Virus record (IMG/VR): IMGVR_UViG_3300037189_025222
Location: 1-64,000 of that record
Source: a virus
Reading direction: 5' to 3' (one strand)
Length of the DNA: 64,000 bases
Below, one piece after another: positions 1 to 64,000 of this stretch (position 1 is its first letter; each line of letters starts with the position of its first letter). The translations under genes were made by a program, and so were the position numbers. The notes beneath the pieces are model-generated. The model had not been told where the DNA came from. It searched no databases and was given only the letters and a program-made list of their open reading frames with translations.

Positions 1-8
1 AAAGGATA

Positions 9-314
9 ATGAAAACTCTAATAACAATTGAAGTTGAAAATGAAATCGGCAATCCTTCTGTTGAAGAAGTAAAATCCTTTGTTAAACAAATCTTAGAAAA
101 AGGACTTGTTGGGAATTTTGACATATACAAGTATTGCCCAATGAGTGGAATATCGCTAAGAGTTTTAAGCACAGAAATTGAACGATTGAAACTTACAGAT
201 AAAGAAATTGAGGCGATGGCGTATTTTGCACATTTTTTCCCAGTATGTGCAGCAGAGATTGATGCAGCATCAGACATTCTTCGTAACCTATTAGAAAGAA
301 CAAAGGATAAATAA
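9..314 (+). CDS. Hypothetical protein, 101 aa
   Basis: Not recognised. A soluble, mildly acidic protein without signal peptide or membrane segment; the C-terminal half is predicted mostly helical (residues ~60-98). AAAGGA lies just before the ATG. Its stop codon overlaps the ATG of the next gene by one base (TAATG-type junction), so the two are probably translated together. It opens a run of tightly packed plus-strand small genes that reaches 5.2 kb. Confidence 0.75.
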   Translation: MKTLITIEVENEIGNPSVEEVKSFVKQILEKGLVGNFDIYKYCPMSGISLRVLSTEIERLKLTDKEIEAMAYFAHFFPVCAAEIDAASDILRNLLERTKDK

Positions 315-604
315 TGATTACCTATAAAAATAAAAAGATCAAAATTTTACCCAAATCCGAATTACCAACAGTATTGGAAAAACATAACCAATCTGATATA
401 CAAGTTCCATTTCATCAGTATAATAATGATTTGATGGAGCATTTATGTTCTTTTGTGGACGATATGGAAAAGTATGATCCTAAGAATGAATATGATACAG
501 TTTACAGCTTTTATCATAATAATGAATGGGGAGTTATTGCGTTCAATCCAAATGTTCAACAAAATAAAACCTACTTAGTAAAGAGTACAAATGACCGAAA
601 CTAA
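314..604 (+). CDS. Hypothetical protein, 96 aa
   Basis: Not recognised. Acidic, soluble, no membrane segment. Residues ~40-75 contain a D/E-rich stretch followed by an aromatic FYHNNEWGVIAF segment that looks like a beta hairpin. The start overlaps the stop of the preceding gene by one base, which supports coupled translation. No function can be assigned. Confidence 0.7.
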   Translation: MITYKNKKIKILPKSELPTVLEKHNQSDIQVPFHQYNNDLMEHLCSFVDDMEKYDPKNEYDTVYSFYHNNEWGVIAFNPNVQQNKTYLVKSTNDRN

Positions 605-698
605 ACAAAAAAGCTGGACTGATCTTTTGGGCAAACCTCAAACATACGATCAGAGATTTTACAGGAGAATAAATAATGACCCCAGAAGATATACATGA
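591..698 (+). CDS. Possible small basic protein, 35 aa
   Basis: An open frame MTETKQKSWTDLLGKPQTYD... overlaps the end of the preceding gene by 14 nt and the start of the next by 23 nt. It lacks a clear ribosome site. The composition (KSWTDLLG, then basic residues) is protein-like, but the frame is short and could be chance. Confidence 0.3.
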   Translation: MTETKQKSWTDLLGKPQTYDQRFYRRINNDPRRYT

Positions 699-876
699 TT
701 TGCGATCAGTTGTTAATGAACAATTTGACTATATTAATAGACTCATGCCACTGGTTTATGCTGCAAACAAAGACCCTAAAGATTTTCAAACAATATATGA
801 ATCCATAGTAGATTGTAATAAAGTTATGATGGAGATAATTAATGGACCAAGTGGAACTATTGAGAAAATGATATGA
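676..876 (+). CDS. Hypothetical protein, 66 aa
   Basis: A small, probably all-helical protein of unknown function. The start is supported by AGGAGA seven bases upstream. Its stop overlaps the next start as ATGA. Cys47 and several Met residues are present, but there is no metal-binding motif. Confidence 0.75.
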   Translation: MTPEDIHDLRSVVNEQFDYINRLMPLVYAANKDPKDFQTIYESIVDCNKVMMEIINGPSGTIEKMI

Positions 877-1016
877 AAATACAAAATATTCCAAATTGGG
901 AAAAAGATGATATAATTGCTTTGATAAACCATGATGGTGGAGTTATATCTTTTACACCCCCAAAGAATATGCCAGAAGGATGTAGTTGGGAAAAGATTCA
1001 AGAAAATGTAGTATAA
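873..1016 (+). CDS. Hypothetical protein, 47 aa
   Basis: Short gene MKIQNIPNWEKDDIIALINH... starting in an ATGA overlap with the preceding stop, which is the main evidence that it is translated. It ends with GCSWEKIQENVV. No membrane segment or known domain. The minus strand here has longer open frames, but these run against the operon and have no ribosome site. Confidence 0.65.
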   Translation: MKIQNIPNWEKDDIIALINHDGGVISFTPPKNMPEGCSWEKIQENVV

Positions 1017-1045
1017 TTACTCAAATTAGTGCCCGAAATTCTACT

Positions 1046-1288
1046 ATGACTAAGCTAGATCAATTTATTTCAGACTGTCCTAATTGCATTTCTCCTTGGA
1101 AATGTAATGGTCCTCATTTAGAAAAAGCATACGAGAACATTTATCGTAGCAAAGATGGGTATTACATGTTGTCTAAGACCACAAATATGTGGGTTTTTGT
1201 GGCTCACGAAGGCGAATACACAGCACAGAATTTGCTTGACATTGCAAACACACTCAGTATACTGAGTGAAGGATGTCACAAAGTTTAA
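1046..1288 (+). CDS. Hypothetical protein, 80 aa, CPxC-like motif
   Basis: Start set at the ATG of MTKLDQFISDC. An in-frame upstream ATG at 986 lies inside the preceding gene and would add a tail with no ribosome site. CPNC (residues ~11-14) and a third Cys at ~20 could bind metal, but no second pair is obvious. Overlaps the next gene by 16 nt. Confidence 0.65.
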   Translation: MTKLDQFISDCPNCISPWKCNGPHLEKAYENIYRSKDGYYMLSKTTNMWVFVAHEGEYTAQNLLDIANTLSILSEGCHKV

Positions 1289-1731
1289 ATTTCAAAATTG
1301 AAAGTCAAAACATGAACGCTGAACTTGAACAAAAGCTTTTTGAAGAACACCCAGATTTGTTCCAAAACCGTCACAAATCTAGTCAAGAAAGCTGTATGGT
1401 CTGGGGCATAGAATTTGGTGATGGATGGTATGACCTCATAAAGAATGTGTGTGTTGAAATAACACGACATGAAAAAAATGTGACTAATGAAAAAGACGCT
1501 TATAGGTATAAAAAAGACTACGAACAGGTTAGATTTGATCAAACAAAACAAAAATTTGGTGGTTTAAGAATTTATTACTCTGGTGGTGACGACCATATCA
1601 GAGGTGTAATTGATATGGCAGAAGCAATGAGCTACTGTATCTGTGAGGATTGTGGTAATAAAGGCACACCTAATAAAGGTGGTTGGATTACCACTCTTTG
1701 TGAAAATTGTAGGAGCAGAACAACGAAATAG
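1273..1731 (+). CDS. Conserved phage protein of the KFGGLR / zinc-ribbon family, 152 aa
   Basis: Recognisable from memory as a widespread family of phage and prophage proteins of unknown function. It has a C/GDGWYDLI-type segment near residues 50-57, the core QKFGGLRIYY (~91-100), a D-x-x-I-x-G-x-I-x-x-AE helix, and a C-terminal zinc ribbon C-x2-CG...C-x2-C (residues ~125-148). All four Cys are present, so the metal site looks intact. No biochemical role is established for the family. A second Met (MNAELEQ, residue 14) is an alternative start. Confidence 0.85.
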   Translation: MSQSLNFKIESQNMNAELEQKLFEEHPDLFQNRHKSSQESCMVWGIEFGDGWYDLIKNVCVEITRHEKNVTNEKDAYRYKKDYEQVRFDQTKQKFGGLRIYYSGGDDHIRGVIDMAEAMSYCICEDCGNKGTPNKGGWITTLCENCRSRTTK

Positions 1732-1745
1732 ATAATTGAGAACAC

Positions 1746-2087
1746 ATGAAAATTCAAATTAATAACGCAGAAATAATAGATCTAACCACACCAGAACTAT
1801 ATGATTGTTGGCTTATAGATAAAGAAAGCTTTCATCATTGGTTAACTAGAAAGTCTAACCTAAAAATACCTCTAGAAGCGGATACTGGGACTTGGTTTTT
1901 CTCAGACAAAATATCTGGGGATAGAGTGTTTACTGTTGATTTAAAAGATTATATCGAATGGTGGAATCCTCTTGTTGCTTATATAAAAGCTCAACGTGTA
2001 GATAGCTACAAAATAATTGAAGAATCAATAGTTAATATAGAGTTTGAGACATATTTGAATAATTACCCAGAAGGATATTGGGACTAA
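1746..2087 (+). CDS. Hypothetical protein, 113 aa
   Basis: Not recognised. Trp- and acid-rich (WLIDKESFHHWL, TWFF, YIEWWNPLVAYIK, PEGYWD). Soluble, no signal peptide. Spaced 14 nt after the preceding gene and probably in the same transcript. The neighbouring gene overlaps its end only if an upstream start is used. Confidence 0.7.
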   Translation: MKIQINNAEIIDLTTPELYDCWLIDKESFHHWLTRKSNLKIPLEADTGTWFFSDKISGDRVFTVDLKDYIEWWNPLVAYIKAQRVDSYKIIEESIVNIEFETYLNNYPEGYWD

Positions 2088-2107
2088 AACAACAGATTGG
2101 TGGAATT

Positions 2108-2509
2108 ATGAACAAAAACATTATGAAAAAATGGATTAAAGCTCTTCGATCTGGCAAGTATAAGCAAGGCAGAGGAACTTTAAAACATTATGACACTAAC
2201 GCACAAGCACGGCATTGTTGCTTAGGCGTTCTTTGTGAGCTGTATAACGATCAAATGAGAAAAGATGAAAAGAAAACTTTGTCTGAAAAAACTCTTCATC
2301 ATGATTCCTTTACTCATGGAGTAGTTGAATTTAGTAGAAACAGGGATTATTTGCCAAAAAAGGTTGTTGATTGGGCTGATATGAATGATAATCTTGGTTA
2401 TTTTTATGATGAAAAAAATAAAGATAATTGCTTGTCTGATATGAACGATGACGGCAAAAAATTTAAAACAATAGCGAACATTATTGAGAAAAATTGGGAA
2501 AATATATGA
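2108..2509 (+). CDS. Conserved phage protein (WIKALRSGKYKQG family), 133 aa
   Basis: The N-terminus MNKNIMKKWIKALRSGKY followed by QARHCCLGVLCEL matches a family common in phages and phage-like islands (W-x-x-ALRSG-x-Y-x-QG ... FCCLGVLC). Its function is unknown to me. Start chosen at 2108, where the family signature begins. An in-frame ATG at 2078 overlaps the previous gene and adds residues not expected for the family. C-terminal residues ~85-130 are acidic. Ends in an ATGA overlap with the next gene. Confidence 0.8.
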   Translation: MNKNIMKKWIKALRSGKYKQGRGTLKHYDTNAQARHCCLGVLCELYNDQMRKDEKKTLSEKTLHHDSFTHGVVEFSRNRDYLPKKVVDWADMNDNLGYFYDEKNKDNCLSDMNDDGKKFKTIANIIEKNWENI

Positions 2510-2697
2510 AAAACATGATTGAATCTGAAGACTCTGATATCCGCCTACATAACCCAACATTAAAAGAATTGTCGAGAGCATGTGAGGATTTATGCCATAA
2601 ATTGAGAGTACCATATGATCCGTATAAAATACGAGTCACTACAGACTATGGCGCCAAGGTGGTAATTTATTATGATGGTGGTGGTGAGTTATTATGA
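2506..2697 (+). CDS. Hypothetical protein, 63 aa
   Basis: Start at the ATG that overlaps the preceding stop (ATGA); a start 12 nt upstream is possible. Contains a short helical, Cys-bearing segment (CEDLCHKL) and a C-terminal beta-like stretch (KVVIYYDGGGE). Function unknown. It overlaps the next start by four bases. Confidence 0.65.
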   Translation: MKNMIESEDSDIRLHNPTLKELSRACEDLCHKLRVPYDPYKIRVTTDYGAKVVIYYDGGGELL

Positions 2698-2924
2698 TAA
2701 CAAAAACTAAAGACGTTCAACAACAATTGCTCTATCTTATCAGCAAAATAGAAAAGATAGAGGATTTGTGTAAAGAAGAAACTCTGGAACCATTCGGACC
2801 TTATCTTGACAGTATAGACTTTATGAAAGTGCTTGAGGGTAGTAAAAAGCTCTCATACTCAGATGGATTAGAGGCGGGGATATCTCACATGGCAAGTAAA
2901 ATATTAAGGATACTCTACTCATGA
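2694..2924 (+). CDS. Hypothetical protein, 76 aa
   Basis: Helical acidic protein of unknown function, translationally coupled to the preceding gene (ATGATAA overlap). Just past its stop, a +1 frame continues open with protein-like text (FHINGNGEEWYQIKLNKF, up to 3010) but no start codon. That could be a decayed gene or a frameshifted extension; I do not annotate it as a CDS. Confidence 0.65.
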   Translation: MITKTKDVQQQLLYLISKIEKIEDLCKEETLEPFGPYLDSIDFMKVLEGSKKLSYSDGLEAGISHMASKILRILYS

Positions 2925-3016
2925 ATTTACAGATTTTATATTTCATATTAATGGTAATGGAGAAGAATGGTATCAAATAAAGCTAAACAAATTCAACTAT
3001 TGGAGTGTGTAGAAGT

Positions 3017-3562
3017 ATGAGAAAAGAAGAATTAGCCGTTGACCACATCATGTTGTTTGGTGGACTAGTTATATTTACAGCAGTATTATGTGCTCTTGTT
3101 CTTAATCCTATTCATAAAAAGAATGTAGAAAAGTTAAAATCAAACAAGCTAATAAACAGACAGAAAATTACCATCGACAATATTGTTGGTACCGTAGAAA
3201 GCATTCATCCTTGGGGACGTACAGAAATTGTTCCCATGAAGAGTATCGAATTAGAATATTTTGAATATGATGATCAATGGGTTATGTATGGTGATGTTGT
3301 TCAACCAGTTGGTCGCAAAGATTATTTTATGCCGGTCATGAAGGGCAGACTAAATCTTGATGTTAAAGAAATGACTCAAACATGGATTGAATATGGTAGC
3401 TATGCTACTGGTCTTGATAAGGAAGCAGAAACTTATGAAGATTTTAGATTAGCTCATATCAAAGTCAAGCAGGGTAAAATTATTGATATACAATACTCTC
3501 ATTATAGATTACTATCAAATAATACTTGGAGCATAATAGCGTCGTGGAAAGCAAAAATATAG
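3017..3562 (+). CDS. Membrane-anchored hypothetical protein, 181 aa
   Basis: Single N-terminal membrane segment (residues ~11-31, IMLFGGLVIFTAVLCALVL) followed by positive residues and a ~145-residue beta-rich domain, probably facing one side of the membrane. A GTG 12 nt upstream is an alternative start. Not recognised. Overlaps the next gene, which is also a membrane-anchored protein of similar plan; the two may form a pair. Confidence 0.7.
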   Translation: MRKEELAVDHIMLFGGLVIFTAVLCALVLNPIHKKNVEKLKSNKLINRQKITIDNIVGTVESIHPWGRTEIVPMKSIELEYFEYDDQWVMYGDVVQPVGRKDYFMPVMKGRLNLDVKEMTQTWIEYGSYATGLDKEAETYEDFRLAHIKVKQGKIIDIQYSHYRLLSNNTWSIIASWKAKI

Positions 3563-4041
3563 AAGTTAAAGTGATTGAATGGTTTGCGGAGGTGCGCAAG
3601 CCGCTGACCGTATTATGTTTTTTAATTTTGTGCGTCCCTATACCTGTTTTGGGTGAGAATTATATTTCACTTAAAAAAGATTTAGTAGTTACTGTTGACC
3701 AAGACTATATCGATTTACCTGTAATTTCGATTGATAGCGAAAAAATAGAAAGCAGAATTGGATACGGCATTTATTTTGAGTCTTGGTCATCTAAATCTTA
3801 TGTTTGCCGTATTCATCTAAACAGAAATATAGATAAAATTAAAAAAGACACCGTAATTGTTTTAAATGGTAAATATGAGATTGAAAAGACTTCTTCTGGT
3901 ATGTTTGCACACAAGTTCTTCGTAAAAGAGCCGAAAGAAATAAGCTATATAGCCTGCGGTGTTTATGTAGACTACTATAGAAGTCTTTTGGGCGAAAAAG
4001 TGCGACTGATATCCAGAACTTTTCCAGATGATTTTAAATAA
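3544..4041 (+). CDS. Membrane-anchored hypothetical protein, 165 aa
   Basis: Start taken as GTG at 3544, with GGAG about 12 nt upstream; a TTG at 3526 is an alternative. One hydrophobic segment (PLTVLCFLILCVPIPVLG) can act as signal anchor or signal peptide. The remaining ~125 residues are beta-rich and contain two Cys. Function unknown; it sits between a membrane protein and a lipoprotein, so this stretch looks devoted to envelope proteins. Confidence 0.65.
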   Translation: MESKNIEVKVIEWFAEVRKPLTVLCFLILCVPIPVLGENYISLKKDLVVTVDQDYIDLPVISIDSEKIESRIGYGIYFESWSSKSYVCRIHLNRNIDKIKKDTVIVLNGKYEIEKTSSGMFAHKFFVKEPKEISYIACGVYVDYYRSLLGEKVRLISRTFPDDFK

Positions 4042-4111
4042 ACAGTATTTGACTTTATGCTTGCTTAATTGTATACTAAGCACTTTAATTCACGTCAAAA
4101 AGGAGTTTCAA

Positions 4112-4474
4112 ATGAAAAGATTGTTTTTTCTTTCTTTTATTGTTGGATGTGGAGTTTCCTCTAAGCCCGCCAAAGAAATTATAGTCGAGACTCAGCCGAC
4201 AGTTGTAGTAGAGCAATCTGTTGTAGAGAATGAAACTCCAGATTTGCAAAGGATTGCTTATGATATTGGATACAAAAGAGGATACAAAAATTTTACGAGT
4301 CAGATGAACCTTGAGCCAACTGTTGAGTCTAAAGAATTTGCTTACACGGTTAAAAAGGAAGACGAAGCAATTTTAGAAACAGAAGCATATCAAGATATTA
4401 TGATGAAAGGCTATGTAGATGGCTATCATAAAGCGGGTGAATCGATGGTACAAGGTTGCCCAAGAAAGAATTAA
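4112..4474 (+). CDS. Putative lipoprotein, 120 aa
   Basis: Start chosen at 4112, behind a strong AAAGGAG ribosome site. The N-terminus MKRLFFLSFIVGCGVSS is a short lipoprotein signal with lipobox I-V-G-C (Cys13), so the mature protein should be lipid-anchored. The mature part is acidic, Val/Glu-rich (~20-45), then has GYKRGYKNF and GYVDGYHKAGES segments, which look like two copies of a short motif. Function unknown; phage lipoproteins often act in superinfection exclusion or lysis, but nothing here decides that. Confidence 0.75.
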   Translation: MKRLFFLSFIVGCGVSSKPAKEIIVETQPTVVVEQSVVENETPDLQRIAYDIGYKRGYKNFTSQMNLEPTVESKEFAYTVKKEDEAILETEAYQDIMMKGYVDGYHKAGESMVQGCPRKN

Positions 4475-4476
4475 CA

Positions 4477-5235
4477 ATGTTAAGAAGCCGAATTAATTAT
4501 TGGGGTTGTTCTAAATTTGCCGATTGGATTCGGGGCGAAAAGAAACCATTCGCTCTTGAATGGGGCAAGTGGGAAGAGTGGAAAGAAGAGCAAAGCAGAA
4601 AGAGACCAATTCGTTTTTGGATATCAGATACTCTGTTGAATAAAATCCAAAATTTTATCTTTTATCCTTCTGATGTTTGGAATGAAATTAGACACTACTA
4701 TTACAACAGGTTTGTTTCTAAAACTCATTATCTCAAAACAGGATTGAAACCCGGAAGATACCATGAACTAGATGAAAGAATAATTCATGGATTGTTCAAC
4801 GAGTTAGTTGATTTCGTGGAATGCGAACAAGCATGGATGAACCACATCTGTAGTGAAAACAAAAACTTTAAGTTCAAAAAAGGCAGATGCCCAGAAGCAG
4901 GAATAGATTATCTTAATTGGGCCATTTCACTTAAAAATGACGAAGATAGTGGTTTTGAAAAGGGAGATAAAGATTATGGCACACCAAGTCGCCAATCCAT
5001 AGCAGCACAGAAAATTCTTGATATTTATAATTGGTGGAAGTTTGAACGCCCTAACAGAAAAGACCCTATGGAAGTCAGTGGTTGGAGTGATTATTATGAC
5101 AACAAAGGCAACTACACAAAAAAACAACAATCAGCAATTCTAAAAAAGCTTGATAAGGTTGAAGTATCATACAATCAAGAAGACGAAGACATGATGATAG
5201 AGCTAATAAAGATTCGCAGCAGTTTGTGGACTTAA
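4477..5235 (+). CDS. Conserved phage protein (NYWGCSKFADWIRG family), 252 aa
   Basis: Starts MLRSRINYWGCSKFADWIRG with KKPFALEWGKWEEW; this matches a family I know only from large phages, of unknown role. Start set at 4477 because the signature begins there; the in-frame ATG at 4456 lies within the preceding gene. Charged, soluble, Trp-rich. A P-D-Y-G-T-P-like segment (residues ~170-180) precedes a helical C-terminus. Converges with the minus-strand Myb-repeat gene, overlapping it by four bases with no terminator visible between them. Confidence 0.8.
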   Translation: MLRSRINYWGCSKFADWIRGEKKPFALEWGKWEEWKEEQSRKRPIRFWISDTLLNKIQNFIFYPSDVWNEIRHYYYNRFVSKTHYLKTGLKPGRYHELDERIIHGLFNELVDFVECEQAWMNHICSENKNFKFKKGRCPEAGIDYLNWAISLKNDEDSGFEKGDKDYGTPSRQSIAAQKILDIYNWWKFERPNRKDPMEVSGWSDYYDNKGNYTKKQQSAILKKLDKVEVSYNQEDEDMMIELIKIRSSLWT

Positions 5236-6398
5236 ACTAAACTTTCTTCAATAAGCTCTGGACACTCTAATCCCGTCCATATATCTTTATTTCCTTCGAC
5301 TCTGCTTCTCATTAGTTTAATTCTTTCTCTGCGAATCTTCTCCATCAAATCTCCAGAAGAAGCAACATTTTTACTAATTATTTCTTGCTCTCTTTTTCTC
5401 AATCCATTGATCTTTTTAACTTCAATGCTTGAAATCTTTATTTTTAACCTAACTAAATTCGATATAACTCTTCGGTTGTTTACAGGAAACTTTGCATTAG
5501 CCTTGTTCCAAAGTATCATTAGATCGTTCGGTGTCTTGCCAGCCCAGTTGCTCAAAAGAAAACTCTTGAATCTTTCCTGAACATCCATTGGCAATCCGAC
5601 TATTTTTAATTTTTTTGCGAGACCAAGTCTGCAAAGTTTCTTTTGAATTGCATTTAAAGTATAGGGCAATATCTTTAAGTTAAAAACTACACGAGCAGAT
5701 TTGCCTTGATTGTGTAAATCATGCAATAAGTTAATATGCTCAATAGGCCATTCTGGGCGACTTGGTTTTGTCTCAACCAATCCCAATCGAATCATCTTGC
5801 TCTTAATTGCACTTTTGGATCTATTTGAGCGAACTTTACCACACTTTAAATTTTCTATTTCTTCATTTGACCAAACTTTCGTTCTCTTTAATCCCATCCT
5901 ATAAAGTTTTAGTTTAACGCTTTCTTTACTACGGCCGGGAACTTGAGGAATAATACCATCCGCATCAGAATAGTTTTTTAAGATTTCTAACTCTGACTTT
6001 TTCCATTTTCTGCCCTTCAGCAGGCCAAGTGAAGCCATTTTTAATCTAACTGCATAGTCAGTTCTACCCGCTATTTGTGGTATTTTTCCTTGGCTGTTTC
6101 GGATGATGGCTACTTCTTCATCCGTCCAATATTGGCTTTTGATTAGCTTTAAACGATACATTCTTCTTTTAATAGAAGCTTGGCTTTTTCCCTTTATTTC
6201 TGGGATTATTCCTTTAGACGCTGCCTCTTTAAGAATTTCAATTTCTTTATTGTTCCAAACTCTTGAGTTAAGCAACCCAAGACGTAGCATTTTATTTCTT
6301 ACATATCTTCTTTCTCGTCCTTTAATATTCGGGACAATATCTTTAGAGCTGGCTCTTTCGAGGATTTTTATTTCCTCTACAGTCCATTTCGCCACCAT
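5232..6398 (-). CDS. Tandem Myb/SANT-like repeat protein, 388 aa
   Basis: Six repeats of ~43 residues, beginning at W5, W48, W91, W132, W176 and W217. Each has the pattern W-x-x-E/K-E-x-x-x-L ... (I)P-x-I-x-GR-x-x-x-x-V-x-x-K-M-x-x-LGL, i.e. Trp, three helices and a Leu end as in SANT/Myb-like or related HTH folds. A basic ~170-residue C-terminal region follows. This suggests a sequence-specific DNA-binding protein, perhaps a regulator; the target is unknown. The start is decided by GGAGGTG eight bases before the ATG. It is the only long minus-strand gene in the first 6.5 kb and is divergent from the gene at 6550. Confidence 0.8.
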   Translation of the reverse strand: MVAKWTVEEIKILERASSKDIVPNIKGRERRYVRNKMLRLGLLNSRVWNNKEIEILKEAASKGIIPEIKGKSQASIKRRMYRLKLIKSQYWTDEEVAIIRNSQGKIPQIAGRTDYAVRLKMASLGLLKGRKWKKSELEILKNYSDADGIIPQVPGRSKESVKLKLYRMGLKRTKVWSNEEIENLKCGKVRSNRSKSAIKSKMIRLGLVETKPSRPEWPIEHINLLHDLHNQGKSARVVFNLKILPYTLNAIQKKLCRLGLAKKLKIVGLPMDVQERFKSFLLSNWAGKTPNDLMILWNKANAKFPVNNRRVISNLVRLKIKISSIEVKKINGLRKREQEIISKNVASSGDLMEKIRRERIKLMRSRVEGNKDIWTGLECPELIEESLV

Positions 6399-6501
6399 AA
6401 AACACCTCCATGCTCTTAGCGTCTACAAGTTGGAATGATTAGTATAGCAAACTAATTCTTTTTTGCAACTAATAATATAACAAATTTTAGATTAGAATGT
6501 C

Positions 6502-6530
6502 TTGACTAAAGATCAATTTTTCATTATATT
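6502..6530 (+). promoter_or_regulatory. sigma70-like promoter
   Basis: TTGACT at 6502-6507 and TATATT at 6525-6530 with a 17-nt spacer. The predicted start of transcription, ~6537, falls before the ATG at 6550 and excludes an upstream TTG start codon at 6502. Confidence 0.6.
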
Positions 6531-6549
6531 TGTCACCAAAGGAAAAAAT

Positions 6550-6906
6550 ATGCCAAGCAACAGATACGACTCAATAAAATACTACATTGAACCAAACGCA
6601 AAAGAAATACTTCACCCAGAAGAAGTTGATAAACTTGTTAAGTTTATGGTGGATGAAATTTTTGATCGCAACTGGAACGGTCAAGGAACACTTGTAAGCA
6701 GATGTTTTACAGATGATGATCAAGTAATTTATGTCTTAGCAATGGAAGCAAAAGGCAAAGGTTTTGATTATGTCATTCTTCTTACTAGAAAAGACCTACA
6801 ATATAGCCACAACGGCCACAGCCCAGAATTATCTAAGCTTCTAGACGACTATGATGAAAAACATTCTAAAAATCAGGTCGCAACAAAAAAATTAAGCGAC
6901 TTGTGA
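6550..6906 (+). CDS. Hypothetical protein, 118 aa
   Basis: Start set at ATG 6550, preceded by AAAGGAAAA and a promoter-like pair whose -35 box covers the only upstream alternative. Alpha/beta composition (VIYVLAMEAKGKGFDYVILLTRKDL resembles a beta-turn-beta core). Charged C-terminal tail. Function not recognised. Converges with the HEAT-like gene. Confidence 0.65.
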   Translation: MPSNRYDSIKYYIEPNAKEILHPEEVDKLVKFMVDEIFDRNWNGQGTLVSRCFTDDDQVIYVLAMEAKGKGFDYVILLTRKDLQYSHNGHSPELSKLLDDYDEKHSKNQVATKKLSDL

Positions 6907-6907
6907 A

Positions 6908-7564
6908 TCATCTGGAAGGAAAAACAAACTCTTCTTTTAATACTATGACGCCGGGAGGCAGATCCCAGAAATCCCATAGGTTTGAATGTATGTCTTTAGT
7001 TTGAAACATTAGTTCGTGCGTCTTCATATTATCTGAAGTTCGTTGAACTATCTTTTGGATTTTTTCTCTAGCTATCCCAGAATTTAATTGATCCGTTATA
7101 TACAGCCTCATTGCTGCTTGTTCTATGCGTTTATTTCTCCAACACAGATATCCACAAAAATATGGTTCTTCACACCACTCACAGTAATTGTTTTTTTTAA
7201 GCTTTAAAATATATTTTTCGCCAACATCTAGTTCAGTTTTAATTGAGCACATATCATTCTTAGACGAATATAATATTTCAAATCCTTTTGGGAATCTATC
7301 TTCTTTATTTAAGAACCAAATAGAAGGGATGTTGCCTTCTTCATCTGTTACGCAAAAATATTCTGATAATATTTCTCCACATCTTAATGCTATTTCTGTG
7401 TCATTGTGATTTAAGTTTGCCCTTAAAGCTGGTACCGCTTTAAACCCAAGCTTTTTAAGTTCCCCAGAAGCAATTTCTCTTTCTTTATACTCTTCTTTAC
7501 CAAGATCATTAATTAATTGATCTAGATTAATTTGGCAAAACAACAAAATTAAGAGCATTAACAT
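6908..7564 (-). CDS. Secreted HEAT-like repeat protein, planctomycete-type, 218 aa
   Basis: A hydrophobic N-terminus (MLMLLILLFCQ) suggests export. Residues ~14-65 (LINDLGKEEYKEREIASG, LKKLGFKAVPALRANL, DTEIALRCGEILSEYF) follow the L-x-x-x-x-Y-x-x-RE-A-x-x-x-L-x-x-LG-x-x-A-x-PAL ... D-x-E-x-x-x-R module that is abundant in Planctomycetes. The rest has six Cys including CEWCEEPYFCGYLC, a possible disulfide or metal cluster. Role unknown. This is one of two hints to the host phylum. Confidence 0.7.
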   Translation of the reverse strand: MLMLLILLFCQINLDQLINDLGKEEYKEREIASGELKKLGFKAVPALRANLNHNDTEIALRCGEILSEYFCVTDEEGNIPSIWFLNKEDRFPKGFEILYSSKNDMCSIKTELDVGEKYILKLKKNNYCEWCEEPYFCGYLCWRNKRIEQAAMRLYITDQLNSGIAREKIQKIVQRTSDNMKTHELMFQTKDIHSNLWDFWDLPPGVIVLKEEFVFPSR

Positions 7565-7612
7565 TGTAATTTATATACTATCATAATATATCTAAATTAA
7601 CAGGGGAAATAA

Positions 7613-9037
7613 ATGCCATATAGACGTTATTCAATATTAAAAGGACCAGCAGAAGACAATAAAACATTAATACAAAATATTGCTAGCCCCAAGACTTCTG
7701 GGCCTTATTTGCCTATGGAACTAGCTACTATTTATAATTTTCCATCTGGCTTCAATGGCTCGGGTCAAAAAGTAGCATTTATTGAATTAGGCGGTGGATT
7801 TGTACAGTCTGATTTAGATGCCTTTTTTGCTTCTTTTGGAATAACCGCACCTACTGTTCAATTTGTTTCTGTAAACGGTGCACAGAACCTTCCAACAAAT
7901 GCAAATTCTGATGACGTAGAAGTAATGTTAGATTTAGCTGTTACTATTGGAGTCGCTCCCGGTATAACTCCAATTGTTTATATGGCTCCTAATTCGATTC
8001 AAGGGTTTGTAGGAGCTATAAATAGAGCTGTAACAGACGCAGTAAACATTATAAGTATATCGTGGGGAGCACCAGAGCCCTATTGGAATAATACTGAATT
8101 AGCTATGATGAATGCAGCTTTTCAAGCTGCTGTTAATGCTGGGATATCTGTCTTTACTGCCTCCGGAGACGCAGGAGCTAGCGATGGTTTAAGTGGCTTG
8201 AATGTTGATTTTCCAGGCAGTTCTCCTTTTGTGACTAGTTGTGGTGGTACAACTTTAAATGCTAGTCAAAATACTTACTTATCAGAAACTGTTTGGAATA
8301 ATTCTACTTATTCTTCAACAGGTGGTGGATTGAGTGCGAAATTTGGACTCCCCACATATCAGATTAATGCGGGAGTAAAGAATAATACAGGAGCAAATTC
8401 GGTAAGAAGAGGCGTTCCAGACGTTGCAGGAAATGCAGACCCAGATACTGGCATAATAGTTCCTGTTGATGGTGCCAATTACATTGTAGGCGGCACAAGT
8501 GCTGTGGCTCCTTTATGGGCAGGGCTCACGGCCGTTCTTAATCAAGGTTTGGGTAGGAATTTAGGTTTCTTGAATCCAATAATATATCCTTTATTTTTAG
8601 ATCATCGAGGCGACCCTGCTACACCGCTTCACGATATTACCTTAGGCAACAACAATGGCTATACAGCTAAATCTGGCTGGGACGCTTGCACCGGTTGTGG
8701 AAGTCCCAATGCACAAGTTCTTTATAATCTACTTTCTTCTTCACCTACTCCAACCCCCACCCCCACAGCAACACCAACTCCCACTCCAACAAGAACAAGA
8801 ACTCCTACCCCCACTCCAACAAGAACAAGAACTCCTACCCCAACTCCAACAAGAACAAGAACTCCTACCCCAACTCCAACAAGAACCCCAATTCCAACAA
8901 GAACACCAACCCCTACACCAACTAGAACAAGAACACCGACGCCAACTCCAAGGTCTACAAGAACTCCAACACCCACCCCAAGGGTCATGAGAACACCAGC
9001 TCCAAGAATACTCAAGAAAAAAAGAGATTCAAAATGA
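7613..9037 (+). CDS. Sedolisin (S53) serine-carboxyl peptidase with PT-rich tail, 474 aa
   Basis: The mature enzyme fold of kumamolisin-like S53 peptidases. The catalytic pair E103/D107 lies in [11 protein letters not shown], the oxyanion Asp186 in TASGDAG and the nucleophile Ser296 in GGTSAVAP. The calcium site is D341-I342 and GWD (D357), with the [17 protein letters not shown] block. All key residues are present, so activity is likely. Unusually there is no ~180-residue propeptide and no signal peptide; the domain begins within the first 35 residues. Residues ~378-465 are a repetitive Pro-Thr-Arg linker followed by a basic tail, as in the adhesins downstream, suggesting display on the virion. 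The stop overlaps the next ATG (ATGA). Confidence 0.9.
8744..8996 (+). repeat. PT/RT-coding tandem repeats
   Basis: Imperfect units of ACTCCAACAAGAACAAGA type encode TPTPTRTR in the tail of the sedolisin. The low-complexity DNA also opens long meaningless frames on the other strands. Confidence 0.85.
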
Positions 9038-9687
9038 AAAAATATATCGCTATTTTATCGCTGTTACTAATTATTATTATTGGATATTTCTGCATAGAAA
9101 ATCACGAATCATATAGCAAAGAAGAAATTACTTTCACTATAGACAAACCCTATTTATCAACAGTAAAGGGTCTAGCAACAAAGAACTCTTTAGAGAAAAT
9201 GGTAGAAGAAAATGATGGTATGCTTGTTTACAAGAACTGGGAGAATTTTGATATTGAAGTGCCCCAAAGAATATTGAGAATAAAAGAATATAAAGTACAT
9301 GGCAAACTCAGATTTACGGTAGAAAAAACAGATCATGATCTTGGACAAATTAAATTACCATTTATACAAGAAATACATTTAGACAACCACATCTTTGACA
9401 TAAGCACTAAACTAGTTTCACCACAAAAACACGTACCATCCTACAACAAGACCATACAAATAAGTCCGCTCTTTGAAGACAACAATAAGATCGCTCAAAA
9501 AACTCATGTAAAAATAAGCAGTGAACTTAAGATAAAGAAATTAATACCAATATTTTTCAAAAAATTTATGGACGATAAGGTAGAGCAAACCAACCAAAAA
9601 GATATAGACCAACTCAAGAACAATATATTAAATATATCTAATCAAAAAAGTATATTAACTTTTAAGCTACAACCTCAAGGGATTTAG
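9034..9687 (+). CDS. Membrane-anchored hypothetical protein, 217 aa
   Basis: N-terminal membrane segment (residues ~4-20, [16 protein letters not shown]) followed by a ~195-residue beta-rich domain with alternating hydrophobic strands, ending in a charged helix. Translationally coupled to the sedolisin by an ATGA overlap, so it may localise or restrain that protease; this is only inferred from position. Overlaps the 3' end of the convergent gene by 26 nt. Confidence 0.7.
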
Positions 9688-10756
9688 AAGGCTCGTTTTG
9701 TAGCCATGTAGAAAAAGGCCCAGAAGGCTTATAGGTTTTAAGTACCTCTTCAAAGTTACGACTATAAGCCGCTGCATTTGTGGGATGAGAGATACCCCTC
9801 ATAGTAGCCATTCCTGATGGAAGAGGTATCGAAACTCCTGTTGCTTTTATATTTTCTATTGCATGTAATACTTCATCTATTTGGCTCTTGGTAGGAGCCG
9901 CAGTGAGCTTAAATTTAGGAAACTCACCTTTAATTGAGGTATTTCTTATTATATCATTATGGTGTACATCTATCATGTTCAGTTTTTTATCTTTTAAAAC
10001 AAACATCTTAACAAAATTGGTAAAAGACAGTGGCGGTCCAACTGCAACTATAAAACCTACAACTTGTTTCATACTATTTGACGCATGATCTACGCCATTA
10101 AAAGCAACAATTCTATTTACCATTTTATTTAAAAATGCCGTTGCTGCTCTATCGACCATTTTTTCTTTTCTTGCATCATTTATTCCTTTATCTGCTTCTT
10201 TATTGTTGTCTGCTATTTGCCCCAAAACATTTTTCTTATCTGGACCACTCAACCCAGACATAAGTTGTCTAATGTACGGTTTCTTTAAGTACAGCTGTGA
10301 ATTCACCCTGAGATAACCAGCAGGTTTTAGATAATCTTTGTAAAATTTTCTATACATTAGAGCCATCTTAGACTCGGCCGGGGTGAAGACAAATCCTTGT
10401 ACATTTTTTTCGACATCTACCATTTTTACTACCGATGCCAGCACATGGTCATAAACGCTTTTTGCAACGCCGGGATTATTTTTATTTGCTGTAAGGAATC
10501 CAGTTGGACCATGAAAACTTATGTCATAAACTTTTTCTAAGATTTTTCCAATGAATTTTTTATTTTGTAAAGATTTTATGTCTACGGTGTAATCGTCTTC
10601 GCCTATCTTAAACTTGCTAACATAGTTTGCTTGACCTCTGTTGTCAAAAAAACTCGTCAAATTAACTTTATCCAATGGTAGAATGCTTGTATCTCTTGCA
10701 ACTTCCAGATAGTCACAAAGAATCTCTTCAAACTCGAACCAATTTCTAAATTCCAT
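9662..10756 (-). CDS. Phage protein with SFHGPxGF / ESKMALxYxKFYK core, 364 aa
   Basis: Paralogue of the protein at 12332-13390. They share FHGP-x-GF, VYDH-x-LAS, VxGFVFxPxESKMALxY and KFYKxYLxPxG in the same order (here residues ~90-185). Function not recognised. Start chosen at the ATG with AGGAAA upstream, giving MEFRNWFEFEEIL, an aromatic amphipathic N-terminus like those at 13390, 21809 and 26338. An in-frame ATG 45 nt further upstream is less likely. The leader resembles T4-type capsid-targeting sequences, so the product could be packaged in the head. Confidence 0.75.
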   Translation of the reverse strand: MEFRNWFEFEEILCDYLEVARDTSILPLDKVNLTSFFDNRGQANYVSKFKIGEDDYTVDIKSLQNKKFIGKILEKVYDISFHGPTGFLTANKNNPGVAKSVYDHVLASVVKMVDVEKNVQGFVFTPAESKMALMYRKFYKDYLKPAGYLRVNSQLYLKKPYIRQLMSGLSGPDKKNVLGQIADNNKEADKGINDARKEKMVDRAATAFLNKMVNRIVAFNGVDHASNSMKQVVGFIVAVGPPLSFTNFVKMFVLKDKKLNMIDVHHNDIIRNTSIKGEFPKFKLTAAPTKSQIDEVLHAIENIKATGVSIPLPSGMATMRGISHPTNAAAYSRNFEEVLKTYKPSGPFSTWLQNEPSKSLEVVA

Positions 10757-10826
10757 GCTTTTCCTAATATTTTCTATTATTTTGTAATATTTTATATACA
10801 CTTTCTCTTATACATTTAGGTGTAAT

Positions 10827-12143
10827 ATGGAACATATATTTCAAAAAGAACAATTTGGCGAAGATTGGTTCACCTCTCCTGATCTTTATTCCCGTATGGT
10901 TAAAAAAGCAATAAATGGGAGCATATTTGTTGAGGTGGGTTCTTGGAAAGGCAAATCTTCTTCCTATATGGCCACAGAAATAATTAACTCAAATAAGGAC
11001 ATACAGTTCTTTTGTGTTGATACTTGGGAAGGCAGTATAGAACATGAAGGAATGGAATTAGATAATCTTTATGAAACTTTTTTAAATAACATGAAACCTT
11101 TAGAGTCTTATTATTTTCCTTTAAAAGTCACATCAATAGAAGCAAGTAAAAAGTTTAAGGACAATTCCTTAGATTTTGTATTTTTAGATGCTTCTCACGA
11201 ATATGAAGATGTTAAAGCGGATATCTTGGCGTGGCTACCCAAAGTAAAACCGGGCGGAGTTCTCGCTGGTCATGATTATTACCAAGAAACTGATTACTTT
11301 CCGGGTGTAAGTAAAGCAGTAGATGAAGTTTTAAACAACTTTGAAATTGTTGATAATTGTTTTGTGTTTTACAAAGACAAGCTAAGAAACTTCCCATCAG
11401 TTAATTTTATAAGCATAGAAGAAAGCCAACACAGAAGAGATTTATTAAAAAAGAAGTTCAATTCTTATGGTATCAAAAATACAACAGGATATGTTTTTGA
11501 AAGATATAAAGAAGGTGATTGCAACCTATTTGGAGAAATGATTATTGATCTAAAAACAGAAAGTAAAGGACCGGTAACATCTCACTTAAAAGCAATCAAA
11601 GATTGGTATAATAATACGAACGAACCTTATGCATTTTTCTGTGAAGATGATTTAAGCCTAGAAACAGTTAAATATTGGAACTTTACTTGGGAAGAATTCT
11701 TTGCTCGACTCCCCAAAGATTGGGGTTGTGTTCAACTTGCTTGGATACGTGATGAGTTTTTCAAGTTCGGATACAAACTAAGAAACAGATGCTGGTGTGA
11801 TTGGTCTGGGTGTGCCTACCTATTAAGCAGAGAACACGCTAAGAAGCTAATAGAATCATACCACTATGACGATAACTTTTACCTAGACTTCAAAGGATCA
11901 GACACAGATGCAAGAGAAGATTGGGCTAAAGTACCAGTTATAGAAACAGTAATCTTTTCCCCAGTTACAAAGGTGTACTCTTTTCCAATGTTCGTTGAAG
12001 ACGTAATTCTTTGTAACTCTACTTACCAAGAAGGCCAAGGAGATATGCACTTTGGCTCACATCACAACACAATAGAATTTTGGAAGAATATAGGTAAATA
12101 TGCTTCTTTAAATGAACTTGTTGATCATTCTATTTTGCACTAG
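10827..12143 (+). CDS. Methyltransferase-glycosyltransferase (GT25-like) fusion, 438 aa
   Basis: Residues ~1-185 form a class I SAM methyltransferase (Methyltransf_24-like): VEVGSWKGKSS (35-45) is the SAM loop, FCVDTWEGS the acidic strand, FVFLDASHEYEDVKADI and PGGVLAGHDY later motifs. Residues ~190-430 resemble glycosyltransferase family 25: ISIEESQHRRDLL, TSHLKAIKDW, FFCEDDLSLE (acidic metal motif), W-SGCAYLLSREHAKKL. Two-step sugar modification of a virion or envelope component is the natural reading; acceptor and sugar are unknown. Similar fusions occur in large phages. SD-like AGGTG lies seven bases before the ATG. Confidence 0.85.
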   Translation: MEHIFQKEQFGEDWFTSPDLYSRMVKKAINGSIFVEVGSWKGKSSSYMATEIINSNKDIQFFCVDTWEGSIEHEGMELDNLYETFLNNMKPLESYYFPLKVTSIEASKKFKDNSLDFVFLDASHEYEDVKADILAWLPKVKPGGVLAGHDYYQETDYFPGVSKAVDEVLNNFEIVDNCFVFYKDKLRNFPSVNFISIEESQHRRDLLKKKFNSYGIKNTTGYVFERYKEGDCNLFGEMIIDLKTESKGPVTSHLKAIKDWYNNTNEPYAFFCEDDLSLETVKYWNFTWEEFFARLPKDWGCVQLAWIRDEFFKFGYKLRNRCWCDWSGCAYLLSREHAKKLIESYHYDDNFYLDFKGSDTDAREDWAKVPVIETVIFSPVTKVYSFPMFVEDVILCNSTYQEGQGDMHFGSHHNTIEFWKNIGKYASLNELVDHSILH

Positions 12144-12312
12144 CAGCTATCGTTTCTTTCAACTTTTGATTCTCAGTCTTTAAGAACTTAATCTGATTTT
12201 CCATGTCGGTAATCGCACGAATAATCCTATAAACCTGATTGCTCTTTTCTTGCTCATAGGTATTGGTAGCAAGACGCTTTAATTCATTCATATCATCTAA
12301 AGAAATAGGCAT
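12130..12312 (-). CDS. Small coiled-coil protein, 60 aa
   Basis: MPISLDDMNELKRLATNT... with a heptad pattern over residues ~25-55 (IIRAITDMENQIKFLKTENQ), a probable coiled-coil oligomer. A very strong AGGAGG lies seven bases before the start. Overlaps the 3' end of the convergent methyltransferase gene by 14 nt. Function unknown. Confidence 0.75.
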   Translation of the reverse strand: MPISLDDMNELKRLATNTYEQEKSNQVYRIIRAITDMENQIKFLKTENQKLKETIAASAK

Positions 12313-12331
12313 AAATCCTCCTGTATTACCA

Positions 12332-13390
12332 TTAAGATAGTACAGCTGGAACAGAACTGGGAAAAGATAATTTGTATCTATCGAGAATTTTTTGTAAAAA
12401 AATAGCTGTTTGGTTAGGACTTCCTTCCCAAGAATCTATGGACTTCTTGATAGAAGCCAAAATAGGTTCTATTTCGCTCTTTGTTGCAGGAGGCAATAGT
12501 TCGAAACGGCCATTGTCTGCAGACTGGAAAAAATCCTTATAAGGAATGGAATAATCCCATCCAGTACCATTCTGTACTATTATTACTTTAGCTAATCCAT
12601 CTGAAGTATGAAGTTCTTTTAAAATTCCAATTGATCGTGGTCGGTTTGCCCAACCATCAGTTCCATGAGAAGCAAAAGGAACTATGTGACCTATCATGCG
12701 TTTCAAAGTAGGTTCTGCTTGTCTGTTCAAAGCTTTTAAATTTCTTATTTTTTTAAGCCCTTCTTTTTCTGATCTTAAATTATCTCTTATTTGTTTCGCT
12801 ACTTTAGGCTTTTCTTCTGCTTTTAAAAGTTCACGGAGATAATTTTTTCTAACAATGAACCCTCCCGAACCTTTTATGAATCCATTTGGTCTCAAGTACT
12901 CTTTATAGAACTTGTCATAAATTAAAGCCATTTTGCTTTCTTGAGGACGAAAAACAAAACCATTTACCTCTCTACCTTCTTCTTTTTCTCTTTTCATCAT
13001 CTTCCATATAGAAGCTAATAAGTGGTCATAAACTTGCCTAGCCGTTGCAGCATTATTTCCTCCAGTAGTCTGGAAACCTTTAGGCCCATGAAACGCAACA
13101 CTAAAAAGATTGTTAATATCAATCCAACGTTCCACAGAAACACCGTCAGTTTTTGTTACCGGCAATTGATCATTTGTTCTTTCCATTTCTACTTTATAAG
13201 GAACTCTGTCAACCTTAAAGGTCGAATAATAATTATCTGGTGGATCAATATTAGAGATATCGTCCTCATATTCATCATCGTAATTATCGCTATCAGGAGC
13301 AAAGCCTATTCCAAGCTTAACGCTTCCTGTAGGCAATAGGTTTGGGTCTCTAGCCTCTATTGTTATCAACCACTCTTTAAAACTTATCAT
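12332..13390 (-). CDS. Phage protein with VAFHGPKGF / ESKMALIYDKFYK core, 352 aa
   Basis: Paralogue of the 364-aa protein at 9662-10756, with the shared block at residues ~98-170. The N-terminus MISFKEWLITIEA fits the short aromatic leader seen in four proteins of this window and resembles T4 capsid-targeting leaders (MKTYQEF type). A very acidic stretch follows (residues ~30-50, DSDNYDDEYEDD). Function unknown. The two paralogues flank the methyltransferase-GT fusion, suggesting an old duplication. Confidence 0.75.
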   Translation of the reverse strand: MISFKEWLITIEARDPNLLPTGSVKLGIGFAPDSDNYDDEYEDDISNIDPPDNYYSTFKVDRVPYKVEMERTNDQLPVTKTDGVSVERWIDINNLFSVAFHGPKGFQTTGGNNAATARQVYDHLLASIWKMMKREKEEGREVNGFVFRPQESKMALIYDKFYKEYLRPNGFIKGSGGFIVRKNYLRELLKAEEKPKVAKQIRDNLRSEKEGLKKIRNLKALNRQAEPTLKRMIGHIVPFASHGTDGWANRPRSIGILKELHTSDGLAKVIIVQNGTGWDYSIPYKDFFQSADNGRFELLPPATKSEIEPILASIKKSIDSWEGSPNQTAIFLQKILDRYKLSFPSSVPAVLS

Positions 13391-13520
13391 GTTTTATATA
13401 TGAGCCTACTATATTAATTAGGTTCAGGTTTACCTGTCTTTGACAGATAAACATGGTAACTTCGAAAGAAGAAATAATAGTTTTTAGCGTGGTTTTCTAT
13501 TCAAAAAAATCACGCTTTAT

Positions 13521-13593
13521 GCGAGTGTAGCTCAGTTGGTAGAGCATTTGATTTCCAATCAAAATGTCGCCGGATCGTACCCGGTCACTCGCT
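13521..13593 (+). tRNA. tRNA-Gly(TCC)
   Basis: Cloverleaf: acceptor GCGAGTG/CACTCGC, D arm GCTCAGTTGGTAGAGC, anticodon stem TTTGA/TCAAA with loop TTTCCAA (anticodon TCC, reads GGA), T arm GCCGG/CCGGT with an unusual loop ATCGTAC. CCA is not encoded. Confidence 0.9.
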
Positions 13594-13658
13594 CTTTTCT
13601 TTAAATTTTGTCCAATAACCTTTACCGTTTACAAAATTTTATAAGAGAATTTTAATCT

Positions 13659-13802
13659 TTATTCGCTCTCATCTTTAAAAGGCTTAAATCCAACCCTTTT
13701 CATATTTTCGTATTCTTCTATATTCTTCCAGACTTCTCTTACTGGCTGGGACATTATTATTGCAATCAATAAGAACAATAGTGCCAAAACACAAAATTGC
13801 AT
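13659..13802 (-). CDS. Small membrane protein, 47 aa
   Basis: MQFCVLALLFLLIAIIMSQP is a single membrane segment, followed by a charged tail with VREVWKNIEEYENMKR. Strong AGGAGA six bases before the ATG. Too short for family assignment. It could modulate the envelope or lysis; unsupported beyond topology. Confidence 0.6.
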   Translation of the reverse strand: MQFCVLALLFLLIAIIMSQPVREVWKNIEEYENMKRVGFKPFKDESE

Positions 13803-13864
13803 AGTTTATCTCCTGTGAAAAGTGACGTAAATTATCAAATACAATTGGAAAAATCAATCCTGAA

Positions 13865-14284
13865 CTATTTTTCTAATTGAACGTCTTTAAGCGTTTTGTT
13901 TTTACGCAATCTTTCAATAAAGGAATTTATGTTTTTGAGAGCAAAAAGCTTAACTTCATAGGTGCTATTTTCATTCTGTTTCACAGAAATTATTTGGCCA
14001 CCACCATCAGAAACAATATCTGCAATAGTTTTTGTATTAGCGTTATTGGCTTCTATTACAATTGTGACATTTTTATTTGGCATAGAATTATAAGTCAAAA
14101 ATCCAGCCCCTATCAATAAACAGGCGGCAGCTACATAAGAAAATCTTTTATACCAATATGGTTCTTCTAGTATAATTTGTCCCATGTCCACAACAGGCCC
14201 ATCACCAAAACTGTTATTTTCTTTAATAGATTCAAGATATTGAGGTAAATCTCTTAAGGGCATTGGATCTTTTTGTGGGTTCAT
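13865..14284 (-). CDS. Single-pass membrane protein, 139 aa
   Basis: A soluble ~45-residue N-terminus precedes a membrane segment (FSYVAAACLLIGAGFLTY, residues ~49-66). A ~70-residue beta-alpha-beta domain follows (VTIVIEANNANTKTIADIV, GGGQIISVKQNENS, YEVKLFALKNINSFIERLR). The plan resembles anti-sigma or regulatory membrane proteins, but no motif confirms it. Weak upstream signal (AAAGGAT). Confidence 0.65.
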   Translation of the reverse strand: MNPQKDPMPLRDLPQYLESIKENNSFGDGPVVDMGQIILEEPYWYKRFSYVAAACLLIGAGFLTYNSMPNKNVTIVIEANNANTKTIADIVSDGGGQIISVKQNENSTYEVKLFALKNINSFIERLRKNKTLKDVQLEK

Positions 14285-14388
14285 TTTATCCTTTAATTTG
14301 GTTATTTATATCTATCAGAGTAAATATCTTTTTAGATTGAAAAGCATAAATAAGAATGAATTATTTATAGATTTGGAGTTTTTAAACT

Positions 14389-14925
14389 ATGCAAAATAAA
14401 CAAAATATTAATGAAATGTGGCCGTTTTCAACATCAGATCTTTATCATCCTGATGCTATGAAAAAGATTAATCTTAAAGACCTAGAACGTAGAATATACA
14501 AATCAATAAATAGCTATAAAGACATGCTTTTAGATGCGTCTAGGAAGCAAGGAGAAACGGACGATAATATCCATCATGATGTGATTAGGAAGGATCAAGA
14601 ACATAGAAGCATAGTAAAGTTTATTGCACAACTCTTTGCTCAGGTTTACGATTACGAGAAAGGTTCTACGAAACTAAAGCCAAGTTTTTTTAGCGACACA
14701 GTTTTTGAAAAAGTAGCTCGTTACGCAAAGAACAAGCTCGGATATCATGCAGATGAGATCGCAGACCACCTCAGACAATTAAATCCAGCTTCTTTAGAGG
14801 ATCTATACAACATTTGGCGTCCAGGTTCTTGGACTGGAATGAGGGAAAATATGAGCTTTTATAAAATGATGCAAATCATGGAATCGAAATCTGCCCCTCA
14901 AGGTAAAAGCATTAGAAAAAAATAA
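14389..14925 (+). CDS. Hypothetical helical protein, 178 aa
   Basis: Not recognised. Predominantly helical and charged (DLERRIYKSINSYKDML, KVARYAKNKLGYHADEIADHL), then WRPGSWTGMRENMSFYKMM, ending in a basic tail. No membrane segment. Begins 105 nt after the divergent gene; upstream is AT-rich without a clear promoter. Confidence 0.65.
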   Translation: MQNKQNINEMWPFSTSDLYHPDAMKKINLKDLERRIYKSINSYKDMLLDASRKQGETDDNIHHDVIRKDQEHRSIVKFIAQLFAQVYDYEKGSTKLKPSFFSDTVFEKVARYAKNKLGYHADEIADHLRQLNPASLEDLYNIWRPGSWTGMRENMSFYKMMQIMESKSAPQGKSIRKK

Positions 14926-15017
14926 AGTTACTAATATATAAAAATATGTGTTTTTTGCTATTTTGGCAACAATCCACGCTCTAAAGATCAAGCATCTATT
15001 AATGGTTAGTAATTTAT

Positions 15018-17927
15018 ATGGGAACATTTGCAAACAATAAAGACAATAAAACTACTATCAGAATGTCTGGTGGTAAGTTTTTTATAAAGTACAATAACTC
15101 TTTAACACTGGGCGGATATGGATCAACGATAAGCAACTTTAATCTGACCCCTGTTATTAACTACCAAAAATTAAATTATTCATTAAGCGTTTCTGGTTCT
15201 TCTCTCACGTTAACCGATACACAAATAAACCAAATACAAGCACTTAATCCTGACGGATTGCTAATAGAAAGCAACCAAAACAGTATAGATCTACAAACCG
15301 GACAATCAATCAGTTTTAGTCTATATTACCCAACATCTGCCACAAAATTAAGACAAGGTGGAAGTATAGTTTTATCTATTCTATCATCATTGTACTACTC
15401 GATGGTGAAGAAAGATGTACAGGATATACCCTCAAAAATAAGCGCCAGTTTAGGAATAGATATTTCCCAATATGTAGGTAGTCAAAATGACACAACACCG
15501 TCAGGAACAGTTGCTGAGACTATTAGTAGACTTCAGGTTTTATCAACAGCTTCCCAATCTAATATTTCAAATTCTACATTTACTCATGTTCTAGATAGTA
15601 TCAGTGAAATAATAGGTTCAGGTGTTTCTGCCGCTACACCCACGCAGTTTTTTAGCAATAACGCATCAGATATTGTTACGAAGATTCAGAAAAAAGCATT
15701 GGGTCTAGCAGATAATCAAAGCGTTCCAAATCCAACGGCATTATCGAACTTGGCTCAGAACATAAATTCTATAGCTCAAAATCAAGTTGACCAAACCAAC
15801 GCAGGCAATATTGTTTCTTCTATAGTCTATTCTTCTCAAGTATTACAAAGCATAGCAACTCCACTTACAAATTCTATAACTTCACAACAGATAAATTCTG
15901 CGGCATCAAGTGTTATATCGAGTTTGACACCAACAGCCACACCAACACTAACTAATACACCGATACCAGCAACAAATACACCTACGCCAACTAATACACC
16001 CATACCAGCAACAAGCACACCTACACCGACTAACACACCCATACCAGCAACAAGCACACCTACGCCAACTGCCGCAGTGTCGATTTCATATGCTAACAAG
16101 TTTGGTTACGGTAACGGCAGCGTTGATGCAGCGTACTCGGTTAGCGGCACTGGAACGATAACCGCTAGCCTGACAGGAGGTGGTGACAACTCTGACACTC
16201 GGCTCTGGCTTCTGATCGGAAGCTCTGGATCTCTCAGTTACACGGTGACAGCCAACAGCGAGGACGGTTACGACGGTGGGCGGTTGTACTTGACATCGGC
16301 ATCACCGGCTGTGCACTCCTTTGGTCAGCATTGGGCTATCCCGTCAATCTCTGGGCTGACGAATGTGTCGGGGGCTGTTTCTGGTACATCAACTTCTAGT
16401 GGCACGATAGCAGTGACCGCCGGTCAATATTTGGTACTGCGGTACACCAAGGATGATAGTTCGGTGCAAGGCACAGACAGTATCACGGCAACTTTGACGC
16501 TCACGGCTGGCACACCTACACCGACTAACACACCGACTAACACACCGACCAACACACCTGTACCACCAACAGCCACACCTACACCAACTAACACACCTAT
16601 ACCAGCAACAAATACACCTACACCAACTAGTACGCCGATACCACCAACACCAACACCAACCAACACACCAACCAATACACCAACTAACACACCCACACCA
16701 ACTAACACACCCACACCAACTAGTACGCCGATACCAGCAACAAATACGCCTACACCAACTAATACACCTATACCAGCAACAAATACGCCTACACCAACTA
16801 ATACACCTATACCAGCAACAAATACACCTACACCAACACCTACATCTGCACCATCTGGCATTATTCTTAGTACAAACACAACGCCAAGAGCACTAATGGG
16901 TGGTGGAGTAAATTATAATCCAACATTCATAAACAGCGACTACAGAGCATACTATTCTTCTTCAATTGTGAACTACCAAAACACTAGCATACTAAACGGC
17001 ACACTTCCTCTACAGAATTGGAACAACATAAACAATTACGGATTGAACATAAGTCCATATGTATTCAATTTTATGATTCCTACGGTTTTGACAAAATATA
17101 GGTTGTGGAATGGATTTATGGCCAATGTCTACAGAGAATTCGGAGAAGGTCGTCAATATTCCGACATTGGCAATCAGACGCCCCAAGGCTGGACGATACA
17201 GGGAAGTAATGATGATCTGAATTGGACAACAATAGACACAAGGACAAGCCAGGCAAGACTGCCATACGCAACAAGCGTTGATCCATCCGTAAGTCCGTAT
17301 AGTGAATTCACTATCGCATCTCCAGCGGCATACAAATCCTACAGAATGAACATAACTGATACCGGTAGAGATGCTTACGATTGTGGAAAGGGCGGATGCT
17401 CGTATGACACGCAAATAGGAGAAATACAGTTATGGGGCTATGAAAGCCCGAGTACAAGTTGTGCATTGCACGGCTACAATACCAATCTTCCATTCGTAAA
17501 GTATCTTAACAGTTCGGGTGCCGTTAGCGACTCCGTGTTTGTAAACGCATTTAGACAGTCCACATCAAGAGGAAACCTTTCCAACACTTGGACTTGGTGG
17601 AATACGGGCAAGCCAGTCGGAACAATAATAGATACCGGATATATGGGGGTTGATTATCCTATCACGATCACTTCCTACAAGATGTGGACTTCGGGCATCA
17701 ATAGTTGGAAGTGGTATGGAGCAAACACGTTTGGAAGTTGGACCTTGTTTGATACAAGAACAAGTGTGTCATCTGGCTCCAATGTTACCTTTTCTATAAG
17801 CTCTCCTACTTCTTACAAATATTACAAGATAGAACTTACAGGATCTTCTAACCAACCTTGTTATAAGTCTGGGTGTTGGAATGAAGGAAGAGTGAACGAC
17901 ATACAAATAAACGGATATTTAACATAA
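15018..17927 (+). CDS. Large modular adhesin with PT linkers and discoidin-like domains, 969 aa
   Basis: Probable virion surface or receptor-binding protein. Order: an N-terminal ~300-residue domain rich in Ser/Gln/Asn; a PT linker (~305-350); a ~145-residue beta domain ([13 protein letters not shown] ... TATLTLTAG); a second PT linker (~495-610); then two F5/8-type (discoidin-like) sugar-binding modules. The first module has [36 protein letters not shown] and [10 protein letters not shown]. The second has SYKMWTSG and [12 protein letters not shown]. The central domain uses distinctly GC-richer codons than its surroundings. No signal peptide. The second discoidin block is paralogous to the gene immediately downstream. 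Confidence 0.8.
15930..16076 (+). repeat. PT-coding repeats, linker 1
   Basis: Tandem units of ~42 nt encoding [14 protein letters not shown]. They flank the GC-rich central domain on its 5' side and would favour recombination between adhesin genes. Confidence 0.85.
16508..16854 (+). repeat. PT-coding repeats, linker 2
   Basis: A longer array of the same [14 protein letters not shown]-coding units on the 3' side of the GC-rich domain. Confidence 0.85.
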
Positions 17928-17936
17928 AGGTGATAT

Positions 17937-19346
17937 ATGCCAACAGCAAGAGCATTGGTCGGAGGAGGCGTAGTTTATGACAATACAAATGTTGATTCAA
18001 AATATCAACCATACTACCAGTTCAGAGCAACAGACAGATATCAGATGTATACAGGTAGAAATAATGGTTATATGTATCACGGAAGTGCGAGCATAATGCC
18101 CGCATCAACTCTGTACGACGGCAAACCCGGAGGGAATTATTACTGTAGCAATTTGTTCTCCGGGATTCTTCCGTACCAGAATCCGAACAACCAATGCTAT
18201 CTGCTCGACAACCTAGGTCAATTAAATAGTCCGAGTATCTCTTACTACATGATGTTCGGATTGCCCGTTACCATAACAAAGTACAGATTGTGGAATGGAT
18301 TTATAGCCAATGTTAAAGCAAATTTGAGATGGGCATCGGTAAATGATTTCGGCAATGAAACTCCTCAAGACTGGGCGCTTTATGGCACGAACGACGGATT
18401 TTCTTGGAATCTTATTGATTCAAGATCAAGTCAGGCAAGATTGCCGTATGCGACAGCCAATCATGCAAAAGATAGTTCATACAGCGAATTCACAATATCC
18501 AATCCGACTCCGTACAAAACCTACAAACTTGCTGTGACCAAAGGGGGGAGAACAGCCACCGATTGTAGAAAAAGCGGTTGTAGTTACGCCATGTATCAAC
18601 TTGGAGAAATGCAACTTTGGGGATATGAAAGTCCAGACACCAATTGTTCCATACATGGAATTGATACGATATTCCCAAAAGCTGTATATCCCACAAGCAA
18701 CGGATCTTTAAGTACAGAATCAGTAATAACTTACCAAGGAATTAGTTCCTTTTCAAAGATTTTTACTTTATGTCCATCTTACATTGAAGTTAGATCTGAT
18801 GCCAAGGATGGCGGGGGTAACGCTTGGCCAGGAAGAGACTCTCACCCTCAAAGCGAATTCGTAAATGGCTCATGGGTGTCCAAATATTGCATACAATCAA
18901 TTTATTACTATGGATACGGTGTGCCCAGCAGAATATCTTATGCGTGGGCGAGATCATATGAAGGATGGGGATTTAATTCTAGTCTAACATATGTTCCTAT
19001 TGGCACCATATGGGGAACAGGCTACATAGACTTTGGAGCGTCCGTAACCATTTCTTCTTACAAAATCAGAGGGGGAGCAGAGTGGTATAATGGAGATATT
19101 TCTCCCAATTCTTGGACATTATATGGATCCAACGATTTCTCGTCCTGGACCAGCATAAGCAACATATCTTCCAATTCCGCCATGAATTATTTGACATACA
19201 CAAATTTCACTATATCATCCCCATCATCGTACAGGTATTATAAAATGGAAATAAAAGGTGGCAAAGCTCAACAATGCGGAAAAAGCGGATGCACCGCATA
19301 CACGGCCAGAATTTACGACATGCAGATAGTGGGGAAAATATCATGA
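17937..19346 (+). CDS. Discoidin-like adhesin, 469 aa
   Basis: Starts MPTARALVGGGVVYDNTN, directly comparable to [16 protein letters not shown] inside the preceding protein, so it is a freestanding copy of the same two-module block. The first discoidin-like module ([52 protein letters not shown]) is followed by a second (SYKIRGGAEWY, SWTLYGSNDFSSW, YRYYKMEIKGG). GGTGATAT lies six bases upstream of the ATG. Likely virion surface. Stop overlaps the next gene as ATGA. Confidence 0.8.
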   Translation: MPTARALVGGGVVYDNTNVDSKYQPYYQFRATDRYQMYTGRNNGYMYHGSASIMPASTLYDGKPGGNYYCSNLFSGILPYQNPNNQCYLLDNLGQLNSPSISYYMMFGLPVTITKYRLWNGFIANVKANLRWASVNDFGNETPQDWALYGTNDGFSWNLIDSRSSQARLPYATANHAKDSSYSEFTISNPTPYKTYKLAVTKGGRTATDCRKSGCSYAMYQLGEMQLWGYESPDTNCSIHGIDTIFPKAVYPTSNGSLSTESVITYQGISSFSKIFTLCPSYIEVRSDAKDGGGNAWPGRDSHPQSEFVNGSWVSKYCIQSIYYYGYGVPSRISYAWARSYEGWGFNSSLTYVPIGTIWGTGYIDFGASVTISSYKIRGGAEWYNGDISPNSWTLYGSNDFSSWTSISNISSNSAMNYLTYTNFTISSPSSYRYYKMEIKGGKAQQCGKSGCTAYTARIYDMQIVGKIS

Positions 19347-19873
19347 GAGGCGTCTGTGCAATATATAACGGTAAGGCTCTCGCCCTCGTCACAAGAAGCG
19401 GCAGTCACGCCTTGATGAATTTGATGTTGCCAGAGGATCATATAAAAACCCATCCAGAACACCTGAAAGAAGAGCTTTGGCACCCAATAATGAATTTGCA
19501 AGGTCACGATCTGATTCTAGGACTCCCAGAATGCGAAGTCTGTTGCATGATAAGAAATCCCGTAGATAGATTTAGAAGTGCTTGTGCGAGAAGAAATAAG
19601 ACTGTAGAAGAAGGTTTGTTGGAAGATGAAGTTCACTTTTGGACTATGGAAAGTATGGGCCTTTTAAATGATAAAATTAAATACTTTCTATTTCCAGAAC
19701 AAATTAATGAGTGTGCGGATTGGTTAGGATTACCAACTCCAGTACCAAGACTGAACGAAGAAAAAGACGAAAAAAAGCCATTTCTAAATGAAAAGCAACT
19801 TAAATTAGTAATCGAACAATACTATAATGATAATGAGTTATATCAAAAATTAAGGGAGAATTATTATGAGTAA
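19343..19873 (+). CDS. Sulfotransferase-like protein, 176 aa
   Basis: PAPS-dependent sulfotransferase-like motifs: 5' phosphosulfate loop LVTRSGSHALM (residues 15-25) and 3' phosphate motif IRNPVDRFRSAC (~70-81). The tail VHFWTMESMGLL...CADWLGLPTPVP is shared with the proteins at 19866 and 33938 and with the fragment at 32068. Start set at the ATGA overlap with the adhesin. It is shorter than typical sulfotransferases (~250-300 aa), so it may be a minimal form. Sulfation of a glycan or virion protein is plausible; substrate unknown. Confidence 0.75.
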   Translation: MRGVCAIYNGKALALVTRSGSHALMNLMLPEDHIKTHPEHLKEELWHPIMNLQGHDLILGLPECEVCCMIRNPVDRFRSACARRNKTVEEGLLEDEVHFWTMESMGLLNDKIKYFLFPEQINECADWLGLPTPVPRLNEEKDEKKPFLNEKQLKLVIEQYYNDNELYQKLRENYYE

Positions 19874-20396
19874 AGGTTATATGTGGCATAATGGATCTGT
19901 GGGTTTGGCCTTTGTTTCAAGAAGCGGAACACAAATATTGTTTAAGGAAATTATTTCTAAATACAGCCCAGAATCAACAGCAGATTTCGTTGTATCAGAC
20001 ACAGAATGGAAGCCGCTGTCTAATTTAGAATCCGTAAAGAACTTGGATTCTTTAAATACTTCTGATTTAGGTTTTGCTGTTATTGTCAGAGATCCAGTTG
20101 AAAGATTTAGAAGTTCTTGTGTAAGATTAAATTACTCTGTTGAACAAGCTCTAAATGATCTAGAAAATGTTCACTTGATATCACTCAAAAACATGGGTTT
20201 ATTGGATTCACCCAATGCCAAATGTTTTCCTTACTCAAACGAAGGTTTAGCTAGTTGTTCTTCGTATTTGGGCTTGGATAGCAGTCCATCAGTCCCAGAA
20301 GAAGATGAAAGCAAAAAACCAGTTCTAACACAGGAACAGATAGACTTAATTAAATCAGCATATTCATACGACTATGAGGTTTTCAGTAATTTATGA
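19866..20396 (+). CDS. Sulfotransferase-like protein, 176 aa
   Basis: Paralogue of the preceding gene: FVSRSGTQILF (residues 16-26) and VIVRDPVERFRSSC (72-85) are the two cofactor motifs, followed by HLISLKNMGLL and a C-terminal KPVLTQEQIDLI helix. The N-terminal MSKGYMWHNGSVGL is unlike its paralogues. ATGAG start overlaps the preceding gene by 8 nt with GGGAG upstream; it overlaps the next start by ATGA. Confidence 0.75.
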   Translation: MSKGYMWHNGSVGLAFVSRSGTQILFKEIISKYSPESTADFVVSDTEWKPLSNLESVKNLDSLNTSDLGFAVIVRDPVERFRSSCVRLNYSVEQALNDLENVHLISLKNMGLLDSPNAKCFPYSNEGLASCSSYLGLDSSPSVPEEDESKKPVLTQEQIDLIKSAYSYDYEVFSNL

Positions 20397-20893
20397 AAAT
20401 ATTTGGTATAGGATTAACAAGAACTGGAACTACATCTCTAACTGAAGCATTAAAATTACTTGGCTACTCAGCAGTTCATTGTCCTATGTCATATGAAGAA
20501 ATAGAAACTCACGAAGTAAGCACAGATACTGCTGTTGCTGCAAGATTTGAGTTTCTAGATCTGCTTTATCCCGGATCCAAGTTTATACTAACGTTCAGAG
20601 ATTTAGATTCTTGGATAGAAAGTGCAGCTTTTTTAAGAAGATCAGATAAAGATCCAATTTGGCAACTTGAGACTAGAGCTAAACTTTGGGGTTCGCTTGT
20701 TTTTGATAAAGAAAAATTCATTGAGGGATATCACAAACACCATTCAAAAGTTCTGCATCACTTTAGAAACAGACCTAATGATTTTTTGATTTTAGACTTA
20801 AAAGCAACAGAAAAATTCAAAAAGCTTTGCAGTTTTCTGGATAAGCCAATTCCAAGTGCCGACTATCCACATCTAAATAAAAGAGGATTATGA
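20393..20893 (+). CDS. Sulfotransferase family protein (P-loop type), 166 aa
   Basis: GIGLTRTGTTSLTEALKLLG (residues 5-24) is the typical PAPS loop of the Sulfotransfer_4-like family, followed by SKFILTFRDLDSWIES (~63-78) as 3' phosphate-binding region. Different branch from the two genes upstream. The family usually runs ~200-230 residues, so this is slightly short. Coupled on both sides by ATGA overlaps, giving three sulfotransferases in a row and a 2OG oxygenase in one operon. Confidence 0.8.
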   Translation: MKIFGIGLTRTGTTSLTEALKLLGYSAVHCPMSYEEIETHEVSTDTAVAARFEFLDLLYPGSKFILTFRDLDSWIESAAFLRRSDKDPIWQLETRAKLWGSLVFDKEKFIEGYHKHHSKVLHHFRNRPNDFLILDLKATEKFKKLCSFLDKPIPSADYPHLNKRGL

Positions 20894-21477
20894 TGGAAAA
20901 AGATGAAAATGTAATAGTGATAAGAAACTTTGCCTCATCAGAGGAGGTTCAAATTCTAAAAGATTGGCAGGTAAAAGCTGTTGAAGAAGGTCAATTTGTT
21001 GATGGAATCACTGGAGATTGGGATAAAAAAACTTTTACTACAACAAAAACTAGACTCACCAATCGCATGAGTCAGAATATCAACTACCCGGAATTAGTAA
21101 AGACTTTACAAGACAAGATTCGTCAAACATTTCCAATCCTATCAGAAGCCACAGTAATTACTGGTCACGGTAAAGATGGAGTGGTTGTTAGCATTACATA
21201 CAATGACGGTGACGTTTATAAACACAAAGATCCAAGTGTGGGAGAGGGAGTTGTCGGATTGAGATGTAATATTCTTGCTAGTAAGGCAGAAAGTGGTGGA
21301 ACAATTCATGTTGAAGACAAAACATATGATCTAAATGAAGGCGATATGATGTGCTATCTGGTCACAGAACTATATCATAGCGTCGAAGTTTGTCATGGAG
21401 ACAACCCCAGAACGCTCTTTATGTTTGGTTTTGTGATTAACGAGGAGTCTTGGAAAAATCATATAAATTCTAAATAA
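20890..21477 (+). CDS. 2-oxoglutarate/Fe(II)-dependent oxygenase, 195 aa
   Basis: C-terminal double-stranded beta-helix with the iron facial triad H112-x-D114 (YKHKDP) and H163 (LYHSVE), and the 2OG-binding Arg174 in PRTLFMFGF. GGTIHVED and LNEGDMMCY are expected strands. Such enzymes hydroxylate protein side chains or small molecules; prolyl-hydroxylase-like is the nearest in pattern. It ends the sulfotransferase operon, so it may act on the same acceptor, e.g. a Pro/Thr-rich adhesin linker; that is inference. Confidence 0.8.
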   Translation: MMEKDENVIVIRNFASSEEVQILKDWQVKAVEEGQFVDGITGDWDKKTFTTTKTRLTNRMSQNINYPELVKTLQDKIRQTFPILSEATVITGHGKDGVVVSITYNDGDVYKHKDPSVGEGVVGLRCNILASKAESGGTIHVEDKTYDLNEGDMMCYLVTELYHSVEVCHGDNPRTLFMFGFVINEESWKNHINSK

Positions 21478-21533
21478 ATTCTAAATAAAATCTCTATATA
21501 ATTGTTAGGATTTCATTAGGAGGGATTTTTTAT

Positions 21534-21788
21534 ATGAATTCTATACGATATATAACCAGAATTTTGTTTTTAGCGGTTCTTTTTTCTTGGATAGGTACCA
21601 GTGTTTCAATGCACGAACTTGATCTGCTTATACACAGTCCATTTGAAAAACACATGGCCAAAGATCTTTTTTACGGCTATGAATCTGTGCGAACCTATTA
21701 TGAACTTTTACCTTACGCCACAGCCTTTCATTTCTGTATAGGCCTTATAGTTGGAATAATTTCTAAACCGGGCGATTTACAAATTTAA
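21534..21788 (+). CDS. Small membrane protein, 84 aa
   Basis: Two hydrophobic segments (residues ~8-24 and ~64-78), separated by a hydrophilic loop with HELDLLIHSPFEKH; probably a hairpin membrane protein. Strong AGGAGGG ahead of the ATG. Size and topology resemble holin-like proteins, but no lysis partner is visible nearby. Confidence 0.65.
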   Translation: MNSIRYITRILFLAVLFSWIGTSVSMHELDLLIHSPFEKHMAKDLFYGYESVRTYYELLPYATAFHFCIGLIVGIISKPGDLQI

Positions 21789-21808
21789 TTAATGTGCTTA
21801 AATAAGTT

Positions 21809-22297
21809 ATGATAAACTTTCAAAATTGGTTAGAAAACAGAATACTACAAGAGAATTACCAACCAGAATTTGGTGGTACTCTAAAGGTAAAACCTAATCC
21901 AACTCAGCTTATAGAAATACAAAACAGAGTTTTAAGCACCTATCCAGACCTTAAACCTCTTCCACAAGACAAATTACATGTCACTATGTTACATCAAAAG
22001 TTAGCAAAGCCATTGGCTACAGCTACCATACCTCCACTTAATACCGAACTATCTTTTAACCCCACAGAAGTATATTTGGTAGAAAGAGACGGAAGAAAGT
22101 CAGTGTTCGCTGTAGTCAACGAACAAAAACCTATAAGAGATTATATGATGAATCTAAGCCAAATGCTAAGTGTAGCCATGGAGCCAAATAGAGTATATCA
22201 CGTTACCGTAGCGAATCTAACAGGAAATGTGGCAGACTCAGTAGGACACACAGAAGAATCACCAATAATGAATGGTGCAAATAAAGTCAGTGTGTGA
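21809..22297 (+). CDS. 2H phosphoesterase (possible anti-CBASS-like), 162 aa
   Basis: Two H-x-T motifs, HVT at 57-59 (KLHVTML) and HVT at 131-133 (YHVTVAN), define the 2H phosphoesterase superfamily (2'-5' RNA ligase/cyclic phosphodiesterase, and the phage anti-CBASS enzyme Acb1). Both His and Thr pairs are intact. N-terminal MINFQNWLENRILQE is a short aromatic leader like T4 capsid-targeting peptides and ends with L-Q-E, the type of site cut by T4-like prohead proteases. Possible roles are RNA end processing or cleavage of host cyclic-nucleotide signals; the sequence cannot decide. Confidence 0.75.
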   Translation: MINFQNWLENRILQENYQPEFGGTLKVKPNPTQLIEIQNRVLSTYPDLKPLPQDKLHVTMLHQKLAKPLATATIPPLNTELSFNPTEVYLVERDGRKSVFAVVNEQKPIRDYMMNLSQMLSVAMEPNRVYHVTVANLTGNVADSVGHTEESPIMNGANKVSV

Positions 22298-22383
22298 GCC
22301 TTCTTTAGCCGGTAGTTCATATAATGGTGATAAATATACTATAATAATTGAAGACGCCAATGTATCCCAAATTGGCACGACTT

Positions 22384-22456
22384 GCTGGTGTAGCACAATT
22401 GGCGGTGCAGCTGACCTGTAATCAGCAGGCTGTGGGTTCAAATCCCACCGCCAGCT
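22384..22456 (+). tRNA. tRNA-Thr(TGT)
   Basis: Acceptor GCTGGTG/CGCCAGC (one G-U), anticodon stem GCTGA/TCAGC with loop CCTGTAA (anticodon TGT, reads ACA), T arm TGGG-TTCAAAT-CCCA. CCA not encoded. An HNH endonuclease gene starts 69 nt downstream. Confidence 0.9.
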
Positions 22457-22500
22457 TTTAAAATTATCGGATTGTTTTCGAAAAACACAATAGGCTAACT

Positions 22501-22527
22501 CATGTATATCCAAAGGGGATATACATG
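22501..22527 (+). promoter_or_regulatory. Hairpin sequestering the HNH ribosome site
   Basis: CATGTATATCC (22501-22511) and GGATATACATG (22517-22527) form a perfect 11-bp stem with loop AAAGG. The start codon (22525-22527) and part of the AAAGGGG ribosome site lie in the stem/loop, so folding should repress translation. Confidence 0.7.
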
Positions 22528-23175
22528 AATATGTCGCAAGCAGGTAAGTTAGGTGCAATTGCATCTTTAAGCACTCACAATAAAAATAAAGAACTAAGAG
22601 TAGAAAAATACGACAACAATCCAAATAGATGCTTTACATGTGATTCTATTTTAGATTATGAGTCAAGAAGTAAAAAATTCTGCAACAGATCCTGTGCAGC
22701 AAAAACAAACAATATTGGGGTTACAAGAAATAAGAAAAATTTTAGTGAATCTTATTGTCCATCATCTAAAAATAAAAAAATTAAGTTCAAACCAGATTGT
22801 TTGAATTGTAGTAAGTCACTTAAAAAAAATGCATCAAAGTTTTGTTCTCTTATTTGTTTCGCTGATTATCAGTGGAGAACAAAAAAAGAAAAAATTTCTT
22901 TAAACAGCAAAGTAGAAGGAATTAACCAGGCTAAAAGGTATCTAAAAGAAGTAAGGGGAAATTCGTGTGAAATGTGTGGAATAGACACATGGGCAGGAAA
23001 GCCAATCCTACTTATTTGCGATCACATAGACGGAAATTCAAGTAATTGGGAATTAAAAAACCTAAGACTAATTTGTTCTAATTGTGATGCTACAACACCT
23101 TTCTATAAAAATAAAAATAAAGGAAATGGAAGATCATATAGGAGAGAAAGATATAAACTAGGTAAAAGTTTTTAA
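22525..23175 (+). CDS. HNH endonuclease (homing-type), 216 aa
   Basis: Three Cys-pair zinc motifs (C-x2-C...C-x3-C near residues 32-56 and ~94-110; C-x2-C...C-x2-C near 152-190) around an HNH core: LICDHIDGNSSNWELKNLRLICSNC, with His169-type general base and the Asn/NLRLIC segment. Residue numbers are approximate. The family includes free-standing phage homing endonucleases. It sits just after tRNA-Thr, and its translation start is held in a perfect hairpin, as known for T4 homing endonucleases. AAAGGGG precedes the ATG. Confidence 0.85.
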   Translation: MNMSQAGKLGAIASLSTHNKNKELRVEKYDNNPNRCFTCDSILDYESRSKKFCNRSCAAKTNNIGVTRNKKNFSESYCPSSKNKKIKFKPDCLNCSKSLKKNASKFCSLICFADYQWRTKKEKISLNSKVEGINQAKRYLKEVRGNSCEMCGIDTWAGKPILLICDHIDGNSSNWELKNLRLICSNCDATTPFYKNKNKGNGRSYRRERYKLGKSF

Positions 23176-23254
23176 ATATACGTCGGCTAAGATATTGAAG
23201 GTTTATTGACTATATAATTTGTGATGAAAATGCACCCTCATAAAACAAATTAAT

Positions 23255-24337
23255 ATGCGAATATACCTCAATAACATAGGCGGCAAAAGACTCGTTAGAA
23301 GAGCTAATGATAAGAATTATTTAAAGGCAGTAGTCGCATACTTTGATAATTTCACAACACAATGGACAGCTTTAGGTCTTACGGGACTCGGTAGCGTTGT
23401 ATCGAAAGTCACCAAAGCTCAACCCGGTTACGGTCAATATAGCGGCAACATTGCTGGTTTGGGTGCAAAAGTCATGGTTAATGGAACCATTCACATTAAT
23501 GGAACTATGTACTCAGACGATGAAATTAATATTTACAAAAATGAAACCATAGTATACGCAACTGGCAGCAGTAGCGGTACTGATTTTACATTTAATGATG
23601 TTACATTTTCTGTAATTTATGGAGACACTATAAGATTTGGCATACAGCCTCTGCCAGGCTTTGGTGGTGATTATTATGGCACTACTGGTGGCAGTAATGC
23701 ACCTCTTAGTATTTGGATAGTACCATCGGGTCCAACACCAACTCCAACACCTGCACCAACATCAACACCAACTCCAACTCCTGGCCCAACTAATACTCCA
23801 ACCAATACACCAATACCCCCAACTGATACACCAACACCTGGCCCAACTGATACACCAACACCTGTGCCTCCAACTCCAACTCCTGGCCCAACAAATACTC
23901 CCACATTAACACCAACTGCTACGCCAACACCTGGCCCAGCACCATTTAATAATTTTAATTCTACTTGGAACGCTGTTGGATTTACTGGTTCTGGATCGTC
24001 AGGAGACCCATATACGAGAACTTATGCTCAATACTCCGGCGATATTGGAGGAGCACAGTTTACTGTTATATCTACCGGTACTCTACGCATAACCGGCTTA
24101 GTGGGAGAAGATTTTGGTGTAAATATATATAAGCAAACTAACGGCGTTGGATCCTTTACTTCTATCTCTTCGTCCGGCGATAATTGGAGTGGCGGCGGTG
24201 GTTACTACATTCTTGACTTAACTCTCAGCGTTTCGGCTAATGACGTTATTCAACTAGATGATACCGGTAATGGATTTAGTATCTGGGGCGGCGGCTTAGG
24301 TCAGCCTGCTGGAGCACTTAACATTTGGTGGCAGTAG
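23255..24337 (+). CDS. PT-linker adhesin/structural protein with duplicated beta domain, 360 aa
   Basis: Two homologous ~110-120-residue beta domains ([19 protein letters not shown]..., and [19 protein letters not shown]...), each with F-N/D-N-F-x-x-x-W-x-A-x-G-x-T-G and [16 protein letters not shown] motifs. They are joined by a ~75-residue Pro/Thr linker (residues ~157-232). Likely a virion fibre or decoration protein. Start context is poor (AATTAATATG), so the N-terminus is uncertain. Confidence 0.75.
23729..23943 (+). repeat. PT-coding repeats
   Basis: Low-complexity ACCAACACC/ACTCC repeats encoding [10 protein letters not shown] units that link the two beta domains of the adhesin. Confidence 0.8.
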
Positions 24338-24372
24338 TCTATTATTTCACAAATAACAAACTCTTTTAGAGT

Positions 24373-24561
24373 ATGCTAAAACCAATAATAGTCATACTTT
24401 CTATAACACAGCCATTAACAGCTTCACCTAAACCAAAAGAGCCGTATACAATCAAATATAATACTTTATCTCAAGAGCAGCTCATCAAAGAGCAAAACCA
24501 AAGTATATTAAAAATGATGTTTAAACAAATGATAAAAGAAAATAATAAACCTAATCCTTAG
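24373..24561 (+). CDS. Small secreted protein, 62 aa
   Basis: N-terminal hydrophobic stretch MLKPIIVILSITQPLTASP fits a signal peptide cleaved after TAS; the remainder is a charged helix rich in Gln/Lys. Overlaps the 3' end of the convergent gene by 11 nt. No clear ribosome site. Function unknown. Confidence 0.5.
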   Translation: MLKPIIVILSITQPLTASPKPKEPYTIKYNTLSQEQLIKEQNQSILKMMFKQMIKENNKPNP

Positions 24562-25000
24562 GTGCTTGTTTAATCATATTTTTCAACATTACTTCATTTT
24601 TTTCTTCAATTACTTTGTTGAAATCTTTGGTATGATAATTATATTCCCAAGGTCTCCATCTTATTTTTGTGCTAATTATAGTTTTTACCTGTTCATTAGT
24701 CTTTATATCAGTATATTTGACTATAGCCCAATAATACTCTTCTGATTTAACAACATCTTCAAGAATTTGAAAATCTGACGGTTGACCCAACTCAGTCCAT
24801 ACTTTTTGCCTACCCATCATTTTAACATAATTTTCTATGTTATCATTGTATTTTATAGGAAAGAATATATGATTAATTGATCTTCTTACAATAACAGCCT
24901 TTTCTCCAACATATTCTGAATTGCATATGAATCCTATGGCAATTCCCGCAAATAGAAATAACCAATGATAGAAAATTGATCTAATAATAATCCTGTGCAT
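24551..25000 (-). CDS. Membrane-anchored hypothetical protein, 149 aa
   Basis: N-terminal membrane anchor (residues ~9-26, FYHWLFLFAGIAIGFIC), then a domain with MMGRQKVWTELGQPSDFQILEDV and WAIVKYTDIKTNEQVKTIIS, an alpha/beta fold reminiscent of small outer-membrane assembly-like domains; not assignable with confidence. AAGGA precedes the start. Confidence 0.65.
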   Translation of the reverse strand: MHRIIIRSIFYHWLFLFAGIAIGFICNSEYVGEKAVIVRRSINHIFFPIKYNDNIENYVKMMGRQKVWTELGQPSDFQILEDVVKSEEYYWAIVKYTDIKTNEQVKTIISTKIRWRPWEYNYHTKDFNKVIEEKNEVMLKNMIKQAPKD

Positions 25001-25074
25001 AAAAATCCTTATAAAATAGATATTTTATGTAGGTCAGACAGACATAATTAAATAGACTCAAAACCCGCTAACCT

Positions 25075-25872
25075 TTAAACTAAAACTTTAAACCCTGCTG
25101 GCGGACTAGATATTGAGTTGTTTATTGATATTTGACCAAATACCCCATCATAAGCATATGGACAAGCTCCCGGATAAACATCGCCAGTTATGGCTGATAT
25201 GTCTATTCCACCTGTTGCTGTTTCTGGGTTTTGATTGTTGTCGCCATTCCAATCTCCACCATCAACTCTAAACCAAATCAAATTATTTACTCTATCAACT
25301 GCAACATCTATAACGCTGCCGTCTCTTTTAAAACTTAAGTCTAAACTAATTATATCATCACCATCAAACCAAACCCTGCCATCATCATAAAAACCAATAG
25401 TATTAGTGTCACTACCCAGATAATCATTCATATCAGCTTCATGGTTTGATATGCCTACACCGGTATAGCCGTCAGTATTACCATAAACTGTTACCATGCT
25501 GAACACTACTTTTTCGCCACTCTTTATTGCATAGTTTGTTAAAACTGATGTTTCGGTTTCATCAGCATCAGATGTGAACGAAGCGGTGCAATTATTATTG
25601 CTTAATTCTATGAACTCTCCAATATAATTTGGATCAAAAGCAAAGGTGACAGCTTCAAATGTTCCAATTCCAAGTATGTCTTGGAACGTTGTGTCATTAA
25701 AAGTATCACCATCCTCAACAGCAACAATAACCTTTCTATTGCCAGCGTTGTCTACTTCATACATGTTTACTGTGCGTTGTATGCTTTTACCATTCAATAT
25801 AGATGAATCCAAACTACCTTCTGTAGTTGGATCAATGAGATCTGGGGTTATTTTAATGTTATAATTTGTCAT
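25075..25872 (-). CDS. SPRY/concanavalin-like phage surface protein, 265 aa
   Basis: Residues ~95-255 show the SPRY-like or lectin-like beta-sandwich pattern found in phage tail proteins: VVFSMVTV, GYTGVGISNHEADMNDYLGS, TIGFYDDGRVWFDGD, VIDVAVDRVNNLIWFRV, DGGDWNG, and a final VYPGACPYAYDGVFGQISIN. Probably virion receptor-binding or decoration. The N-terminal ~90 residues are acidic. AAAGGAT precedes the ATG. Convergent with the membrane-protein pair upstream. Confidence 0.75.
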   Translation of the reverse strand: MTNYNIKITPDLIDPTTEGSLDSSILNGKSIQRTVNMYEVDNAGNRKVIVAVEDGDTFNDTTFQDILGIGTFEAVTFAFDPNYIGEFIELSNNNCTASFTSDADETETSVLTNYAIKSGEKVVFSMVTVYGNTDGYTGVGISNHEADMNDYLGSDTNTIGFYDDGRVWFDGDDIISLDLSFKRDGSVIDVAVDRVNNLIWFRVDGGDWNGDNNQNPETATGGIDISAITGDVYPGACPYAYDGVFGQISINNSISSPPAGFKVLV

Positions 25873-25919
25873 ATAATCCTTTAATGTTGCATTTGCAAGG
25901 CCTATACAGTTTATATATT

Positions 25920-26105
25920 ATGAACAAACCAGATAAAAACAGTAAAAAAATTGAAGAAGTTATAAAGATGTGCCAAGCCGCTATATCAAAACAAATAGAT
26001 AAAAACAAAAAAGGCGGATTCGGAATAGATGACTATACAGATGGTCGAATCATAGGCGGTGCCAGCTTAGCTAGAAATATACTAAGACTTCTTAGCACAT
26101 TATAA
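25920..26105 (+). CDS. Hypothetical protein, 61 aa
   Basis: Start set at MNKPDKNSKK; the in-frame ATG at 25866 lies across the divergent gene's start. Basic helical protein with GGFGIDDYTDGRIIGGASLA. No ribosome site is obvious. Function unknown. Confidence 0.5.
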   Translation: MNKPDKNSKKIEEVIKMCQAAISKQIDKNKKGGFGIDDYTDGRIIGGASLARNILRLLSTL

Positions 26106-26111
26106 GAATAT

Positions 26112-26219
26112 CTATGAAGCGTCATTCCTATTTAAATACCTATCCCAAAAATAAATAAATATAGGAATAAAAAGTTCTATAAATAATATACCACAAATTA
26201 TTGATAATATCTCATTCAT
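26112..26219 (-). CDS. Possible small membrane protein, 35 aa
   Basis: MNEILSIICGILFIELFIPI followed by FIYFWDRYLNRNDAS reads as one membrane helix with a charged end. Only AAGAAG precedes the ATG. Short, so chance cannot be excluded. Confidence 0.35.
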   Translation of the reverse strand: MNEILSIICGILFIELFIPIFIYFWDRYLNRNDAS

Positions 26220-26337
26220 GATTTCTTCTTTTAAAAAAGCCCCCTTCGGGAACCTAATTATTAATTTGGAGACTTTTACACCAAAAATATCACCACCCCC
26301 CCTAAATATAGTAAAATCAATAAATTTGGAGATATTT

Positions 26338-27096
26338 ATGAAATCATTTTCTGAAATGCTAAAAATATTAGAAGAAAGCAATCTATCATCGGGTCCTGTA
26401 AAAGACTTTCTTAAATCTACAAGCCGTCAAAACGACTATCGATTTTCAAGTCGCCAAGGCTTGCGACCTGCCGCCGATGTGAGACGCAGAGCAGCAAGAT
26501 TTGCTGGACTTCCTACAGAGAAAAAAGATGATAAATCACTACAAATAAAGAGCAGCTTTGAAAGATTAAGACATCATCTCACTACAGTTGGCGGCGATCT
26601 TAAAAAAGAACTTTCTAAAGCCAGAGTAAAGGGCATGTATCCAGACCTTTTTCCAAGTGAAAACGATATTTTTGCCGGGTTCACCCCAGAACAAATCAGA
26701 ATGCTACAAACAGCGATAAAAAATAGTTACAGTTTTGGTGGTTCAAGAGGAATGGGGTCATCCCCTTTAAATAGAGAAATTGATAGCAAGGTAGGTTTGA
26801 TAAAATTTAAAAGAGCTGCTGCTAGGGTTCCTTTTGAAGTTCGTCTTCAAAAAGCCGCAGAGGAAAGTGGCACGTTTGTTAGTGTAGACATGGATGAAGA
26901 TGAATTAAAACAATATGACATAAGGGATTACGATGGTCAAGAAATTATAATGCCAAAAGATTTAGATCCAAGCTCGCCAAAATATAAAGATACAATAATT
27001 CTATTGAAGAAAAAAGGATTTTTGGGACCGGATGCTAAAGAACTAAGCTCTCATAGAACGATAAAATGGCTTAAACAAAACGGATATTGGCAGTAA
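26338..27096 (+). CDS. Hypothetical protein with capsid-targeting-like leader, 252 aa
   Basis: Start chosen at 26338 behind TTTGGAG; an upstream in-frame ATG at 26218 would add a 40-residue tail in a poor context. MKSFSEMLKILEESNLSSG is strikingly like T4 capsid-targeting leaders and contains L-E-E-S, a T4-type prohead protease site. The mature part is basic (DVRRRAARFAGLP), then helical, ending KRAAARVPFEVRL...IKWLKQNGYWQ. Function unknown; candidate head-packaged protein. Confidence 0.7.
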   Translation: MKSFSEMLKILEESNLSSGPVKDFLKSTSRQNDYRFSSRQGLRPAADVRRRAARFAGLPTEKKDDKSLQIKSSFERLRHHLTTVGGDLKKELSKARVKGMYPDLFPSENDIFAGFTPEQIRMLQTAIKNSYSFGGSRGMGSSPLNREIDSKVGLIKFKRAAARVPFEVRLQKAAEESGTFVSVDMDEDELKQYDIRDYDGQEIIMPKDLDPSSPKYKDTIILLKKKGFLGPDAKELSSHRTIKWLKQNGYWQ

Positions 27097-27100
27097 GATT

Positions 27101-27223
27101 TTACTTCATGTCCCGCCAACCACCACTAGTATCCTGAACATTTATAGCATCAGGAGATATTTCCTTATCTCCAACATACTTCCAAGCTCTAGGCTTCGCC
27201 CTACCCTCCGCAGTCCTTTTCAT
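27101..27223 (-). CDS. Small hypothetical protein, 40 aa
   Basis: MKRTAEGRAKPRAWKYVGDK... a basic-to-acidic small protein. TAAGG lies upstream of the ATG. It fills most of the gap between two longer genes. Function unknown. Confidence 0.5.
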   Translation of the reverse strand: MKRTAEGRAKPRAWKYVGDKEISPDAINVQDTSGGWRDMK

Positions 27224-27292
27224 AATAGACCTTACATACTTTCAAGAAAACTCTGAAATGATAAGTCGCTCATAGTTTTATATACGAACTTA

Positions 27293-28138
27293 TTATCTTT
27301 TGTTCTTTCTTGTTGATCTGTATTTATTGTTTTTTGCTATGATGCTATATGGCTTTTTCTCAATTTTCTCAATTTTTTCTATAGTTTTTGCTTTTTTATT
27401 CTTAACTTTATCTATAGTCGTTATTTTCTTATATTCCTCTGCGTTTATTAATACCTTATCATTTAAACCATTCTTCAATAGGTTTTTCATAAAGTCTTGT
27501 CTATAAATTTCAGATCTACCGCACAAATGAACAAACAGAGCATCCTGTATAGGGTAGAAACGTTCTAAACAATTTAGGACATATGGTTTGTGTATAATAA
27601 TTCTATCTAAATTATTAGGTATAATTTTCTCAACCATCACCCTTTGCTCATATGGGAATATTCTCCACATTTTATCATTGCGTAGATCCCAGATATCTGA
27701 CTCAATTTTAATTGCTGCCTTGCTTACAAATTTGACTCCTGTATTAACTTTGTTTTCTGTTTTTATTTTATATTTGAAGTCCCACACAGAAGGATAATCT
27801 TTTTCTGGCTTTTCATAAAACAAATGATATAGTATATTATTATCTGATAAATCAATCGTTTCTTCTATTCTAAGGTTCATGCGATTCGCAAAGATGTCAG
27901 TATCAAGCCATACAAACCATTTCGCATTAGGAAATCTTAGTGATGCTCTTTTTAGTATTTCACACCTTCTATAGTGTAATTGATGAACCTCTTTTTCAAT
28001 CGGTTCTAACTCATCATAATAAAAATCATAATCGTTTAAAGAGCAATAATGATCAATGGTTTTACGAGTGTTAACTGCAAACTCCACATCAAGCGGCCAA
28101 TGACCACTAACTAATACAATATCACCTTTTTTATACAT
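27293..28138 (-). CDS. Glycosyltransferase, GT34/GMA12-like, 281 aa
   Basis: GT-A pattern: VLVSGHWPLDVEFAVNTRK, YRRCEILKRASLRFPNAKWFVWLDTDIF with the DTD metal motif at residues 79-81, then NTGVKFVSKAA and a later HLCGR motif. Resembles the galactosyl/mannosyltransferase GMA12/MNN10 group. The C-terminal ~45 residues are Lys-rich (KKAKTIEKIEKIEKK). AAGGAT precedes the start. One of several glycosyltransferases in the 27-32 kb block. Confidence 0.8.
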   Translation of the reverse strand: MYKKGDIVLVSGHWPLDVEFAVNTRKTIDHYCSLNDYDFYYDELEPIEKEVHQLHYRRCEILKRASLRFPNAKWFVWLDTDIFANRMNLRIEETIDLSDNNILYHLFYEKPEKDYPSVWDFKYKIKTENKVNTGVKFVSKAAIKIESDIWDLRNDKMWRIFPYEQRVMVEKIIPNNLDRIIIHKPYVLNCLERFYPIQDALFVHLCGRSEIYRQDFMKNLLKNGLNDKVLINAEEYKKITTIDKVKNKKAKTIEKIEKIEKKPYSIIAKNNKYRSTRKNKR

Positions 28139-28266
28139 AAAATCCTTGATATGTGATAAATTATATTTTATATATGAACTTTAGACTATTTATCTCTTGA
28201 TGGCATTTGTGACTTGGCCCGTACCACACATACAAAAAATCAAAGATTATATACAGGATAGATAGT

Positions 28267-28311
28267 TCAACAATCCAAAGCACTATAAACCGGACCATCA
28301 TTATTTGTCAT
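28267..28311 (-). CDS. Truncated DGPIYS-module peptide, 14 aa
   Basis: MTNNDGPVYSALDC then stop, on the minus strand behind AGGAGAA. It matches the first residues of the DGPIYSMLSGKP protein family at 31964-35790, so it is a truncated or leader-only copy in inverted orientation. Confidence 0.5.
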   Translation of the reverse strand: MTNNDGPVYSALDC

Positions 28312-28320
28312 AAATTCTCC

Positions 28321-28371
28321 TAATAATGGATATCTATCACATCAATATAAAGAAATATTTTGTGTAACAGT
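28321..28371 (+). repeat. Cassette 5' flank, copy 1
   Basis: TAATAATGGATATCTATCAC followed by ATCAATATAAA and TGTGTAACAGTT recurs at 31869-31912, each time upstream of a DGPIYS leader. Part of a conserved ~130-bp cassette flank. Confidence 0.75.
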
Positions 28372-28422
28372 TTTTAAATCAATTGGTGAAGCACTATTAA
28401 ATATATTGTATAAAAAAAGACG

Positions 28423-28467
28423 GGGGCATATATAAGTCAAAAGAGGTATATCATGACATATAATAAC
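28423..28467 (+). repeat. Leader block, copy A
   Basis: GGGGGCATATATAAGTCAAA then AGAGGTATATCATGACATAT, ribosome site and first codons, is near-identical at 31933, 32958 and (3' part) 35241. Confidence 0.85.
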
Positions 28468-28512
28468 AATGATGGGCCGGTTTATGCTAATTTTCATGAA
28501 ATAATTAAATGA
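28453..28512 (+). CDS. DGPIYS-module leader peptide, 19 aa
   Basis: MTYNNNDGPVYANFHEIIK, then a stop that overlaps the ATG of the following glycosyltransferase (ATGA). The module here is reduced to a leader peptide translationally coupled to an enzyme gene, with AGAGGT as ribosome site. Homologous by DNA and protein to the modules at 31964, 32989 and 35257. Confidence 0.6.
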   Translation: MTYNNNDGPVYANFHEIIK

Positions 28513-29402
28513 AATTTAAAATAATACTCAAAACAAAAAATGAAGATAACCTAATAGACATTTGGATAAAATACTACTCCAAAATGGTAGGCAAAGAAAA
28601 TCTAATCATATTTGATAACAATAGTACCAGCCAAAAAGTTTTAGATGTTTACAAACAACACTCAATAGAACCAATAGCTATTGAAAATCCAAATTCAATT
28701 AATTTTTTTCATAGACATGCAAATTTTTATGAAAACATATTTTCTAATTGTGATGCTTTTGCTATTTTAGATACAGATGAATTTTTGTGTGTTTATGAAG
28801 ATGGTGTATTCAGAGCAGATAAAGTTTTAGACACAATACAAAACTCTGAAGCTCAAGTTCTTGGTTCTATTTGGCTAGACCAAATGCATCTAAGCGACAG
28901 TATTGAATACTTTTTACCAAATAAAAACTGGAAAATTGATCACAATAAAAAATATGGTAAATCTATATTTAAAACATCTTATACAGAAATTAAAAATTAT
29001 ATTTATGGACATAATATATGTTGCAAAGATGCAGATACAAATACCAATTTAATTTTATTGCATCTAGATAGAACAAACCCTGAAATTAGAATTAAAAATT
29101 GCATTGACCTAAGTATAATAGAAAGTAATAATCATCAGAAGAAAGAATTGTTTGATGAACTTCAAAACATTAAGCTGACAGGCAAAGCAAGTAATTGGTT
29201 TCTAGATAGCAATTTTCCTGATAATTTTATGACAGGGGTTCATAAATTAAGAGAAATACAAGAATATTATCGAGATAGATATTCTTATTTAAAAAAACGC
29301 TATGGAACAAGCGAAGAATATATCAGAACAAATGTAATCAATCATTATATTTACGGAGAACAACATAAGCAAGAGATTTTTTATAGAGACAAATTTTTTT
29401 AA
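28509..29402 (+). CDS. Glycosyltransferase, GT92/GT2-like, 297 aa
   Basis: N-terminus IILKTKNEDNLIDIWIKYYSKMVGKENLIIFDNNST is the typical GT92/DUF23-type opening; DTDE at residues 88-91 (AFAILDTDEFL) is the metal motif, followed by GSIWLDQMH and later YGHNICC and LLHLDRTNPE. Retains full length. Its start is inside the end of a DGPIYS leader peptide, so it uses the cassette's promoter and ribosome site. Confidence 0.8.
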   Translation: MKFKIILKTKNEDNLIDIWIKYYSKMVGKENLIIFDNNSTSQKVLDVYKQHSIEPIAIENPNSINFFHRHANFYENIFSNCDAFAILDTDEFLCVYEDGVFRADKVLDTIQNSEAQVLGSIWLDQMHLSDSIEYFLPNKNWKIDHNKKYGKSIFKTSYTEIKNYIYGHNICCKDADTNTNLILLHLDRTNPEIRIKNCIDLSIIESNNHQKKELFDELQNIKLTGKASNWFLDSNFPDNFMTGVHKLREIQEYYRDRYSYLKKRYGTSEEYIRTNVINHYIYGEQHKQEIFYRDKFF

Positions 29403-29426
29403 GAGAAATAATGAGCCATATAAATA

Positions 29427-29648
29427 ATGAGCCACATATTAGATTTAAAATTTAAATACCACTTAATCATCAATGTTGATAAACAGCTGATTTTTGATGG
29501 ACCAGATCCTGAAAGACCTTGGTTTTCTTCTATTGCAATGAATATTAAATTGGTTGATGAAGAAAATAAAGAAATTTTTTTAGACCAACAACAAAAAGAT
29601 GAAATAATATCTACTCTTTCAAAAATAGGAAGCATAAATGGAAATTGA
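29427..29648 (+). CDS. Hypothetical protein, 73 aa
   Basis: Small alpha/beta protein; the start follows a duplicated AATAATGAGCCA sequence (29409 and 29425), and the second copy gives the longer frame. Overlaps the next gene by 11 nt, supporting coupling to the large glycosyltransferase. Confidence 0.5.
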   Translation: MSHILDLKFKYHLIINVDKQLIFDGPDPERPWFSSIAMNIKLVDEENKEIFLDQQQKDEIISTLSKIGSINGN

Positions 29649-31857
29649 AGTAGAAAACGATTTTAACGAAGAATTCTATGAATTAGTCTTACCTGAGGTA
29701 CAGGACTATTACAAAGGTTCCCAATTATCGAAACGAGAAAGATACTACCATCATTATTTGAATTACGGACAGCATCTTTACAAGAATTGCACGGAAGCAG
29801 AGAAAAAACTGTTTGGAGACATTGAAGTAAAAGATAACTTCAATGAAGATCTTCACGAGAAGAGGCATCCGGAAGTTAAAGAATATATGATCTATATGGG
29901 CGATTGGGTAGCACAATTGTCTAAAAGAAAAAGATACTACCACCATTACTTTAACTATTGTGTGCCTGGTTGCGATACTTCTTCATTGAAAGAAATTAAA
30001 GAATATACACAAAATATAAGAAAAAAATTGATCGAGAACCAAGAACTATACGAAAAACATAAAGGATCAATTGTTCTTGTTAATCATGTTTCTAATCCTT
30101 ATGGAGCCACACATTATCTATTAAGCTTATTCAAGTTGCTTAAAAAAGAAGGAGTTAAAGTCTGTTTATTAGATGAAATAGTAAATGAGAAACTTTACTC
30201 AAAATATCAAATAGATACAAAAGATGTGATTTCATACGAACAAGATCTATTATTCCTCTGTTATATCTACGAAAAAATCAAACCCAAGGTTTTTTACTTA
30301 AACTCGATAAGAGGCATATTTGTAGATTTCATCAATTTGAAAAATCCGAATGTGATTACACACAGTCATGAAATAGCAGATGTATACGGACGATATGACT
30401 TGTTACCGACTTATGTCGTATCCAAAAGAATCCAAAAGGAATTTGAAGACCAATGTAACCATAAACCAAAAATTCAACCCCCAATATTTTTAGATGAAAC
30501 TCTTGAACTCATAGACAAAGAGTTTAACAAGAAATTACCGAAAGTTTCAAATAGCAAAGGCGACATGGATCTTTCCAAAATAACTATCGGAATGTGCGGC
30601 CAGACCGAGACTAGAAAAAACCCAGAGCTTTTTGAAGCAGTCTCAAAATTATACCCGCAATACAATTTTTTATGGATAGGCGGAGAAAAAGGACACTTCA
30701 CAGACAGCCATAATCTGTACCATGTTCCTGTAGTGCAGTTCCCTTTTGTCTACTATAAGCTAATAGACTATTTTATTCTATTTTCTCAGGAAGACCCTTG
30801 TCCATATGTGGTATTAGAAAATTTGTATGTCAATAATAAAGTAATTACATTCAAAGATAACATATATACCGACCATAAGTGCGAACAAACAAAAGACATA
30901 TATTTTGAATTTGATGGAAAAGTATCACTTGAAAATTTGTGTAAGGTTATAGACCATCAAGTTATTGAAAAAACAAATAGAAAAGGAAATGGTAAAAAAT
31001 ACGTAATAGACAATTTTACTTCAATAAATATAAATTGTCTAATTGAAGACATGGAATATTTTATGGTATGTCACGATCAAGAAATAATAATCAAACACAT
31101 ATCTGATAATAACCACAACAATTTTCATTATATGTTTGTTGGAAATAAAAATTCAGATAAACTTAATAATACAGATAATAAAATTACGATCTGCCATGAA
31201 CTGCCTAAGAATTTGGAACAATATCCTAATTTATGTAGTTTTACCGCATGGTATGCTATTTCTAAAAATTATTTTTCAAAGAATAAAAAAATATGCTTAT
31301 TAGAGTATGATGTCAACTTATCTGATCAATTTTATGCATATCATGAAAAAGAAGTATGTAATCATATAGATGATCAAACAGTGGTTGCTTATTTCTATAC
31401 TTTAACAGATCATTATGTATTTTATAAAAGCACTCCATATCTTGAAATAGCCTTAAAAAAGATCTATGATATAGATCTTAATAGTTTTGTTCAAAAATTT
31501 AAGAGCCAATATCCTTTATGGCCAAACACAACCAATATGTGTATGAGCAAAAATACATTAGATAAATTTGTAGACTGGTTTTTGCCTATGACCGATCTCT
31601 TTAAAGAAGATCCATTGGGATCTTATGTTCATGAAAGGGCGTTTTTTATTTTTTGTGTAATAAATAATATCGAGATTAAATATGTCAAAAGTCCAATATT
31701 ATCACATAATCAACAGGCATCTCACCAAAACTTCGATGTTTACGGCAAAGTATTGAATATGTATAAAACTACAGTCTTAAACCAAGATATGATCTCTGAT
31801 TATGACGAGATTTATGAGGAAGCATACCGAATTAGCCTAATTAATTGTTCAAAATAA
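29638..31857 (+). CDS. Multidomain glycosyltransferase with N-terminal repeats, 739 aa
   Basis: Residues ~8-112 hold two copies of a module FNEEFYELVLPEVQDYY ... QLSKRERYYHHYLNYG and FNEDLHEKRHPEVKEYM ... QLSKRKRYYHHYFNYC, similar in plan to YL-x-x-NPDV ... HYL-x-x-G modules of glycosyltransferases. Residues ~140-470 look like a GT-B (GT4-like) domain: IVLVNHVSNPYGATHYL near the start and IGMCGQTETRKNPELFEAV, FLWIGGEKG, FPFVYYKLIDYFILFSQEDPCPYVVLE. Residues ~480-735 look like a second, GT-A-type domain with CLLEYDVNLSD. Likely builds a glycan on the virion or cell surface. Confidence 0.75.
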   Translation: MEIEVENDFNEEFYELVLPEVQDYYKGSQLSKRERYYHHYLNYGQHLYKNCTEAEKKLFGDIEVKDNFNEDLHEKRHPEVKEYMIYMGDWVAQLSKRKRYYHHYFNYCVPGCDTSSLKEIKEYTQNIRKKLIENQELYEKHKGSIVLVNHVSNPYGATHYLLSLFKLLKKEGVKVCLLDEIVNEKLYSKYQIDTKDVISYEQDLLFLCYIYEKIKPKVFYLNSIRGIFVDFINLKNPNVITHSHEIADVYGRYDLLPTYVVSKRIQKEFEDQCNHKPKIQPPIFLDETLELIDKEFNKKLPKVSNSKGDMDLSKITIGMCGQTETRKNPELFEAVSKLYPQYNFLWIGGEKGHFTDSHNLYHVPVVQFPFVYYKLIDYFILFSQEDPCPYVVLENLYVNNKVITFKDNIYTDHKCEQTKDIYFEFDGKVSLENLCKVIDHQVIEKTNRKGNGKKYVIDNFTSININCLIEDMEYFMVCHDQEIIIKHISDNNHNNFHYMFVGNKNSDKLNNTDNKITICHELPKNLEQYPNLCSFTAWYAISKNYFSKNKKICLLEYDVNLSDQFYAYHEKEVCNHIDDQTVVAYFYTLTDHYVFYKSTPYLEIALKKIYDIDLNSFVQKFKSQYPLWPNTTNMCMSKNTLDKFVDWFLPMTDLFKEDPLGSYVHERAFFIFCVINNIEIKYVKSPILSHNQQASHQNFDVYGKVLNMYKTTVLNQDMISDYDEIYEEAYRISLINCSK

Positions 31858-31868
31858 TGTTATCTTCC

Positions 31869-31912
31869 AATAATGGATATCTATCACATCAATATAAATG
31901 TGTAACAGTTCT
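31869..31912 (+). repeat. Cassette 5' flank, copy 2
   Basis: Second copy of the flank described at 28321, ~50 bp before the leader block at 31933. Confidence 0.75.
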
Positions 31913-31932
31913 TTAATGATATAAAAAAGGAT

Positions 31933-31978
31933 GGGGGCATATATAAGTCAAAAGAGGTATATCATGACATATAATAAC
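31933..31978 (+). repeat. Leader block, copy B
   Basis: Near-identical to the block at 28423-28467, covering the ribosome site and first codons of the DGPIYS module. Confidence 0.85.
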
Positions 31979-32071
31979 GAAGATTGGCCGATTTATAGTG
32001 TTTTGAATGGTAAACCAGGTTATGTTTATGACTATTTTGGTAATTGCAATGCTCAGGGATATCCAATATGA
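31964..32071 (+). CDS. Short DGPIYS-module protein, 35 aa
   Basis: MTYNNEDWPIYSVLNGKPGYV... with a Gly-to-Trp change in the core (DWPIYS). The C-terminal part is only ~17 residues and ends in an ATGA overlap with the sulfotransferase fragment. It looks like a module whose original partner was replaced by recombination. Confidence 0.5.
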   Translation: MTYNNEDWPIYSVLNGKPGYVYDYFGNCNAQGYPI

Positions 32072-32223
32072 ATGAAGCTGCCAAATGGCTGGGCCTGCCC
32101 ACGCCGCTGCCGCATGAGGACGCCACCAACGAAGCCGACAAGCCGACTTTGACGCCAGAGCAGGAGGCCCGCGTGCGTGAGATTTACGCCGACGATATCT
32201 CGCTCTGGGAAAATCTTCAATAA
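32068..32223 (+). pseudogene. C-terminal fragment of a sulfotransferase-like gene, 51 codons
   Basis: MNEAAKWLGLPTPLP, then DKPTLTPEQEARVREIY and DDISLWENLQ, aligns end-to-end with the last ~50 residues of the proteins at 19343 and 33938 (CAQWLGLETPVP...KPVLTEDQKILI...TLWESL). The N-terminal cofactor motifs are absent. Base composition is strongly GC-rich with codons GCC/CTG/CGC, unlike its AT-rich neighbours, pointing to import from a different genome. Confidence 0.75.
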
Positions 32224-32271
32224 TATATAAAACTTAAAAATATAATTCTAAATAAAAAGAAGTAAAAACCT

Positions 32272-32844
32272 TTAAAAATTACCGCAAGTCTCATACATCG
32301 CTTCGTGGTGTTGATAATTATCTCCATTATAAAATAAGTGAAACAAGGTTCCTATGCATGTAGAAGATAAAGTTGATGAGTTATTATTATAAAATGAAAT
32401 TAATGTTGATTTTGTTTCTTCACAATTAATACCATTAGGCCAAACTAATGGATTTGGTGTTGAAACACTAGAAGATATGGTAGTAAATGTAAGAGGGCTA
32501 TAATCTTCTGTCGTATCTGCACTAACGCCAACTTTAACGGTTCTTGTTTTAAAATTAACATATCCAAGATGATCATAATCTGGAGTATAAAGAGTTAATG
32601 CTTTATGTTCAACTATCTCAAACACAAATGCCCAGCCAGGAGATGAACTCAAACTTGGTCCCCACGCTGCTTGAACAACTGCTGCATAAGCACCAATTGT
32701 AATGTCTCCACAAGTTAAAGGATTGTTATACTCCCATGCCGTTCCATAATAAGTATCTTGCTGATTCCATCTAAATTCGTAGTTTTGAGGGTCCGCAGGA
32801 GACCACTTCCCACTCAACATACTATAAATTGGTCCATCACTCAT
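32272..32844 (-). CDS. DGPIYS-module surface protein, inverted copy, 190 aa
   Basis: MSDGPIYSMLSGKWSPADPQ carries the shared N-terminal module on the minus strand. The rest (~170 residues) is a unique beta-rich domain (ITIGAYAAVVQAAWG, WAFVFEIVEHKALTLYTPDY, NFKTRTVKVGVSA) with four Cys, two of them near the C-terminus. Strong GGGGGAG before the ATG. The C-terminal part is unlike other family members. Likely virion or surface exposed; inferred. Confidence 0.7.
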   Translation of the reverse strand: MSDGPIYSMLSGKWSPADPQNYEFRWNQQDTYYGTAWEYNNPLTCGDITIGAYAAVVQAAWGPSLSSSPGWAFVFEIVEHKALTLYTPDYDHLGYVNFKTRTVKVGVSADTTEDYSPLTFTTISSSVSTPNPLVWPNGINCEETKSTLISFYNNNSSTLSSTCIGTLFHLFYNGDNYQHHEAMYETCGNF

Positions 32845-32957
32845 AACTCCCCCTTTTTAACTATGTATGATATTACAATATTAAAATTGTCCTGATATAT
32901 GTCGAATTTATTTTCAAATTGTAACTTATATAAAAGTTTTTGATGATATAAAAGATA

Positions 32958-33003
32958 GGGGGCATATATAAGTCAAAAGAGGTATATCATGACATATAAT
33001 AAT
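32958..33003 (+). repeat. Leader block, copy D
   Basis: Third copy of GGGGGCATATATAAGTCAAA plus ribosome site and first codons, shared with 28423 and 31933. Confidence 0.85.
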
Positions 33004-33927
33004 GATGGTCCAATTTATAGTGTTTTAAGTGGAAAACCTCTTTTGTTCTCTGGTTTTGAGAAATACTCAATCAACAGAGGCGGCAGTATTGGGACTATTC
33101 AATACCCCGCAACTTGGTCAAGCACCAGCAATTCTTTTACTTTCACAGCCAATCCCAATAGGTCGCTTGACGTTGTTTTTACTCTCAGCGGAACCTCTTC
33201 CCTGACCGCCACTGTGCCTGCTCCCAGCTATTCCAACAGTTATTATAGACCTCGCATTCGCTCTTATAGTAACAACGGCGGGGATTTAGACAAAGACGGG
33301 TGGTACAACTACGGCAACTGGCCGTCACTTCCTACTAGTCTGAATGCTGGTTCCTACTGGGTCGATGCTCCGGTTACTGGTGACGGCGGTTATCCCACTG
33401 CGCATACAATCACCCTCCAGTTTGCCAACTCTGTGCTTACCAGTGCGAAACCGCGTGATATTTACACAGACTACACCCAATCCACACCAGCAGCGCAAGT
33501 TAGTGTAAGCGGTCTGGTGACATCGTTTACGGTTGCCCCCAACGCACAGCCTGGAAAGGTGTTCTTTACTGTACCGGCGGGTTCCGCGCGATCAGTGACT
33601 TTTGCCGACACTAGAGTTGCCTATACCCATCCGATCTCCACGCACTATATCGCAATCAGCAATGTCAATAGAATCTACGATCTCGACGAAAATCGGGGCA
33701 TAATTCGCTCTGTTGTCAACTATTCAAACTCTGGTTGGTATCTTGATGGCACCGGCACTTATTCATCGCCCTATACAGGAAATTCTAACACTATCAATAG
33801 TTCTGATTACTTCAAAACTAAGACTATGACTCTCAATCCCGGCGATTACATAGTTGATCTGCGGGCTGGCTACGACAGCACCGGATACCCCGGCACCGGA
33901 TACACCGGGACAATCACAATCACATGA
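32989..33927 (+). CDS. DGPIYS-module surface protein, 312 aa
   Basis: MTYNNDGPIYSVLSGKP (residues 1-17), then ~295 residues of beta-rich, Ser/Thr/Gly/Asn-rich sequence without Cys. Repeated short SxxVxG-type strands end in GTGYTGTITIT, typical of phage adhesin or carbohydrate-binding folds. From about residue 25 on, the codons are clearly GC-richer than in the module and flanks, so the C-terminal domain appears imported. AGAGGT ribosome site. Followed after 10 nt by a sulfotransferase-like gene. Confidence 0.75.
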   Translation: MTYNNDGPIYSVLSGKPLLFSGFEKYSINRGGSIGTIQYPATWSSTSNSFTFTANPNRSLDVVFTLSGTSSLTATVPAPSYSNSYYRPRIRSYSNNGGDLDKDGWYNYGNWPSLPTSLNAGSYWVDAPVTGDGGYPTAHTITLQFANSVLTSAKPRDIYTDYTQSTPAAQVSVSGLVTSFTVAPNAQPGKVFFTVPAGSARSVTFADTRVAYTHPISTHYIAISNVNRIYDLDENRGIIRSVVNYSNSGWYLDGTGTYSSPYTGNSNTINSSDYFKTKTMTLNPGDYIVDLRAGYDSTGYPGTGYTGTITIT

Positions 33928-33937
33928 GGTGCAGCCA

Positions 33938-34450
33938 ATGAGAGGCGCAAAAATCACACTACCAAATGGGAAAAAGTTTGCTCTGGTACCTCGTAGCGGA
34001 AGCTACAGTATCATATGGCAAGCTTTACCGACATCTCTAAGAAATCCAGTTGGAGAAAGATGGCATCCTATTAATGCTACTACTCACACTATAGGCTCAC
34101 CATTAAATAGCGACGATATTTCTGGCTTATGTTGTTTAGTTAGAGATCCTATTGAAAGATTTAAATCAGCTTGTGCTAGACAACAAAAAACTGTAGAAGA
34201 AGGGCTTAACCTAATCGAAACTGATGTCCACTTTTGGACACTGAAATCTATGGGACTACTGACTGATGGAATAACCCACTTTCGCTTTCCTGATCAAATA
34301 GATGATTGTGCGCAATGGTTGGGGTTAGAGACTCCTGTGCCAATATTGAATAACGAACCTGAAGAAGGCAAGCCAGTTCTAACCGAAGACCAGAAGATTC
34401 TTATTCGTGAAGCATACTCTTCTGATGTAACTTTGTGGGAATCTTTATAA
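33938..34450 (+). CDS. Sulfotransferase-like protein, 170 aa
   Basis: FALVPRSGSYSIIW (residues 14-27) and CLVRDPIERFKSAC (66-79) are the cofactor motifs, then VHFWTLKSMGLL and CAQWLGLETPVP. Closest in this window to 19343 (CARQQKTVEEGL vs CARRNKTVEEGL). Start chosen with GAGGTG upstream; an upstream in-frame ATG overlaps the adhesin. Located directly behind a DGPIYS adhesin, as 19343 is directly behind a discoidin adhesin. Confidence 0.75.
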   Translation: MRGAKITLPNGKKFALVPRSGSYSIIWQALPTSLRNPVGERWHPINATTHTIGSPLNSDDISGLCCLVRDPIERFKSACARQQKTVEEGLNLIETDVHFWTLKSMGLLTDGITHFRFPDQIDDCAQWLGLETPVPILNNEPEEGKPVLTEDQKILIREAYSSDVTLWESL

Positions 34451-34466
34451 AAAGGAAAAAATTATT

Positions 34467-34811
34467 ATGGTATATGATACTGATGGGCCGATTTATAGCA
34501 TGTTAACAGGGAAACCTGACCCATTCTGTTATTTTTGTGACAGTAACCAGGACGGACCTTATGCAACATGCGGACAAGGACCGCCAAACGGATACTTTAA
34601 CGGATTTCTTACCAGTGCTGAACGAGATAGTTGGTGTTATAGCCCGGTATTTAGAACCTATTGCAACCCTGAAATGGGATGTAGAGATTGCTGTTACTAT
34701 GGGGACTGCATTGGGAACGCACATTCTTGCAGTTCTCGCGAAGCACTAGGATATACAGTTTACACGAATGACAACTGCAATGGCGTTGGATGGGGCCAGC
34801 CTTGTTCATGA
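34467..34811 (+). CDS. Cys-rich DGPIYS-module protein, 114 aa
   Basis: MVYDTDGPIYSMLTGKPD then a Cys-rich C-terminal part with 12 Cys (FCYFC, GCRDCC, DCIGN...). The pattern suggests several disulfides in an exported or virion-exposed domain, or metal binding. No signal peptide. AAAGGAAA ribosome site. Shares the module but not the downstream sequence with its neighbours. Confidence 0.7.
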   Translation: MVYDTDGPIYSMLTGKPDPFCYFCDSNQDGPYATCGQGPPNGYFNGFLTSAERDSWCYSPVFRTYCNPEMGCRDCCYYGDCIGNAHSCSSREALGYTVYTNDNCNGVGWGQPCS

Positions 34812-34839
34812 GTTCAACAGTCATTTAAGGGGTTTAATT

Positions 34840-35214
34840 ATGGTATATGATGATAATGGGCCGATTTATAGCATGTTAAATGGTAAGCCTTGCTCAACAG
34901 ACTTTTATAGCACAAATTTAAGAGATCCTGGTTGTCCATGTAGGTGTCTTTGGTTAGTAGGCTATGAAGCAACATACGTGAACAATGCCACAAGTTGTCC
35001 ACCAGGAGGTTATGTTAATAATGGTTCTTTGGGTGAAGATAATTATTACAGTTGCTATGTGGTGGCAGACTGCAATTGCAGTAGTCCTTCGTTTTCAGCA
35101 CCAGGATCAATTTTCACTCAACTTGATCCAATGATAGGTGCTTGCAATGGTACTTACGGTATGCAGTGTGGAGTTTGCATTGAAGGACAATGCGCTTATG
35201 CAAGCATAGAGTAG
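34840..35214 (+). CDS. Cys-rich DGPIYS-module protein, 124 aa
   Basis: MVYDDNGPIYSMLNGKPC followed by a different Cys-rich domain with 12 Cys in total (PGCPCRC, CYVVADCNC, CGVCIEGQC). Start set at the module's Met; AAGGGG lies upstream. Disulfide-rich ligand-like domain; function unknown. Confidence 0.7.
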   Translation: MVYDDNGPIYSMLNGKPCSTDFYSTNLRDPGCPCRCLWLVGYEATYVNNATSCPPGGYVNNGSLGEDNYYSCYVVADCNCSSPSFSAPGSIFTQLDPMIGACNGTYGMQCGVCIEGQCAYASIE

Positions 35215-35256
35215 ACATCCTATTGGAATAAAAATATAAATTAAAAGAGGTATATC

Positions 35257-35790
35257 ATGACATATAATAACGAAGATGGGCCGATTTATAGCATGTTGAG
35301 TGGAAAATGTAGTAGTGGATTTGTTTTATCCAATTTCCCAGTGCCTAATTGCAACCTAGAAAGTTATCTCTTTAGTTATCAGAATTGCTACGAAGCAGTA
35401 AGTGGCTCGGGAGCAAGCGTCACTCAGAACGGTGACGGAGACATGTTTGACTATGGAAGTCCAAATGGAACCTACAATTTTAGTCCAGATGCTTTCGGGC
35501 AAGGAATTGATGGAAGCGAATCCGGCTATTTACGCACAGGAAATAATGGCTACTTATTTATGCACAATAAAGATTATTCCTGTAGTGAAGACGGATATAC
35601 TGGAGAGTTTTGGGTTTTCTTTAAACCAGGTTGTGATAGTTGGATTATAGCTACAGCACCAGGAACAAGAGGAAACTTCCCTACAACTGGTTGGACATTA
35701 ACTCAAAAAGCTTTGGGCGTATATAGAGGTTGCGAAGGATGTGGTGCTAATGATCCAACATCTTTTAATTTGACTTTTAATTGTCTGTAA
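35257..35790 (+). CDS. DGPIYS-module protein, 177 aa
   Basis: MTYNNEDGPIYSMLSGKC followed by ~160 residues with 8 Cys, a Gly/Asp-rich middle (TQNGDGDMFDYGSPNG) and GYTGEFWVFFKPGCDSW. Probably a beta-rich surface domain. AGAGGTATATC precedes the ATG as in the other copies. Confidence 0.7.
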   Translation: MTYNNEDGPIYSMLSGKCSSGFVLSNFPVPNCNLESYLFSYQNCYEAVSGSGASVTQNGDGDMFDYGSPNGTYNFSPDAFGQGIDGSESGYLRTGNNGYLFMHNKDYSCSEDGYTGEFWVFFKPGCDSWIIATAPGTRGNFPTTGWTLTQKALGVYRGCEGCGANDPTSFNLTFNCL

Positions 35791-35795
35791 AGATA

Positions 35796-35826
35796 AAATA
35801 CATATAATAACAATGATGGGCCGGAT
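35796..35826 (+). pseudogene. Decayed DGPIYS module
   Basis: ACATATAATAACAATGATGG then GCCGGATT matches the module's second to tenth codons, but the start codon has become ATA and the frame ends soon after. Marks the right edge of the cassette block. Confidence 0.6.
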
Positions 35827-35864
35827 TACCTCCTGTTAGCATGGTGACTTCTATGGTTAAGATA

Positions 35865-35942
35865 AGGCCTATTAATTTTGTGAAGCAATATTAAATATAT
35901 TGTACAAAAAAGACGTTATTAATTTTGTGAAGCATTATTAAT
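35865..35942 (+). repeat. Direct repeats related to the cassette flank
   Basis: TTATTAATTTTGTGAAGCA occurs twice (35869 and 35922 regions) with ATATTAAATATATTGTA between. The latter also occurs at 28391 ahead of leader A. These look like remnants of further cassette flanks. Confidence 0.6.
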
Positions 35943-36065
35943 AATGTCTATTATAAGCTAATCATATGAGATATCCACCGTTTTGTGTAGCTTTTCACAT
36001 ATGATCTGGGAGATGTTTAGAGAGAATTTTTAAGCAGTATTTGTGAAGTTAATAAATAGAAAAAA

Positions 36066-36106
36066 CCCGCCCATATATAGTTAACGCAACTAGTATATGG
36101 GCAGGG
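36066..36106. terminator. Inverted repeat, possible bidirectional terminator
   Basis: CCCGCCCATATA (36066-36077) pairs with TATATGGGCAGGG (36094-36106), one bulge. It follows the last cassette gene by ~275 nt. There is an A-run on the left and no strong T-run on the right. Confidence 0.5.
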
Positions 36107-36412
36107 TCCTCTAACAAATAAACAAAATACATTTAACAAACAAATTTGTGTAACATAAGGAACAGACGAGCATTTTAACATGAAGATTCATAAGGTTATT
36201 AACTTGTGTAGACATTTTATGATTATTGGGTGTGTAACCCACAATATTGATAAGTAAAGTGGTAGTTTGGGATCATAACCCACAATAAGACTATTTTTCG
36301 TATGTTATCAAAAATAAGCTATAATTTGAATAAAATAGTATTATTGTGAAATATGGGCCAGGTAGTGATGAATGGTTGGGCCTAGCCAGCCTTTGTTTGA
36401 ACGCTTGTTCAC

Positions 36413-36431
36413 CTCCCAGTTGCTGGGAGGA
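36413..36431. terminator. Short GC hairpin
   Basis: CCTCCCAGTTGCTGGGAGG forms an 8-bp stem with a 3-nt loop in an otherwise gene-free stretch. No T-run follows, so termination is uncertain. Confidence 0.35.
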
Positions 36432-36506
36432 TTCCATCCTTGAGCCCTTAATTCATCAAATTATATAAGCATCTATTGATGTTATTTTTATATTCTTTTG
36501 GTCTTT

Positions 36507-36569
36507 GGAATCTTTTCACAACCTTTTTGTGCACCTTTAATTGAATATAAATGGGAGTGAAAAGATTCC
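36507..36569. repeat. 13-bp inverted repeat
   Basis: GGAATCTTTTCAC (36507-36519) and GTGAAAAGATTCC (36557-36569) are perfect complements around a 37-nt loop. Lies just before the 43-bp tandem repeats. Confidence 0.7.
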
Positions 36570-36648
36570 AACTTTACCGAGCGGGAAAGTTTGGAACATT
36601 GAGGCAGGGTTTCACCCTTAAATGTCCCGAGCGGGAAGTTTTGACCTA

Positions 36649-36763
36649 CCGGATCTGGGTAGGGACTTTGAAAAGTTCTTCTTTCTCAGTTCCGGATCTG
36701 GGTAGCGACTTTGAAAAGTTCTTCTTTCTCAGTTCCGGATCTGGGTAGCGACTTTGAAAAGGT
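36649..36763. repeat. 43-bp tandem repeats, 2.7 copies
   Basis: Units start at 36649, 36692 and 36735 with CCGGATCTGGGTAGSGACTT...; the first two differ by one base. A short further echo CCGGATCTGAAAA occurs at ~36816. No coding explanation; open frames across it are by-products of the repeat. Confidence 0.85.
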
Positions 36764-37021
36764 TGTGTTCTTAATTTAAAATTAGCGGCAATAACTTTTT
36801 GGCACGCATCTGCAGCTCCGGATCTGAAAAAGATACGAATTGGAGATAACCTAAGTGTCAGGTTCTTTAAGGGTTGAGATTTTGAGGTTCTTTTGCTATG
36901 TGAATTGACCCCTCTTGACAGCGACCCCCTTTTGAGTGATGGTGTGTTGCGGTATTGGAGCCGCACATCATTTTTAGCAGTTTTACTTCTAGGATTCCCA
37001 TGACAAGAAAAGGTGATAACT

Positions 37022-37423
37022 GTGAAATCTCTTATGACGCAGGGCGAAGTAGAAGCCCAGATTGGCTCGACCGTCTTAAAATTCTATGCTGATATGTTTA
37101 GTCGTGGTCCTCATCATATTCAGGTGGATGTGTATCGGTCATCTGCTGTGGTAATTACACAGAATAATTTCAATAAGTCTGAAAAGCAGATGATGGAACT
37201 TAGTCCACAGATGTTTAGGGATATGAGATTTCGAATTATTGATTCAAATAGAGCTATTTTGAATGCTTTTATTGAGGCGGCTACTGGTGTGGTTGTGAAT
37301 TGTTTTCATCATGATGTATCTGTCCTGACAGGTGAAGAGGCGTTTATTTTTTCGTTGAAAGGTTCGCCGTCATATAGGCTGAATCATAATAATGGCAAAA
37401 GCCATACTAAATGCTTTGCCTGA
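37022..37423 (+). CDS. DUF2294-like protein, 133 aa
   Basis: Pattern MTQGEVEAQIGSTVLKFYADMFSRGPHHI ... QMFRDMRFRIIDSNRAILNAFIEAATGVVV ... SVLTGEEAFIFSL fits DUF2294 (GRGP-type motif, R-x-x-x-x-x-x-R helix, TGE-x-x-I-F-x-L end) from memory. No biochemical role is known to me. GTG start at 37022 chosen because AAGGTGAT lies five bases upstream; GTG at 37013 would overlap that site. The only confident gene in the 35.8-38.2 kb boundary region. Confidence 0.7.
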   Translation: MKSLMTQGEVEAQIGSTVLKFYADMFSRGPHHIQVDVYRSSAVVITQNNFNKSEKQMMELSPQMFRDMRFRIIDSNRAILNAFIEAATGVVVNCFHHDVSVLTGEEAFIFSLKGSPSYRLNHNNGKSHTKCFA

Positions 37424-37461
37424 TTTAACACTTTTTGAGTTAAAGGGTCCGGAAGGTCCAC

Positions 37462-37605
37462 ATGGAAAAGTTGAATGGTCCTAAAGGTCCGAAAGGGCCG
37501 AAGGGTCCAAAAGGACTTTTCTTGTCTAATTTTAAATTTGTGTACTGCCCGGATCATCTTTTATACGTTCAGCGCATATCTATATGTCAAAGAAACATGA
37601 TCTAG
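37462..37605 (+). CDS. Possible 47-aa protein with GPK collagen-like repeat
   Basis: MEKLNGPKGPKGPKGPKGL continues to a Cys-containing tail, with GGAAGG upstream. Gly-Pro-Lys triplets would form a collagen-like segment. But the repeated GGTCC DNA also forms a terminator-like hairpin and a second frame (37392-37484, MAKAILNALPDLTLFELKGP...). The stop lies in the next terminator. Coding status is doubtful. Confidence 0.3.
   Translation: MEKLNGPKGPKGPKGPKGLFLSNFKFVYCPDHLLYVQRISICQRNMI
37503..37526 (+). terminator. Possible intrinsic terminator
   Basis: GGTCC-AAAA-GGAC followed by TTTTCTT. Short stem downstream of the DUF2294-like gene. Confidence 0.45.
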
Positions 37606-37628
37606 GTACATGAAAGATCATGTTTTTT
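37593..37628 (+). terminator. Intrinsic terminator
   Basis: ACATGATCT (37595-37603) pairs with AGATCATGT (37615-37623), then TTTTTT. A strong, standard terminator closing the DUF2294-like unit. Confidence 0.8.
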
Positions 37629-38182
37629 CGGATAAGTGAGTAAACCGGGTTGCTAAAAAATGAACACTTAAGTGCTTACTGGCATTAGACTTGTGAATAT
37701 TCTTGCAATGCTGTAAGAATCTGTAACCTCCTTATTTTATTGGGGTTATGGCTTGCAAAAATCATGAAGCAATTCCCAGATCTGTTCGTAGTCCTTTATT
37801 TGGTTTTTCCCGTTCGGGAATATCGGCTCTTAAGGGCTTATTTTTTCCCGTTCGGGAGTATTTTGTGAAGTTCTTTTGGACAACCTTGGGTCAGGGCTCT
37901 GAGAAAAGATGTTCTTTGGGACAAATTGTGGACGTGACCATAAGAGATAAAATGAAAACGCCCCCTTGCAATCATCAGTAAGAGTTGAGTTTTGACTGAT
38001 TATTGGTCTTTTTGATTAAAATTGGTTTGAAAATTGTGGATTATCAGTAATTATCAGTTGAAACGGAGGTTGTGCAGGCTGAAAAGATGGATTTTAAGAC
38101 CAACGGACTATGTGCCCATAAGAAAAGATGGTGGTTTTTTCCTTTGATTGGTTATTTCCCGAGAAAAGAAGGTTTTTTGGGT

Positions 38183-38201
38183 CTTGACAGAGTTGGTCAA
38201 G
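38183..38201. promoter_or_regulatory. Palindromic operator-like site
   Basis: CTTGAC (38183-38188) and GTCAAG (38196-38201), a perfect 6-bp inverted repeat with 7-bp spacer, ~17 bp upstream of the first TTGTACCC copy. Confidence 0.4.
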
Positions 38202-38217
38202 GGGTGTGAAAGTTGAT

Positions 38218-38251
38218 TTGTACCCAATGGGGGCAATTTATTTGTACCCTA
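38218..38251 (+). promoter_or_regulatory. Paired TTGTACCC elements
   Basis: A variant TTGTACCCAA (38218-38227) and an exact TTGTACCCTA (38242-38251), 24 bp apart. The exact copy is 41 nt before the start at 38293. First members of the motif family of the right half. Confidence 0.65.
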
Positions 38252-38292
38252 AGGAGATAGGGTATCGAGTAATTTAAAATTAGGGAGGGTTT

Positions 38293-38535
38293 ATGGATGA
38301 TTCTGAGGCGGTTCGTCGTGCAATGGTGGAAGAGATCAATAGTTCGCCGGGGGATAGGGCTGAGTTGGAGGCTAGGTATGGGCAGGTGTGGGATACTTCG
38401 GAGCTTGGTCGTGATTTTGAGGTGGTGAGTTTTGCTGCTCCGTTGGTGATTGCTAGGAATAAGGCTACCGGAGAGGTTGGTTCATTGTTTTTCCAGCACA
38501 TGCCCCGGTTTTATTGGGGATGGAAGGCTGACTAA
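38293..38535 (+). CDS. Hypothetical protein, 80 aa
   Basis: Small protein, acidic N-terminal helix (DDSEAVRRAMVEEI), then FEVVSFAAPLVIARNKATGEVGSLFFQ, a probable beta sheet, ending PRFYWGWKAD. AGGGAGG before the ATG. First gene of the TTGTACCCTA half. Function unknown. Confidence 0.7.
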   Translation: MDDSEAVRRAMVEEINSSPGDRAELEARYGQVWDTSELGRDFEVVSFAAPLVIARNKATGEVGSLFFQHMPRFYWGWKAD

Positions 38536-38564
38536 TTCCAAATTATACGAAATTGACATTTTGA

Positions 38565-38574
38565 TTGTACCCTA
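38565..38574 (+). promoter_or_regulatory. TTGTACCCTA element
   Basis: Exact copy, 32 nt before the RuvB-like gene's start at 38607; upstream AATTATACGAAATTGACATT is AT-rich. Confidence 0.7.
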
Positions 38575-38606
38575 TAGACTTGTTTCGTATAAAAGCAGGA
38601 GGTTCT

Positions 38607-39692
38607 ATGATTCCACAGGGTGAGTTGATTTTCTGGGGGCCGAAGCATGAGGACAATCTTCCTATGCCTAGTAGGGAGGATAGGTTGAAGCGGGTGGACT
38701 CTGGCAATCCTTCTAGTCCGTTTAGCCGGTTCGTTGGTAATGAGCGGGCTGTTCGGAAGATGCAGGCTGCTGTGTATAGTGCGTTGGGCCGTCCGAATCA
38801 TATCCAGCGTGATTTGGCGTTTGCCATCTTTGGGCCTGCGTCTAGTGGCAAGACTACTTTGGCTCGGCTTTATGCTGATTCTGTAGAGTTGCCGTTGGTG
38901 GAGGTTAGTCCCAAGAGTATTCGGACTACGGATGATCTTTTGGAGTTCATTCGTGCGACTTTGCTGGAGACAGAGGTTCCGTTGGTGGATTGTGGTACGG
39001 ATCAGTTTGTGTTGCCTCCGATGGTGGTGTTTATTGACGAGGTTCATGCACTGAGTCGTTCGGTGGTGGATGGTCTGTTGAAGGCTACGGAATATAAGGA
39101 TGCCATTCTTGTGACGGACGGTGGTTCAACCGTTGACTGTCATAACGTGACATGGATGATTGCGACAACGGATGAGGGTCGGTTGTTTGATGCGTTCCGT
39201 ACTCGTTTTAGCCCGATTATGTTGCAGTATTTGACTAAGGCCGAAGTGGCGAAGATTGTTAGCATGGCTCATAAGGATTTGCCTTCTGAGGTGTGTATGT
39301 TGGTGGCTCACTATAACAGTCGGATTCCCCGTAAGGCTTTGGAGTTTGCTAGGTACATGAAGATGGTTCGTGATATGCACCCTGAGATGACTTGGGAGGA
39401 CGTTGCCCGTCAGGTTGCTGGTGATGAGGGGATTGACGAGTATGGGATGCAGGAGCTTCATTTGAAGGTCTTGCGGGCTTTGGGTCAGGGGCCGGTTGCT
39501 CGTAATCGTATAAGTTTGGTTGTGGGCAGGAAGATTGAGGAAGTGGAGCGGTACATCATGCCGTGGCTGTTGAGTGAGACAGAGGATCAGCCTGCGATGG
39601 TTACTGTGTCGAGCAAGGGCTATGTGATTACTAGGGCTGGGCTTGACGAATTGGAGAAACGTGGTATAAGCTATGTGGCTGAAGCTGCGTGA
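38607..39692 (+). CDS. RuvB-like AAA+ ATPase, 361 aa
   Basis: Holliday-junction-helicase-like organisation: FVGNERAVRKMQAAVYSAL, Walker A GPASSGKT (76-83), Walker B VFIDEVHAL (~141-149), sensor 1 WMIATTDEGRLFDAFRTRF with the arginine region, then RIPRKALEFARYMKMV and a C-terminal winged-helix-like part (GPVARNRISLVVGRKIEEVERY...KGYVITRAGLDEL). RuvB drives branch migration with RuvA; no RuvA or resolvase is visible nearby. Start set at 38607 behind GCAGGAGG. Overall length (~335-360) is normal for RuvB. The array promoter lies in its last codons. Confidence 0.8.
   Translation: MIPQGELIFWGPKHEDNLPMPSREDRLKRVDSGNPSSPFSRFVGNERAVRKMQAAVYSALGRPNHIQRDLAFAIFGPASSGKTTLARLYADSVELPLVEVSPKSIRTTDDLLEFIRATLLETEVPLVDCGTDQFVLPPMVVFIDEVHALSRSVVDGLLKATEYKDAILVTDGGSTVDCHNVTWMIATTDEGRLFDAFRTRFSPIMLQYLTKAEVAKIVSMAHKDLPSEVCMLVAHYNSRIPRKALEFARYMKMVRDMHPEMTWEDVARQVAGDEGIDEYGMQELHLKVLRALGQGPVARNRISLVVGRKIEEVERYIMPWLLSETEDQPAMVTVSSKGYVITRAGLDELEKRGISYVAEAA
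39643..39670 (+). promoter_or_regulatory. sigma70-like promoter of repeat array 1
   Basis: TTGACG (39643-39648) and TATAAG (39665-39670), 16-nt spacer ending in GTGG. Lies inside the 3' end of the RuvB-like gene and points into the array, which begins 19 bp later. Confidence 0.55.
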
Positions 39693-40425
39693 ACCAATAA
39701 GTTCGATTTTGCACACTGAAGAAGTGAACCACTTCCATAGATTTAGCAAGTTCTGTGAGTGAACCACTATAGGGAATTTTACACAAAGCCGTAGTGAACC
39801 TTGGATGATGATTTTATATTCGCACTGAGTGAACCATTAGAAGAGATTTTACATGCCCCACGAGTGAACCATTGAAGCCGATTTTACATGATGAAATAGT
39901 GAACCACGGTTTAGGATTTTACATTTTGACAGAGTGAACCAGCCTCGAAGATTTTACACTGAAGTTGAGTGAACCAGGGACCGGGATTTTACATGGGATC
40001 CACAGTGAACCAAGTGGTACGATCTTACAGTCAAGAAGAGTGAACCATCAAAAGCAATTTTATAGCGACGTTGAGTGAACCAGACTTTCGGATTTTACAT
40101 CACGACCGAGTGAACCATATCCGCTGATTTAAATAACGGAAAAGAGTGAATCACGCAATACGATTTTTAACACAACGCCCGAGTGAACCAAGAAAACGGA
40201 TTTCAACATAATCCGATAGTGAACCATTGGGCATTTTTTTGCAATGAGAGCGAGTGAACCAAATAGATCGATTTTACATACCGTGCGAGTGAACCAGGGG
40301 AGAAGATTTTATAGGTTTGGAGAGTGAACCGTGTAGATCGATTTAGCATACAGTTCGAGTGAACCAATTCTTCAGATTTTACATGATGAGTAAGTGAACC
40401 ATAAATTTGATTTAGCATAAAGGAA
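39689..40425 (+). repeat. Array of 21 units, 35-bp period, GTGAACCA + GATTTTACA boxes
   Basis: Unit starts (GTGAACC) at 39689, 39724, 39759, 39794, 39829, 39864, 39899, 39934, 39969, 40005, 40040, 40075, 40110, 40146, 40183, 40219, 40254, 40289, 40324, 40359 and 40394: spacing 35 (occasionally 36-37). Each unit is GTGAACCA, ~8 variable bases, GATTTTACAT, ~8 variable bases, GA. The two boxes are conserved; both spacers differ in every unit, so it is not a simple recent tandem duplication. No open reading frame fits. It ends directly in a TTGTACCCTA element at 40426. Confidence 0.95.
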
Positions 40426-40435
40426 TTGTACCCTA
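40426..40435 (+). promoter_or_regulatory. TTGTACCCTA element
   Basis: Exact copy at the end of array 1, 64 nt before the preferred start codon at 40500. Its position 1 nt before an in-frame ATG at 40437 argues against that upstream start. Confidence 0.65.
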
Positions 40436-40499
40436 TATGGATGCTCGGGTAGCTTTGCATACCATGATGTTGGCACTTGGGCGTGAAGGAGCGACTCCG

Positions 40500-40766
40500 A
40501 TGGTCAGGATGGAGTCTGGGTACAGTATCAAGAACAACAAGTTCCTAAAAAGATTAAAGAAAAAGTTTAAGAGGCACGGGCCGTGCAGGGTTCCAGAATA
40601 TGAAGATTATTTTCTTCTAAGTTCGGAACCTTATTTTGTTTATAAATATGCGGAGATTATTGGTGCAAACAAAATGCCTGAGCCTTTGCATCGAAAGATG
40701 TTAAGTTTTGCTATTATGAATCCGAATAATTATTATGTGAAGCGTTATTTAAGTCAAAGGAGTTGA
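40500..40766 (+). CDS. YA-repeat family protein (short form), 88 aa
   Basis: C-terminal half VYKYAEIIGANKMPEPLHRKMLSFAIMNPNNYYVKRYL matches the ends of the proteins at 40771 and 42358 (LPENLHNRMLMMSVMEPNNYWVKRY). The N-terminal half is very basic (NNKFLKRLKKKFKRHG). Start 40500 is chosen for GAAGGAG eight bases upstream; an in-frame ATG at 40437 touches the control element. Confidence 0.65.
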   Translation: MVRMESGYSIKNNKFLKRLKKKFKRHGPCRVPEYEDYFLLSSEPYFVYKYAEIIGANKMPEPLHRKMLSFAIMNPNNYYVKRYLSQRS

Positions 40767-40770
40767 GAAG

Positions 40771-41604
40771 ATGCCTTACCAGCAAAGATTTTTGGTTTTG
40801 GATGGCAGCGAAACTTTTAATTATAATAGGGCTTCTTCTGATGTTAAGAGTAAACAACCAGCGGCTAAGTTTTGTCCCATTCTTCTGAGTGTTCCAGATA
40901 ATATCTTCTCAAATTGTAAAAACATTGAGGATCGTCTTGAAGATTGGGTGAAGAAGGTTTACGCCCAAAAGAATGAATTGCAGCTTTGGTCTGGACATAT
41001 GTTGGTTGTAATGACAGAGGAGCAGTGTAGTTCTAATCATCAGATGAATCTTGTATTTAATAGTTATAATTGGAATAATGTTTTACCTTCTTGGCTGAAT
41101 GTTCCTACTGATGCTACTACAGCAATTACATTTGTTAAGGATGTTGGCGTTAATCTTCCTGAGTTTGAGCCTGTAATTAGTCAAGAATCAAAGACAAGTT
41201 ACGAGTACGCTATTATCTTGAGGAAGAGATTTGAGATGGGAGAACCGGCTATTGCTAAGGATGCTGGTTTGAGTTGTCGTTATGCTAAGGAAATTATTGG
41301 TGGTAGGTTTTTGCTTGGAGAGCCTACTATTGCCCAGCATGAACGTGCTGCTGACTTGTATGCTGAGAAGATCAGGGAGTGGCGTTTGTGGGGAGAGTTC
41401 AGTCATGAAACCCTGATGACGAGTCCGGTTTGGATGTATCATTATGCCAAGGATTTTTGTGGAGGTCGTTTGCCTGAGAATCTCCATAATCGGATGTTGA
41501 TGATGAGTGTGATGGAACCGAATAATTATTGGGTGAAGCGGTATAGTGCCAAGAAGTATCAGAAGAAGAAGCGGGCGCCAAAAGCTAATTTAGAAAATGC
41601 TTGA
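40771..41604 (+). CDS. YA-repeat family protein, 277 aa
   Basis: Residues ~125-275 contain imperfect ~30-35-residue helical repeats of the type S-x-x-YA-x-x-I-x-x-GRF-x-x-GEP-x-IA (YEYAIILRKRFEMGEPAIA, CRYAKEIIGGRFLLGEPTIA), ending LPENLHNRMLMMSVMEPNNYWVKRY. I recall similar repeat proteins in phages, of unknown function. The N-terminal ~120 residues are different and beta-rich. AAGGAG near the start; 4 nt after the preceding gene. Confidence 0.7.
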   Translation: MPYQQRFLVLDGSETFNYNRASSDVKSKQPAAKFCPILLSVPDNIFSNCKNIEDRLEDWVKKVYAQKNELQLWSGHMLVVMTEEQCSSNHQMNLVFNSYNWNNVLPSWLNVPTDATTAITFVKDVGVNLPEFEPVISQESKTSYEYAIILRKRFEMGEPAIAKDAGLSCRYAKEIIGGRFLLGEPTIAQHERAADLYAEKIREWRLWGEFSHETLMTSPVWMYHYAKDFCGGRLPENLHNRMLMMSVMEPNNYWVKRYSAKKYQKKKRAPKANLENA

Positions 41605-41628
41605 CAAGTCTATTATCTGTGGTATAAT
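41601..41628 (+). promoter_or_regulatory. sigma70 promoter of repeat array 2
   Basis: TTGACA (41601-41606), 16-nt spacer ending TGTGG, TATAAT (41623-41628): near-consensus. Transcription should begin at ~41635, i.e. within the first array unit. Confidence 0.75.
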
Positions 41629-41631
41629 GGT

Positions 41632-41781
41632 TTTAACCAAGGTAGTCGATTTTTTAAGTTCAAATAGTGAACCATATTGCCGGATTTTATATCAGGCTGA
41701 AGTGAACCATAGCAAAGGATTTTGCATCGGCTGAAGAGTGAACCATCGCCCAGTGATTTCAACAAGATCAACAAGTGAATC
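41632..41781 (+). repeat. Second 35-bp-period array, 5 units
   Basis: A degenerate first unit (AACCA...GATTTTTTA from 41632), then GTGAACC starts at 41667, 41702, 41738 and GTGAATC at 41775. Same boxes and spacing as array 1; the last box runs into the ATG of the next gene at 41782. Confidence 0.85.
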
Positions 41782-42312
41782 ATGAATCTGAAGTTTGGCA
41801 TTAAACCGAGTGACGACGATTGGACGGCAGAAAAAGAGCTTTCTTATAAAGCTGCTAAGGCTGCTTTTCAAAAGTTTTTTAATGGTGAAAAATTAAGTCG
41901 TGAATTAGAGAAGATTATTGCGTCAGACGCTACTTGGAGCTGTCAGTATGCTGCTGCATTAAAGGATAGGTTTATACTGGGCGAACCTATTATTGCTTCT
42001 AAAGCGAGAACAGCAGGTTGGTATGCTCGTCATATTATCCGGGGTCCGTGGCCTGAAGGCGAGTCTGGAATATCCCAAAGTGCATATTTCGTATGTGCAT
42101 ATATTTGTGATGTTTTAAACGGGAGCAGGGTATCTGATTTAATTCACAGAAATATGTTGGCTTTGCTTATAGAAAACCCATCAGATTATTGGGTGCTTGA
42201 ATATATGCACTATAGAGAATGGCTTGATGGTCACGTTGCAGAGCCTAGTTGGGTTCGTCAGGGAAATTGGAATTATGGCGGGGTTACGCAAGAATATTTA
42301 AATTCGAATTAG
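41782..42312 (+). CDS. YA-repeat family protein, 176 aa
   Basis: Repeats CQYAAALKDRFILGEPIIA, WYARHIIRGPWPEGESGIS and a terminal LIHRNMLALLIENPSDYWVLEYM place it with 40771 and 42358. Its start codon is joined to the last unit of array 2 (GTGAATCATG). Function unknown. Confidence 0.7.
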   Translation: MNLKFGIKPSDDDWTAEKELSYKAAKAAFQKFFNGEKLSRELEKIIASDATWSCQYAAALKDRFILGEPIIASKARTAGWYARHIIRGPWPEGESGISQSAYFVCAYICDVLNGSRVSDLIHRNMLALLIENPSDYWVLEYMHYREWLDGHVAEPSWVRQGNWNYGGVTQEYLNSN

Positions 42313-42322
42313 GGCAAATGAA

Positions 42323-42332
42323 TTGTACCCTA
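42323..42332 (+). promoter_or_regulatory. TTGTACCCTA element
   Basis: Exact copy, 25 nt before the start at 42358, with GAAAGGAG between. Confidence 0.7.
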
Positions 42333-42357
42333 TGAAGTTATCGAAAGGAGATTTCTG

Positions 42358-43077
42358 ATGGACATTCTCACTGATAATTGGGTTCAAGTATTCCCTAATA
42401 TGCTGCATTATGCTTCTAGGACTGGTGGGCGGGTTCCTGAATTTGAGCCGCTGTTTATTCAGGATGCTGATGCTGCTTCTAGCTATGCAGCTGGATCTAT
42501 TCATGGGCGTTGGCCAGAAGCAGAAGAAATTATAGCTACTAATTCTGGTGCTGCTCTTAATTATGCCCGTAAAGTAATTGCGGGTAAGTGGGAACCCGGA
42601 GAGGCTGCTATTGCTACTAATCCTAAAGATAGCTACTGGTATGCCACTTATGTTCTCAAAGGCAGCTTCCCAGAAGGCGAAGCGGAAATTGCTAAACATC
42701 CTGACCTTAGTTTTGATTATGCAAGAAATGTGATTTATGGTCGGTTTATTGCTGGTGAAGCTGAGATTGGCAAGTTAGAAGTCACTGGCTTTAATCCCAA
42801 GATGGCTTTAGATTATATGAATCTTTGGGTGAAGGGTAATTGGTCGGGTTGGACTGAAGATCAGATTCGTGTGTGTCCTTGTTGGCTGTATAACTATGCC
42901 AAGCAGCATTGTAAGGGTAGGCTTCCAGATAATCTTCATAATGCTATGCTGACATTTGGCATGACAATTAATGAGAATTATTGGGTGAAGAAGTATTTTA
43001 AGGCTGCGAAGTACCAGAAGAAGATTAAGCGGCGCAATCCACCGGAGATGGCTGCTCCTATTGTTATCCCTGATTAA
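42358..43077 (+). CDS. YA-repeat family protein, 239 aa
   Basis: At least five tandem helical repeats: SSYAAGSIHGRWPEAEEII, LNYARKVIAGKWEPGEAAIA, YWYATYVLKGSFPEGEAEIA, FDYARNVIYGRFIAGEAEIG, LYNYAKQHCKGRLPDNLHNAM, ending ENYWVKKYF. The clearest member of the family and likely a helical solenoid, hence a protein-binding scaffold; the partner is unknown. AAGGAG before the start. Confidence 0.75.
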   Translation: MDILTDNWVQVFPNMLHYASRTGGRVPEFEPLFIQDADAASSYAAGSIHGRWPEAEEIIATNSGAALNYARKVIAGKWEPGEAAIATNPKDSYWYATYVLKGSFPEGEAEIAKHPDLSFDYARNVIYGRFIAGEAEIGKLEVTGFNPKMALDYMNLWVKGNWSGWTEDQIRVCPCWLYNYAKQHCKGRLPDNLHNAMLTFGMTINENYWVKKYFKAAKYQKKIKRRNPPEMAAPIVIPD

Positions 43078-43087
43078 GGAGTATTTT

Positions 43088-43273
43088 ATGAATCTATCCC
43101 CTCGGCAGTCTTTAGTTCTTAAGGCAATTTTGGTTTATGTGGACAAAGATTTGAGTAATATCAATGATTTCTTCACCCAGTTTGACGGGGCATTTGTAGT
43201 TAATGGTGAAGACACTCAGCCCATTGAAGAATCTGAGATTATTGAGCTTTGGAGTTTAGCGGGTGGAAACTGA
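43088..43273 (+). CDS. Hypothetical protein, 61 aa
   Basis: Start set at MNLSPRQS with AAGGAG upstream. Small helical N-terminus followed by a mostly acidic chain (EDTQPIEESEIIELW). Overlaps the next gene by 11 nt. Function unknown. Confidence 0.65.
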   Translation: MNLSPRQSLVLKAILVYVDKDLSNINDFFTQFDGAFVVNGEDTQPIEESEIIELWSLAGGN

Positions 43274-43766
43274 AAAAGTTATTTTTGATAATGACGAACA
43301 TTCTATAACGGTTAAACCCGTTACGTTAATTTTCAATAATACTTATGGGGAGAGTGTATATCCTGAACGGGTAATGATTGATTCAAATATGACTTTGGAT
43401 CATTTTAAAACCCTAAAGGAGATTGATCCTTATACGGCTGCTTTTTTTAAATTTGTTGTGGATGATTATCCTCATCCTGTGATGAAGAGTTTTCTTGAGA
43501 AGTCGGCAATTGGATGTCGTCATTTAATTGGATTGTTTTCTTTGAGCTTGGAGCTGCTGAGTCAACAGAAAAAGTTCGGTTGGAAGTATCCAGAGGCTAA
43601 TCTTCATCCTAGACAACAGTTAAATTTAGCAGATGCTTTGATTGTTTTTGGGCAACCAGAGCGATTTGTTAAATTGGTGAAATATGTGCAAGCTGGGTTC
43701 TTTGACCAGTATCAAATGTGTGCAAAAGAATCTTGGCGTGATGAAGCGTTCAGGGTGATGTCTTGA
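43263..43766 (+). CDS. Hypothetical protein, 167 aa
   Basis: GTG start within the end of the preceding gene. Beta-rich first ~45 residues (SITVKPVTLIFNNTYG), then helical (YTAAFFKFVVDDYPHPVMKSFLEK, CRHLIGLFSLSLELLSQQKK). Not recognised. The promoter of the downstream ncRNA overlaps its last codons. Confidence 0.65.
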   Translation: METEKVIFDNDEHSITVKPVTLIFNNTYGESVYPERVMIDSNMTLDHFKTLKEIDPYTAAFFKFVVDDYPHPVMKSFLEKSAIGCRHLIGLFSLSLELLSQQKKFGWKYPEANLHPRQQLNLADALIVFGQPERFVKLVKYVQAGFFDQYQMCAKESWRDEAFRVMS

Positions 43767-43790
43767 CATTAGTGTTTTCTGTGGTATACT
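43763..43790 (+). promoter_or_regulatory. sigma70 promoter of structured RNA
   Basis: TTGACA (43763-43768), 16-nt spacer ending TGTGG, TATACT (43785-43790). Same architecture as the two array promoters. Confidence 0.75.
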
Positions 43791-43796
43791 GATCGG

Positions 43797-43993
43797 GCCG
43801 ATCAAAACTTACCGTGCTTGTGCTGCTATGGCATCCAGCAGAAACGGTGACTCAGCGGAAGGTAGTCGGCTGATCTGCCCGTAAGACTCCGGGCAGTTAG
43901 CTAAACGTCCGCAGTTCATAACACATTCACCCTCCGTCCTTTCTAATGTGTGTATGAATAGGTCTGCCTCCTCAAAAGAGGCAGACTTTTTTT
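43797..43993 (+). ncRNA. Structured noncoding RNA, ~197 nt, unknown family
   Basis: Framed by a near-consensus sigma70 promoter and a strong intrinsic terminator, with no translatable frame on this strand. Stems visible by eye: CTGCT/AGCAG (~43822-43841), CTGCCCG/CGGGCAG (43876-43898), ACACATT/AATGTGT (43921-43951) and the terminator stem GTCTGCCTC/GAGGCAGAC (43962-43986). I do not recognise 6S, tmRNA or any riboswitch. It precedes a small acidic gene and an IS110-transposase-like gene. Confidence 0.7.
43962..43993 (+). terminator. Intrinsic terminator
   Basis: GTCTGCCTC-CTCAAAA-GAGGCAGAC followed by seven T. Ends the structured RNA; a TTGTACCCTA element begins in the T-run. Confidence 0.9.
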
Positions 43994-44001
43994 GTACCCT
44001 A
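43992..44001 (+). promoter_or_regulatory. TTGTACCCTA element
   Basis: Exact copy immediately after the terminator, 35 nt before the start at 44037, so it must provide transcription of the next unit or act on it. Confidence 0.75.
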
Positions 44002-44036
44002 TAGTTTTGTGTTCTCAACTTTTTAGGAGCTAAACC

Positions 44037-44192
44037 ATGGCTAAGGATGATAAGCCCCAGTTCGATCCTGATAGTGATGATGAGTATGACTATCTCAAGG
44101 AGAATTGGGAACCGGGTGATGAGCCTATGAATGATCGTCAGCGTCGTGAAAATGAACAGTTGGATGAAGAGTACCGTCGTAACAAGTTTTAA
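44037..44192 (+). CDS. Small acidic protein, 51 aa
   Basis: MAKDDKPQFDPDSDDEYDYL... highly charged and probably disordered, with TAGGAGC before the ATG. 21 nt before the IS110-like gene, probably co-transcribed. Function unknown; a DNA-mimic or chaperone-like role is conceivable for so acidic a peptide, but unsupported. Confidence 0.7.
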   Translation: MAKDDKPQFDPDSDDEYDYLKENWEPGDEPMNDRQRRENEQLDEEYRRNKF

Positions 44193-44213
44193 TTTTACAA
44201 AAGGAGTTTAACT

Positions 44214-45125
44214 ATGGGTAAGGCTAAGAAGGCGACTTTAAGTGAAGATGCAATTGAAGTTTTGAGTGGTCTTGGGGAGATTACTCGACTTGATAAAGAT
44301 TTGAAAAAGCTAATTCGAACTTTGAATCGTGATGAGGTTCGGTGCATTGTGAACTATTATTACAATGTGCAGGAGAACCGGATGAGGTCTTCTAAGCAGA
44401 TTGATGCTGCCAGTAAGGCTGGTACTCCGCATGATCTGATGGTTTATCTGAATGCCCAAACTCAAGTTTTGGAAAATCAGATTGCTAAGGCTATGGATGA
44501 GTGGACTGAGGGGCATCCTGTAGCTAAGGCTTTGAAGGACAATGTTTATGGTATTGGCCCGATTATTTCAGCGGGTCTGGTTGCTCATTTTGATATTCGT
44601 CGGGCTGCTACTGCTGGTGCATTCTGGCGATATGCTGGTCTTGACCCCACATCTGAGTGGAACAAGGGTGAGAAGCGGCCTTGGAATGCAGCTTTGAAAA
44701 CTTTGTGTTGGAAGGTCGGCCAGAGTTTCATGAAGTTCTCTAATGCTACTGATAAAGATACCGGGGCAGCTAAGTGCTTTTACGGTGATCTTTATCGTCA
44801 GAAGAAGGCTGAATTGGTTGCTAAGAATCAGGGTGGTGGATTTAAGGGTCTGGCGGATAGTGTGTTGAAGGCTAAGAAGTTTCGTGATGTCGCAACTAAA
44901 GCAAAATATGAATCAGGGATGCTTCCTGATGGTCATATTGATGCTATGGCTCGTCGCTGGGCTGTGAAGCTGTTTCTGAGTAATCTGCATGAACTTTGGT
45001 GTGCAGCAGAGGGAATTCCGTGTCCTCGGCCTTATTCGATGGCGATTCAGGGCCATGCTCATTACATCATGCAGCCTGAACTGGCTGATTTGATTAATGT
45101 TTGGAAGAATGAAGCTAGGATTTAA
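44214..45125 (+). CDS. IS110-transposase C-terminal-domain-like protein, 303 aa
   Basis: Residues ~108-170 (VYGIGPIISAGLVAHFDIRR ... AGAFWRYAGLDPTSEWNKGEK ... LKTLCWKVGQSFMKF) follow the Transposase_20 pattern of IS110/IS116 elements: helix-hairpin-helix GIGP, then F-W-x-YAGLDP, then an LxxxxWKxG helix. The N-terminal DEDD/RuvC-like nuclease domain of true IS110 transposases is absent, replaced by ~105 helical residues, and no terminal repeats are visible. It looks like a domesticated phage DNA-binding protein rather than an active transposase. AAAGGAG before the start. Confidence 0.7.
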   Translation: MGKAKKATLSEDAIEVLSGLGEITRLDKDLKKLIRTLNRDEVRCIVNYYYNVQENRMRSSKQIDAASKAGTPHDLMVYLNAQTQVLENQIAKAMDEWTEGHPVAKALKDNVYGIGPIISAGLVAHFDIRRAATAGAFWRYAGLDPTSEWNKGEKRPWNAALKTLCWKVGQSFMKFSNATDKDTGAAKCFYGDLYRQKKAELVAKNQGGGFKGLADSVLKAKKFRDVATKAKYESGMLPDGHIDAMARRWAVKLFLSNLHELWCAAEGIPCPRPYSMAIQGHAHYIMQPELADLINVWKNEARI

Positions 45126-45343
45126 TGAATAAAGAAAACGTCAAGTTGCTCCAATGCTTGATTGATAAAGTTGTTCTTGAGCAGGAATGTATCGAGCAGA
45201 GAATTAAGAATGGTACTGTCGAGGAATCTGCCACAAATGATGAAGTTGTGGCTTTAGCAAAAGGTTTAATTGCTGATATTACACGGGTCAAAAGAATCAT
45301 ACATATGCTAGAAGATGTCAAAAGTATGTGTAGATTAACTTAG
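45125..45343 (+). CDS. Small coiled-coil protein, 72 aa
   Basis: Helical, heptad-like (LLQCLIDKVVLEQECIEQRI, ALAKGLIADITRVKRIIHML). Starts in a TAATG overlap with the preceding gene, so it may be a partner of the IS110-like protein. Function unknown. Confidence 0.65.
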   Translation: MNKENVKLLQCLIDKVVLEQECIEQRIKNGTVEESATNDEVVALAKGLIADITRVKRIIHMLEDVKSMCRLT

Positions 45344-45345
45344 AT

Positions 45346-45382
45346 TTGACGTAAGTTCTTTTGAATAAAGAACTTACGTCAA
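45346..45382. repeat. Perfect 16-bp hairpin with TTGACGTAAGT core
   Basis: TTGACGTAAGTTCTTT (45346-45361) and its exact complement AAAGAACTTACGTCAA (45367-45382), loop TGAAT. Confidence 0.95.
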
Positions 45383-45392
45383 CAGACTTTTT

Positions 45393-45438
45393 GCCATTTG
45401 ACGTAAGTGCAGTCTAACAAACGACTTACGTCAAATGG
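45393..45438. repeat. Second 16-bp hairpin with TTGACGTAAGT core
   Basis: GCCATTTGACGTAAGT (45393-45408) and ACTTACGTCAAATGGC (45423-45438), 14-nt loop. Shares the 11-bp core TTGACGTAAGT with the hairpin 10 bp upstream but has different flanks. Confidence 0.95.
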
Positions 45439-45582
45439 CTGAAGTTTTGTGTTCGAGGTGATTTGTCATTGTTTTTTTACACCCAGGGCGATGGTATTTG
45501 TCATTGTTTTATGAACCCAATAATTTTTGGGTCGGTCTAATTTTAAAATAGATTGTGGTATACTTAGGGTCACATAAAAAAA
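45439..45582. other. Intergenic region with direct repeats
   Basis: Two copies of ATTTGTCATTGTTTT (45461 and 45497 regions), each followed by a (C)ACCCA-type end, then the GAACCCAATAATTTTTGGGTC weak hairpin and TGTGGTATACT (-10-like, 45559-45564) 19 bp before the next TTGTACCCTA. No gene. Confidence 0.5.
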
Positions 45583-45592
45583 TTGTACCCTA
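45583..45592 (+). promoter_or_regulatory. TTGTACCCTA element
   Basis: Exact copy, 32 nt before the start at 45625. A TATACT sits 19 bp upstream, so here the element could lie in the leader of a sigma70 transcript. Confidence 0.7.
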
Positions 45593-45624
45593 TGAATTTG
45601 TTGTCTACTTAAAAGGGAAAAAAG

Positions 45625-45804
45625 ATGGGACGTAGAACGCTAATTTTAACTTTGCTGGCTGTTGCTTTGGGAAGCACCGCAGTTTTTGCGGCGAATAAGG
45701 TCTATAAATACCGCTGCCCTAAGTGCAAGTTAATTCAAGAATATGAAATTCCCGGTTCAAAGAAATGTCCGAATGACGGACGAATGATGATTCGTGTAAA
45801 TTAA
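45625..45804 (+). CDS. Exported zinc-ribbon protein, 59 aa
   Basis: Signal peptide MGRRTLILTLLAVALGSTAVFA, then a short ribbon YRCPKCKLIQEYEIPGSKKCPNDGR with C-x2-C and one further Cys, so a three-Cys or partial zinc site. AAAAGGG precedes the ATG. Exported small metal-binding or redox protein; role unknown. Confidence 0.7.
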   Translation: MGRRTLILTLLAVALGSTAVFAANKVYKYRCPKCKLIQEYEIPGSKKCPNDGRMMIRVN

Positions 45805-45827
45805 GGGGCTTAATCATGGAGGACAGT

Positions 45828-46004
45828 ATGGACGCTTCTCCTTTGTGGAGACTTCGGATTCCTGAATCTGAAATCAAAGAAATTATTGCTAAACATCTCA
45901 AGGAAGAAAAAGGATATTTCGTATATCCTGAGATGATTGATATTGTTCCTTTAACTAATTCAAAATATGAAATTTTAGTCAAAGCCGCCACCAAGATCGA
46001 CTAA
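45828..46004 (+). CDS. Hypothetical protein, 58 aa
   Basis: Start at MDASPLWRLRIPESE, chosen because GGAGGA lies six bases upstream; an in-frame ATG at 45816 would overlap that ribosome site. Helix-then-sheet composition ending YEILVKAATKID. Function unknown. Confidence 0.6.
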   Translation: MDASPLWRLRIPESEIKEIIAKHLKEEKGYFVYPEMIDIVPLTNSKYEILVKAATKID

Positions 46005-46026
46005 TTTTAAAATATCCATAAAAGAA

Positions 46027-46036
46027 TTGTACCCTA
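46027..46036 (+). promoter_or_regulatory. TTGTACCCTA element
   Basis: Exact copy, 20 nt before the start at 46057; preceded by TAATTTTAAAAT ~20 bp upstream. Confidence 0.75.
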
Positions 46037-46056
46037 TAGGTGCAAGGAGAACCCAC

Positions 46057-47400
46057 ATGCCAAGAGCGAAAAAGGTTACGAAGAACGAGCAAGAGATTGT
46101 TGATGCTGTCAAGCAGACTCTTGCATCTTTTAGTGTTTCAGAAGCGGAATACGTCGAGTTCAAGAAAGATATTGAGAACATTGGCTACCGCTATAGCTTG
46201 GAGTTCCCTTTTTGGGGAGTGCTGTCGGAGCGGTGTTCTTTTAGTCTGACTAAGCATCTTGTGCCGACTGCCGGTATTACCAAGACGGGCCATATTATTT
46301 TTAATGTGGACTTTGTGAAGGAACTGCGTGAGAAGCACGGCAAGCTGTATCATAAGAAGATGCTGTTTCTGATTGCACATGAGATTGCCCACTTTGCTTT
46401 TGAACACGCCGAGCGGCAGGGTCAGCGTGATGCCAAAATCTTCAATATTGCTGCTGACTATGCAATCAACCTGCTGTTGCACTACCAGTTCAATGGTAAT
46501 AGCGATTACTTTATCGAAGGTGGTATGCTTGATACTTCGTATGACGGCATGAGTGCCGAGCAGATTTACGAACTTATCAAGGATAATTATAAAGGTCGTG
46601 GCCGAAGTGATGGTGGTGACGGTGGCGACGGTATTGGTAACGATCTTCGTCCTGATCTTACGGAAGAAGATATTGCCAATGGTTCTGCTTCGGTTCGTGA
46701 GCGTCGGATTCCTCTTCCTGATCTTCGTGGGAAGAGTCCCGAGCAAGCGAGGAAGGAACTTGCAGACTGGATTGGTCGTGGAACGCAAGAGGCTTTTGCT
46801 GTTGCAAAGTCACAGGGCAAGTTGCCATCTGATCTTGAGCGGGCTATTGCCAAGTTGCTCAAGCCACAGATTGACTGGCTGCGGGCTTTGAAGCAGAAGT
46901 TGCGTTTCGGTGTTAGCAGGACAGAGAAGCGGGACGTTACTTGGTCTGTACCTAACCGTCGTTTTCTTGGTGCTGATTTTATTATGCCAAGCAACGTCGG
47001 CCCGGATAAGCCCAAGATTGTTTATGCTATTGACACTAGCGGTAGCATGAGCGAAAGTGATTTGTCACAGGCTGTTAGTGAGTTGGAAGAAATCCGTGTC
47101 AAGTACGGTGCTAAGGTTTATATGCTTGATTGTGACGCTGATGTTCAATCAAGCCGTTGGATCGAACCGCATGAGCCGCTTCCTAAGTTGAAGGGTGGTG
47201 GTGGAACTGATTTTGTTCCAGTGTTCAACCATCTGATTGAGAAGCGTATCAGGCCGGATTACTGCTGCTTCTTTACTGACGGTTATGGGAACTTCGGTGA
47301 CGAAAAGCCACCGTTTGAAGTTCTCTGGGTCATGACGAGTCAGGTTGACCCGCCGTTTGGAGAAGTAGTCAGGGTGAATGTCCCGTATGAGGGGCAATAA
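46057..47400 (+). CDS. VWA-like metallopeptidase-domain protein (DUF2201-like), 447 aa
   Basis: N-terminal metallopeptidase-like domain with HEIAH at 108-112 (FLIAHEIAHFAFEHAERQ) and later DYAINLLLHYQF, a Gly/Asp-rich linker (~185-205, SDGGDGGDGIGND), then a VWA-like domain with metal site D-T-S-G-S at 326-330 (YAIDTSGSMSESDL), GGGTDF and CFFTDGYGNF. Such proteins pair with MoxR-type ATPases to remodel or activate other complexes; the ATPase is two genes downstream at 47880. Start 46057 behind AAGGAGA. Confidence 0.85.
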   Translation: MPRAKKVTKNEQEIVDAVKQTLASFSVSEAEYVEFKKDIENIGYRYSLEFPFWGVLSERCSFSLTKHLVPTAGITKTGHIIFNVDFVKELREKHGKLYHKKMLFLIAHEIAHFAFEHAERQGQRDAKIFNIAADYAINLLLHYQFNGNSDYFIEGGMLDTSYDGMSAEQIYELIKDNYKGRGRSDGGDGGDGIGNDLRPDLTEEDIANGSASVRERRIPLPDLRGKSPEQARKELADWIGRGTQEAFAVAKSQGKLPSDLERAIAKLLKPQIDWLRALKQKLRFGVSRTEKRDVTWSVPNRRFLGADFIMPSNVGPDKPKIVYAIDTSGSMSESDLSQAVSELEEIRVKYGAKVYMLDCDADVQSSRWIEPHEPLPKLKGGGGTDFVPVFNHLIEKRIRPDYCCFFTDGYGNFGDEKPPFEVLWVMTSQVDPPFGEVVRVNVPYEGQ

Positions 47401-47403
47401 AAA

Positions 47404-47413
47404 TTGTACCCTA
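47404..47413 (+). promoter_or_regulatory. TTGTACCCTA element
   Basis: Exact copy, 23 nt before the start at 47437, with GAAGGAG between. Confidence 0.75.
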
Positions 47414-47436
47414 AAGGTTTGTGAAGGAGATACCTT

Positions 47437-47823
47437 ATGGCTAAGAAAACTGCTAAGAAGAAGAAACCTGATCTCAGGGAGCTTTATATGCAGGCTTTCA
47501 GGGATAAGAAAAGACTTCCAGAGGATCAAGAAAAGTTGATGGCTAGTGATCCTGAGTTCGCTTATATGTATGCCAAGTATCTTCGTAAGCCTGCGGGCCT
47601 ACCGAATAATGGTGCTTGGAGTGAAGAAGAGGAAACCATCTTCTTCAAAAGTCCTAAATGGGCTTATATGTATAGCCTGTTCGTCAGGAAGTCTGACGCT
47701 ATATGCCGATATATGATGGCTAATGCCATTGTTGATGTTGAAGATGATTGGACTAAGCGTTTCTTTGACTTTCACACGGGAGTTGATAAAATCCGTGAAG
47801 AGTTAGAGAAAGTCGGAAAATAA
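47437..47823 (+). CDS. YA-repeat-related protein, 128 aa
   Basis: Basic N-terminus (KKTAKKKKPDLREL), then ASDPEFAYMYAKYLRK and FFKSPKWAYMYSLFVRKSDAI, two helical repeats of the YA type, ending RYMMANAIVDVEDDWTKRFF, comparable to the NYWVKRY end of the family at 40.5-43.1 kb. Sits between the VWA protein and its ATPase, so it could be an adaptor of that pair. Confidence 0.65.
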   Translation: MAKKTAKKKKPDLRELYMQAFRDKKRLPEDQEKLMASDPEFAYMYAKYLRKPAGLPNNGAWSEEEETIFFKSPKWAYMYSLFVRKSDAICRYMMANAIVDVEDDWTKRFFDFHTGVDKIREELEKVGK

Positions 47824-47833
47824 TTGTACCCTA
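47824..47833 (+). promoter_or_regulatory. TTGTACCCTA element
   Basis: Exact copy, 46 nt before the MoxR-like gene's start at 47880. Confidence 0.75.
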
Positions 47834-47879
47834 TAAGTTTGTTCTCGGGGTTTGATTTTTAAACTAAGGAGTTGATTAA

Positions 47880-48959
47880 ATGGCTGAAAAGCTCTTGAGC
47901 AGTGCTAATGTCATCACCGGCAGTCTGGTGAATGAGATTCGTAAGTGCCGGTCTGTTAAGACGAGCAAGGGGAATGGTATCCCCATGTTTATTTATGGTT
48001 CGCCTGGTGTGGGCAAGTCAGAGCAGGTTCATCAGGCTTGTGAGGCCGATGAAACCATGATCGACCTGCGGCTGAATACTCTTGATTCTATTGACCTTCG
48101 TGGTCTGCCTGTGGTGAAGAAGGACGATAAGGGCAACCCGACTCAGGTGGAGTGGGTTCGTCCTGAGTTTATCCCGTGGAATGGCAAGGGCATTTTGTTC
48201 CTTGACGAGATGAACACGGCTGCACCGTCTGTGCAGAATCCTGCCCTTCAACTGGTGCTTGACCGTAAGGTTGGTTCGCATCATCTTGGGCCGGATTGGT
48301 ACATCGTTGCGGCTGGCAACAAGGCTGATGATCGGGCGCATACCCATCCTCTGTCTGCTGCTCTGCGTCAGCGGTTTGCCATCTATCACTATGAGCCGGA
48401 TAAGGATACTTGGAGCAACTGGGCGGTCAAGAACAACATTCACCCGAACGTCATCGGGTTTATTAGTTTCAAGCCCGACCTGTTGATCCAGCCGCCTCTG
48501 GATGATGAGGGTGCTAACCCGAGTCCCCGTAGCTGGTATTACGTTTCGCAGCGGCTTTATGCCGACCAGTGCGAAACCAGTGATATTCGTGCGATGGTGG
48601 GTAGTGCTGCTAACGAGTTCATGGCTTATCAGGCTGTCTGTGCCAAGATTCCGAACATTTCGGAAATTATCAATGGTAAGACTACGTTCAAGGAAGATAA
48701 CAAGAACGTAACCATGAGCTATGCTGTCAGCACGGCGTTGTCGATTCATCTGCTTCGGTCAAAGTATACGACCGAGCATGTGAATAACTGCTTCAAGGGT
48801 GCTATCAACAACATGGCCGGTGAGCCGAGCATGGTGTTTATGCGGCAGTGCTTGATTCAGGGTGATGAGAAGATGAAGGCCGTCATCATCTCTTGCGACG
48901 AAGGCAAGAAGTGGTTCGACAAGCACGGCGAACATCTCCAGAAGGCTGTCAACTTCTAA
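47880..48959 (+). CDS. MoxR-type AAA+ ATPase, 359 aa
   Basis: Walker A YGSPGVGKS (39-47), Walker B ILFLDEMN (105-112), sensor WYIVAAGNKADD, arginine-finger region ALRQRFAIYHY, and the MoxR-style insert around SVQNPALQLVLDRKVG. MoxR ATPases work with VWA proteins as chaperone-like machines; its partner is the protein at 46057. C-terminal ~130 residues are helical. AAGGAG before the ATG; terminator hairpin after the stop. Confidence 0.9.
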   Translation: MAEKLLSSANVITGSLVNEIRKCRSVKTSKGNGIPMFIYGSPGVGKSEQVHQACEADETMIDLRLNTLDSIDLRGLPVVKKDDKGNPTQVEWVRPEFIPWNGKGILFLDEMNTAAPSVQNPALQLVLDRKVGSHHLGPDWYIVAAGNKADDRAHTHPLSAALRQRFAIYHYEPDKDTWSNWAVKNNIHPNVIGFISFKPDLLIQPPLDDEGANPSPRSWYYVSQRLYADQCETSDIRAMVGSAANEFMAYQAVCAKIPNISEIINGKTTFKEDNKNVTMSYAVSTALSIHLLRSKYTTEHVNNCFKGAINNMAGEPSMVFMRQCLIQGDEKMKAVIISCDEGKKWFDKHGEHLQKAVNF

Positions 48960-48973
48960 TAGCCCCCGAGAAC

Positions 48974-49015
48974 CACCGGCCCCAGATGAATAGTCTGGGG
49001 CCGGTGATGGGCTTT
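48974..49015 (+). terminator. Intrinsic terminator
   Basis: CACCGGCCCCAGA (48974-48986) pairs with TCTGGGGCCGGTG (48994-49006), then ATGGGCTTTT. Ends the VWA/MoxR unit. Confidence 0.75.
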
Positions 49016-49033
49016 TCTAACAAGGGACATATA

Positions 49034-49270
49034 ATGAAAAATAATATAACTTTTCCTGCGTTGATTACCGCCAACGATTATCATGAGTTTGATTACATTG
49101 CTAATGCCTTGAGGCAGTTCAAGGTGAAGTGTAGGTTCAAAGAAGTTGGGTTTGCTGACAGGGGCTACATGGCTGTTTTTTATGACACCAAAATGAGTGA
49201 CCCCAAAGTTGTGAAACTGGTTTCTTTGGCTGAAAAGAAAGTAAAGGAGTTCGATAGCTTTTATGTCTAA
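49034..49270 (+). CDS. Hypothetical protein, 78 aa
   Basis: Start set at MKNNITFPAL with AAGGGAC upstream; upstream in-frame sequence reads through the terminator. Beta-alpha-beta plan (KCRFKEVGFADRGYMAVFY...VKLVSLAEKKVKEF). Overlaps the next gene by 8 nt. Not recognised. Confidence 0.6.
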   Translation: MKNNITFPALITANDYHEFDYIANALRQFKVKCRFKEVGFADRGYMAVFYDTKMSDPKVVKLVSLAEKKVKEFDSFYV

Positions 49271-49538
49271 GAAAAAACCCAAAAAGAAGAAGGTAAAAGT
49301 TTGGACTCCCGAGGAGCAGATGGCTGATCTGAGGGAAAGGTATGGTCACGATTCTAACTGGGTGGAATTAAACCTGCCGTTGACACATCACGAAGTCACA
49401 AGTTACTTCGGCCCAGAGTGTAAAGAATACGAACCTACTTGTGGCTGTTGCCGAGCTTGGGTTGAATGGCATACCAAAAGTCAAAAGGTAACTGTTACAC
49501 TAGAGAGACATCAAATTATCAAAGCACTTTTGGAGTAA
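49263..49538 (+). CDS. Hypothetical protein with Cys cluster, 91 aa
   Basis: Lys-rich start (MSKKKPKKKKVKVWTPEEQ), then CKEYEPTCGCCRAWVEWH, four Cys that may bind zinc. Overlaps the preceding gene by 8 nt; the following gene starts 7 nt later. Function unknown. Confidence 0.65.
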   Translation: MSKKKPKKKKVKVWTPEEQMADLRERYGHDSNWVELNLPLTHHEVTSYFGPECKEYEPTCGCCRAWVEWHTKSQKVTVTLERHQIIKALLE

Positions 49539-49545
49539 GGCAATA

Positions 49546-50016
49546 ATGGCTAAGAAGAAGTCTAAAAAGAAGATTGCTAGAGATCCAAATTATTGCATTG
49601 TCTGTGGTTCATCAGAAGGTGATGATGATGTTCCCGGTACAAAAGTCGAGGTTAGGAAAGGACTTAATTTCGGAGATAATGAACCTGTTTACATCTGTAA
49701 ACCTTGTGACGGATTCTTTCAGCCAGTATCAGACTACACTAACAAGCAGATTGTTGAACTCTATAAAAATGAACCCGTTTTAAGACTTTATACAAGGGCA
49801 ATGCGTTTGGCATCTCTTTCTTCTATGCGTGCTCCTGAGTGTATTCTTACAAATGAGGTTATGCAAAGCGTCAGAAGTCTTGTCCATCATATGAATGCTT
49901 ATGAAGATATTAAAAGAGCTCTATTTGAAACCAATGTGCCAATTTTTTCTGACACGCAGTTGGTAGATTTAATTGTTGCAGCAGAACTTGCTTTGGGTAA
50001 AAAGAAAAGAACATGA
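49546..50016 (+). CDS. Zinc-ribbon protein, 156 aa
   Basis: MAKKKSKKK start, then NYCIVCGSSEGDD and VYICKPCDGFF, two C-x2-C pairs (residues ~17-20 and ~52-55) forming an apparently complete ribbon, followed by a ~100-residue helical domain. Ribbon proteins of this type often bind nucleic acid; no more specific call. Confidence 0.7.
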   Translation: MAKKKSKKKIARDPNYCIVCGSSEGDDDVPGTKVEVRKGLNFGDNEPVYICKPCDGFFQPVSDYTNKQIVELYKNEPVLRLYTRAMRLASLSSMRAPECILTNEVMQSVRSLVHHMNAYEDIKRALFETNVPIFSDTQLVDLIVAAELALGKKKRT

Positions 50017-50025
50017 GGATTCTTC

Positions 50026-50349
50026 ATGGTATTTCTGGGGGCCGAGTACGATATTGTGTATATGGATGATAGCAAGGTATATTTGATTGACTTGAATTTG
50101 GGCGCCAAATCAATAACAAATGATGCCGAGCGGGTTTATGAGGAGATTCAAAAGAAATTCCCCGGCAAAAGACTCATATACAGAGATAGCATGGGGCAAT
50201 GGGATGAAATTGTTTTATTAGAGCAGTATTTATATGACCAATCCACGTCACCAGAGCATTGGCTATGTCATCAATCTATAGACTTCAAACCTTATAAGGG
50301 AGAAATCCCAGACGTATCAGGAAGAGTTAAAAACCATGAAGAATCCTGA
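50026..50349 (+). CDS. Hypothetical protein, 107 aa
   Basis: Beta-rich first 40 residues (YDIVYMDDSKVYLIDLNLGAK), then helical, with QWDEIVLLEQYLYDQ. GAGGAT upstream. Overlaps the next gene by 14 nt. Function unknown. Confidence 0.65.
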   Translation: MVFLGAEYDIVYMDDSKVYLIDLNLGAKSITNDAERVYEEIQKKFPGKRLIYRDSMGQWDEIVLLEQYLYDQSTSPEHWLCHQSIDFKPYKGEIPDVSGRVKNHEES

Positions 50350-50761
50350 AGACTATGTATTTCTTAAAATTAGTGAGGAATATGGATTTCAAAGTTGGTA
50401 TGCTTTTCTTACCAATGAGGAGTTTGAAGAAGCAAAAAGGCGCTGGCAGACAATAAAAGGTTTGAATTGTCTGGTTCCAGTGCAATTTATTTTCCCCCAA
50501 GCCAAAATGTATGACAGAGGGGTAGAACGCTGGAATCTACGTTTTACGGACGAGAGATTTCAGCCTGAAGATTATGAATTCGAAAACATTTGGGGCCAAA
50601 TAGCAATAGTTTGTGCCCATGTCCACCAGTCAGATGACAGCTACCTTGATTGTGTGGAATATGAAATTCCTGAATCTGATTATTTCGAAATGGACGGAAA
50701 AATATATTCCGATAGTGATATTACGACGATTAGAGATGGCATTTTAAAAAATCTAGAATAA
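50336..50761 (+). CDS. Hypothetical protein, 141 aa
   Basis: Acidic, aromatic-rich soluble protein (EYGFQSWYAFLTNEEFEEAKRR). No motif recognised. The promoter-like GCTATAAT before tRNA-Glu lies just past its stop. Confidence 0.65.
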   Translation: MKNPEDYVFLKISEEYGFQSWYAFLTNEEFEEAKRRWQTIKGLNCLVPVQFIFPQAKMYDRGVERWNLRFTDERFQPEDYEFENIWGQIAIVCAHVHQSDDSYLDCVEYEIPESDYFEMDGKIYSDSDITTIRDGILKNLE

Positions 50762-50779
50762 TGCTATAATGATTTGTAT

Positions 50780-50851
50780 GCCCCGTTAGTCTAGAAGTTA
50801 GGACGCGGCCCTTTCAAGGCCGAGACGCCGGAGCGTTACCGGCACGGGGTA
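50780..50851 (+). tRNA. tRNA-Glu(TTC)
   Basis: Acceptor GCCCCGT/ACGGGGT, anticodon stem CGGCC/GGCCG with loop CTTTCAA (anticodon TTC, reads GAA). T stem GCCGG/CCGGC carries an unusual loop AGCGTTA lacking the TTC start. TATAAT lies ~15 bp upstream. Confidence 0.85.
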
Positions 50852-50899
50852 TTTTGAGTATTTAGAACATTTTTTTCATGGCTTAAATTGGGGTTCAAT

Positions 50900-51061
50900 T
50901 TGGAATTAGATTATGAATTCATTGTCAAATTCCTGATGAATGTGAAAGAGAATCGTAGAGTATTCCCGTTGAATAAGGCATTTGAAGAAACAGCGAAAGT
51001 TTTTAAAATGACTCCTGAAGAGGCGGAGAGAAAATACGTTGAATTGAAAGATTTGCTTTAG
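50900..51061 (+). CDS. Small helical protein between tRNAs, 53 aa
   Basis: TTG start: MELDYEFIVKFLMNVKENRR... TPEEAERKYVELKDLL, a charged helix-turn-helix-like pair of helices, with TTGGGGT upstream. An internal ATG (codon 13) is an alternative start. It exactly fills the gap between tRNA-Glu and tRNA-Gln. Function unknown. Confidence 0.55.
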   Translation: MELDYEFIVKFLMNVKENRRVFPLNKAFEETAKVFKMTPEEAERKYVELKDLL

Positions 51062-51066
51062 GTCAC

Positions 51067-51137
51067 TCCGGGATGGTGAAACGGTATCACAAAGGATTTT
51101 GGTTCCTTTTTTCTACGTTCGAATCGTAGTCCCGGAA
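51067..51137 (+). tRNA. tRNA-Gln(TTG)
   Basis: Acceptor TCCGGGA/TCCCGGA, anticodon stem AAGGA/TCCTT with loop TTTTGGT (anticodon TTG, reads CAA), T arm CTACG-TTCGAAT-CGTAG. Confidence 0.9.
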
Positions 51138-51163
51138 TTTAAAATTAGAATTATGCTTATTAA

Positions 51164-51173
51164 TTGTACCCTA
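51164..51173 (+). promoter_or_regulatory. TTGTACCCTA element
   Basis: Exact copy, 33 nt before the GTG start at 51207; AATTTAAAATTA lies ~15-26 bp upstream. Confidence 0.75.
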
Positions 51174-51206
51174 GAGCTATGTGCTAAAAGCTAAGGAGAA
51201 ACTATT

Positions 51207-51782
51207 GTGGACGACGACGTAATTGTGAAATTCAATGTTGAACCAATTGGAAATAATGATCACTACAACGAAATCCGAGCCCACATATTCCTTTCTGATG
51301 AAGATTGCATAAGGACTAAAATTGGATTTGCCGAACTTGTGCAGTTTAATTTTTCAAACGCACTCAACGAAAATCATGGATGGATCAGTCTGATTGACGA
51401 GGTGGATGATGATATTTTAGCCCTATTCGAACCGCTAGTAGCCACGCAAAAAGAATTTACAGATGAATTTATAGACATTCTTGTTGATGAACTAGAGGAC
51501 CCAAAGTCTGTAATTGCAATCCAAAGACTCTTCATCAAGAAAGAATACAGAGGGAGAAGGCTTCTCAAACACATACTGAGGGCGATCAGAAAGTTCAACT
51601 ATTGCCCAATAGCCTTGTCTCCCGTGCCTTTGCAACACGCCACAGGAGATTCAAATAAGAAACTGATGGGTTGTGAAGGAAAAAAGAAAGAAACCAAAAG
51701 AGATTTCAAGAAACTTATTAATTATTATGAGAAAAATGGATTTAAGAGAGTAGGAAAATCCAAAACTTGGGTTTTGATATGA
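51207..51782 (+). CDS. GNAT-like acetyltransferase, 191 aa
   Basis: Motif A-like segment VIAIQRLFIKKEYRGRRLLKHILRAIRKF (residues ~108-136), where R-G-R-R takes the place of the usual acetyl-CoA loop Q/RxxGxG/A, and a final INYYEKNGFKRVG, a classical GNAT ending. The degenerate loop leaves activity open. GTG start behind AAGGAGA. Substrate unknown. Confidence 0.65.
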   Translation: MDDDVIVKFNVEPIGNNDHYNEIRAHIFLSDEDCIRTKIGFAELVQFNFSNALNENHGWISLIDEVDDDILALFEPLVATQKEFTDEFIDILVDELEDPKSVIAIQRLFIKKEYRGRRLLKHILRAIRKFNYCPIALSPVPLQHATGDSNKKLMGCEGKKKETKRDFKKLINYYEKNGFKRVGKSKTWVLI

Positions 51783-51820
51783 TAGAGAATATGCGTTTTT
51801 AAAATCAGGAGTTCTAAATT

Positions 51821-52009
51821 GTGAAGTATAAATTGAAGGGTTTTTGTGAAACTTGCTCCCAGAACACATGGGTCAGAAGCGACAGTATGCAGGGAGTAGT
51901 CTGTAAGAATTGTGACGAGCCAGTTCTAAAGTTCAAAAACCAAAAGACCGAATATCAGGTAGAAACTTATTCTCAGGAACTTTATCCAAAAAGACGTAGG
52001 GCCGTATAA
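51821..52009 (+). CDS. Zinc-ribbon protein, 62 aa
   Basis: GTG start with CAGGAG upstream. GFCETCSQNTWVRSD and GVVCKNCDEPV give two C-x2-C pairs, a complete treble ribbon. Basic C-terminus (PKRRRAV). Possibly a small transcription- or RNA-associated protein. Stop overlaps the next ATG (TAATG). Confidence 0.7.
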   Translation: MKYKLKGFCETCSQNTWVRSDSMQGVVCKNCDEPVLKFKNQKTEYQVETYSQELYPKRRRAV

Positions 52010-52080
52010 TGACTTATGTTTTTTGGATAATTGCTTTTTTATGTATGGGACTTATTTGGTACATTAAAAGTAATGAGTAA
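52009..52080 (+). CDS. Possible 23-aa membrane peptide
   Basis: MTYVFWIIAFLCMGLIWYIK followed by SNE: one membrane helix. Start overlaps the preceding stop by one base. Very short but in the coupled position typical here. Confidence 0.4.
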   Translation: MTYVFWIIAFLCMGLIWYIKSNE

Positions 52081-52119
52081 ATGATTTGAACAGTTCTTGA
52101 TACAAGGAGGTATCAAGCC

Positions 52120-52350
52120 ATGAAAACCAATAAAGGCAAAGGAGTTGCTTCTGTGGTTGGATTTGTGACTGCGTTGTTGACGTTTTTTGCAGTTGTGCTT
52201 CAGGGAGTTCAGCAATATCAAAAAGAACATCCTGTGGTAGAACAAAAGCAAGTTCAGAGTATTCAACAACCTTATTACTGGTATGATCAAAGAACAAACC
52301 AGTGGTTCTGCTGTGCTAATAATCAGGTTTATGTTTGGAGACAAAGATGA
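52120..52350 (+). CDS. Small membrane protein, 76 aa
   Basis: Basic start, membrane segment VASVVGFVTALLTFFAVVL (residues ~9-27), then a Gln-rich helix and YYWYDQRTNQWFCCANNQVYVW. Very strong AAGGAGGT. Two adjacent Cys are present as in the secreted protein at 58584. Function unknown. Confidence 0.7.
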   Translation: MKTNKGKGVASVVGFVTALLTFFAVVLQGVQQYQKEHPVVEQKQVQSIQQPYYWYDQRTNQWFCCANNQVYVWRQR

Positions 52351-52952
52351 TTTCAACGGATGAATTTGAAAAAGCTGTAGCAGGAAAGTTCTCCCAGATT
52401 TGTGAAAGTGGGTTCAAGGACTTTGAACCTGTATACGACAAGGTTTGTGAAAGTTTCGGCACTAGCCTTATTGGGCTTGGAGCTGATCCAACCACTTATC
52501 AATTTGTTGTGAATGATAACAATATCAGCTATTACGCAGAGATTTTCATTACTGAAGTAGCTCACAACTTATTGAACATCTTTAGAAAGTTTCACGAGAA
52601 TCAGCACAATGAAATTGTTTGTGAAACAGATCTAGAAATCTTTTTGCTTGGTATGGTTCTGGGCAACACTATTGATAAAGAAGGTCAGGTCGGAGCAGGA
52701 CTTCCCAGAATTATGAGGAGCAATGAGATTTTTAATACTGGTTTAGAATACATCAGCAGAGAACAAGTTCAAAGTTTGATTAGACATAAGGCTCAAGGAA
52801 CTCTCACTAAAGAAAATATCCTTGAGATTTGGAATGAAACATTTCAAATTATGTTTGATGGTCTTTTGAGTAGATGTTCTGCCAAAGGTGAGCTAGAATG
52901 TGCTTTTGATGACGAGAAAAATAAGTTTGTTCACTGGATTGACCCAAAATAA
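52347..52952 (+). CDS. Hypothetical helical protein, 201 aa
   Basis: Start at ATG 52347 (ATGA overlap, GGAG upstream). Mostly helical and acidic; HNLLNIFRKFHENQHNEIVCETDLEIFLLGMVLGNTID is the most structured part. No recognised family. Confidence 0.7.
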   Translation: MISTDEFEKAVAGKFSQICESGFKDFEPVYDKVCESFGTSLIGLGADPTTYQFVVNDNNISYYAEIFITEVAHNLLNIFRKFHENQHNEIVCETDLEIFLLGMVLGNTIDKEGQVGAGLPRIMRSNEIFNTGLEYISREQVQSLIRHKAQGTLTKENILEIWNETFQIMFDGLLSRCSAKGELECAFDDEKNKFVHWIDPK

Positions 52953-52962
52953 TTGTACCCTA
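52953..52962 (+). promoter_or_regulatory. TTGTACCCTA element
   Basis: Exact copy, 22 nt before the start at 52985, immediately after the preceding stop codon. Confidence 0.75.
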
Positions 52963-52984
52963 ATCGTTTAAGGAGAATCGAAAA

Positions 52985-53281
52985 ATGAACATTCCTGCTC
53001 AGTCTCTTATTCATTATGTTCGTGAAAAGAATGGCACCCCCCGTGGTGTTCTGGTTGCTGTGAAGATGGATTCATCGGAATTTGGGGCGTTGGGTCAGGG
53101 GCGTTTTATTGGTTGGTCTTATTGCCGTAAGACTGACCGCTTTACCAAGGAAAGAGCAATTGATATTGCTGTTGGACGGGCTATGGCTGGTACGTCTCTT
53201 GATGATGGTCAAATGCCCCATCAGTTAAGCCGACACTTGCCCGTTTTTATTGAACGGTGCAGGAAGTATTATAAAGTTTGA
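52985..53281 (+). CDS. Conserved phage/plasmid protein (GTPRGVLVAVK family), 98 aa
   Basis: IHYVREKNGTPRGVLVAVK, IGWSYCRKTDRFTKERAIDIAVGRAM and LPVFIERCRKYYKV match a family seen in phages and plasmids (R-K-x-D-x-F-x-K-x-x-A-x-x-IA-x-GRA), function unknown. AAGGAG before the start. Confidence 0.75.
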   Translation: MNIPAQSLIHYVREKNGTPRGVLVAVKMDSSEFGALGQGRFIGWSYCRKTDRFTKERAIDIAVGRAMAGTSLDDGQMPHQLSRHLPVFIERCRKYYKV

Positions 53282-53346
53282 TTTAGCAGACGGTAGCCCA
53301 GATAAGAACCGATATATCGGACGTTAACCCAGATAAGGACTCATAT

Positions 53347-53685
53347 ATGAAGGTTAAAGTTTACTTTAATTTGAGGAAGAAGTGCTTCAGTGTTCAGCAT
53401 AAAGGTCTGGTAGTTGCTCATACTGATAAAATTGGCCTTAGAGATGTTGTTTTTCGTGTTAGTGAGGCAGGAAGACAGCGTGTTTTGAGGGAAAAGCGTA
53501 AGAATGTTCATGCTTATGTGATCGGCTTTATTGACAAATTTAAACCCCTCAAGGGCTCTGAAATCACCTATAATCCCTATAAATGGGCTAATTTTGTTAA
53601 AAAGAGAGGAAAAAAGCCTGTATTTGAGGCTCGTTTTGCACAATTGACATGTGAAAACGAAAAAGGTAAGATCATCGCTCTATAA
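53347..53685 (+). CDS. Conserved phage protein (MKVKVYFNLRKKCFSVQ family), 112 aa
   Basis: The opening VYFNLRKKCFSVQHKGLVVAH and the later RVSEAGRQRVLREKRKNVHAYVIG belong to a very widespread phage family of unknown function. Basic, beta-rich N-terminus and a possible RNA- or DNA-binding helix. AAGGAC upstream. Confidence 0.8.
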   Translation: MKVKVYFNLRKKCFSVQHKGLVVAHTDKIGLRDVVFRVSEAGRQRVLREKRKNVHAYVIGFIDKFKPLKGSEITYNPYKWANFVKKRGKKPVFEARFAQLTCENEKGKIIAL

Positions 53686-53688
53686 TAG

Positions 53689-53698
53689 TTGTACCCTA
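53689..53698 (+). promoter_or_regulatory. TTGTACCCTA element
   Basis: Exact copy, 19 nt before the start at 53718; TATAAT (53681-53686) sits 2 bp upstream, overlapping the expected transcription start. Confidence 0.75.
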
Positions 53699-53717
53699 GC
53701 CATTTGAAAGGAATCTT

Positions 53718-53882
53718 ATGGGGCCACAAATCGGTGCTATCGTTCTGACTGATCCTGCTAACCACTCGCATATCAATAGCGATGCGTTTGTTGCTATGGT
53801 TAAAGAGCAAAAATACTTAGTTGGCTCTGTTCAAACGAACGATCAGGGTGTGAAATACATCCCGATTCATAAGGCTGGCTAA
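53718..53882 (+). CDS. Hypothetical protein, 54 aa
   Basis: MGPQIGAIVLTDPANHSHIN... then AFVAMVKEQKYLVGSVQT; a compact beta-alpha-beta-like small protein. AAAGGAA upstream. Ends 5 bp before tRNA-Arg. Confidence 0.65.
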   Translation: MGPQIGAIVLTDPANHSHINSDAFVAMVKEQKYLVGSVQTNDQGVKYIPIHKAG

Positions 53883-53887
53883 GGTGA

Positions 53888-53959
53888 GGCCCCATAGTTT
53901 AACGGATAAAATAAGGGATTTCTAATCCCTTGATAGTGGTTCGATTCCACTTGGGGCTA
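53888..53959 (+). tRNA. tRNA-Arg(TCT)
   Basis: Acceptor GGCCCCA/TGGGGCT (one G-U), anticodon stem AGGGA/TCCCT with loop TTTCTAA (anticodon TCT, reads AGA), T arm AGTGG-TTCGATT-CCACT. Confidence 0.9.
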
Positions 53960-53968
53960 GTATTTTAT

Positions 53969-53978
53969 TTGTACCCTA
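53969..53978 (+). promoter_or_regulatory. TTGTACCCTA element
   Basis: Exact copy right after tRNA-Arg, 33 nt before the start at 54012. Confidence 0.75.
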
Positions 53979-54011
53979 AGACTTCGGTTCGATAACTTTG
54001 GAGATTTTATA

Positions 54012-54362
54012 ATGGGTTACAGCGGCCTAGAAACGTGGGCGTACAGCGATAATGCTGCCGAGTTGCGGCAGATAATTGAAGAAGCCCGTGAGAAGAGAAA
54101 GCCATTAGATAAGGTTTTCTATGGCAAGGTTGTGAAGCAAAGAGACAATGAGTGGAATACTGAAGGTTGTGTGAATTTGGCTCTTTTGTTAGAAGACGGT
54201 TTTATAACTGTCAAAGATCTGGGTAAAAAAAATACTCAGGAAGTTTTGTATCGGCTGGGTGAGCTTCTAGAAAATCCTGATAATGATAAGTATCACGATA
54301 AGGCATATCTTAGAATGGTTCATTCTGTAACAAGTATGATCGCTAAAAAAGGAACCAAATGA
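54012..54362 (+). CDS. Hypothetical protein, 116 aa
   Basis: Acidic-helical (ETWAYSDNAAELRQIIEEAREK), then VNLALLLEDGFITVKDLGKKN and a helical end. Begins MGYSGLETWAYSDN, a pattern I associate loosely with phage hypothetical proteins. GGAGAT upstream. Stop overlaps the next ATG. Confidence 0.7.
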   Translation: MGYSGLETWAYSDNAAELRQIIEEAREKRKPLDKVFYGKVVKQRDNEWNTEGCVNLALLLEDGFITVKDLGKKNTQEVLYRLGELLENPDNDKYHDKAYLRMVHSVTSMIAKKGTK

Positions 54363-54526
54363 GTCTTTTTGAAAAACATCACGCTTCTATTCAGAAAAGC
54401 AATAACGAACCTATCAATCCTCCTTTAAACAAGAACCACATCTTAGCCAGAGGTGTTCCAACTAGAGGTATTCCGCCACTAAAGGAGCTGAAGCAATTAC
54501 TTAAAAATAGGAAGAGAATTCGGTAG
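54359..54526 (+). CDS. Small basic protein, 55 aa
   Basis: MSLFEKHHASIQKSNNEPIN...; Pro-rich middle and strongly basic C-terminus (LKELKQLLKNRKRIR). Coupled to the preceding gene by ATGA. Function unknown. Confidence 0.6.
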   Translation: MSLFEKHHASIQKSNNEPINPPLNKNHILARGVPTRGIPPLKELKQLLKNRKRIR

Positions 54527-54562
54527 CTAATTTAAAATTTGAATAATTGCATTGTATTTTAA

Positions 54563-54572
54563 TTGTACCCTA
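54563..54572 (+). promoter_or_regulatory. TTGTACCCTA element
   Basis: Exact copy, 33 nt before the start at 54606; TAATTTAAAATTT ~30 bp upstream. Confidence 0.75.
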
Positions 54573-54605
54573 GCGGTTTGTCGTCAATAACATTCCCTTC
54601 CTTTG

Positions 54606-54836
54606 ATGGGTAAACAAATGACCAAGACTAAGACCACTATGGCGGACGAGAACTGTGAGTTTCATGATGAAGTCGGTTTCTTTTGGCATCGGAACTACAA
54701 CAGCGTGGCTAACGTGACTCTTTTGGCCGATGGCACTCTGGTGTTTAGCGGCTCTAACTACAATCTGGAAATCCAGAACATCGGTACGGATCAGGAGAAG
54801 GTGGTTGTAAAGAATGCTGCTGATCTGGTTCTGTAA
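54606..54836 (+). CDS. Hypothetical protein, 76 aa
   Basis: Beta-rich small protein (VANVTLLADGTLVFSGSNYNLEIQNI). Start uncertain: ATG 54606 or 54618, neither with a good ribosome site. Followed by a long inverted repeat. Function unknown. Confidence 0.6.
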   Translation: MGKQMTKTKTTMADENCEFHDEVGFFWHRNYNSVANVTLLADGTLVFSGSNYNLEIQNIGTDQEKVVVKNAADLVL

Positions 54837-54842
54837 ACGTGT

Positions 54843-54899
54843 GCTAGGGGCGGCAAGGCTCTACGGCCAAAAGCTGCGAAACTGCTAGCCGCCCCTAGC
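54843..54899 (+). terminator. 12-bp inverted repeat, likely terminator
   Basis: GCTAGGGGCGGC (54843-54854) and GCCGCCCCTAGC (54888-54899), perfect stem with a 33-nt loop. No T-run directly after, so factor-independent termination is uncertain. Confidence 0.6.
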
Positions 54900-54936
54900 C
54901 GCTAATTCAAATTTTGAATAATAGCAATCAAAATAA

Positions 54937-54946
54937 TTGTACCCTA
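54937..54946 (+). promoter_or_regulatory. TTGTACCCTA element
   Basis: Exact copy, 56 nt before the start at 55003. Confidence 0.75.
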
Positions 54947-55002
54947 AACAGGTACGACGTTCTTCGATAAACTTGTTTTTCTAACCTTTCTAGGAGTTTC
55001 TC

Positions 55003-56151
55003 ATGGCTCGGACGAAGTCTGCCGAAGCGGTGTTGATTGAGGCTTGCTTGGCTGCTGGCACTGCTCACAACTACCGTATGTTTCAAAGGACGAACGAGTA
55101 TCAGCTTTATACTGACAACAATCCCGGCAAGGATATCAGCCAGCCGTTCTTCAATAGCGTGAAGAATCGTTGGGTTCGTAACCGTCCCGGCACTACTGTT
55201 ACCGCCGCCCCGGCTGTTGGTTCGGCTGTGGCTGTGGATGCTCCTTCTGTCCCGTCTCTCCCCCCTGCATTCGCTTTTGAGCCTGCGACTTGGACATACG
55301 ATGCGGAGGCCATTGATATGATTCCTACGTTGGATAAGCACTTCGTTATTACCGAAGAGAACAAGGCACTCGTTGACCTTGTTCAGAAGCGTAGCAAGGT
55401 TAGCAACGTCAACGTGCGGCTTGTCGGCCCCGCTGGCTGCGGCAAGACCAGCTTCGCTATGCAGTACGCAGCTAACCGTAAGCTGCCTGCGATGGTGATG
55501 GACTGTGCCAACGTGCGTGAGCCGCGAGACTGGTTCGGCTACCGTAAGTTCGGTGCCGATACCAAGGACATTGTGTGGCATGAAAGTATGTTCATCAAGA
55601 TGATCGAAACGGCTGGAAGCGTTGTTGTGCTGGACGAGTTGAATCGTGTCAGTCCGATGGTTGTGAATACGCTGATCCCGCTGCTCGACCATCGTCGGTC
55701 AACGTATCTGGAAGAGGCTGGGCGCCGGATCACGGTGGCAGAGGGCGTTACCTTCTGGGCTGCGTTGAATGAAGGCAACCAATTCACCGGAACTATCGCT
55801 CTGGACGAGGCTCTTAGCGACCGCTTCGGCCTTGTCGTGGAGTGCAAGTTTCTTGAGTCCAAGACCGAAAGCCATGTTCTTCGCCAGAAGACCGGCCTCG
55901 ACCTTGATAGCTGCAAGAAGTTGGTAGACGTTGCCAACCAAGTGCGGGCTAAGTCGCAGTCGGACAGCGTGGATGCCTTTAGCAAGCCTATCAGCACCCG
56001 TATGCTGGAAGAGGCTGCGATGGCAATGAGCATCGGTGGTACTAAGACCATGCACTACACGCTGCTGAACCACTTCAGTGCGGACGGTGGTGTGACTAGC
56101 CAGCGAGACGGCCTGCGGAAGCTGCTGGTTGGCAAGTTCGGGGAGATTTGA
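55003..56151 (+). CDS. MoxR/CbbQ-like AAA+ ATPase, 382 aa
   Basis: N-terminal ~100 residues are unlike the ATPase core (Ala/Pro-rich TVTAAPAVGSAVAVDAPSVP linker). The core has Walker A GPAGCGKT (142-149), Walker B VVVLDELN (207-214), sensor FWAALNEGNQF and ALSDRFGLVVEC. The pattern is closer to CbbQ/CobS-type MoxR ATPases than to the one at 47880. The CobT-like VWA partner is the next gene. CTAGGAG before the start. GC-richer codons than the left half. Confidence 0.9.
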   Translation: MARTKSAEAVLIEACLAAGTAHNYRMFQRTNEYQLYTDNNPGKDISQPFFNSVKNRWVRNRPGTTVTAAPAVGSAVAVDAPSVPSLPPAFAFEPATWTYDAEAIDMIPTLDKHFVITEENKALVDLVQKRSKVSNVNVRLVGPAGCGKTSFAMQYAANRKLPAMVMDCANVREPRDWFGYRKFGADTKDIVWHESMFIKMIETAGSVVVLDELNRVSPMVVNTLIPLLDHRRSTYLEEAGRRITVAEGVTFWAALNEGNQFTGTIALDEALSDRFGLVVECKFLESKTESHVLRQKTGLDLDSCKKLVDVANQVRAKSQSDSVDAFSKPISTRMLEEAAMAMSIGGTKTMHYTLLNHFSADGGVTSQRDGLRKLLVGKFGEI

Positions 56152-56157
56152 TCGACG

Positions 56158-56195
56158 CTGCCTGCCGGGGGAGACTAATAACCCCCGGCAGGCAG
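56158..56195 (+). terminator. Terminator-like hairpin
   Basis: CTGCCTGCCGGGGG (56158-56171) and CCCCCGGCAGGCAG (56182-56195), perfect 14-bp stem, loop AGACTAATAA; followed by CTAATTTTAAA. Confidence 0.8.
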
Positions 56196-56226
56196 GCTAA
56201 TTTTAAATAATTGTCCTCTAATTTTA

Positions 56227-56236
56227 TTGTACCCTA
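56227..56236 (+). promoter_or_regulatory. TTGTACCCTA element
   Basis: Exact copy, 42 nt before the start at 56279. Confidence 0.75.
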
Positions 56237-56278
56237 ACAAACTACAGTTCAACGGCACTCACTCTCAGGAGACGAACG

Positions 56279-58486
56279 ATGAAGGCTGAATGGTTCAAGC
56301 GGTGGGACGATAAGGCCGAGGATGATGTTGAAATCATCGAGGTTGATTCTTCTACTGGCTACTTCGGTCAGGAGGAGGAAGAGGAGACGGACAATCGGTC
56401 TGGCTGGTGGAGCCAGTTCCACGGTGGCGGCAAGTCCCGGTCTTATACCCCCGTCAAGAGTACCAGTGCGTACCTTCGGTCTCATTCGGGTTCTCAGGAC
56501 AATGGTCGCCGTGCTGATCGTAACGAAGACCTTCTGGAGGTTATCAAGGAGGTCAGCAAGACGATCAATCTCACCATCAATAGCGATGGTGGCAAGGATG
56601 AGAAGAATCTCAGTGTCCGGTATAGCGACGGGTGCGTTGTGAATGACCTGTCCTCACCGATTCTGTATGTCTCTCCCAAGGTTCTCATGGACGATAGCGG
56701 TGTTGTTCACGACAAGTCCAGCGATGCTTACTATGCTGGGCTTGATGCCTTGAACGGTCAGGCCATGCTGTGCAGCTTCATGCGAAAGAGCGTTGGCCGT
56801 AGGGCTAACTATCAGTACCAGTCTTGTGACAACTGGGCTGTTCGTAATCTTTACATGACCGATCTTCAGAGTACGGCTGGCAATGAGATTTATTCTGATT
56901 GGCCCGGCTTTCGCTCCTATGTCGATTCCCAGCAGAAGGTTTTCAACCAGAGCAGGGAAGCGATCATGGGTGCGTTCGCTAGCCCCGATCAGAACATTGA
57001 CAACTTTGTCAATCTGATTTGTCACAACCGTCTGTCTCAGGATCGTATTGACTATCACGATTACTTCCAGACAGAGATTGCCGACCGGCTTGATGCAGCG
57101 GATTGTCTTCTCAATGAGACGATGGACACGCCGTGCGAGAATGACGAGCGGTTCCAGCGGTCTAGCGATCTGTACAATCAGATTCAGCAGCTTCTTGATC
57201 TGACTCAGCCGCCCCCGCAGCAGCAGCCGCAGGACGGTGATGACGAGCAGGATGATGATCAGCAGCAGGACGGCCAGCCGCAGGGCAGCAAGGGCCAGAA
57301 TGACGATGACAGCGATTCCGATGGTCAGGATGGGGATGCTGATGGGGATGCTGATGGTGACGGTCAGGATGCTGACGGTGATGGTGATAGTGACTCTGAT
57401 AGCGATGCCGATGGTGGCAATAGTAACAACCCCGGTAAGGGTCGTAGCACTCCCGGCAACGGGAAGGGCAAGCCCAAGACCGACATTCAGAGCATCGACA
57501 CCAACTCCAACAGCCCGAAGAATCGGGAGTTCACTGGTGACAATAGTTACAATGAGACTACTGTCGCTGGTGACTATGCTGCTAGTCACATTGACCCCAG
57601 CCAGCAGTTGAGGGAGCGGGAGCAGCATCAGCCGGATGCACTCCGGTCGATTCAAGATAAGCAGCTTGAAGGTGCGACTTACACTCGCATCGTGCCGCCA
57701 GTGAATCCCGAAACGAGGGAGCGGTACAAGCGAGTTGTTAGTGCTAATCGTGGAGCGATCAGTCGTGTAAAGAACTGCTTCGACTTCCATAACACTGACT
57801 TCGCTCTGTCAAGCTATGGTTTGACGGTTGGCGGTCTTGACGAGCAGAGCCTTCATAAGGTTCAGTTCGGTGAGACAGAGCGGCTGTACGAGCGTAAGGA
57901 TATCCTTTCGAAGAAGAAGTGGCTGGTGACGCTGCTTATCGACCAGAGCGGTTCGATGGCAGGCCGGAAGATGGAACAGGCTAGGGAGTTGGCGATCATC
58001 TTCTCCGAAGCTTTGAAGTCTCTCCGTGACACTGACTTCAGCGTGTACGGTTTCTCTACGGGTGGTAACACTAGGATTAACACCTATTGTTACAAAGACA
58101 CCCAGACGAAGAAACTGGAAGCGTTGAGCGAGGCGTGTGAACACCAGAACACGGGTCTTGGGTTCCATATCGCTCATGTTGGGGATAAGATGCTCAAGCA
58201 GTATCCCAACCATGAGAATCGGATTCTGTTTGTGATTACTGACGGTGAACCTAACATGACTCCCACTCCGACAATGAATGGGTATCAGCATACGGCTCAC
58301 TGTTGTAATCTCTTGCGGAAGCGTGGTATCAACGTGTACGGCATCGGCATTGCCAATGCGTTCGGTGATCCCACTGGTCAGCAGTTGTTCGGCAACGGTA
58401 ACTACACCGTGTTGAACGATGTTCGGTCTACGCTGAACGTGCTTACCAATCGGTTGCGGAACTTCTTCAAGAAGATGAAGAGGTAG
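56279..58486 (+). CDS. CobT-like VWA-domain protein, 735 aa
   Basis: Layout resembles cobaltochelatase CobT and related MoxR partners: a ~300-residue N-terminal region, a ~100-residue Gln/Asp/Gly linker (~305-405, QQQPQDGDDEQDDDQQQDG), then a C-terminal VWA domain with the metal site D-Q-S-G-S at 555-559 (LLIDQSGSMAGRKMEQ), the threonine region NTGLGFHIAHVGDKML and the FVITDGEPNM strand. The acidic linker may bind cations. With the ATPase at 55003 it makes a second, independent MoxR/VWA machine. AGGAGA before the ATG. Confidence 0.85.
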   Translation: MKAEWFKRWDDKAEDDVEIIEVDSSTGYFGQEEEEETDNRSGWWSQFHGGGKSRSYTPVKSTSAYLRSHSGSQDNGRRADRNEDLLEVIKEVSKTINLTINSDGGKDEKNLSVRYSDGCVVNDLSSPILYVSPKVLMDDSGVVHDKSSDAYYAGLDALNGQAMLCSFMRKSVGRRANYQYQSCDNWAVRNLYMTDLQSTAGNEIYSDWPGFRSYVDSQQKVFNQSREAIMGAFASPDQNIDNFVNLICHNRLSQDRIDYHDYFQTEIADRLDAADCLLNETMDTPCENDERFQRSSDLYNQIQQLLDLTQPPPQQQPQDGDDEQDDDQQQDGQPQGSKGQNDDDSDSDGQDGDADGDADGDGQDADGDGDSDSDSDADGGNSNNPGKGRSTPGNGKGKPKTDIQSIDTNSNSPKNREFTGDNSYNETTVAGDYAASHIDPSQQLREREQHQPDALRSIQDKQLEGATYTRIVPPVNPETRERYKRVVSANRGAISRVKNCFDFHNTDFALSSYGLTVGGLDEQSLHKVQFGETERLYERKDILSKKKWLVTLLIDQSGSMAGRKMEQARELAIIFSEALKSLRDTDFSVYGFSTGGNTRINTYCYKDTQTKKLEALSEACEHQNTGLGFHIAHVGDKMLKQYPNHENRILFVITDGEPNMTPTPTMNGYQHTAHCCNLLRKRGINVYGIGIANAFGDPTGQQLFGNGNYTVLNDVRSTLNVLTNRLRNFFKKMKR

Positions 58487-58508
58487 ACTTGGTAAGATGG
58501 GCAAGACC

Positions 58509-58536
58509 TTTACAAAGTCTTGTTCTGTGTTATGAT
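58509..58536 (+). promoter_or_regulatory. sigma70-like promoter
   Basis: TTTACA (58509-58514), 16-nt spacer ending TGTGT, TATGAT (58531-58536). Puts the TTGTACCCTA at 58558 some 15 nt into the transcript. Confidence 0.5.
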
Positions 58537-58557
58537 GTTCGTCGGTTTTGTTTTCGG

Positions 58558-58567
58558 TTGTACCCTA
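58558..58567 (+). promoter_or_regulatory. TTGTACCCTA element
   Basis: Exact copy, 16 nt before the start at 58584, the shortest spacing in the window; the ribosome site AAAGGAA lies between. Confidence 0.75.
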
Positions 58568-58583
58568 CTAGGAAAGGAATCTT

Positions 58584-58964
58584 ATGAGGACGTTTGTTAT
58601 TGTCGCTGTTGCTGTTGTGATCGGTGGTCTTTGCCAGCAGGATGCTCATGCTTGGCCCCGATATCGCAACAGTAATAGCAATTACACTACGCAGTCTTCT
58701 TCGACACCGAAGGTGACTTCGTACACCAACAGCTACGGTGCTAATGATACTAGCTCCGCCCAAGGCGTGGCTGAGATCATGGCTCGTACTGGTCGTGTTG
58801 GCCACTGGGGTGGCAACCGTGGTTACGAGGGTTGTGGTTCTGGCTCTTCGCAGGAAGCTGCCTACAGGAACTGCTGCTTTTCAAACAGCGGTATGACTAC
58901 GGTCGATGTTGGTTATGCCCAAGGTAGCAATGGTCAGTGGTATTGTTGCCGTCGATATCGATAG
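58584..58964 (+). CDS. Secreted planctomycete-type Cys protein, 126 aa
   Basis: Signal peptide MRTFVIVAVAVVIGGLCQQDAHA, cleavage expected after AHA. The mature part, after a Ser/Asn linker, has AQGVAEIMARTGRVGHWGG, YEGCGSGSSQEAAYRNCC and VDVGYAQGSNGQWYCCRRY. This follows a secreted-protein signature I know from Planctomycetes (AQ-x-KA-x-x-x-A, H-x-GG, EGVG-S, A-x-x-x-CC, VA-x-G-x-x-GWYAC), suggesting capture from the host. Function of the family is unknown to me. AAAGGAA before the start. Confidence 0.75.
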   Translation: MRTFVIVAVAVVIGGLCQQDAHAWPRYRNSNSNYTTQSSSTPKVTSYTNSYGANDTSSAQGVAEIMARTGRVGHWGGNRGYEGCGSGSSQEAAYRNCCFSNSGMTTVDVGYAQGSNGQWYCCRRYR

Positions 58965-58980
58965 TCAGTTCAGGATTAAT

Positions 58981-59085
58981 CCCGTCAGGATGACTGCATC
59001 TAATAACAAGGAGAACATAATGTCCGACAATAATTATAATGAAGTATACGTGGCTGTTCGAATCAAGGGCAGTCATCCTGACGGG
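58981..59085 (+). promoter_or_regulatory. 17-bp inverted repeat around a start codon
   Basis: CCCGTCAGGATGACTGC (58981-58997) and GCAGTCATCCTGACGGG (59069-59085) are exact complements. The ribosome site and ATG (59020) lie in the 71-nt loop and the 3' arm is inside the coding sequence. Confidence 0.8.
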
Positions 59086-59610
59086 GATCCCGACAAGTCG
59101 ATTGAGGTGGTGGAGGTTGTCAAGGGACATCGGCTCAGCAAGAGTTATGCAAAACTTCTTGCAAGCCCAACGTTTGCTATGAACATTGGTATCAATGACG
59201 TAGTGGAACTTGGACCTGCTGACCCAGATTTCTTGGATGAGAATCCTGACTTCTCCAGCAATTTATATGATCCAGACGAGATGAAACAGAAGGCAGCTCA
59301 GGGTCTGCTCTTTGAAGCGAAGAAGGTTATCACCCACGGCACGTATAAAATCGGCGTTCGTTTCGTCACAGCAAAAGATGAAGACGTAGGGATGATTTCT
59401 GATCATTTCAATAAGAACAATGCAATTTTTGAAATGTGTATGCCAAGTGTTGGCACGGTCAGCTTCACCAGAGAGACTCCTTTTTCGTCAGCGGTAGAGA
59501 CTTTACAGGCCGCACCATATGTGGTAACCTGTGCCGTCTGTTTTGATCCCAGTTGTTTTCCAGAAATTGGATTCAGCGAGGATCTAATTCCAAAAAATGA
59601 TGAAGACTGA
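59020..59610 (+). CDS. Hypothetical protein, 196 aa
   Basis: Start at MSDNNYNEVYVAVRIKG behind AAGGAGA. Beta-rich first 40 residues, later VITHGTYKIGVRFVTAKDEDVGMIS and a Cys-bearing end (VVTCAVCFDPSCFPEIGF). Not recognised. Its start region sits within a 17-bp inverted repeat, possibly a translational control. Confidence 0.65.
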   Translation: MSDNNYNEVYVAVRIKGSHPDGDPDKSIEVVEVVKGHRLSKSYAKLLASPTFAMNIGINDVVELGPADPDFLDENPDFSSNLYDPDEMKQKAAQGLLFEAKKVITHGTYKIGVRFVTAKDEDVGMISDHFNKNNAIFEMCMPSVGTVSFTRETPFSSAVETLQAAPYVVTCAVCFDPSCFPEIGFSEDLIPKNDED

Positions 59611-59865
59611 TCACTTCCGCTGCGAAAGCAGCCACCTTGCCTGAGGTGCCCTTTCCGCAGGGAATCAGGCCGTCGTGTTCATGAGGCGTACCCTTTCCGT
59701 CGTCGGGGTGCATGAACTCACTTTGATATTGCATGTGCTGTTTGGACTCGACAGTAAATATCATGGTCAACCCGTACCAGTGTCACTGTGGACTCATACC
59801 CCACGGTGTGTCCGTGCGACTCGGATGACGGGCATAAATGGATTTATGGGACTGATACTGCAAAA
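59611..59865. other. Intergenic stretch before tRNA-Lys, no gene called
   Basis: Short frames exist on both strands (e.g. minus strand 59573-59770; plus 59764-59829 with CHCG) but none has a ribosome site or clear protein pattern. CCCTTTCCG occurs twice (59648 and 59690 regions) and the DNA is hairpin-rich; could be a leader or a small RNA. Confidence 0.4.
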
Positions 59866-60134
59866 GGAAGCGTAGCTCAGTTGGTAGAGCATCGGACTTC
59901 AAATAGGAGTGCTTATCGGGAAACTGATAAAGTAGAACTGCTCAAATTCGGTGAACGCTTAACTGCCAATACCGAGCCAAGCCTAGAAATAGGAAGGTGT
60001 AGAGACTTGACGGGCAGCACCTAAAGTTGAAAAACAATGGTGAAGGTAAAGTCCAGACCACAAACAGAAATGGTAACGAAAGTTATAGTGGTAAGTTAAT
60101 CCGTTGGTCCTGGGTTCGAGTCCCAGCGCTTCCA
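59866..60134 (+). tRNA. tRNA-Lys(TTT) interrupted by a group I intron
   Basis: Exons 59866-59899 and 60096-60134. Spliced cloverleaf: acceptor GGAAGCG/CGCTTCC, D arm GCTCAGTTGGTAGAGC, anticodon arm TCGGA-CTTTTAA-TCCGT (anticodon TTT, reads AAA), T arm CTGGG-TTCGAGT-CCCAG. The intron falls after the first anticodon base. Read unspliced, the loop would mimic other anticodons, so automated calls may be wrong. Confidence 0.9.
59900..60095 (+). ncRNA. Group I intron (IC3-like), 196 nt
   Basis: Core elements in order: P AAATTCGGTGAACGC, Q AATACCGAGCC, R GTGTAGAGACTTGACGGGCA and S AAGGTAAAGTCCAGACC. P7 pairs AGACT with AGTCC. P1 is formed by exon ACTT and internal guide GAGT with the U-G pair at the 5' splice site; the intron ends in G60095. 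The arrangement closely resembles the small self-splicing intron of Azoarcus tRNA-Ile as I remember it. No endonuclease gene inside. Confidence 0.9.
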
Positions 60135-60166
60135 TTGTTATTGTTTTCAAGGACGTAAGGACAACA

Positions 60167-60343
60167 ATGAAAAAGAAAAAGCCAAGCTATAAGAAATTGA
60201 AGAAGGCGTTTTTGGCGGTTGTAAACAATACGAATCTTGATAGTGAAAAATGTGCTGAGTATTCTTTCGTGCTTAAGATCTGGGAGCGTTTGAAGAAAGA
60301 ACAAAAGAAGAAGCAGGACAACGAACCGCTTTTACCTGTGTGA
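60167..60343 (+). CDS. Small basic protein, 58 aa
   Basis: Start set at MKKKKPSYKKLKKAFLA behind GTAAGGAC; the longer upstream frame runs through tRNA-Lys. Amphipathic Lys-rich helices (VLKIWERLKKEQKKKQ). Possibly nucleic-acid binding; unknown. Lies between two tRNA genes. Confidence 0.6.
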   Translation: MKKKKPSYKKLKKAFLAVVNNTNLDSEKCAEYSFVLKIWERLKKEQKKKQDNEPLLPV

Positions 60344-60350
60344 TTAGGTT

Positions 60351-60435
60351 GCCGAAGTGGCGAAATTGGCGAAACGCAAGGGACTTAAAATCCCTCACAT
60401 TAGAAACACTGCGGGTTCGAATCCCGCCTTCGGCA
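60351..60435 (+). tRNA. tRNA-Leu(TAA)
   Basis: Acceptor GCCGAAG/CTTCGGC, anticodon stem AGGGA/TCCCT with loop CTTAAAA (anticodon TAA, reads TTA), a long variable arm as in class II tRNAs, T arm GCGGG-TTCGAAT-CCCGC. No intron, unlike many tRNA-Leu(TAA) genes. Confidence 0.9.
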
Positions 60436-60473
60436 CTGGTTTGATTTTTATAACTTGTGAATAAGGAGATAAC

Positions 60474-60743
60474 ATGAAGTATGCTATTGCGTTCTTGACT
60501 ATGTTTGGCGCTTTTAATGTTTGCAATTATGTGAACGCTGATCAGATTCAAATCAATGACGATGAGATCAATAAGATTCTTAAGGCTAAAGAGATTGTTC
60601 GGGGGATGGTAAACTTTCCCGATACCCTTGTGTTCCATGAGTTCTATACCAAGGTCAGCGGAAACACTGTGACGCTTAAGTTTACCGCTAAGAATGCTTT
60701 TGGTGTGCCAGAGACGCATATCAAAGATATTAAAGTCAATTGA
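60474..60743 (+). CDS. Secreted hypothetical protein, 89 aa
   Basis: Signal peptide MKYAIAFLTMFGAFNVCNYVNA, predicted cleavage before DQIQIND. The mature ~67 residues are helix then beta strands (TVTLKFTAKNAFGVPETHIKD). AAGGAGA before the start. Function unknown. Confidence 0.7.
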   Translation: MKYAIAFLTMFGAFNVCNYVNADQIQINDDEINKILKAKEIVRGMVNFPDTLVFHEFYTKVSGNTVTLKFTAKNAFGVPETHIKDIKVN

Positions 60744-60747
60744 TATT

Positions 60748-60818
60748 AAATCCGGCCTACCGCAGATAGCATTCACTGTTCGCTCGGTGAGTACGTCCCG
60801 GCAGGCCGGATTTCTCTT
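60748..60818 (+). terminator. Intrinsic terminator
   Basis: AAATCCGGCCT (60748-60758) pairs with AGGCCGGATTT (60803-60813), then CTCTT. Stem 11 bp with a branched loop. Confidence 0.7.
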
Positions 60819-60845
60819 AATTTAGAATTAGGGTGCATAAAATAA

Positions 60846-60855
60846 TTGTACCCTA
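60846..60855 (+). promoter_or_regulatory. TTGTACCCTA element
   Basis: Exact copy, 40 nt before the GTG start at 60896; TAATTTAGAATTA ~20 bp upstream. Confidence 0.75.
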
Positions 60856-60895
60856 TAATTCTAGCGGTCTCTCTAAACTTTACCCGGAGTATCCT

Positions 60896-61195
60896 GTGAA
60901 ACTTCTAACTAAAGAACTGCGGAACAAGCTGCCTCCCCTCTATGCTAATGATGGAAAGGGTGAGGACGCTGTGGCAATCGTCAAGTTTTTCGATGCTTTT
61001 GGAAGCTGGACTTGGTGGGCTTCTGAGTTTGATGGTGATGACACATTCTTCGGGGTTGTTGAGGGACACGAACGAGAGTTCGGCTATTTCAGCTTGAGTG
61101 AGTTGGAAAGTTTGAAGATTGGTGGGGGGTGCCCACGAATCGAAAGAGATTTATATTTTGTCCCCAAGCCTTTGAAGGAATGTAAAAATGAGTAA
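60896..61195 (+). CDS. DUF2958-like protein, 99 aa
   Basis: LLTKELRNKLPPLYANDGKG, AIVKFFDAFGSWTWWASEFDG, FFGVVEGHEREFGYFSLSEL and RIERDLYFVPKPL match DUF2958 (LLT-x-E-x-R-x-x-LP-x-L ... VKFF-x-P ... W-x-W-x-x-x-EFDG), a family of plasmids and phages with unknown role. GTG start chosen (CGGAG upstream); the longer frame would include the control element. Confidence 0.8.
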   Translation: MKLLTKELRNKLPPLYANDGKGEDAVAIVKFFDAFGSWTWWASEFDGDDTFFGVVEGHEREFGYFSLSELESLKIGGGCPRIERDLYFVPKPLKECKNE

Positions 61196-61661
61196 CCTTG
61201 TATTGTACCCTTATTATCTTGATGAGTATCAGCTTTATTGCTTCGATGATGAACGAACAAACTTGAAGGAAGAGCTTTTTGTTGAAACGATTACAGCAAT
61301 GATTCATAAGTTGCTAGATTTGAAGGGGGTAAAGAATCCCCGAGAAGGATTTGAACTAACATTTAGCACAAGTCCTATGAGTGATGCTGACGCTACTTTG
61401 ACTTGGGTAAGAAGTAACAACCCAACAGTCAAGCCAGATACTCCCCGAAGTGGAGAAGCAGGCAATTTCTACGCTGTAGAATTAGAAGGTCAGTATATGG
61501 AAGGTTGGCTGTGTCCTGCTCTTGCTAAGTATATGAATGGATATGCACCTTCTAAGATTTATGTGAAGGTTGATAATCTTCCCAAGGGTGTCAATCCGAT
61601 TTGGGACATTTCTGAGTCTGATAGTCCTACCGCTTATGTTGGGCCTTACGCTAAGGAGTAA
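61188..61661 (+). CDS. DUF6717-like protein, 157 aa
   Basis: SNLVLYPYYLDEYQLYCFDDERTNLKEELFVETITAMIHKLL resembles the DUF6717 opening (YPY ... W-x-FDD-x-x-x-L-x-x-EPFV). Acidic, later GWLCPALAKYMNGYAP. Function unknown. Overlaps the preceding gene by 8 nt. An internal TTGTACCCTT is not an exact control element. Confidence 0.65.
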   Translation: MSNLVLYPYYLDEYQLYCFDDERTNLKEELFVETITAMIHKLLDLKGVKNPREGFELTFSTSPMSDADATLTWVRSNNPTVKPDTPRSGEAGNFYAVELEGQYMEGWLCPALAKYMNGYAPSKIYVKVDNLPKGVNPIWDISESDSPTAYVGPYAKE

Positions 61662-61663
61662 AT

Positions 61664-61915
61664 GTGATGGAAACTGTTTCGCAGACAGAGAAAAGATGGA
61701 CTGATGTTGCTAAGAGTCAATTTCTAAATAAGAAGATTGTTGCCGTCAGGTATCTTTCTCAAAAAGAAGCAGATTCATTAGGGTGGTACCATCGTCCAAT
61801 TGTTTTGCAGTTGGACGATGGTAACCTCATTTTCCCCAGCAGAGATGATGAGGGAAATGATGGTGGTTCACTTTTTACGAATGATGATAAACAACCAGTA
61901 ATCCCTGTTATTTAA
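61664..61915 (+). CDS. Conserved hypothetical protein, 83 aa
   Basis: KIVAVRYLSQKEADSLGWYHRPIVLQLDDGNLIFPSRDDEGNDGGSLFT fits a small family (I-x-x-VRY-x-x-x-EA-x-x-x-GW ... LDDG ... PS-x-DDEGNDGGALF) found widely in bacteria, function unknown. GTG start, or Met2. Confidence 0.7.
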   Translation: MMETVSQTEKRWTDVAKSQFLNKKIVAVRYLSQKEADSLGWYHRPIVLQLDDGNLIFPSRDDEGNDGGSLFTNDDKQPVIPVI

Positions 61916-61927
61916 GAAGAGGAAACT

Positions 61928-62431
61928 ATGGGAACAAGATCAATGCACGTTTTCCCTTCAGCTACGAAGGGCAAGTGGATTACTCAGTATTTTCAGTTTG
62001 ATGGTTCTCCTGCTTATCAGCTTGAGAAGTTTCTTAGAGATAGTCAGTGCTTTCTAAGAAATCTGACGCTGATTATTGCTTCTGAAAAGAAGATGTCTCC
62101 AGATAATGTGCAATTGTTTACAGATTATCTTCGTAAGTATTATGCTTGGCGCAGTTTTGATACCCATCATTCAATTGGTAATTCTTGTGAAGTCGATTCT
62201 TATGCACTAAAAGACTTTCAAGATCAGTGGTGTGAATGGGCCTATGAATGGGACAATAACGCTAATCTGAAGATTACCCGTCTTGAGGGTGATTACCCAG
62301 CAGTTATTTGTCCTTTGACTGATCTAACAAAGTTCCAGTTAGATGGCCCTACAGGCTGGTTTGACGAGTCCAACTTTAAAAAGATGCCTGAAATCATTAT
62401 GGAAGAGTTTGATGCTCTTTCGGAAATCTAG
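61928..62431 (+). CDS. Hypothetical protein, 167 aa
   Basis: MGTRSMHVFPSATKGKWITQ... with a Trp-rich acidic middle (DQWCEWAYEWDNNANLKITRL). An MGTR/GTRS-type N-terminus occurs in other phage hypotheticals, but I cannot name a family. AAGAGGA upstream. Confidence 0.65.
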   Translation: MGTRSMHVFPSATKGKWITQYFQFDGSPAYQLEKFLRDSQCFLRNLTLIIASEKKMSPDNVQLFTDYLRKYYAWRSFDTHHSIGNSCEVDSYALKDFQDQWCEWAYEWDNNANLKITRLEGDYPAVICPLTDLTKFQLDGPTGWFDESNFKKMPEIIMEEFDALSEI

Positions 62432-62472
62432 CTAATTTGGATAAAATAGATGATTTAGACCCTGTAAAATAA

Positions 62473-62482
62473 TTGTACCCTA
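62473..62482 (+). promoter_or_regulatory. TTGTACCCTA element
   Basis: Exact copy, 35 nt before the start at 62518. Confidence 0.75.
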
Positions 62483-62517
62483 AGAAAAAAGTTTGTGATC
62501 TAAAAAAGGGACAAATA

Positions 62518-62991
62518 ATGCCGAAAACAAAAGTAGACAAGCTAAAGGGTGATGACGGCAAGGCTCTTTCAAAGCTCCCTAATGCTACTAGGGCTTTTAT
62601 TCTTGATCTATTTGAAAAGAATGGATTCAAGGAAGTCACTATTAGCTTTAGTGGAGAAGGTGATGACGGTCAAATTGATGACCTTGACGTTCATGGTGGT
62701 GTAAGGGAATCTTTGCAGGATTTGATCACAGTTCCCGATGAAGTCCTCAATGAGCTTGAGAAGTGGCCTTTGTCGCATGACGGGTATAAGATAAATCCAC
62801 TGGTGAGCATCAGTGATTTTCTTGAGCAAGTCAGTGGTTTTTGGATCAACTACTGTGGAGTTGATTGGGTGAATGGTGAGGGCGGAACAGGATACATCAG
62901 GTATTCTGTTGATAAAAAAGGTTTGAAAGTTCGTATGGAGGTTTCGGAATGGGAGCGGGTTGAAGGATATACCCAAGCTGGTGATCTCTAA
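62518..62991 (+). CDS. Hypothetical protein, 157 aa
   Basis: Start set at MPKTKVDKLKGDD with AAAAAGGGAC upstream; the upstream frame would read through the control element. Acidic, GEGDDGQIDDLDVHGG loop, then VNGEGGTGYIRYSVDKKGLKVRMEV, a likely beta sheet. Function unknown. Confidence 0.65.
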   Translation: MPKTKVDKLKGDDGKALSKLPNATRAFILDLFEKNGFKEVTISFSGEGDDGQIDDLDVHGGVRESLQDLITVPDEVLNELEKWPLSHDGYKINPLVSISDFLEQVSGFWINYCGVDWVNGEGGTGYIRYSVDKKGLKVRMEVSEWERVEGYTQAGDL

Positions 62992-62996
62992 AATAA

Positions 62997-63006
62997 TTGT
63001 ACCCTA
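62997..63006 (+). promoter_or_regulatory. TTGTACCCTA element
   Basis: Exact copy directly after the preceding stop, 57 nt before the start at 63064. Confidence 0.75.
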
Positions 63007-63063
63007 TTGAACCGTTGGCACTGTGCTAACGGTTGAGTTTTTTGATACCTTGGAGAGATAAAT

Positions 63064-63342
63064 ATGGCTCGTACTAAGAACGACGGTCGGAAGAACAATG
63101 CTCGTCCCGAAAAGACCTATAAGTATAATTCTGCTACTGAGGCAGCTATTGTGAAGGTTCTTCGTGAGCATGGTCTTACGGGTGGTTATAACTGGATTCG
63201 TAAGAACAAGCTGGTTGGTGTTCGTCGCTGCGGCGAGTTGGAGGGTCAGGAAGAGCGTGTTGAACTGTCGCTCCCTGCTCTGCAACAGCTTGCCAAGCGA
63301 CACCGTGTCAAGTTTGCTCGCGGCCCACGCAAGGCTGCTTGA
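63064..63342 (+). CDS. Small basic protein, 92 aa
   Basis: Strongly basic (MARTKNDGRKNNARPEKTYK ... RHRVKFARGPRKAA), middle helix ATEAAIVKVLREHGLTGGYNWIRKNK. Looks nucleic-acid binding. GGAGAG before the ATG; strong terminator after. GC-rich codons. Confidence 0.7.
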   Translation: MARTKNDGRKNNARPEKTYKYNSATEAAIVKVLREHGLTGGYNWIRKNKLVGVRRCGELEGQEERVELSLPALQQLAKRHRVKFARGPRKAA

Positions 63343-63359
63343 GCCAACTGACACGTTTA

Positions 63360-63406
63360 GCCAGCCGGAGGAACCCCGCCACACATTCCTCCGGCTGGCT
63401 ATTTTT
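63360..63406 (+). terminator. Intrinsic terminator
   Basis: GCCAGCCGGAGGAA (63360-63373) pairs with TTCCTCCGGCTGGC (63386-63399), then TATTTTTA. Perfect 14-bp stem. Confidence 0.9.
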
Positions 63407-63408
63407 AT

Positions 63409-63418
63409 TTGTACCCTA
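63409..63418 (+). promoter_or_regulatory. TTGTACCCTA element
   Basis: Exact copy 2 bp after the terminator's T-run, 21 nt before the start at 63440. Confidence 0.8.
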
Positions 63419-63439
63419 AAGAATCAAGGAGATAACCAA

Positions 63440-64000
63440 ATGATTGAACTTCCTGTTGGTTCTAGCGTCAAGGGTTTTGCAAAGCTCGGTCTGCAAAAGA
63501 AAGAGAATTGGGTTAGAGGAACTTATCTCGGCAACAACAAGGTCGAGTTCTGGACAGGCGCAGTATTGACCCTTGAGGATCGCAATATCAAGGAATACAG
63601 GCGACTCAAATCAAATAGCACTGAGCAGGCCGATTTTATCAATAGTTCTTGGGAAGCACTCAAGAATAATGTGCAGCAAGCTGTCTCTGCTTTTTTCCCT
63701 GATGTCAGCGTTCAGTTCGATGAGGATGAACACATCATTTACGCTCTGGATAACTGCCTTTCTATCTGTCCTGCGATTGTAGAAAAGAATACTTTTTGCT
63801 CTATCATTGAGATTCCCACATGGCAGGTTTGTGAAGAAGTTTATTATTCTTCTACCCAGTGGGAGCCCAGTGGTTCTGATCTTTGTGAAGTGGCAGATTC
63901 CCCGAATCCCATTTCAGCAGCAAAGTTGTTTGTTGACAGGATTTGGTCATATAAGACCGATGGTTTTTGGCAGAATAAGTATGATGATGCTTATGCTAAA
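63440..64000 (+). CDS. Hypothetical protein, partial (at least 187 aa)
   Basis: Open to the window edge. MIELPVGSSVKGFAKLGLQK then TYLGNNKVEFWTGAVLTLEDRNI, helical middle (QADFINSSWEALKNNVQQAV) and an acidic, Cys-bearing part (DNCLSICPAIV). AAGGAGA before the ATG. No family recognised; the C-terminus is outside the window. Confidence 0.75.
   Translation, partial: MIELPVGSSVKGFAKLGLQKKENWVRGTYLGNNKVEFWTGAVLTLEDRNIKEYRRLKSNSTEQADFINSSWEALKNNVQQAVSAFFPDVSVQFDEDEHIIYALDNCLSICPAIVEKNTFCSIIEIPTWQVCEEVYYSSTQWEPSGSDLCEVADSPNPISAAKLFVDRIWSYKTDGFWQNKYDDAYAK

Follow-up and report, generated by a model that had tools for sequence, protein, structure and literature searches.

A predicted phage-specific promoter array with the core TTGTACCCTA in a huge phage, and a divergent phage sigma factor as its probable reader

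What is the function of a short sequence that recurs on one strand ahead of many genes in a single part of a viral genome? The window analysed here, 64,000 nucleotides of IMG/VR record IMGVR_UViG_3300037189_025222, raises this question with 21 exact copies of TTGTACCCTA, all on the plus strand between 38242 and 63418, and every copy counted in the initial annotation was recovered at the same position. Random occurrence, which had been named as an outcome that would overturn the observation, predicts 0.11 copies in the window, and 21 were reached in 0 of 100 shuffles. As had been described, the first 38 kb contain no exact copy, the sole near match there being a minus-strand TTCTACCCTA at 27550, and a start codon follows the core at 16–64 nt for nearly all copies. 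Among the papers listed by a literature search for the 10-mer, none was related.

The array had been assigned to the right half of the window; it in fact runs beyond the window, both in the 146-kb record (G000) and in the 381-kb version of the same genome (G001). The 146-kb record holds 72 copies (68 plus, 4 minus), all of them between 38.2 and 88.9 kb, and G001 holds 75. Nearly all copies lie inside one 51-kb block of small genes, where most genes or small gene groups are preceded by the element. Three of the four minus-strand copies stand back-to-back with plus-strand copies (83256/83284, 86215/86251 and 87630/87657), and the fourth is at 74211. The small genes of this block are non-structural and probably of the middle (delayed-early) class.

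The full element is longer than the 10-mer first described and reads tAWAWWAA-TTGTACCCTA-nAARn-T-G/A, with an AT-rich box abutting the core upstream and a T-G/A signal 16–17 nt after the first T. Relative to the core, position-specific information was confined to the stretch between −8 and about +20, with none at the classical −35 position. The TAATTTAAAATT-like boxes that had been reported as often lying upstream precede only 6 of 71 plus-strand copies, and are thus not part of the element. These sequence features are best read as a phage-specific promoter that has TTGTACCCTA as its invariant core and a predicted +1 approximately 17 nt after the first T. In this layout, the AT box would occupy about −25 to −18, TTGTA −17 to −13 and CCCTAn, as the −10 element, −12 to −7, followed by T at −1 and G or A at +1. 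The predicted promoter copies of the window are given below, together with those orthologues in related huge phages (G002, G003, G004 and LR756511) that have promoters in the form, or dialect, of their own genome.

38218: degenerate copy TTGTACCCAA, near copy 1
38234..38259, plus: copy 1, exact core 38242-38251, predicted +1 38259; start codon 41 nt after core
38557..38582, plus: copy 2, core 38565-38574, predicted +1 38582; before RuvB-like AAA ATPase gene (dialect promoters likewise in G004 and LR756511)
40418..40443, plus: copy 3, core 40426-40435, predicted +1 40443; directly 3' of the 35-bp iteron array
42315..42340, plus: copy 4, core 42323-42332, predicted +1 42340
43984..44009, plus: copy 5, core 43992-44001, predicted +1 44009; hairpin and T run directly 5' (by eye)
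45575..45600, plus: copy 6, core 45583-45592, predicted +1 45600
46019..46044, plus: copy 7, core 46027-46036, predicted +1 46044; HNH-endonuclease-family gene (dialect promoters in G002, G003)
47396..47421, plus: copy 8, core 47404-47413, predicted +1 47421 (dialect promoters in G002, G003)
47816..47841, plus: copy 9, core 47824-47833, predicted +1 47841; MoxR-like ATPase gene (dialect promoters in G002, G003, G004)
51156..51181, plus: copy 10, core 51164-51173, predicted +1 51181
52945..52970, plus: copy 11, core 52953-52962, predicted +1 52970; Shine–Dalgarno (SD) sequence AAGGAG begins at +1
53681..53706, plus: copy 12, core 53689-53698, predicted +1 53706
53961..53986, plus: copy 13, core 53969-53978, predicted +1 53986; just 3' of tRNA-Arg
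54555..54580, plus: copy 14, core 54563-54572, predicted +1 54580 (dialect promoter in G002)
54929..54954, plus: copy 15, core 54937-54946, predicted +1 54954; AAA ATPase gene (dialect promoter in G004)
56219..56244, plus: copy 16, core 56227-56236, predicted +1 56244 (dialect promoter in G002)
58550..58575, plus: copy 17, core 58558-58567, predicted +1 58575
60838..60863, plus: copy 18, core 60846-60855, predicted +1 60863
62465..62490, plus: copy 19, core 62473-62482, predicted +1 62490 (dialect promoter in G002)
62989..63014, plus: copy 20, core 62997-63006, predicted +1 63014; hairpin AACCGTT..AACGGTT at 63010-63034, starting shortly 5' of predicted +1
63401..63426, plus: copy 21, core 63409-63418, predicted +1 63426; SD begins at +1; GC-rich hairpin and T run directly 5' (by eye)

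In the related huge phages, differing elements occupy the blocks that correspond to the TTGTACCCTA array, namely, CGTTAT in G002 (97 copies), TAGAATGTTA in G003, a 118-kb fragment (48 copies), GGTACGGTT in G004 (approximately 35 copies) and AGCTGTAC in LR756511 (134 copies; near starts, 77 sense versus 8 antisense). Scanning one genome with the promoter model of another gave no matches, and in each of the seven pairs of genomes the presence of a promoter was common to orthologues (Fisher p between 0.009 and 3e-7). The +1 geometry is fixed across five dialects, and dialect elements lie directly 5' of tRNA genes in G002 and G003. When the dialects were aligned on the AT box rather than on +1, the SD, ATG and tRNA edges fitted less consistently, and this alignment was dropped.

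These edges were used to place the predicted start, the base at which transcription would begin. The SD begins exactly at the predicted +1 for 4 copies in G001, 15 in G002 and 12 in G003, and clearly before it for only one copy in each of these genomes. Leaderless ATGs within 2 nt of +1 were detected in G002 (15), G003 (4), G004 (2) and LR756511 (9), while the distances from the predicted +1 to the tRNA genes that follow it are 1, 2, 4, 4 and 17 nt for G003, and 2 and 14 nt for G002. Counting against the promoter model are the copy at 79142, whose SD precedes the predicted +1, the unusually GC-rich composition of CCCTAn for a −10 element, and the AT box of G000, which is 8–9 bp nearer the −10 than its counterparts in G002 and G003. 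The initial annotation suggested an element that starts transcription and might be a promoter used by a phage polymerase or sigma factor, and this is supported by comparative evidence: the +1 geometry of five dialects, the copies 5' of tRNAs in relatives and a sigma gene under its own dialect promoter. Its alternative of a leader operator with a −10 box upstream is disfavoured, because SDs and start codons can start at +17 of the element but hardly ever earlier, and tRNAs begin 1–17 nt after the predicted +1.

As to the protein that reads the element, both agents first considered were searched for; sigma-70-family proteins of the phage were found, whereas a phage RNA polymerase was not. The sigma-like proteins of the 381-kb genome are as follows.

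211843-212859: sigma-A, a divergent sigma-70-family gene, present in G001, G002 and LR756511
197511: sigma-B
330421: sigma-C, also in the 146-kb record at 96600-97511
162412: 96-aa sigma-like fragment

Sigma70_r2 was matched by sigma-A of G002 (E 6e-5) and LR756511 (E 4e-5), all three members matched a PHROG sigma family, and the sigma-A profile matched SigA structures (E 4.5e-5). Searched alone, sigma-A of the window's own phage is weak in Pfam, and AlphaFold, given two sequences, yielded an unusable model (pLDDT 48.7). In all three genomes, sigma-A is preceded by the dialect promoter of its own genome. The TTGTACCCTA element of G001 lies 92 nt upstream, and sigma-A is the only one of 446 non-array genes with an element within 160 nt. 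In G002 and LR756511, the RuvB-like gene follows sigma-A at a short distance. Sigma-A was not detected in G004 or G005, which have a clear dialect, or in the G003 fragment, nor was any sigma detected in the related contigs G003–G005, and an IMG/VR search gave no further homologues beyond G001 and G002.

We consider it probable (about 0.68) that host RNA polymerase with sigma-A reads the TTGTACCCTA promoter array, with feedback on sigma-A; its position under the element is consistent with sigma-A being the reader. A host-type promoter would drive the first synthesis of sigma-A, which would then boost its own expression via the element upstream of its gene and would redirect the host polymerase to the middle-gene regulon, thereby switching on the array. 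A host-type match, TTGACA-16-TATGCT, lies upstream of sigma-A and may be this early promoter. Genome-wide, TTGACA/TATAAT matches of at least 11 of 12 are not enriched (23 versus 21 in shuffles); host-type promoters were thus rejected as a genome-wide class, and the match is used as weak evidence only. A search of the remaining genome for a further promoter class gave nothing beyond weak TATATA enrichment. Across the related phages, sigma-A and its promoters may have diverged together, and we propose that each phage thereby came to use its own dialect at orthologous genes.

The same promoter might instead be read by sigma-B or sigma-C, with sigma-A only a target or reading another class, and indeed any other sigma-like protein of G001 could be the reader. 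Region 4 matches are clearer in sigma-B and sigma-C, sigma-C shares the 146-kb record with the array, and a motif copy of G001 (198762) is situated 373 nt 3' of sigma-B. Even so, we regard this as unlikely, with neither protein having a detectable homologue in G002, G003 or G004 despite the homologous promoter arrays there, and with the element preceding sigma-A but not the other two. Similarly doubtful is the view that each phage has a private promoter language of approximately 35–134 sites, whose sequence changes at orthologous genes faster than these genes do, and that at least one lineage (G004/G005) has as its reader a specificity factor other than a recognisable sigma or a polymerase. 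A by-eye look for an unknown transcription factor conserved in four genomes recognised none.

The contiguous AT box, invariant core and downstream purines resemble T7-like promoters, and a T7-like single-subunit or phiKZ-like multi-subunit polymerase might be too diverged to detect or might be encoded in missing sequence, as the contigs may be incomplete. The only PF00940 match in the 146-kb record was weak and fell in a 4404-aa tape-measure-like protein; matches were below the cut-off everywhere and none was credible in G001–G005 or LR756511, contigs that may be incomplete. PF00562, PF00623 and an active-site regex gave no match, and the geometry fits a sigma −10 ending at −7 in five dialects, making a phage polymerase improbable. 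We give still less weight to a stoperator-like repressor operator placed in one orientation between genes. Stoperators are repressor operators of cluster A mycobacteriophages, at which the bound repressor halts transcription begun at other promoters, and TTGTACCCTA is likewise asymmetric, one-directional, intergenic and present in dozens of copies. An operator fits poorly with the fixed distance to the T-R signal and with the sharp +1 edge that bounds SDs, ATGs and tRNA 5' ends at one position, and in that part of the window which holds the array, host-type promoters are matched no more often than chance predicts. Least probable is an RNA-level 5' leader element for translation, stability or processing: the core lies close to SDs, 16–64 nt before start codons, but in relatives the homologous element immediately precedes tRNA genes and ATGs located at +1, and conservation of the upstream box solely as A/T points to DNA.

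The preferred reading, a phage sigma on host polymerase, has precedents. The gp36-dependent middle and late promoters of phiEco32 are tAATGTAtA, and the gp47 late promoters of phage 7-11 are GTAAtg-16-aCTA; in these phages the sigma turns host RNA polymerase to a short element with starts 6–9 bp away, promoter positions but not sequences are kept among relatives, and feedback of the 7-11 sigma gene on itself has been proposed (PMC8948821). In G001, G002 and LR756511, a sigma-70-family protein is likewise combined with a recurring element before a phage gene set, and the sigma gene lies behind its own dialect element. In those systems, each phage has 6–8 promoters, and the sigmas were acquired independently (PMC8948821); by contrast, the genomes examined here, from phages of 300–600 kb, each carry about 35 to 134 elements, with several dialects on a homologous, very divergent sigma. 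The system is likely to be of the phiEco32/7-11 kind, but far larger and with at least five dialects. With T4 late transcription (gp55, TATAAATA) and T4-like jumbo phages having sigmas (group 2, PMC7824862), it would share a phage sigma redirecting host polymerase, as well as a T4-type terminase and the absence of a phage polymerase. As originally remarked, the motif is unlike that of T4 late promoters: the core is invariant TTGTACCCTA, TATAAATA is not the −10, and TATAAATA is not enriched upstream of non-array genes (5 versus 4 expected). In T7-like promoters, too, an AT box, a core and a start region adjoin one another, but no single-subunit polymerase gene was detected here. PhiKZ and AR9 are also jumbo phages with a short single-block element; phiKZ-type phages are without sigma factors (PMC7824862), whereas sigma factors are present here and no beta or beta' homologue was detected.

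The finding provides a testable sigma–promoter pair for huge phages known solely from metagenomes, and a simple route to the regulons of such phages, with start sites predicted to the base. The dialects and their sigmas would form a natural series in which promoter and reader have diverged together. With approximately 75 near-identical promoters apparently rewritten together in each lineage, they also raise the question of how a phage can change so many sites at once.

All 21 exact copies of the core 10-mer TTGTACCCTA claimed in the initial annotation were recovered in place in the window, on the plus strand only, against an expected 0.11. Allowing one mismatch added only 38218, 61203 (within a gene, probably a chance match) and 27550 (opposite strand). 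The 146-kb virus record G000, whose first 64 kb are the window, carried 72 copies (68 plus, 4 minus), the last at 88.9 kb; the 381-kb IMG/VR contig G001, which includes the record's sequence at 99.9% identity, carried 75, only three of them outside the 51-kb array of small genes. The copies were mostly intergenic, with a start codon mostly 11–60 nt downstream according to our own simple gene caller. The copies at 43992 and 63409 stand immediately 3′ of a hairpin that, read from the sequence, is terminator-like.

The genome is that of a jumbo tailed phage, with genes for a T4-type terminase, DnaB-like helicase, DNA polymerase III alpha and class II ribonucleotide reductase; its structural genes lie outside the array. 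A PrkA-type serine kinase gene was also present (G001 114923–117013, E 1e-78). An open reading frame of 4404 aa (G000 114203–127417), which contains internal repeats and hydrophobic segments and whose orthologues in related phages are shorter, resembles a tape measure protein. In a non-coding stretch just 5′ of putative promoter copy 3 (window 39689–40410 and 41667–41745), a 35-bp unit, GATTTTACA-n-GAGTGAACCA-n, occurs in about 20 tandem copies, with two further units at G001 171243 and 171278; this array is a candidate replication origin or partition site. Three inverted promoter pairs stand back-to-back, about 17–26 bp apart (G000 83256/83284, 86215/86251 and 87630/87657), their minus-strand members having no evident gene, and a 66-bp repeat (98.5% identical; G000 54835–54900 and 85344–85409) lies just upstream of promoter copies.

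The ATPase at 47880 identified the relatives G002 (204 kb, 70% identity), G003 (118 kb, 68%), G004 (323 kb) and G005 (251 kb; both 51%), and the terminase identified LR756511.1, an uncultured phage of 595 kb. TTGTACCCTA was absent from G002 and G003, and scanning one genome with the element model of another gave no matches. Element presence at orthologues nevertheless tended to coincide, each genome using its own dialect (7/7 pairs tested). In LR756511, 77 of the 134 copies lay in the sense direction within 160 nt before a start, and 8 in the other direction.

Array elements, and their sequences aligned on the predicted transcription start (+1)
G000: aligned, TTGTA then hexamer CCCTAn
G003: AAAATAAAAT-n-TAGAATGTTAT, 48 copies; aligned, TAGAA then TGTTAT
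G002: AAATAAtwTT-n-CGTTAT, 97 copies; aligned, nnnnT then CGTTAT
G004: GGTACGGTT, about 35 copies; aligned, CGGTA then CGGTTG
LR756511: AGCTGTAC, 134 copies; aligned, CTGTA then CTAAAn

A second recurrent element lies upstream of some promoters in G002 (AACACCTRATGTTTAT, 21 copies, 122525–165979) and G003 (GGTTAGCATTTATCC, about 15 copies).

Only the A/T box (−8 to −1), the ten bases of the core, which hardly vary, a patch rich in purines and positions +16 (T) and +17 (G/A) carried information in the core-anchored alignment (0-based from the first T); the classical −35 position showed no conservation. All dialects aligned when the conserved purine, which lies 7 nt past the end of the −10-like hexamer, was taken as +1, the signal at +1 itself being weak in LR756511; this start site is predicted by comparison between genomes. 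The Shine-Dalgarno sequence started exactly at +1 in 4 copies of G001, 15 of G002 and 12 of G003, and lay clearly 5′ of it in one per genome. In four genomes, leaderless ATGs occurred no more than 2 nt from +1. A translation-level signal cannot account for the tRNA genes just past +1, whose 5′ ends lay 1–17 nt beyond it in five G003 cases and, in two G002 cases, 2 and 14 nt beyond it, while an operator would leave the shared edge at +1 unexplained. Many G002 promoters (e.g. 148541, 157338, 158839 and 164799) carry TGGCCG..CGGCCA at the predicted +1, possibly a 5′-terminal mRNA hairpin; others carry ATG there.

Of the readers suggested in the initial annotation, a phage RNA polymerase or a sigma factor, only sigma-70-like proteins were found; neither single-subunit nor multi-subunit RNA polymerase was detected in any genome searched, and contigs may be incomplete. 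Profiles detected sigma-B (197511), sigma-C (330421) and a 96-aa fragment in G001. The proposed reader, sigma-A (G001 211843–212859), was identified through a reciprocal best hit with the sigma of G002. Its members are very divergent (22–27% identity to one another), two of three match Sigma70 region 2, and they match a PHROG sigma family; the sigma-A profile matches SigA structures, spurious protein A matches on the same list being disregarded. No sigma was detected in the possibly incomplete contigs of G003, G004 and G005.

Upstream of sigma-A, an own-dialect element was present in G001, G002 and LR756511, and among 446 G001 genes outside the array only sigma-A had one within 160 nt upstream. 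The first large gene in the array of the window encodes a RuvB-like ATPase; its counterpart immediately follows sigma-A in G002 and is two genes downstream of it in LR756511. Between element and sigma-A start in G001, TTGACA-16-TATGCT with TG could serve the host enzyme as an early promoter; it is a weak candidate because host-type matches showed no genome-wide enrichment. Very strong host-type matches at window 41601–41628 (12/12) and 43763–43790 (11/12) share the context TCTGTGGTATA(A/C)T, a class likewise not enriched genome-wide.

Our literature search turned up no description of these arrays; jumbo phages that encode sigma factors and lack a polymerase are a known group (PMC7824862). We propose that sigma-A would be made early by the host enzyme, would then boost its own expression and would switch the array on. 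The same outline applies to phiEco32 and 7-11, in which promoter positions are conserved, sequences are unlike and self-amplification was proposed (PMC8948821); the present case differs in scale and in the number of dialects, and here the divergence would be built on a homologous sigma.

What the first reader, a model, noticed from the sequence alone, without database searches (positions are those of the whole stretch)
39689..40425. 21-unit array of 35-bp repeats with two conserved boxes and two non-conserved spacers
GTGAACCA and GATTTTACA(T) alternate with ~8-nt spacers that differ in every unit, at a nearly constant 35-bp period over 740 bp. Constant box spacing with diverged spacers implies selection on a repeated binding or RNA unit rather than recent slippage. 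It is not a standard CRISPR (repeat parts 8-10 nt, spacers 8 nt), and 35 is not a multiple of 3. Options: iterons for replication or partition; a landing array for a DNA-binding protein; a transcribed repeat RNA (a promoter with a 16-nt spacer sits 19 bp before unit 1). The neighbour is a RuvB-like ATPase.
Basis: seen in the sequence. Interest (0 to 1): 0.92.

Follow-up and report, generated by a model that had tools for sequence, protein, structure and literature searches.

The report
Jumbo-phage TIGR guide-RNA array with TasA
The repeats are a guide-RNA array of the recently described TIGR-Tas kind, carried by a very large bacterial virus together with the nuclease-free protein TasA that such RNAs are thought to steer to DNA; the kind is known, but what it naturally targets is not.

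Summary
In detail: 21 units at a 35-nt period (39689-40425), two conserved boxes (GAGTGAACCA, GATTTTACA) and two 8-nt spacers with no more identity than random sequence. Three sister phages have 36-nt units; here the loop repeat is one base shorter. Of 90 tasA loci, 82 have such an array, against 2 of 228 control loci. Two edge-repeat base pairs covary across families, as expected of an RNA. Among 897 spacer pairs, related pairs are shared by descent in exact register, sometimes with A and B exchanged (9 against 0.05 expected). That fits contiguous two-strand recognition and argues against CRISPR-like capture. No target was found in the phage, its kin, sampled viral contigs or Microcystis. Best mechanism: TasA-tigRNA binds double-stranded DNA of other genomes without cutting, blocking transcription or replication. 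Class membership is near certain; the role is inferred. New member of a known kind.

The parts
39643..39670 (+). sigma70-like promoter TTGACG-16-TATAAG before array a, inside the 3' end of the AAA gene
   Evidence: read from sequence
39687..40425 (+). TIGR array a: 20 complete units plus one truncated; edge repeat GAGTGAACCA, spacer A 8 nt, loop repeat GATTTTACA, spacer B 8 nt. The TGA of the first edge repeat is the stop codon of the upstream gene
41601..41628 (+). sigma70-like promoter TTGACA-16-TATAAT of array b
   Evidence: read from sequence
41632..41785 (+). TIGR array b: 5'-truncated edge repeat directly after the promoter, 3 full units, last edge repeat overlapping the ATG of the next gene (41782)
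44214..45125 (+). tasA, 303 aa, Nop-domain TIGR-associated protein without a nuclease domain
   Evidence: NCBIfam NF052498 E 6e-52; PDB TasR 9mty E 1e-11 and TasH by sequence; AlphaFold model pLDDT 82, top Foldseek hits TasR and TasH, then IS110 family
43763..43994 (+). possible small RNA gene just upstream of tasA (TTGACA-16-TATACT, then terminator hairpin and T-run); link to the system unproven
   Evidence: read from sequence; no Rfam match; absent from relatives

Best explanation
This is a TIGR-TasA system of a jumbo phage. The arrays are transcribed from their own promoters as pre-tigRNA. Each 35-nt unit becomes one tigRNA whose edge and loop repeats (box C/D-like) are held by a TasA dimer. 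Spacer A pairs with one strand and spacer B with the other strand of a contiguous 16-bp target reading A followed by the reverse complement of B. TasA has no nuclease, so bound complexes should unwind and bend the DNA and block transcription or replication rather than cut. Targets are most likely genes of other genomes in the same cell (rival mobile elements, or the host), not the phage itself. Shown here: array anatomy, tasA identity and fold, the association, RNA-type covariation, sharing of spacer pairs in exact register including A/B exchange, and absence of self targets. Inferred: transcription, processing, binding, blocking and the nature of the target.
For: Protein: NCBIfam TIGR_Tas E 6e-52, matched by all 15 aligned homologues; TasR/TasH by sequence and by fold. 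Array: dual repeats with 8-nt spacers match the published definition (PMC12045711). Association: 82 of 90 tasA loci have a period-36 array, 2 of 228 control loci. RNA: two edge-repeat pairs covary across 8 family consensuses, 100% paired, 7 double changes, 0 of 500 shuffles; repeat ends covary between edge and loop (CCG with CCG). Two-strand target: spacer pairs related with A and B exchanged, 9 against 0.05 expected, none in the wrong geometry; shared pairs lie in exact register. No self targets: 0 exact and 7 one-mismatch hits against 8-18 in shuffles.
Against: No target could be identified. Nothing shows transcription, processing or binding for this phage. Two-strand contiguous targeting was shown experimentally for TasR and TasH, not TasA. 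The spacers could also serve a role other than DNA binding. The third-codon signal that suggests coding targets is modest (p 0.0075 in this family, 0.06 over all sites, none in family F2).
Confidence: 0.8

Rival explanations
1. Same TIGR-TasA system, but it regulates the phage's own genes, for example those next to the arrays, by binding phage DNA.
For: The arrays lie between genes that look like one paralogous family, and edge repeats abut start codons.
Against: No exact A.rc(B) site with gap 0-2 in the phage or three relatives; one-mismatch hits are not above shuffled pairings. Over 897 spacer pairs, matches in TIGR phages' own sequence do not exceed shuffles (46 against 55-77).
Confidence: 0.08
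2. Iterons or another array of double-stranded protein-binding sites for replication or partition.
For: Constant spacing, imperfect palindrome GTGAAC in box 1, a clamp-loader-like neighbour.
Against: Two different alternating boxes with fully diverged spacers and association with tasA across families. Spacer pairs are conserved by descent, which a pure box array would not need.
Confidence: 0.02
3. TIGR-TasA guides act as box C/D-like guides on RNA (host rRNA or mRNA) rather than DNA.
For: Nop domain and box C/D-like guide architecture; no nuclease in TasA.
Against: Exchange of A and B keeps the same duplex target only in the A.rc(B) two-strand geometry, which a single RNA strand does not offer. 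TasR did not act on RNA. A fibrillarin-like partner was not sought.
Confidence: 0.07
4. Degenerate minisatellite or slippage product without function.
For: Tandem repeats with a few indels.
Against: Boxes conserved while spacers are random; same design with covarying boxes in many phages.
Confidence: 0.01

Closest known systems
TIGR-TasA dual-repeat systems (Faure et al. 2025, PMC12045711)
   Same: Solo Nop-domain TasA; alternating edge and loop repeats; two short spacers per unit; phage location; arrays on the tasA strand within a few kb
   Different: 35-nt units because the loop repeat is 9 nt; spacers 8 nt; array split into two, both upstream of tasA with other genes between; no terminator directly after the arrays
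TIGR-TasR and TIGR-TasH (PDB 9mty, 9w04, 21kl)
   Same: Nop fold with coiled coil, by sequence and Foldseek
   Different: No RuvC or HNH domain, so no cutting expected
IS110 bridge-RNA recombinases (IS621, ISCro4)
   Same: RNA-binding Nop-like region (weak NCBIfam and Foldseek matches)
   Different: No DEDD/RuvC recombinase domain, no bridge RNA, long tandem array
CRISPR arrays
   Same: Tandem repeats with unique spacers, probably guide RNA
   Different: Two alternating 9-10-nt repeats and paired 8-nt spacers; no sign of spacer capture

Membership tests
TIGR-Tas, dual-repeat type | Two alternating 8-12-nt repeats separated by about 9-nt spacers (8 in SpTIGR) | tested here: met
   10-nt edge, 9-nt loop, 8+8-nt spacers (definition)
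TIGR-Tas, dual-repeat type | Nop-domain Tas protein encoded nearby | tested here: met
   tasA 44214-45125:
TIGR-Tas, dual-repeat type | Edge repeat able to form covarying base pairs; box C/D motifs covary between edge and loop | tested here: met
   (2 pairs, 100% paired, 7 double changes); CCG ends shared by edge and loop in all 6 arrays that have them
TIGR-Tas, dual-repeat type | Starts with 5'-truncated edge, ends with 3'-truncated edge and terminator | tested here: inconclusive
   Array b starts truncated right after its promoter; neither array is followed by a terminator in the sequence read
TIGR-Tas, dual-repeat type | Processing to unit-length tigRNA bound by Tas | not testable with these tools
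   needs RNA-seq and pull-down
TIGR-Tas, dual-repeat type | Tandem spacers pair with opposite strands of one DNA target | tested here: inconclusive
   Indirect support only: A/B exchange in exact register; no target found
TasA subtype | No RuvC or HNH nuclease domain | tested here: met
   303 aa, no Pfam nuclease, model aligns to solved TasR/TasH chains
TIGR stem-loop arrays | Palindromic hairpins in place of edge repeats | tested here: not met
   Array RNA folds no better than shuffles, z +1.23; edge repeat is conserved, not variable palindromes
CRISPR-Cas | Single 23-50-nt repeat with cas genes | tested here: not met
   Two short repeats; no cas match among the neighbours scanned
Iterons | Identical repeats bound by a Rep protein at an origin | tested here: not met
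   Half of every unit is unconserved; array tracks tasA across phages

The most novel reading that the evidence does not exclude
TIGR-TasA guides are not captured but evolve by descent: unit duplication, point mutation and exchange of spacers A and B, with mutations following synonymous variation in conserved protein-coding targets of competing genomes, so that one phage carries several allele-specific guides for one site. This would be a nuclease-free, slowly retargeted gene-silencing system used between mobile elements.
Probability: 0.3. Interest if true: 0.8.

Novelty: new member of a known kind. Interest (0 to 1): 0.5.

Why it matters
The natural role and targets of TIGR-Tas, above all of the common nuclease-free TasA, are open questions in the discovery paper. 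This locus and its three sisters give a comparable set of arrays. Sharing of spacer pairs in exact register, and exchange of A and B, is natural-sequence evidence for the two-strand target geometry found in vitro. The absence of shifted overlaps speaks against repeated capture. The 16-bp candidate targets with their allelic variants are now defined, so the targets can be sought in the metagenomes the phages come from.

Tried and rejected
Self-targeting: tested and rejected. Large contigs hit by two alleles of one site (185 kb and 160 kb) were fetched and show no further matches; a virion gene hit twice (L230, L232) is not supported by other spacers. Host targeting in Microcystis, host of the isolate phage Mvi-JY20 which also has tasA and an array: 4 of 8 spacer pairs tested in M. 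viridis and M. wesenbergii, best 2 mismatches of 18, more loose hits than the reversed-pattern control, so inconclusive. Positional T bias at spacer B position 4 in this family is not general. Peptide motifs read from spacer alleles were not found in the relatives' own genes beyond a few scattered hits. Spacer G+C (47%) differs from the phage (36%), but spacers lie near 41-60% in all families, so this says little. Accessory RNA: the RNA-gene-like segment before tasA is absent from relatives.

Full report
What is there. Array a has 21 units from 39689 to 40425. Written as the TIGR unit it is edge repeat GAGTGAACCA, spacer A (8 nt), loop repeat GATTTTACA, spacer B (8 nt), 35 nt in all. Box columns carry 1.0-2.5 bits, spacer columns mostly under 0.2 bit, and spacer identity equals the random expectation. 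Array b, with a 5'-truncated first unit and three full units, lies at 41632-41785, directly after a good sigma70-like promoter. The first edge repeat of array a contains the stop codon of the upstream gene, and the last edge repeat of array b overlaps the start codon of the next gene (sequence).

The protein. The ORF 44214-45125 matches the NCBIfam model for the TIGR-Tas protein at E 6e-52, far above its cut-off, and IS110 only weakly. It matches solved TasR and TasH by sequence. Its AlphaFold model (mean pLDDT 82) has TasR and TasH as the only PDB matches below 0.001, followed by IS110-family recombinases. It is 303 aa long with no nuclease match in Pfam. It is therefore TasA in the sense of Faure et al. 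2025 (PMC12045711).

The genome. The window belongs to a 146-kb virus record that appears to be contained in a 381-kb jumbo-phage contig (both ends and the tasA region are identical). Three further large phages (188-323 kb) have TasA at 63-64% identity, with arrays of 19, about 46 and 18 units using the same edge repeat but a 10-nt loop repeat GATTTTAACA, hence 36-nt units. The period of 35 in the window is thus a one-base shortening of the canonical unit.

The family. A scan with a TasA alignment found 393 relatives and kept 80 loci. With the earlier ones, 82 of 90 loci have a chain of at least six period-36 repeats, against 2 of 228 control loci from the same collection. Median array size is 18 units. 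Some of these loci are near-duplicates. Edge repeats have the form GA-N1N2-GA-n2n1-CA; the two pairs form in all eight family consensuses with seven double changes and no shuffle as good. This agrees with the paired edge repeat reported for TasR and indicates that the box acts as RNA.

Spacer evolution. Among 897 distinct spacer pairs, 113 comparisons differ at two or fewer of 16 positions (0.25 expected), and nine more do so only after A and B are exchanged (0.05 expected); the wrong geometry gives none. One exchange involves the window itself: unit 41667 (TATTGCCG / TCAGGCTG) and the sister-phage unit TCAGACTG / TACTGCCG. Shared pairs occur in exact register; shifted overlaps do not exceed chance, apart from two exchanged pairs at a shift of two (0.3 expected). 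So spacer pairs appear to be inherited and modified, and a pair with A and B exchanged is kept, as expected if both orders name the same duplex DNA site. In this family, differences between alleles fall on one codon phase more than expected at gap 0 (p 0.0075) but not at gap 1 or 2. A second family shows no such effect, and the pooled result is marginal. Two units of the window array (40254 and 40324) are such a pair: their targets AATAGATCGCACGGTA and TGTAGATCGAACTGTA read as [I/V]DRTV in one frame. The phase test was devised after seeing the first examples, so it should be treated as a lead.

Targets. The phage, its relatives and other TIGR phages hold no excess of matching sites. Five scans of the viral collection gave no target supported by a second spacer. 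Microcystis phage Mvi-JY20, with a known host, has tasA and an array of 9-nt spacers ending in a terminator. It has no self target, and four of its eight pairs have no close match in two Microcystis genomes. The natural target remains unknown.

Mechanism. Established for TasR and TasH: tigRNA guides pair with both strands of a contiguous target; the TasR structure shows bent DNA. For TasA without a nuclease, the most economical mechanism is guided binding that blocks transcription or replication of a competing genome or a host gene. The paper itself suggests this kind of role. Membership in TIGR-Tas is close to certain (about 0.97); the blocking role is a judgement of about 0.55.

Noticed in passing
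window 38565, 40426, 42323, 43992, 45583, 46027, 47824, 60846, 62997 (+ strand): Motif TTGTACCCTAT(A), all on the + strand, often shortly before a start codon; the 12-mer TTGTACCCTATA occurs 17 times in the 381-kb contig, all +, and never in relatives G002-G004. Looks like a phage-specific promoter or leader; one copy abuts the end of array a.
   Followed up: partly
window 43763-43994: RNA-gene-like segment with promoter and terminator just before tasA; no Rfam match, absent from relatives.
   Followed up: partly
window 59889-60076: Group I intron (RF00028, 52 bits).
   Followed up: no
window 40437-43074: Four neighbouring proteins that look related by eye (shared ...NNYWVKRY... ends) between the arrays and tasA, no Pfam or PHROG match.
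   Followed up: partly
L040 11180-11290 (G001 171180-171290): A solitary TIGR unit directly before an ATG elsewhere in the jumbo phage.
   Followed up: no
G002a 35559 and window 41667; G002a 35487 and G003a 115588; L011 11278 and L012 2583: Spacers A and B exchanged between related units; no simple rearrangement explains it.
   Followed up: partly
G003 114424 onward; likewise G002 and G004: TasA of the sister phages seems to have an in-frame N-terminal CPTCGKG extension that the window TasA lacks (sequences, read by eye).
   Followed up: no
G001 184452-185981: Protein that looks ParB-like at its N-terminus by eye, far from tasA; no PHROG match. Of interest because some TasA loci pair with ParB-like genes.
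   Followed up: no

Follow-up and report, generated by a model that had tools for sequence, protein, structure and literature searches.

Group I introns interrupting tRNA genes are well described in bacteria and plastids. The IC3 introns of the Azoarcus tRNA-Ile, of the proteobacterial tRNA-Arg(CCU) and of the Anabaena and plastid tRNA-Leu(UAA) share a compact core, an insertion site in the anticodon loop, a U-G splice pair and a terminal G, and those of tRNA-Leu(UAA) are inserted right after U34. The trnK intron of plant plastids occupies the same isoacceptor as the intron described here but is a group II intron. Phage group I introns, such as those of T4 (td and nrd), SPO1, Twort, Bastille, Jug and the crAss-like phages, are also ribozymes of the self-splicing type, and those reported sit in protein-coding genes; according to a 2014 review, this held for every phage intron known at the time (PMC3984707). 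Open-access full texts yielded no report of phage tRNA genes interrupted by group I introns, nor a credible one for bacterial tRNA-Lys genes. The 'group I introns' of 22-49 nt claimed for cyanobacterial tRNA-Lys and other tRNAs (PMC5733544) are too short to belong to this class, and a survey of jumbo phages mentions intronic sequences in phage tRNAs with the class unnamed (PMC13037316).

The intron presented here is of an already known kind, that of the self-splicing introns found in tRNA genes of bacteria and plastids. As a group I intron it is ordinary; its host gene and the genome around it are unusual, and it is one member of a larger, little-described, tRNA-switching family. In contrast to the bacterial IC3 introns, its host is the tRNA-Lys(UUU) of a jumbo phage and its P10 guide reads UAG rather than UUU; unlike the reported phage introns, it lies in a tRNA gene. 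We put at about 0.9 the probability that it is an IC3-like ribozyme at U34/U35 of this phage tRNA, spliced under the guidance of P1 and P10, whose lineage probably moved between tRNAs. The window, i.e. the whole 64,000-nt stretch of DNA that was analysed, comes from an IMG/VR virus record of 145,911 bases. The features at the locus and its nearest tRNA neighbour are the following.

59866-59899, + strand: 5' exon of tRNA-Lys(UUU), ending at U34 (ARAGORN on the spliced sequence)
59900-60095, + strand: group I intron, IC3-like, 196 nt (RF00028, 52 bits; leave-one-out model R1, 220 bits)
60096-60134, + strand: 3' exon of tRNA-Lys(UUU), from U35, CCA not encoded (ARAGORN on the spliced sequence)
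60351-60436, + strand: neighbouring intronless tRNA-Leu(UAA), whose 5' exon half also ends GGACUU

On the raw window, ARAGORN called six other tRNAs and none at the tRNA-Lys locus (59866-60134), and the unspliced gene alone was misread as a tRNA-Val with an intron. Once positions 59900-60095 were removed, the program called a tRNA-Lys(ttt) of 73 nt. These bounds coincide exactly with the coordinates and the 196-nt length given in the original prediction, and the ARAGORN-checked exons bear out its placement of the insertion after U34. It had also announced a perfect tRNA-Lys upon removal, which holds for the identity of the tRNA and is slightly overstated for its pairing: the acceptor and T stems are complete (7/7 and 5/5), whereas the anticodon stem has 4 of 5 pairs owing to a U27-U43 mismatch. 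The same position is likewise unpaired in five others among the 14 Lys loci compared, and compensatory changes preserve the acceptor and T stems in the exons of these loci. Within the intron no endonuclease ORF was found, and 196 nt could not accommodate one; a single listed + strand ORF enters it, a 78-aa frame starting upstream of the tRNA. The tRNA-Lys intron thus encodes no homing endonuclease of the kind carried by homing introns.

The phage location that had been proposed is supported by the proteins of the window, whose phage-family matches include a tail protein and ATPases, and by 11,522 nt around the tRNA-Lys gene that are 100% identical to a viral record of 381,443 bases encoding a large terminase (PF17289). 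The 145,911-base record yielded no terminase of family PF03237. Because of the identical, terminase-bearing record and the phage families in the window, the genome carrying the split tRNA-Lys is that of a jumbo phage and measures at least 381 kb. An assembly error was rejected on account of the identical sequence in this second viral record, though the two may stem from overlapping data.

The assignment to group I was assessed with two models. The broad Rfam model Intron_gpI (RF00028) matched positions 59889-60076 with 52.0 bits (E 2.5e-10 over the whole window), barely above its gathering cut-off of 50, and had no second match in the window. It leaves several relatives (L001, L250, L255 and L257) below this cut-off, though they plainly belong to the same intron family. 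A second covariance model, derived from 32 relatives that did not include the window, matched 59894-60101 with 220.2 bits (E 6.8e-63); it found no other match in the window and no further copy of this intron type in the 145,911-base record or its 381,443-base relative. Both covariance models thus score the core, as the original prediction required. Additionally, a hand-written fold from P1 to P10 (57 pairs) was scored on 39 non-redundant introns: 92.9% of the cells are paired and 37 pairs carry changes on both sides. Its covariation reaches 0.512 against 0.157 in shuffled alignments (a value attained by 0 of 500) and no more than 0.095 when the fold is slid, the shuffles being blind to the relatedness of the introns and the slid controls not. 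Chance resemblance to a group I intron is ruled out by the model scores and the covariation. The elements of the fold are listed below, all on the + strand.

59896-59899, + strand: P1 exon strand ACUU, whose final U pairs with an intron G (U-G splice pair, U-G in 38/39 introns)
59904-59906, + strand: P10 guide UAG, proposed partner 60096-60098 (3' exon UUA; guide/exon match over 39 introns)
59907-59910, + strand: P1 intron strand GAGU, the internal guide sequence (hand-written fold)
59913-59930, + strand: P2 hairpin with GAAA loop (both-side changes in 7/7 pairs)
59938-59943, + strand: P3 5' strand, partner 60012-60017 (100% paired; 6/6 pairs covary)
59947-59952, + strand: P4 5' strand, element P, partner 59971-59976 (97% paired)
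59957-59966, + strand: P5, 2 bp around a 6-nt loop, without P5abc (both pairs covary)
59971-59976, + strand: P4 3' strand, element Q (hand-written fold, 39 introns)
59977-59997, + strand: P6 and P6a with GAAA loop (100% and 92% paired)
60004-60007, + strand: P7 5' strand, element R, the expected guanosine-binding helix, partner 60050-60053 (invariant, 39/39)
60012-60017, + strand: P3 3' strand, partner 59938-59943 (same pairs as the 5' strand)
60018-60042, + strand: P8, 60018-60021 with 60039-60042 (100% paired; 3/4 pairs covary)
60050-60053, + strand: P7 3' strand, element S (invariant)
60057-60092, + strand: P9, 60057-60061 with 60088-60092, inner hairpin 60074-60085 (98-99% paired)
60095, + strand: terminal G of the intron, omega G (column invariant)

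Elements P, Q, R and S, the U-G pair of P1 and the terminal G, all read from the sequence at the outset, are present. The intron possesses the P3-P9 core of group I introns with an intact P7, the splice pair U59899-G59907 and the terminal G60095. Insertion in the anticodon loop (U34/U35) and a compact core devoid of P5abc and of P7 extensions are the traits of IC3 introns. The intron is hence of the compact tRNA type, as originally proposed, and IC3-like, a label drawn from its anatomy and its resemblance to the Azoarcus intron.

The expected splicing reaction is as follows. The exon end ACUU would pair with the intron GAGU to form P1, with the U-G pair at the splice site, and a guanosine bound in P7 would attack after U34. 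The freed U34 would then attack behind the terminal G, with the 3' exon UUA held by the intron 5'-UAG (P10) and the two exons kept together by the anticodon stem, so that the product would be an intact tRNA-Lys.

A dead or decaying tRNA gene passively carrying an inactive insert would be in keeping with the absence of an ORF in the insert and with the dispensability of some phage tRNAs, but all core helices, P7 and the terminal G are intact, the model scores the intron over its full length and the exon stems of the 14 Lys loci are kept through compensatory changes, which makes this reading very improbable. The Azoarcus and Anabaena tRNA introns of the same type self-splice in vitro with a similarly short P1. 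This argues against an absolute need for a helper protein, whether an RNA chaperone or a synthetase-like factor, without which no splicing would occur in the cell; such a need is unlikely here, although both P1 (4 bp) and P10 (3 bp) are short and helper proteins do assist other group I introns (PMC3984707). Finally, the intron could be kept because the unspliced pre-tRNA-Lys escapes anticodon nucleases such as PrrC, which cuts tRNA-Lys(UUU) beside U34. PrrC does target tRNA-Lys(ttt) (PMC10264068) and the intron adjoins U34. Nevertheless, tRNA-Leu, Arg, Thr and Glu, which are not known PrrC targets, carry introns at this site too, the mature tRNA would still be cleavable and P1 alone accounts for the choice of the site, so that shielding is barely credible as the reason for the intron.

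The closest match in annotated phages is a tRNA-Leu(UAA) intron of a 735-kb huge phage (LR756501, a record without annotation), which lies at the same anticodon-loop position with 81% identity but differs in its host tRNA and its P10 guide, UUU. The next matches are in Agrobacterium phage Atu_ph07 (another tRNA-Leu) and in the capsid gene of Pelagibacter phage HTVC120P. Pattern scans of viral contigs, combined with splice-and-fold checks using ARAGORN, found an intron of the same family at the same tRNA-Lys(UUU) position in 16 viral records beyond the phage of the window, several of them near-copies. Same-family introns occur in tRNA-Leu(UAA) in many more viral records, and also in tRNA-Arg(UCU), Glu and Thr. 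The expectation that an intron in a phage tRNA-Lys would be uncommon therefore needs qualifying, as such introns are not rare within phages, and the 2014 picture of phage group I introns avoiding tRNA genes is contradicted. Split genes of this sort escape ARAGORN as well as the Rfam cut-off, which offers a reason for the oversight, and phage tRNA gene counts are too low.

One of these 16 Lys records is a cultured phage, Gordonia phage Daredevil (L255, 41847-42124), whose split tRNA-Lys gene is unannotated. An integrase gene lies only about 600 bases away, so this split tRNA-Lys may be part of an attachment-site region. Two other Lys-site introns, L081 and L247, have cores that differ from that of the window's family, and at least two kinds of group I intron have thus come to occupy the tRNA-Lys site. 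The former scores 79.8 bits with RF00028 and its spliced exons fold as tRNA-Lys(ttt); the latter encodes a PD-(D/E)XK endonuclease (PF11645, E 6.9e-18), a type of homing enzyme known from a cyanobacterial tRNA-fMet intron. Separately, the tRNA-Leu intron of a 595-kb phage (LR756511, L004) appears, as read from its sequence, to hold an HNH-like coding stretch.

Since related introns occupy one position in several tRNAs, their lineage has probably passed from one tRNA gene to another among those that have CUU before the site, its P10 guide being adapted to each new 3' exon. The 3' exon of each host tRNA opens with three bases that are matched by the three intron bases directly preceding the P1 guide GAG. 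Facing AAA in tRNA-Leu, the guide is mostly UUU or AUU; facing UUA in tRNA-Lys, it is UAG in 12 of 14 introns; tRNA-Arg (CUA) has AAG, ACG or UAG and tRNA-Thr (GUA) has UAC. With the guide picked by a label-blind rule in 39 introns, 96 of 117 positions can pair with the intron's own 3' exon, against 63.9 after shuffling (maximum 85 in 20000), a test that overstates significance since related introns share guides. The independent pairs on starred branches numbered only three, too few for a sign test. In the window, P10 consists of only three pairs including a U-G, and tRNA-Arg(UCU) would fit slightly better.

The neighbouring tRNA-Leu(UAA) lies about 217 nt downstream of the split gene, is intronless and has GGACTT before the equivalent site; P1 alone therefore cannot explain why tRNA-Lys rather than tRNA-Leu is occupied. 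The guide UAG can pair at three positions with UUA and at one with the AAA of tRNA-Leu. A tree of the cores was made without the guide columns (183 columns, few strong branches). On it the Lys label needs 8 changes, a single Lys clade is rejected (AU p 1.4e-5) and the nearest rows of the window's intron include a tRNA-Glu intron. The Lys-site introns are not monophyletic and their guides track their hosts, as repeated movement with guide adjustment predicts; this agreement is not a proof. Movement could have occurred by reverse splicing or through a homing endonuclease supplied in trans. Because five host tRNAs (Leu, Lys, Arg, Thr and Glu) are used at one site, the question of how an endonuclease-less intron changes its host gene becomes testable through three nucleotides.

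The family extends to bacterial genomes. A scan for the Lys version that covered 84,980 species with a single genome each gave five matches, three of them in Microbacterium, and the assemblies L249, L250 and L252 of this genus have the intron at the same tRNA-Lys site. Among 119 Microbacterium genomes, the split tRNA-Lys(UUU) is found in 9, at 89-100% identity to the gene of Microbacterium sp. AK031, which seems to have no other tRNA-Lys(UUU). An uninterrupted tRNA-Lys(UUU) was detected by pattern in 91 of the 110 genomes without the split gene and in 0 of the 9 with it (Fisher p 7e-7, which does not count independent events since the nine genomes may share ancestry). All nine fall among the 28 of 119 genomes without an uninterrupted copy. 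The other 19 show neither form by these patterns, which hence overlook some genes, and the absence of an uninterrupted copy is to that extent unproven. From their gene content, these Microbacterium appear to rely on the split gene, and splicing in their cells would then be needed. No paper on a split Microbacterium tRNA-Lys(UUU) was found in the open-access literature.

A wider reading, to which we give slightly less than an even chance, is that phages, plasmids and bacteria share one pool of compact ribozyme introns moving between tRNA genes at a single anticodon-loop position. The CUU end would provide P1 and changes of the three-nucleotide P10 guide would fit the intron to its new tRNA; phages would act as vectors and some bacteria would depend on an intron in their only tRNA-Lys(UUU). 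On the side of plasmids, the window query matches 1272 records (from Escherichia, Klebsiella and others) at 60-80% identity, three of which were examined. In PLSDB plasmids (L257:1518-1731, L258), a tRNA-Leu(UAA) split by a related group I intron has aac(3)-IId in its vicinity, on the IncL/M plasmid pCTX-M3.

Around the phage locus, the 255 non-coding nt at 59611-59865, between an ORF and the tRNA-Lys, contain many short hairpins, with no excess of structure over this interval (z -0.96). A transposase-like gene (phrog_4285, E 1.8e-34) is located at 44214-45125, and two pairs of ATPase and VWA/peptidase-like genes (46027-48959 and 55003-58486) lie near the tRNA region.
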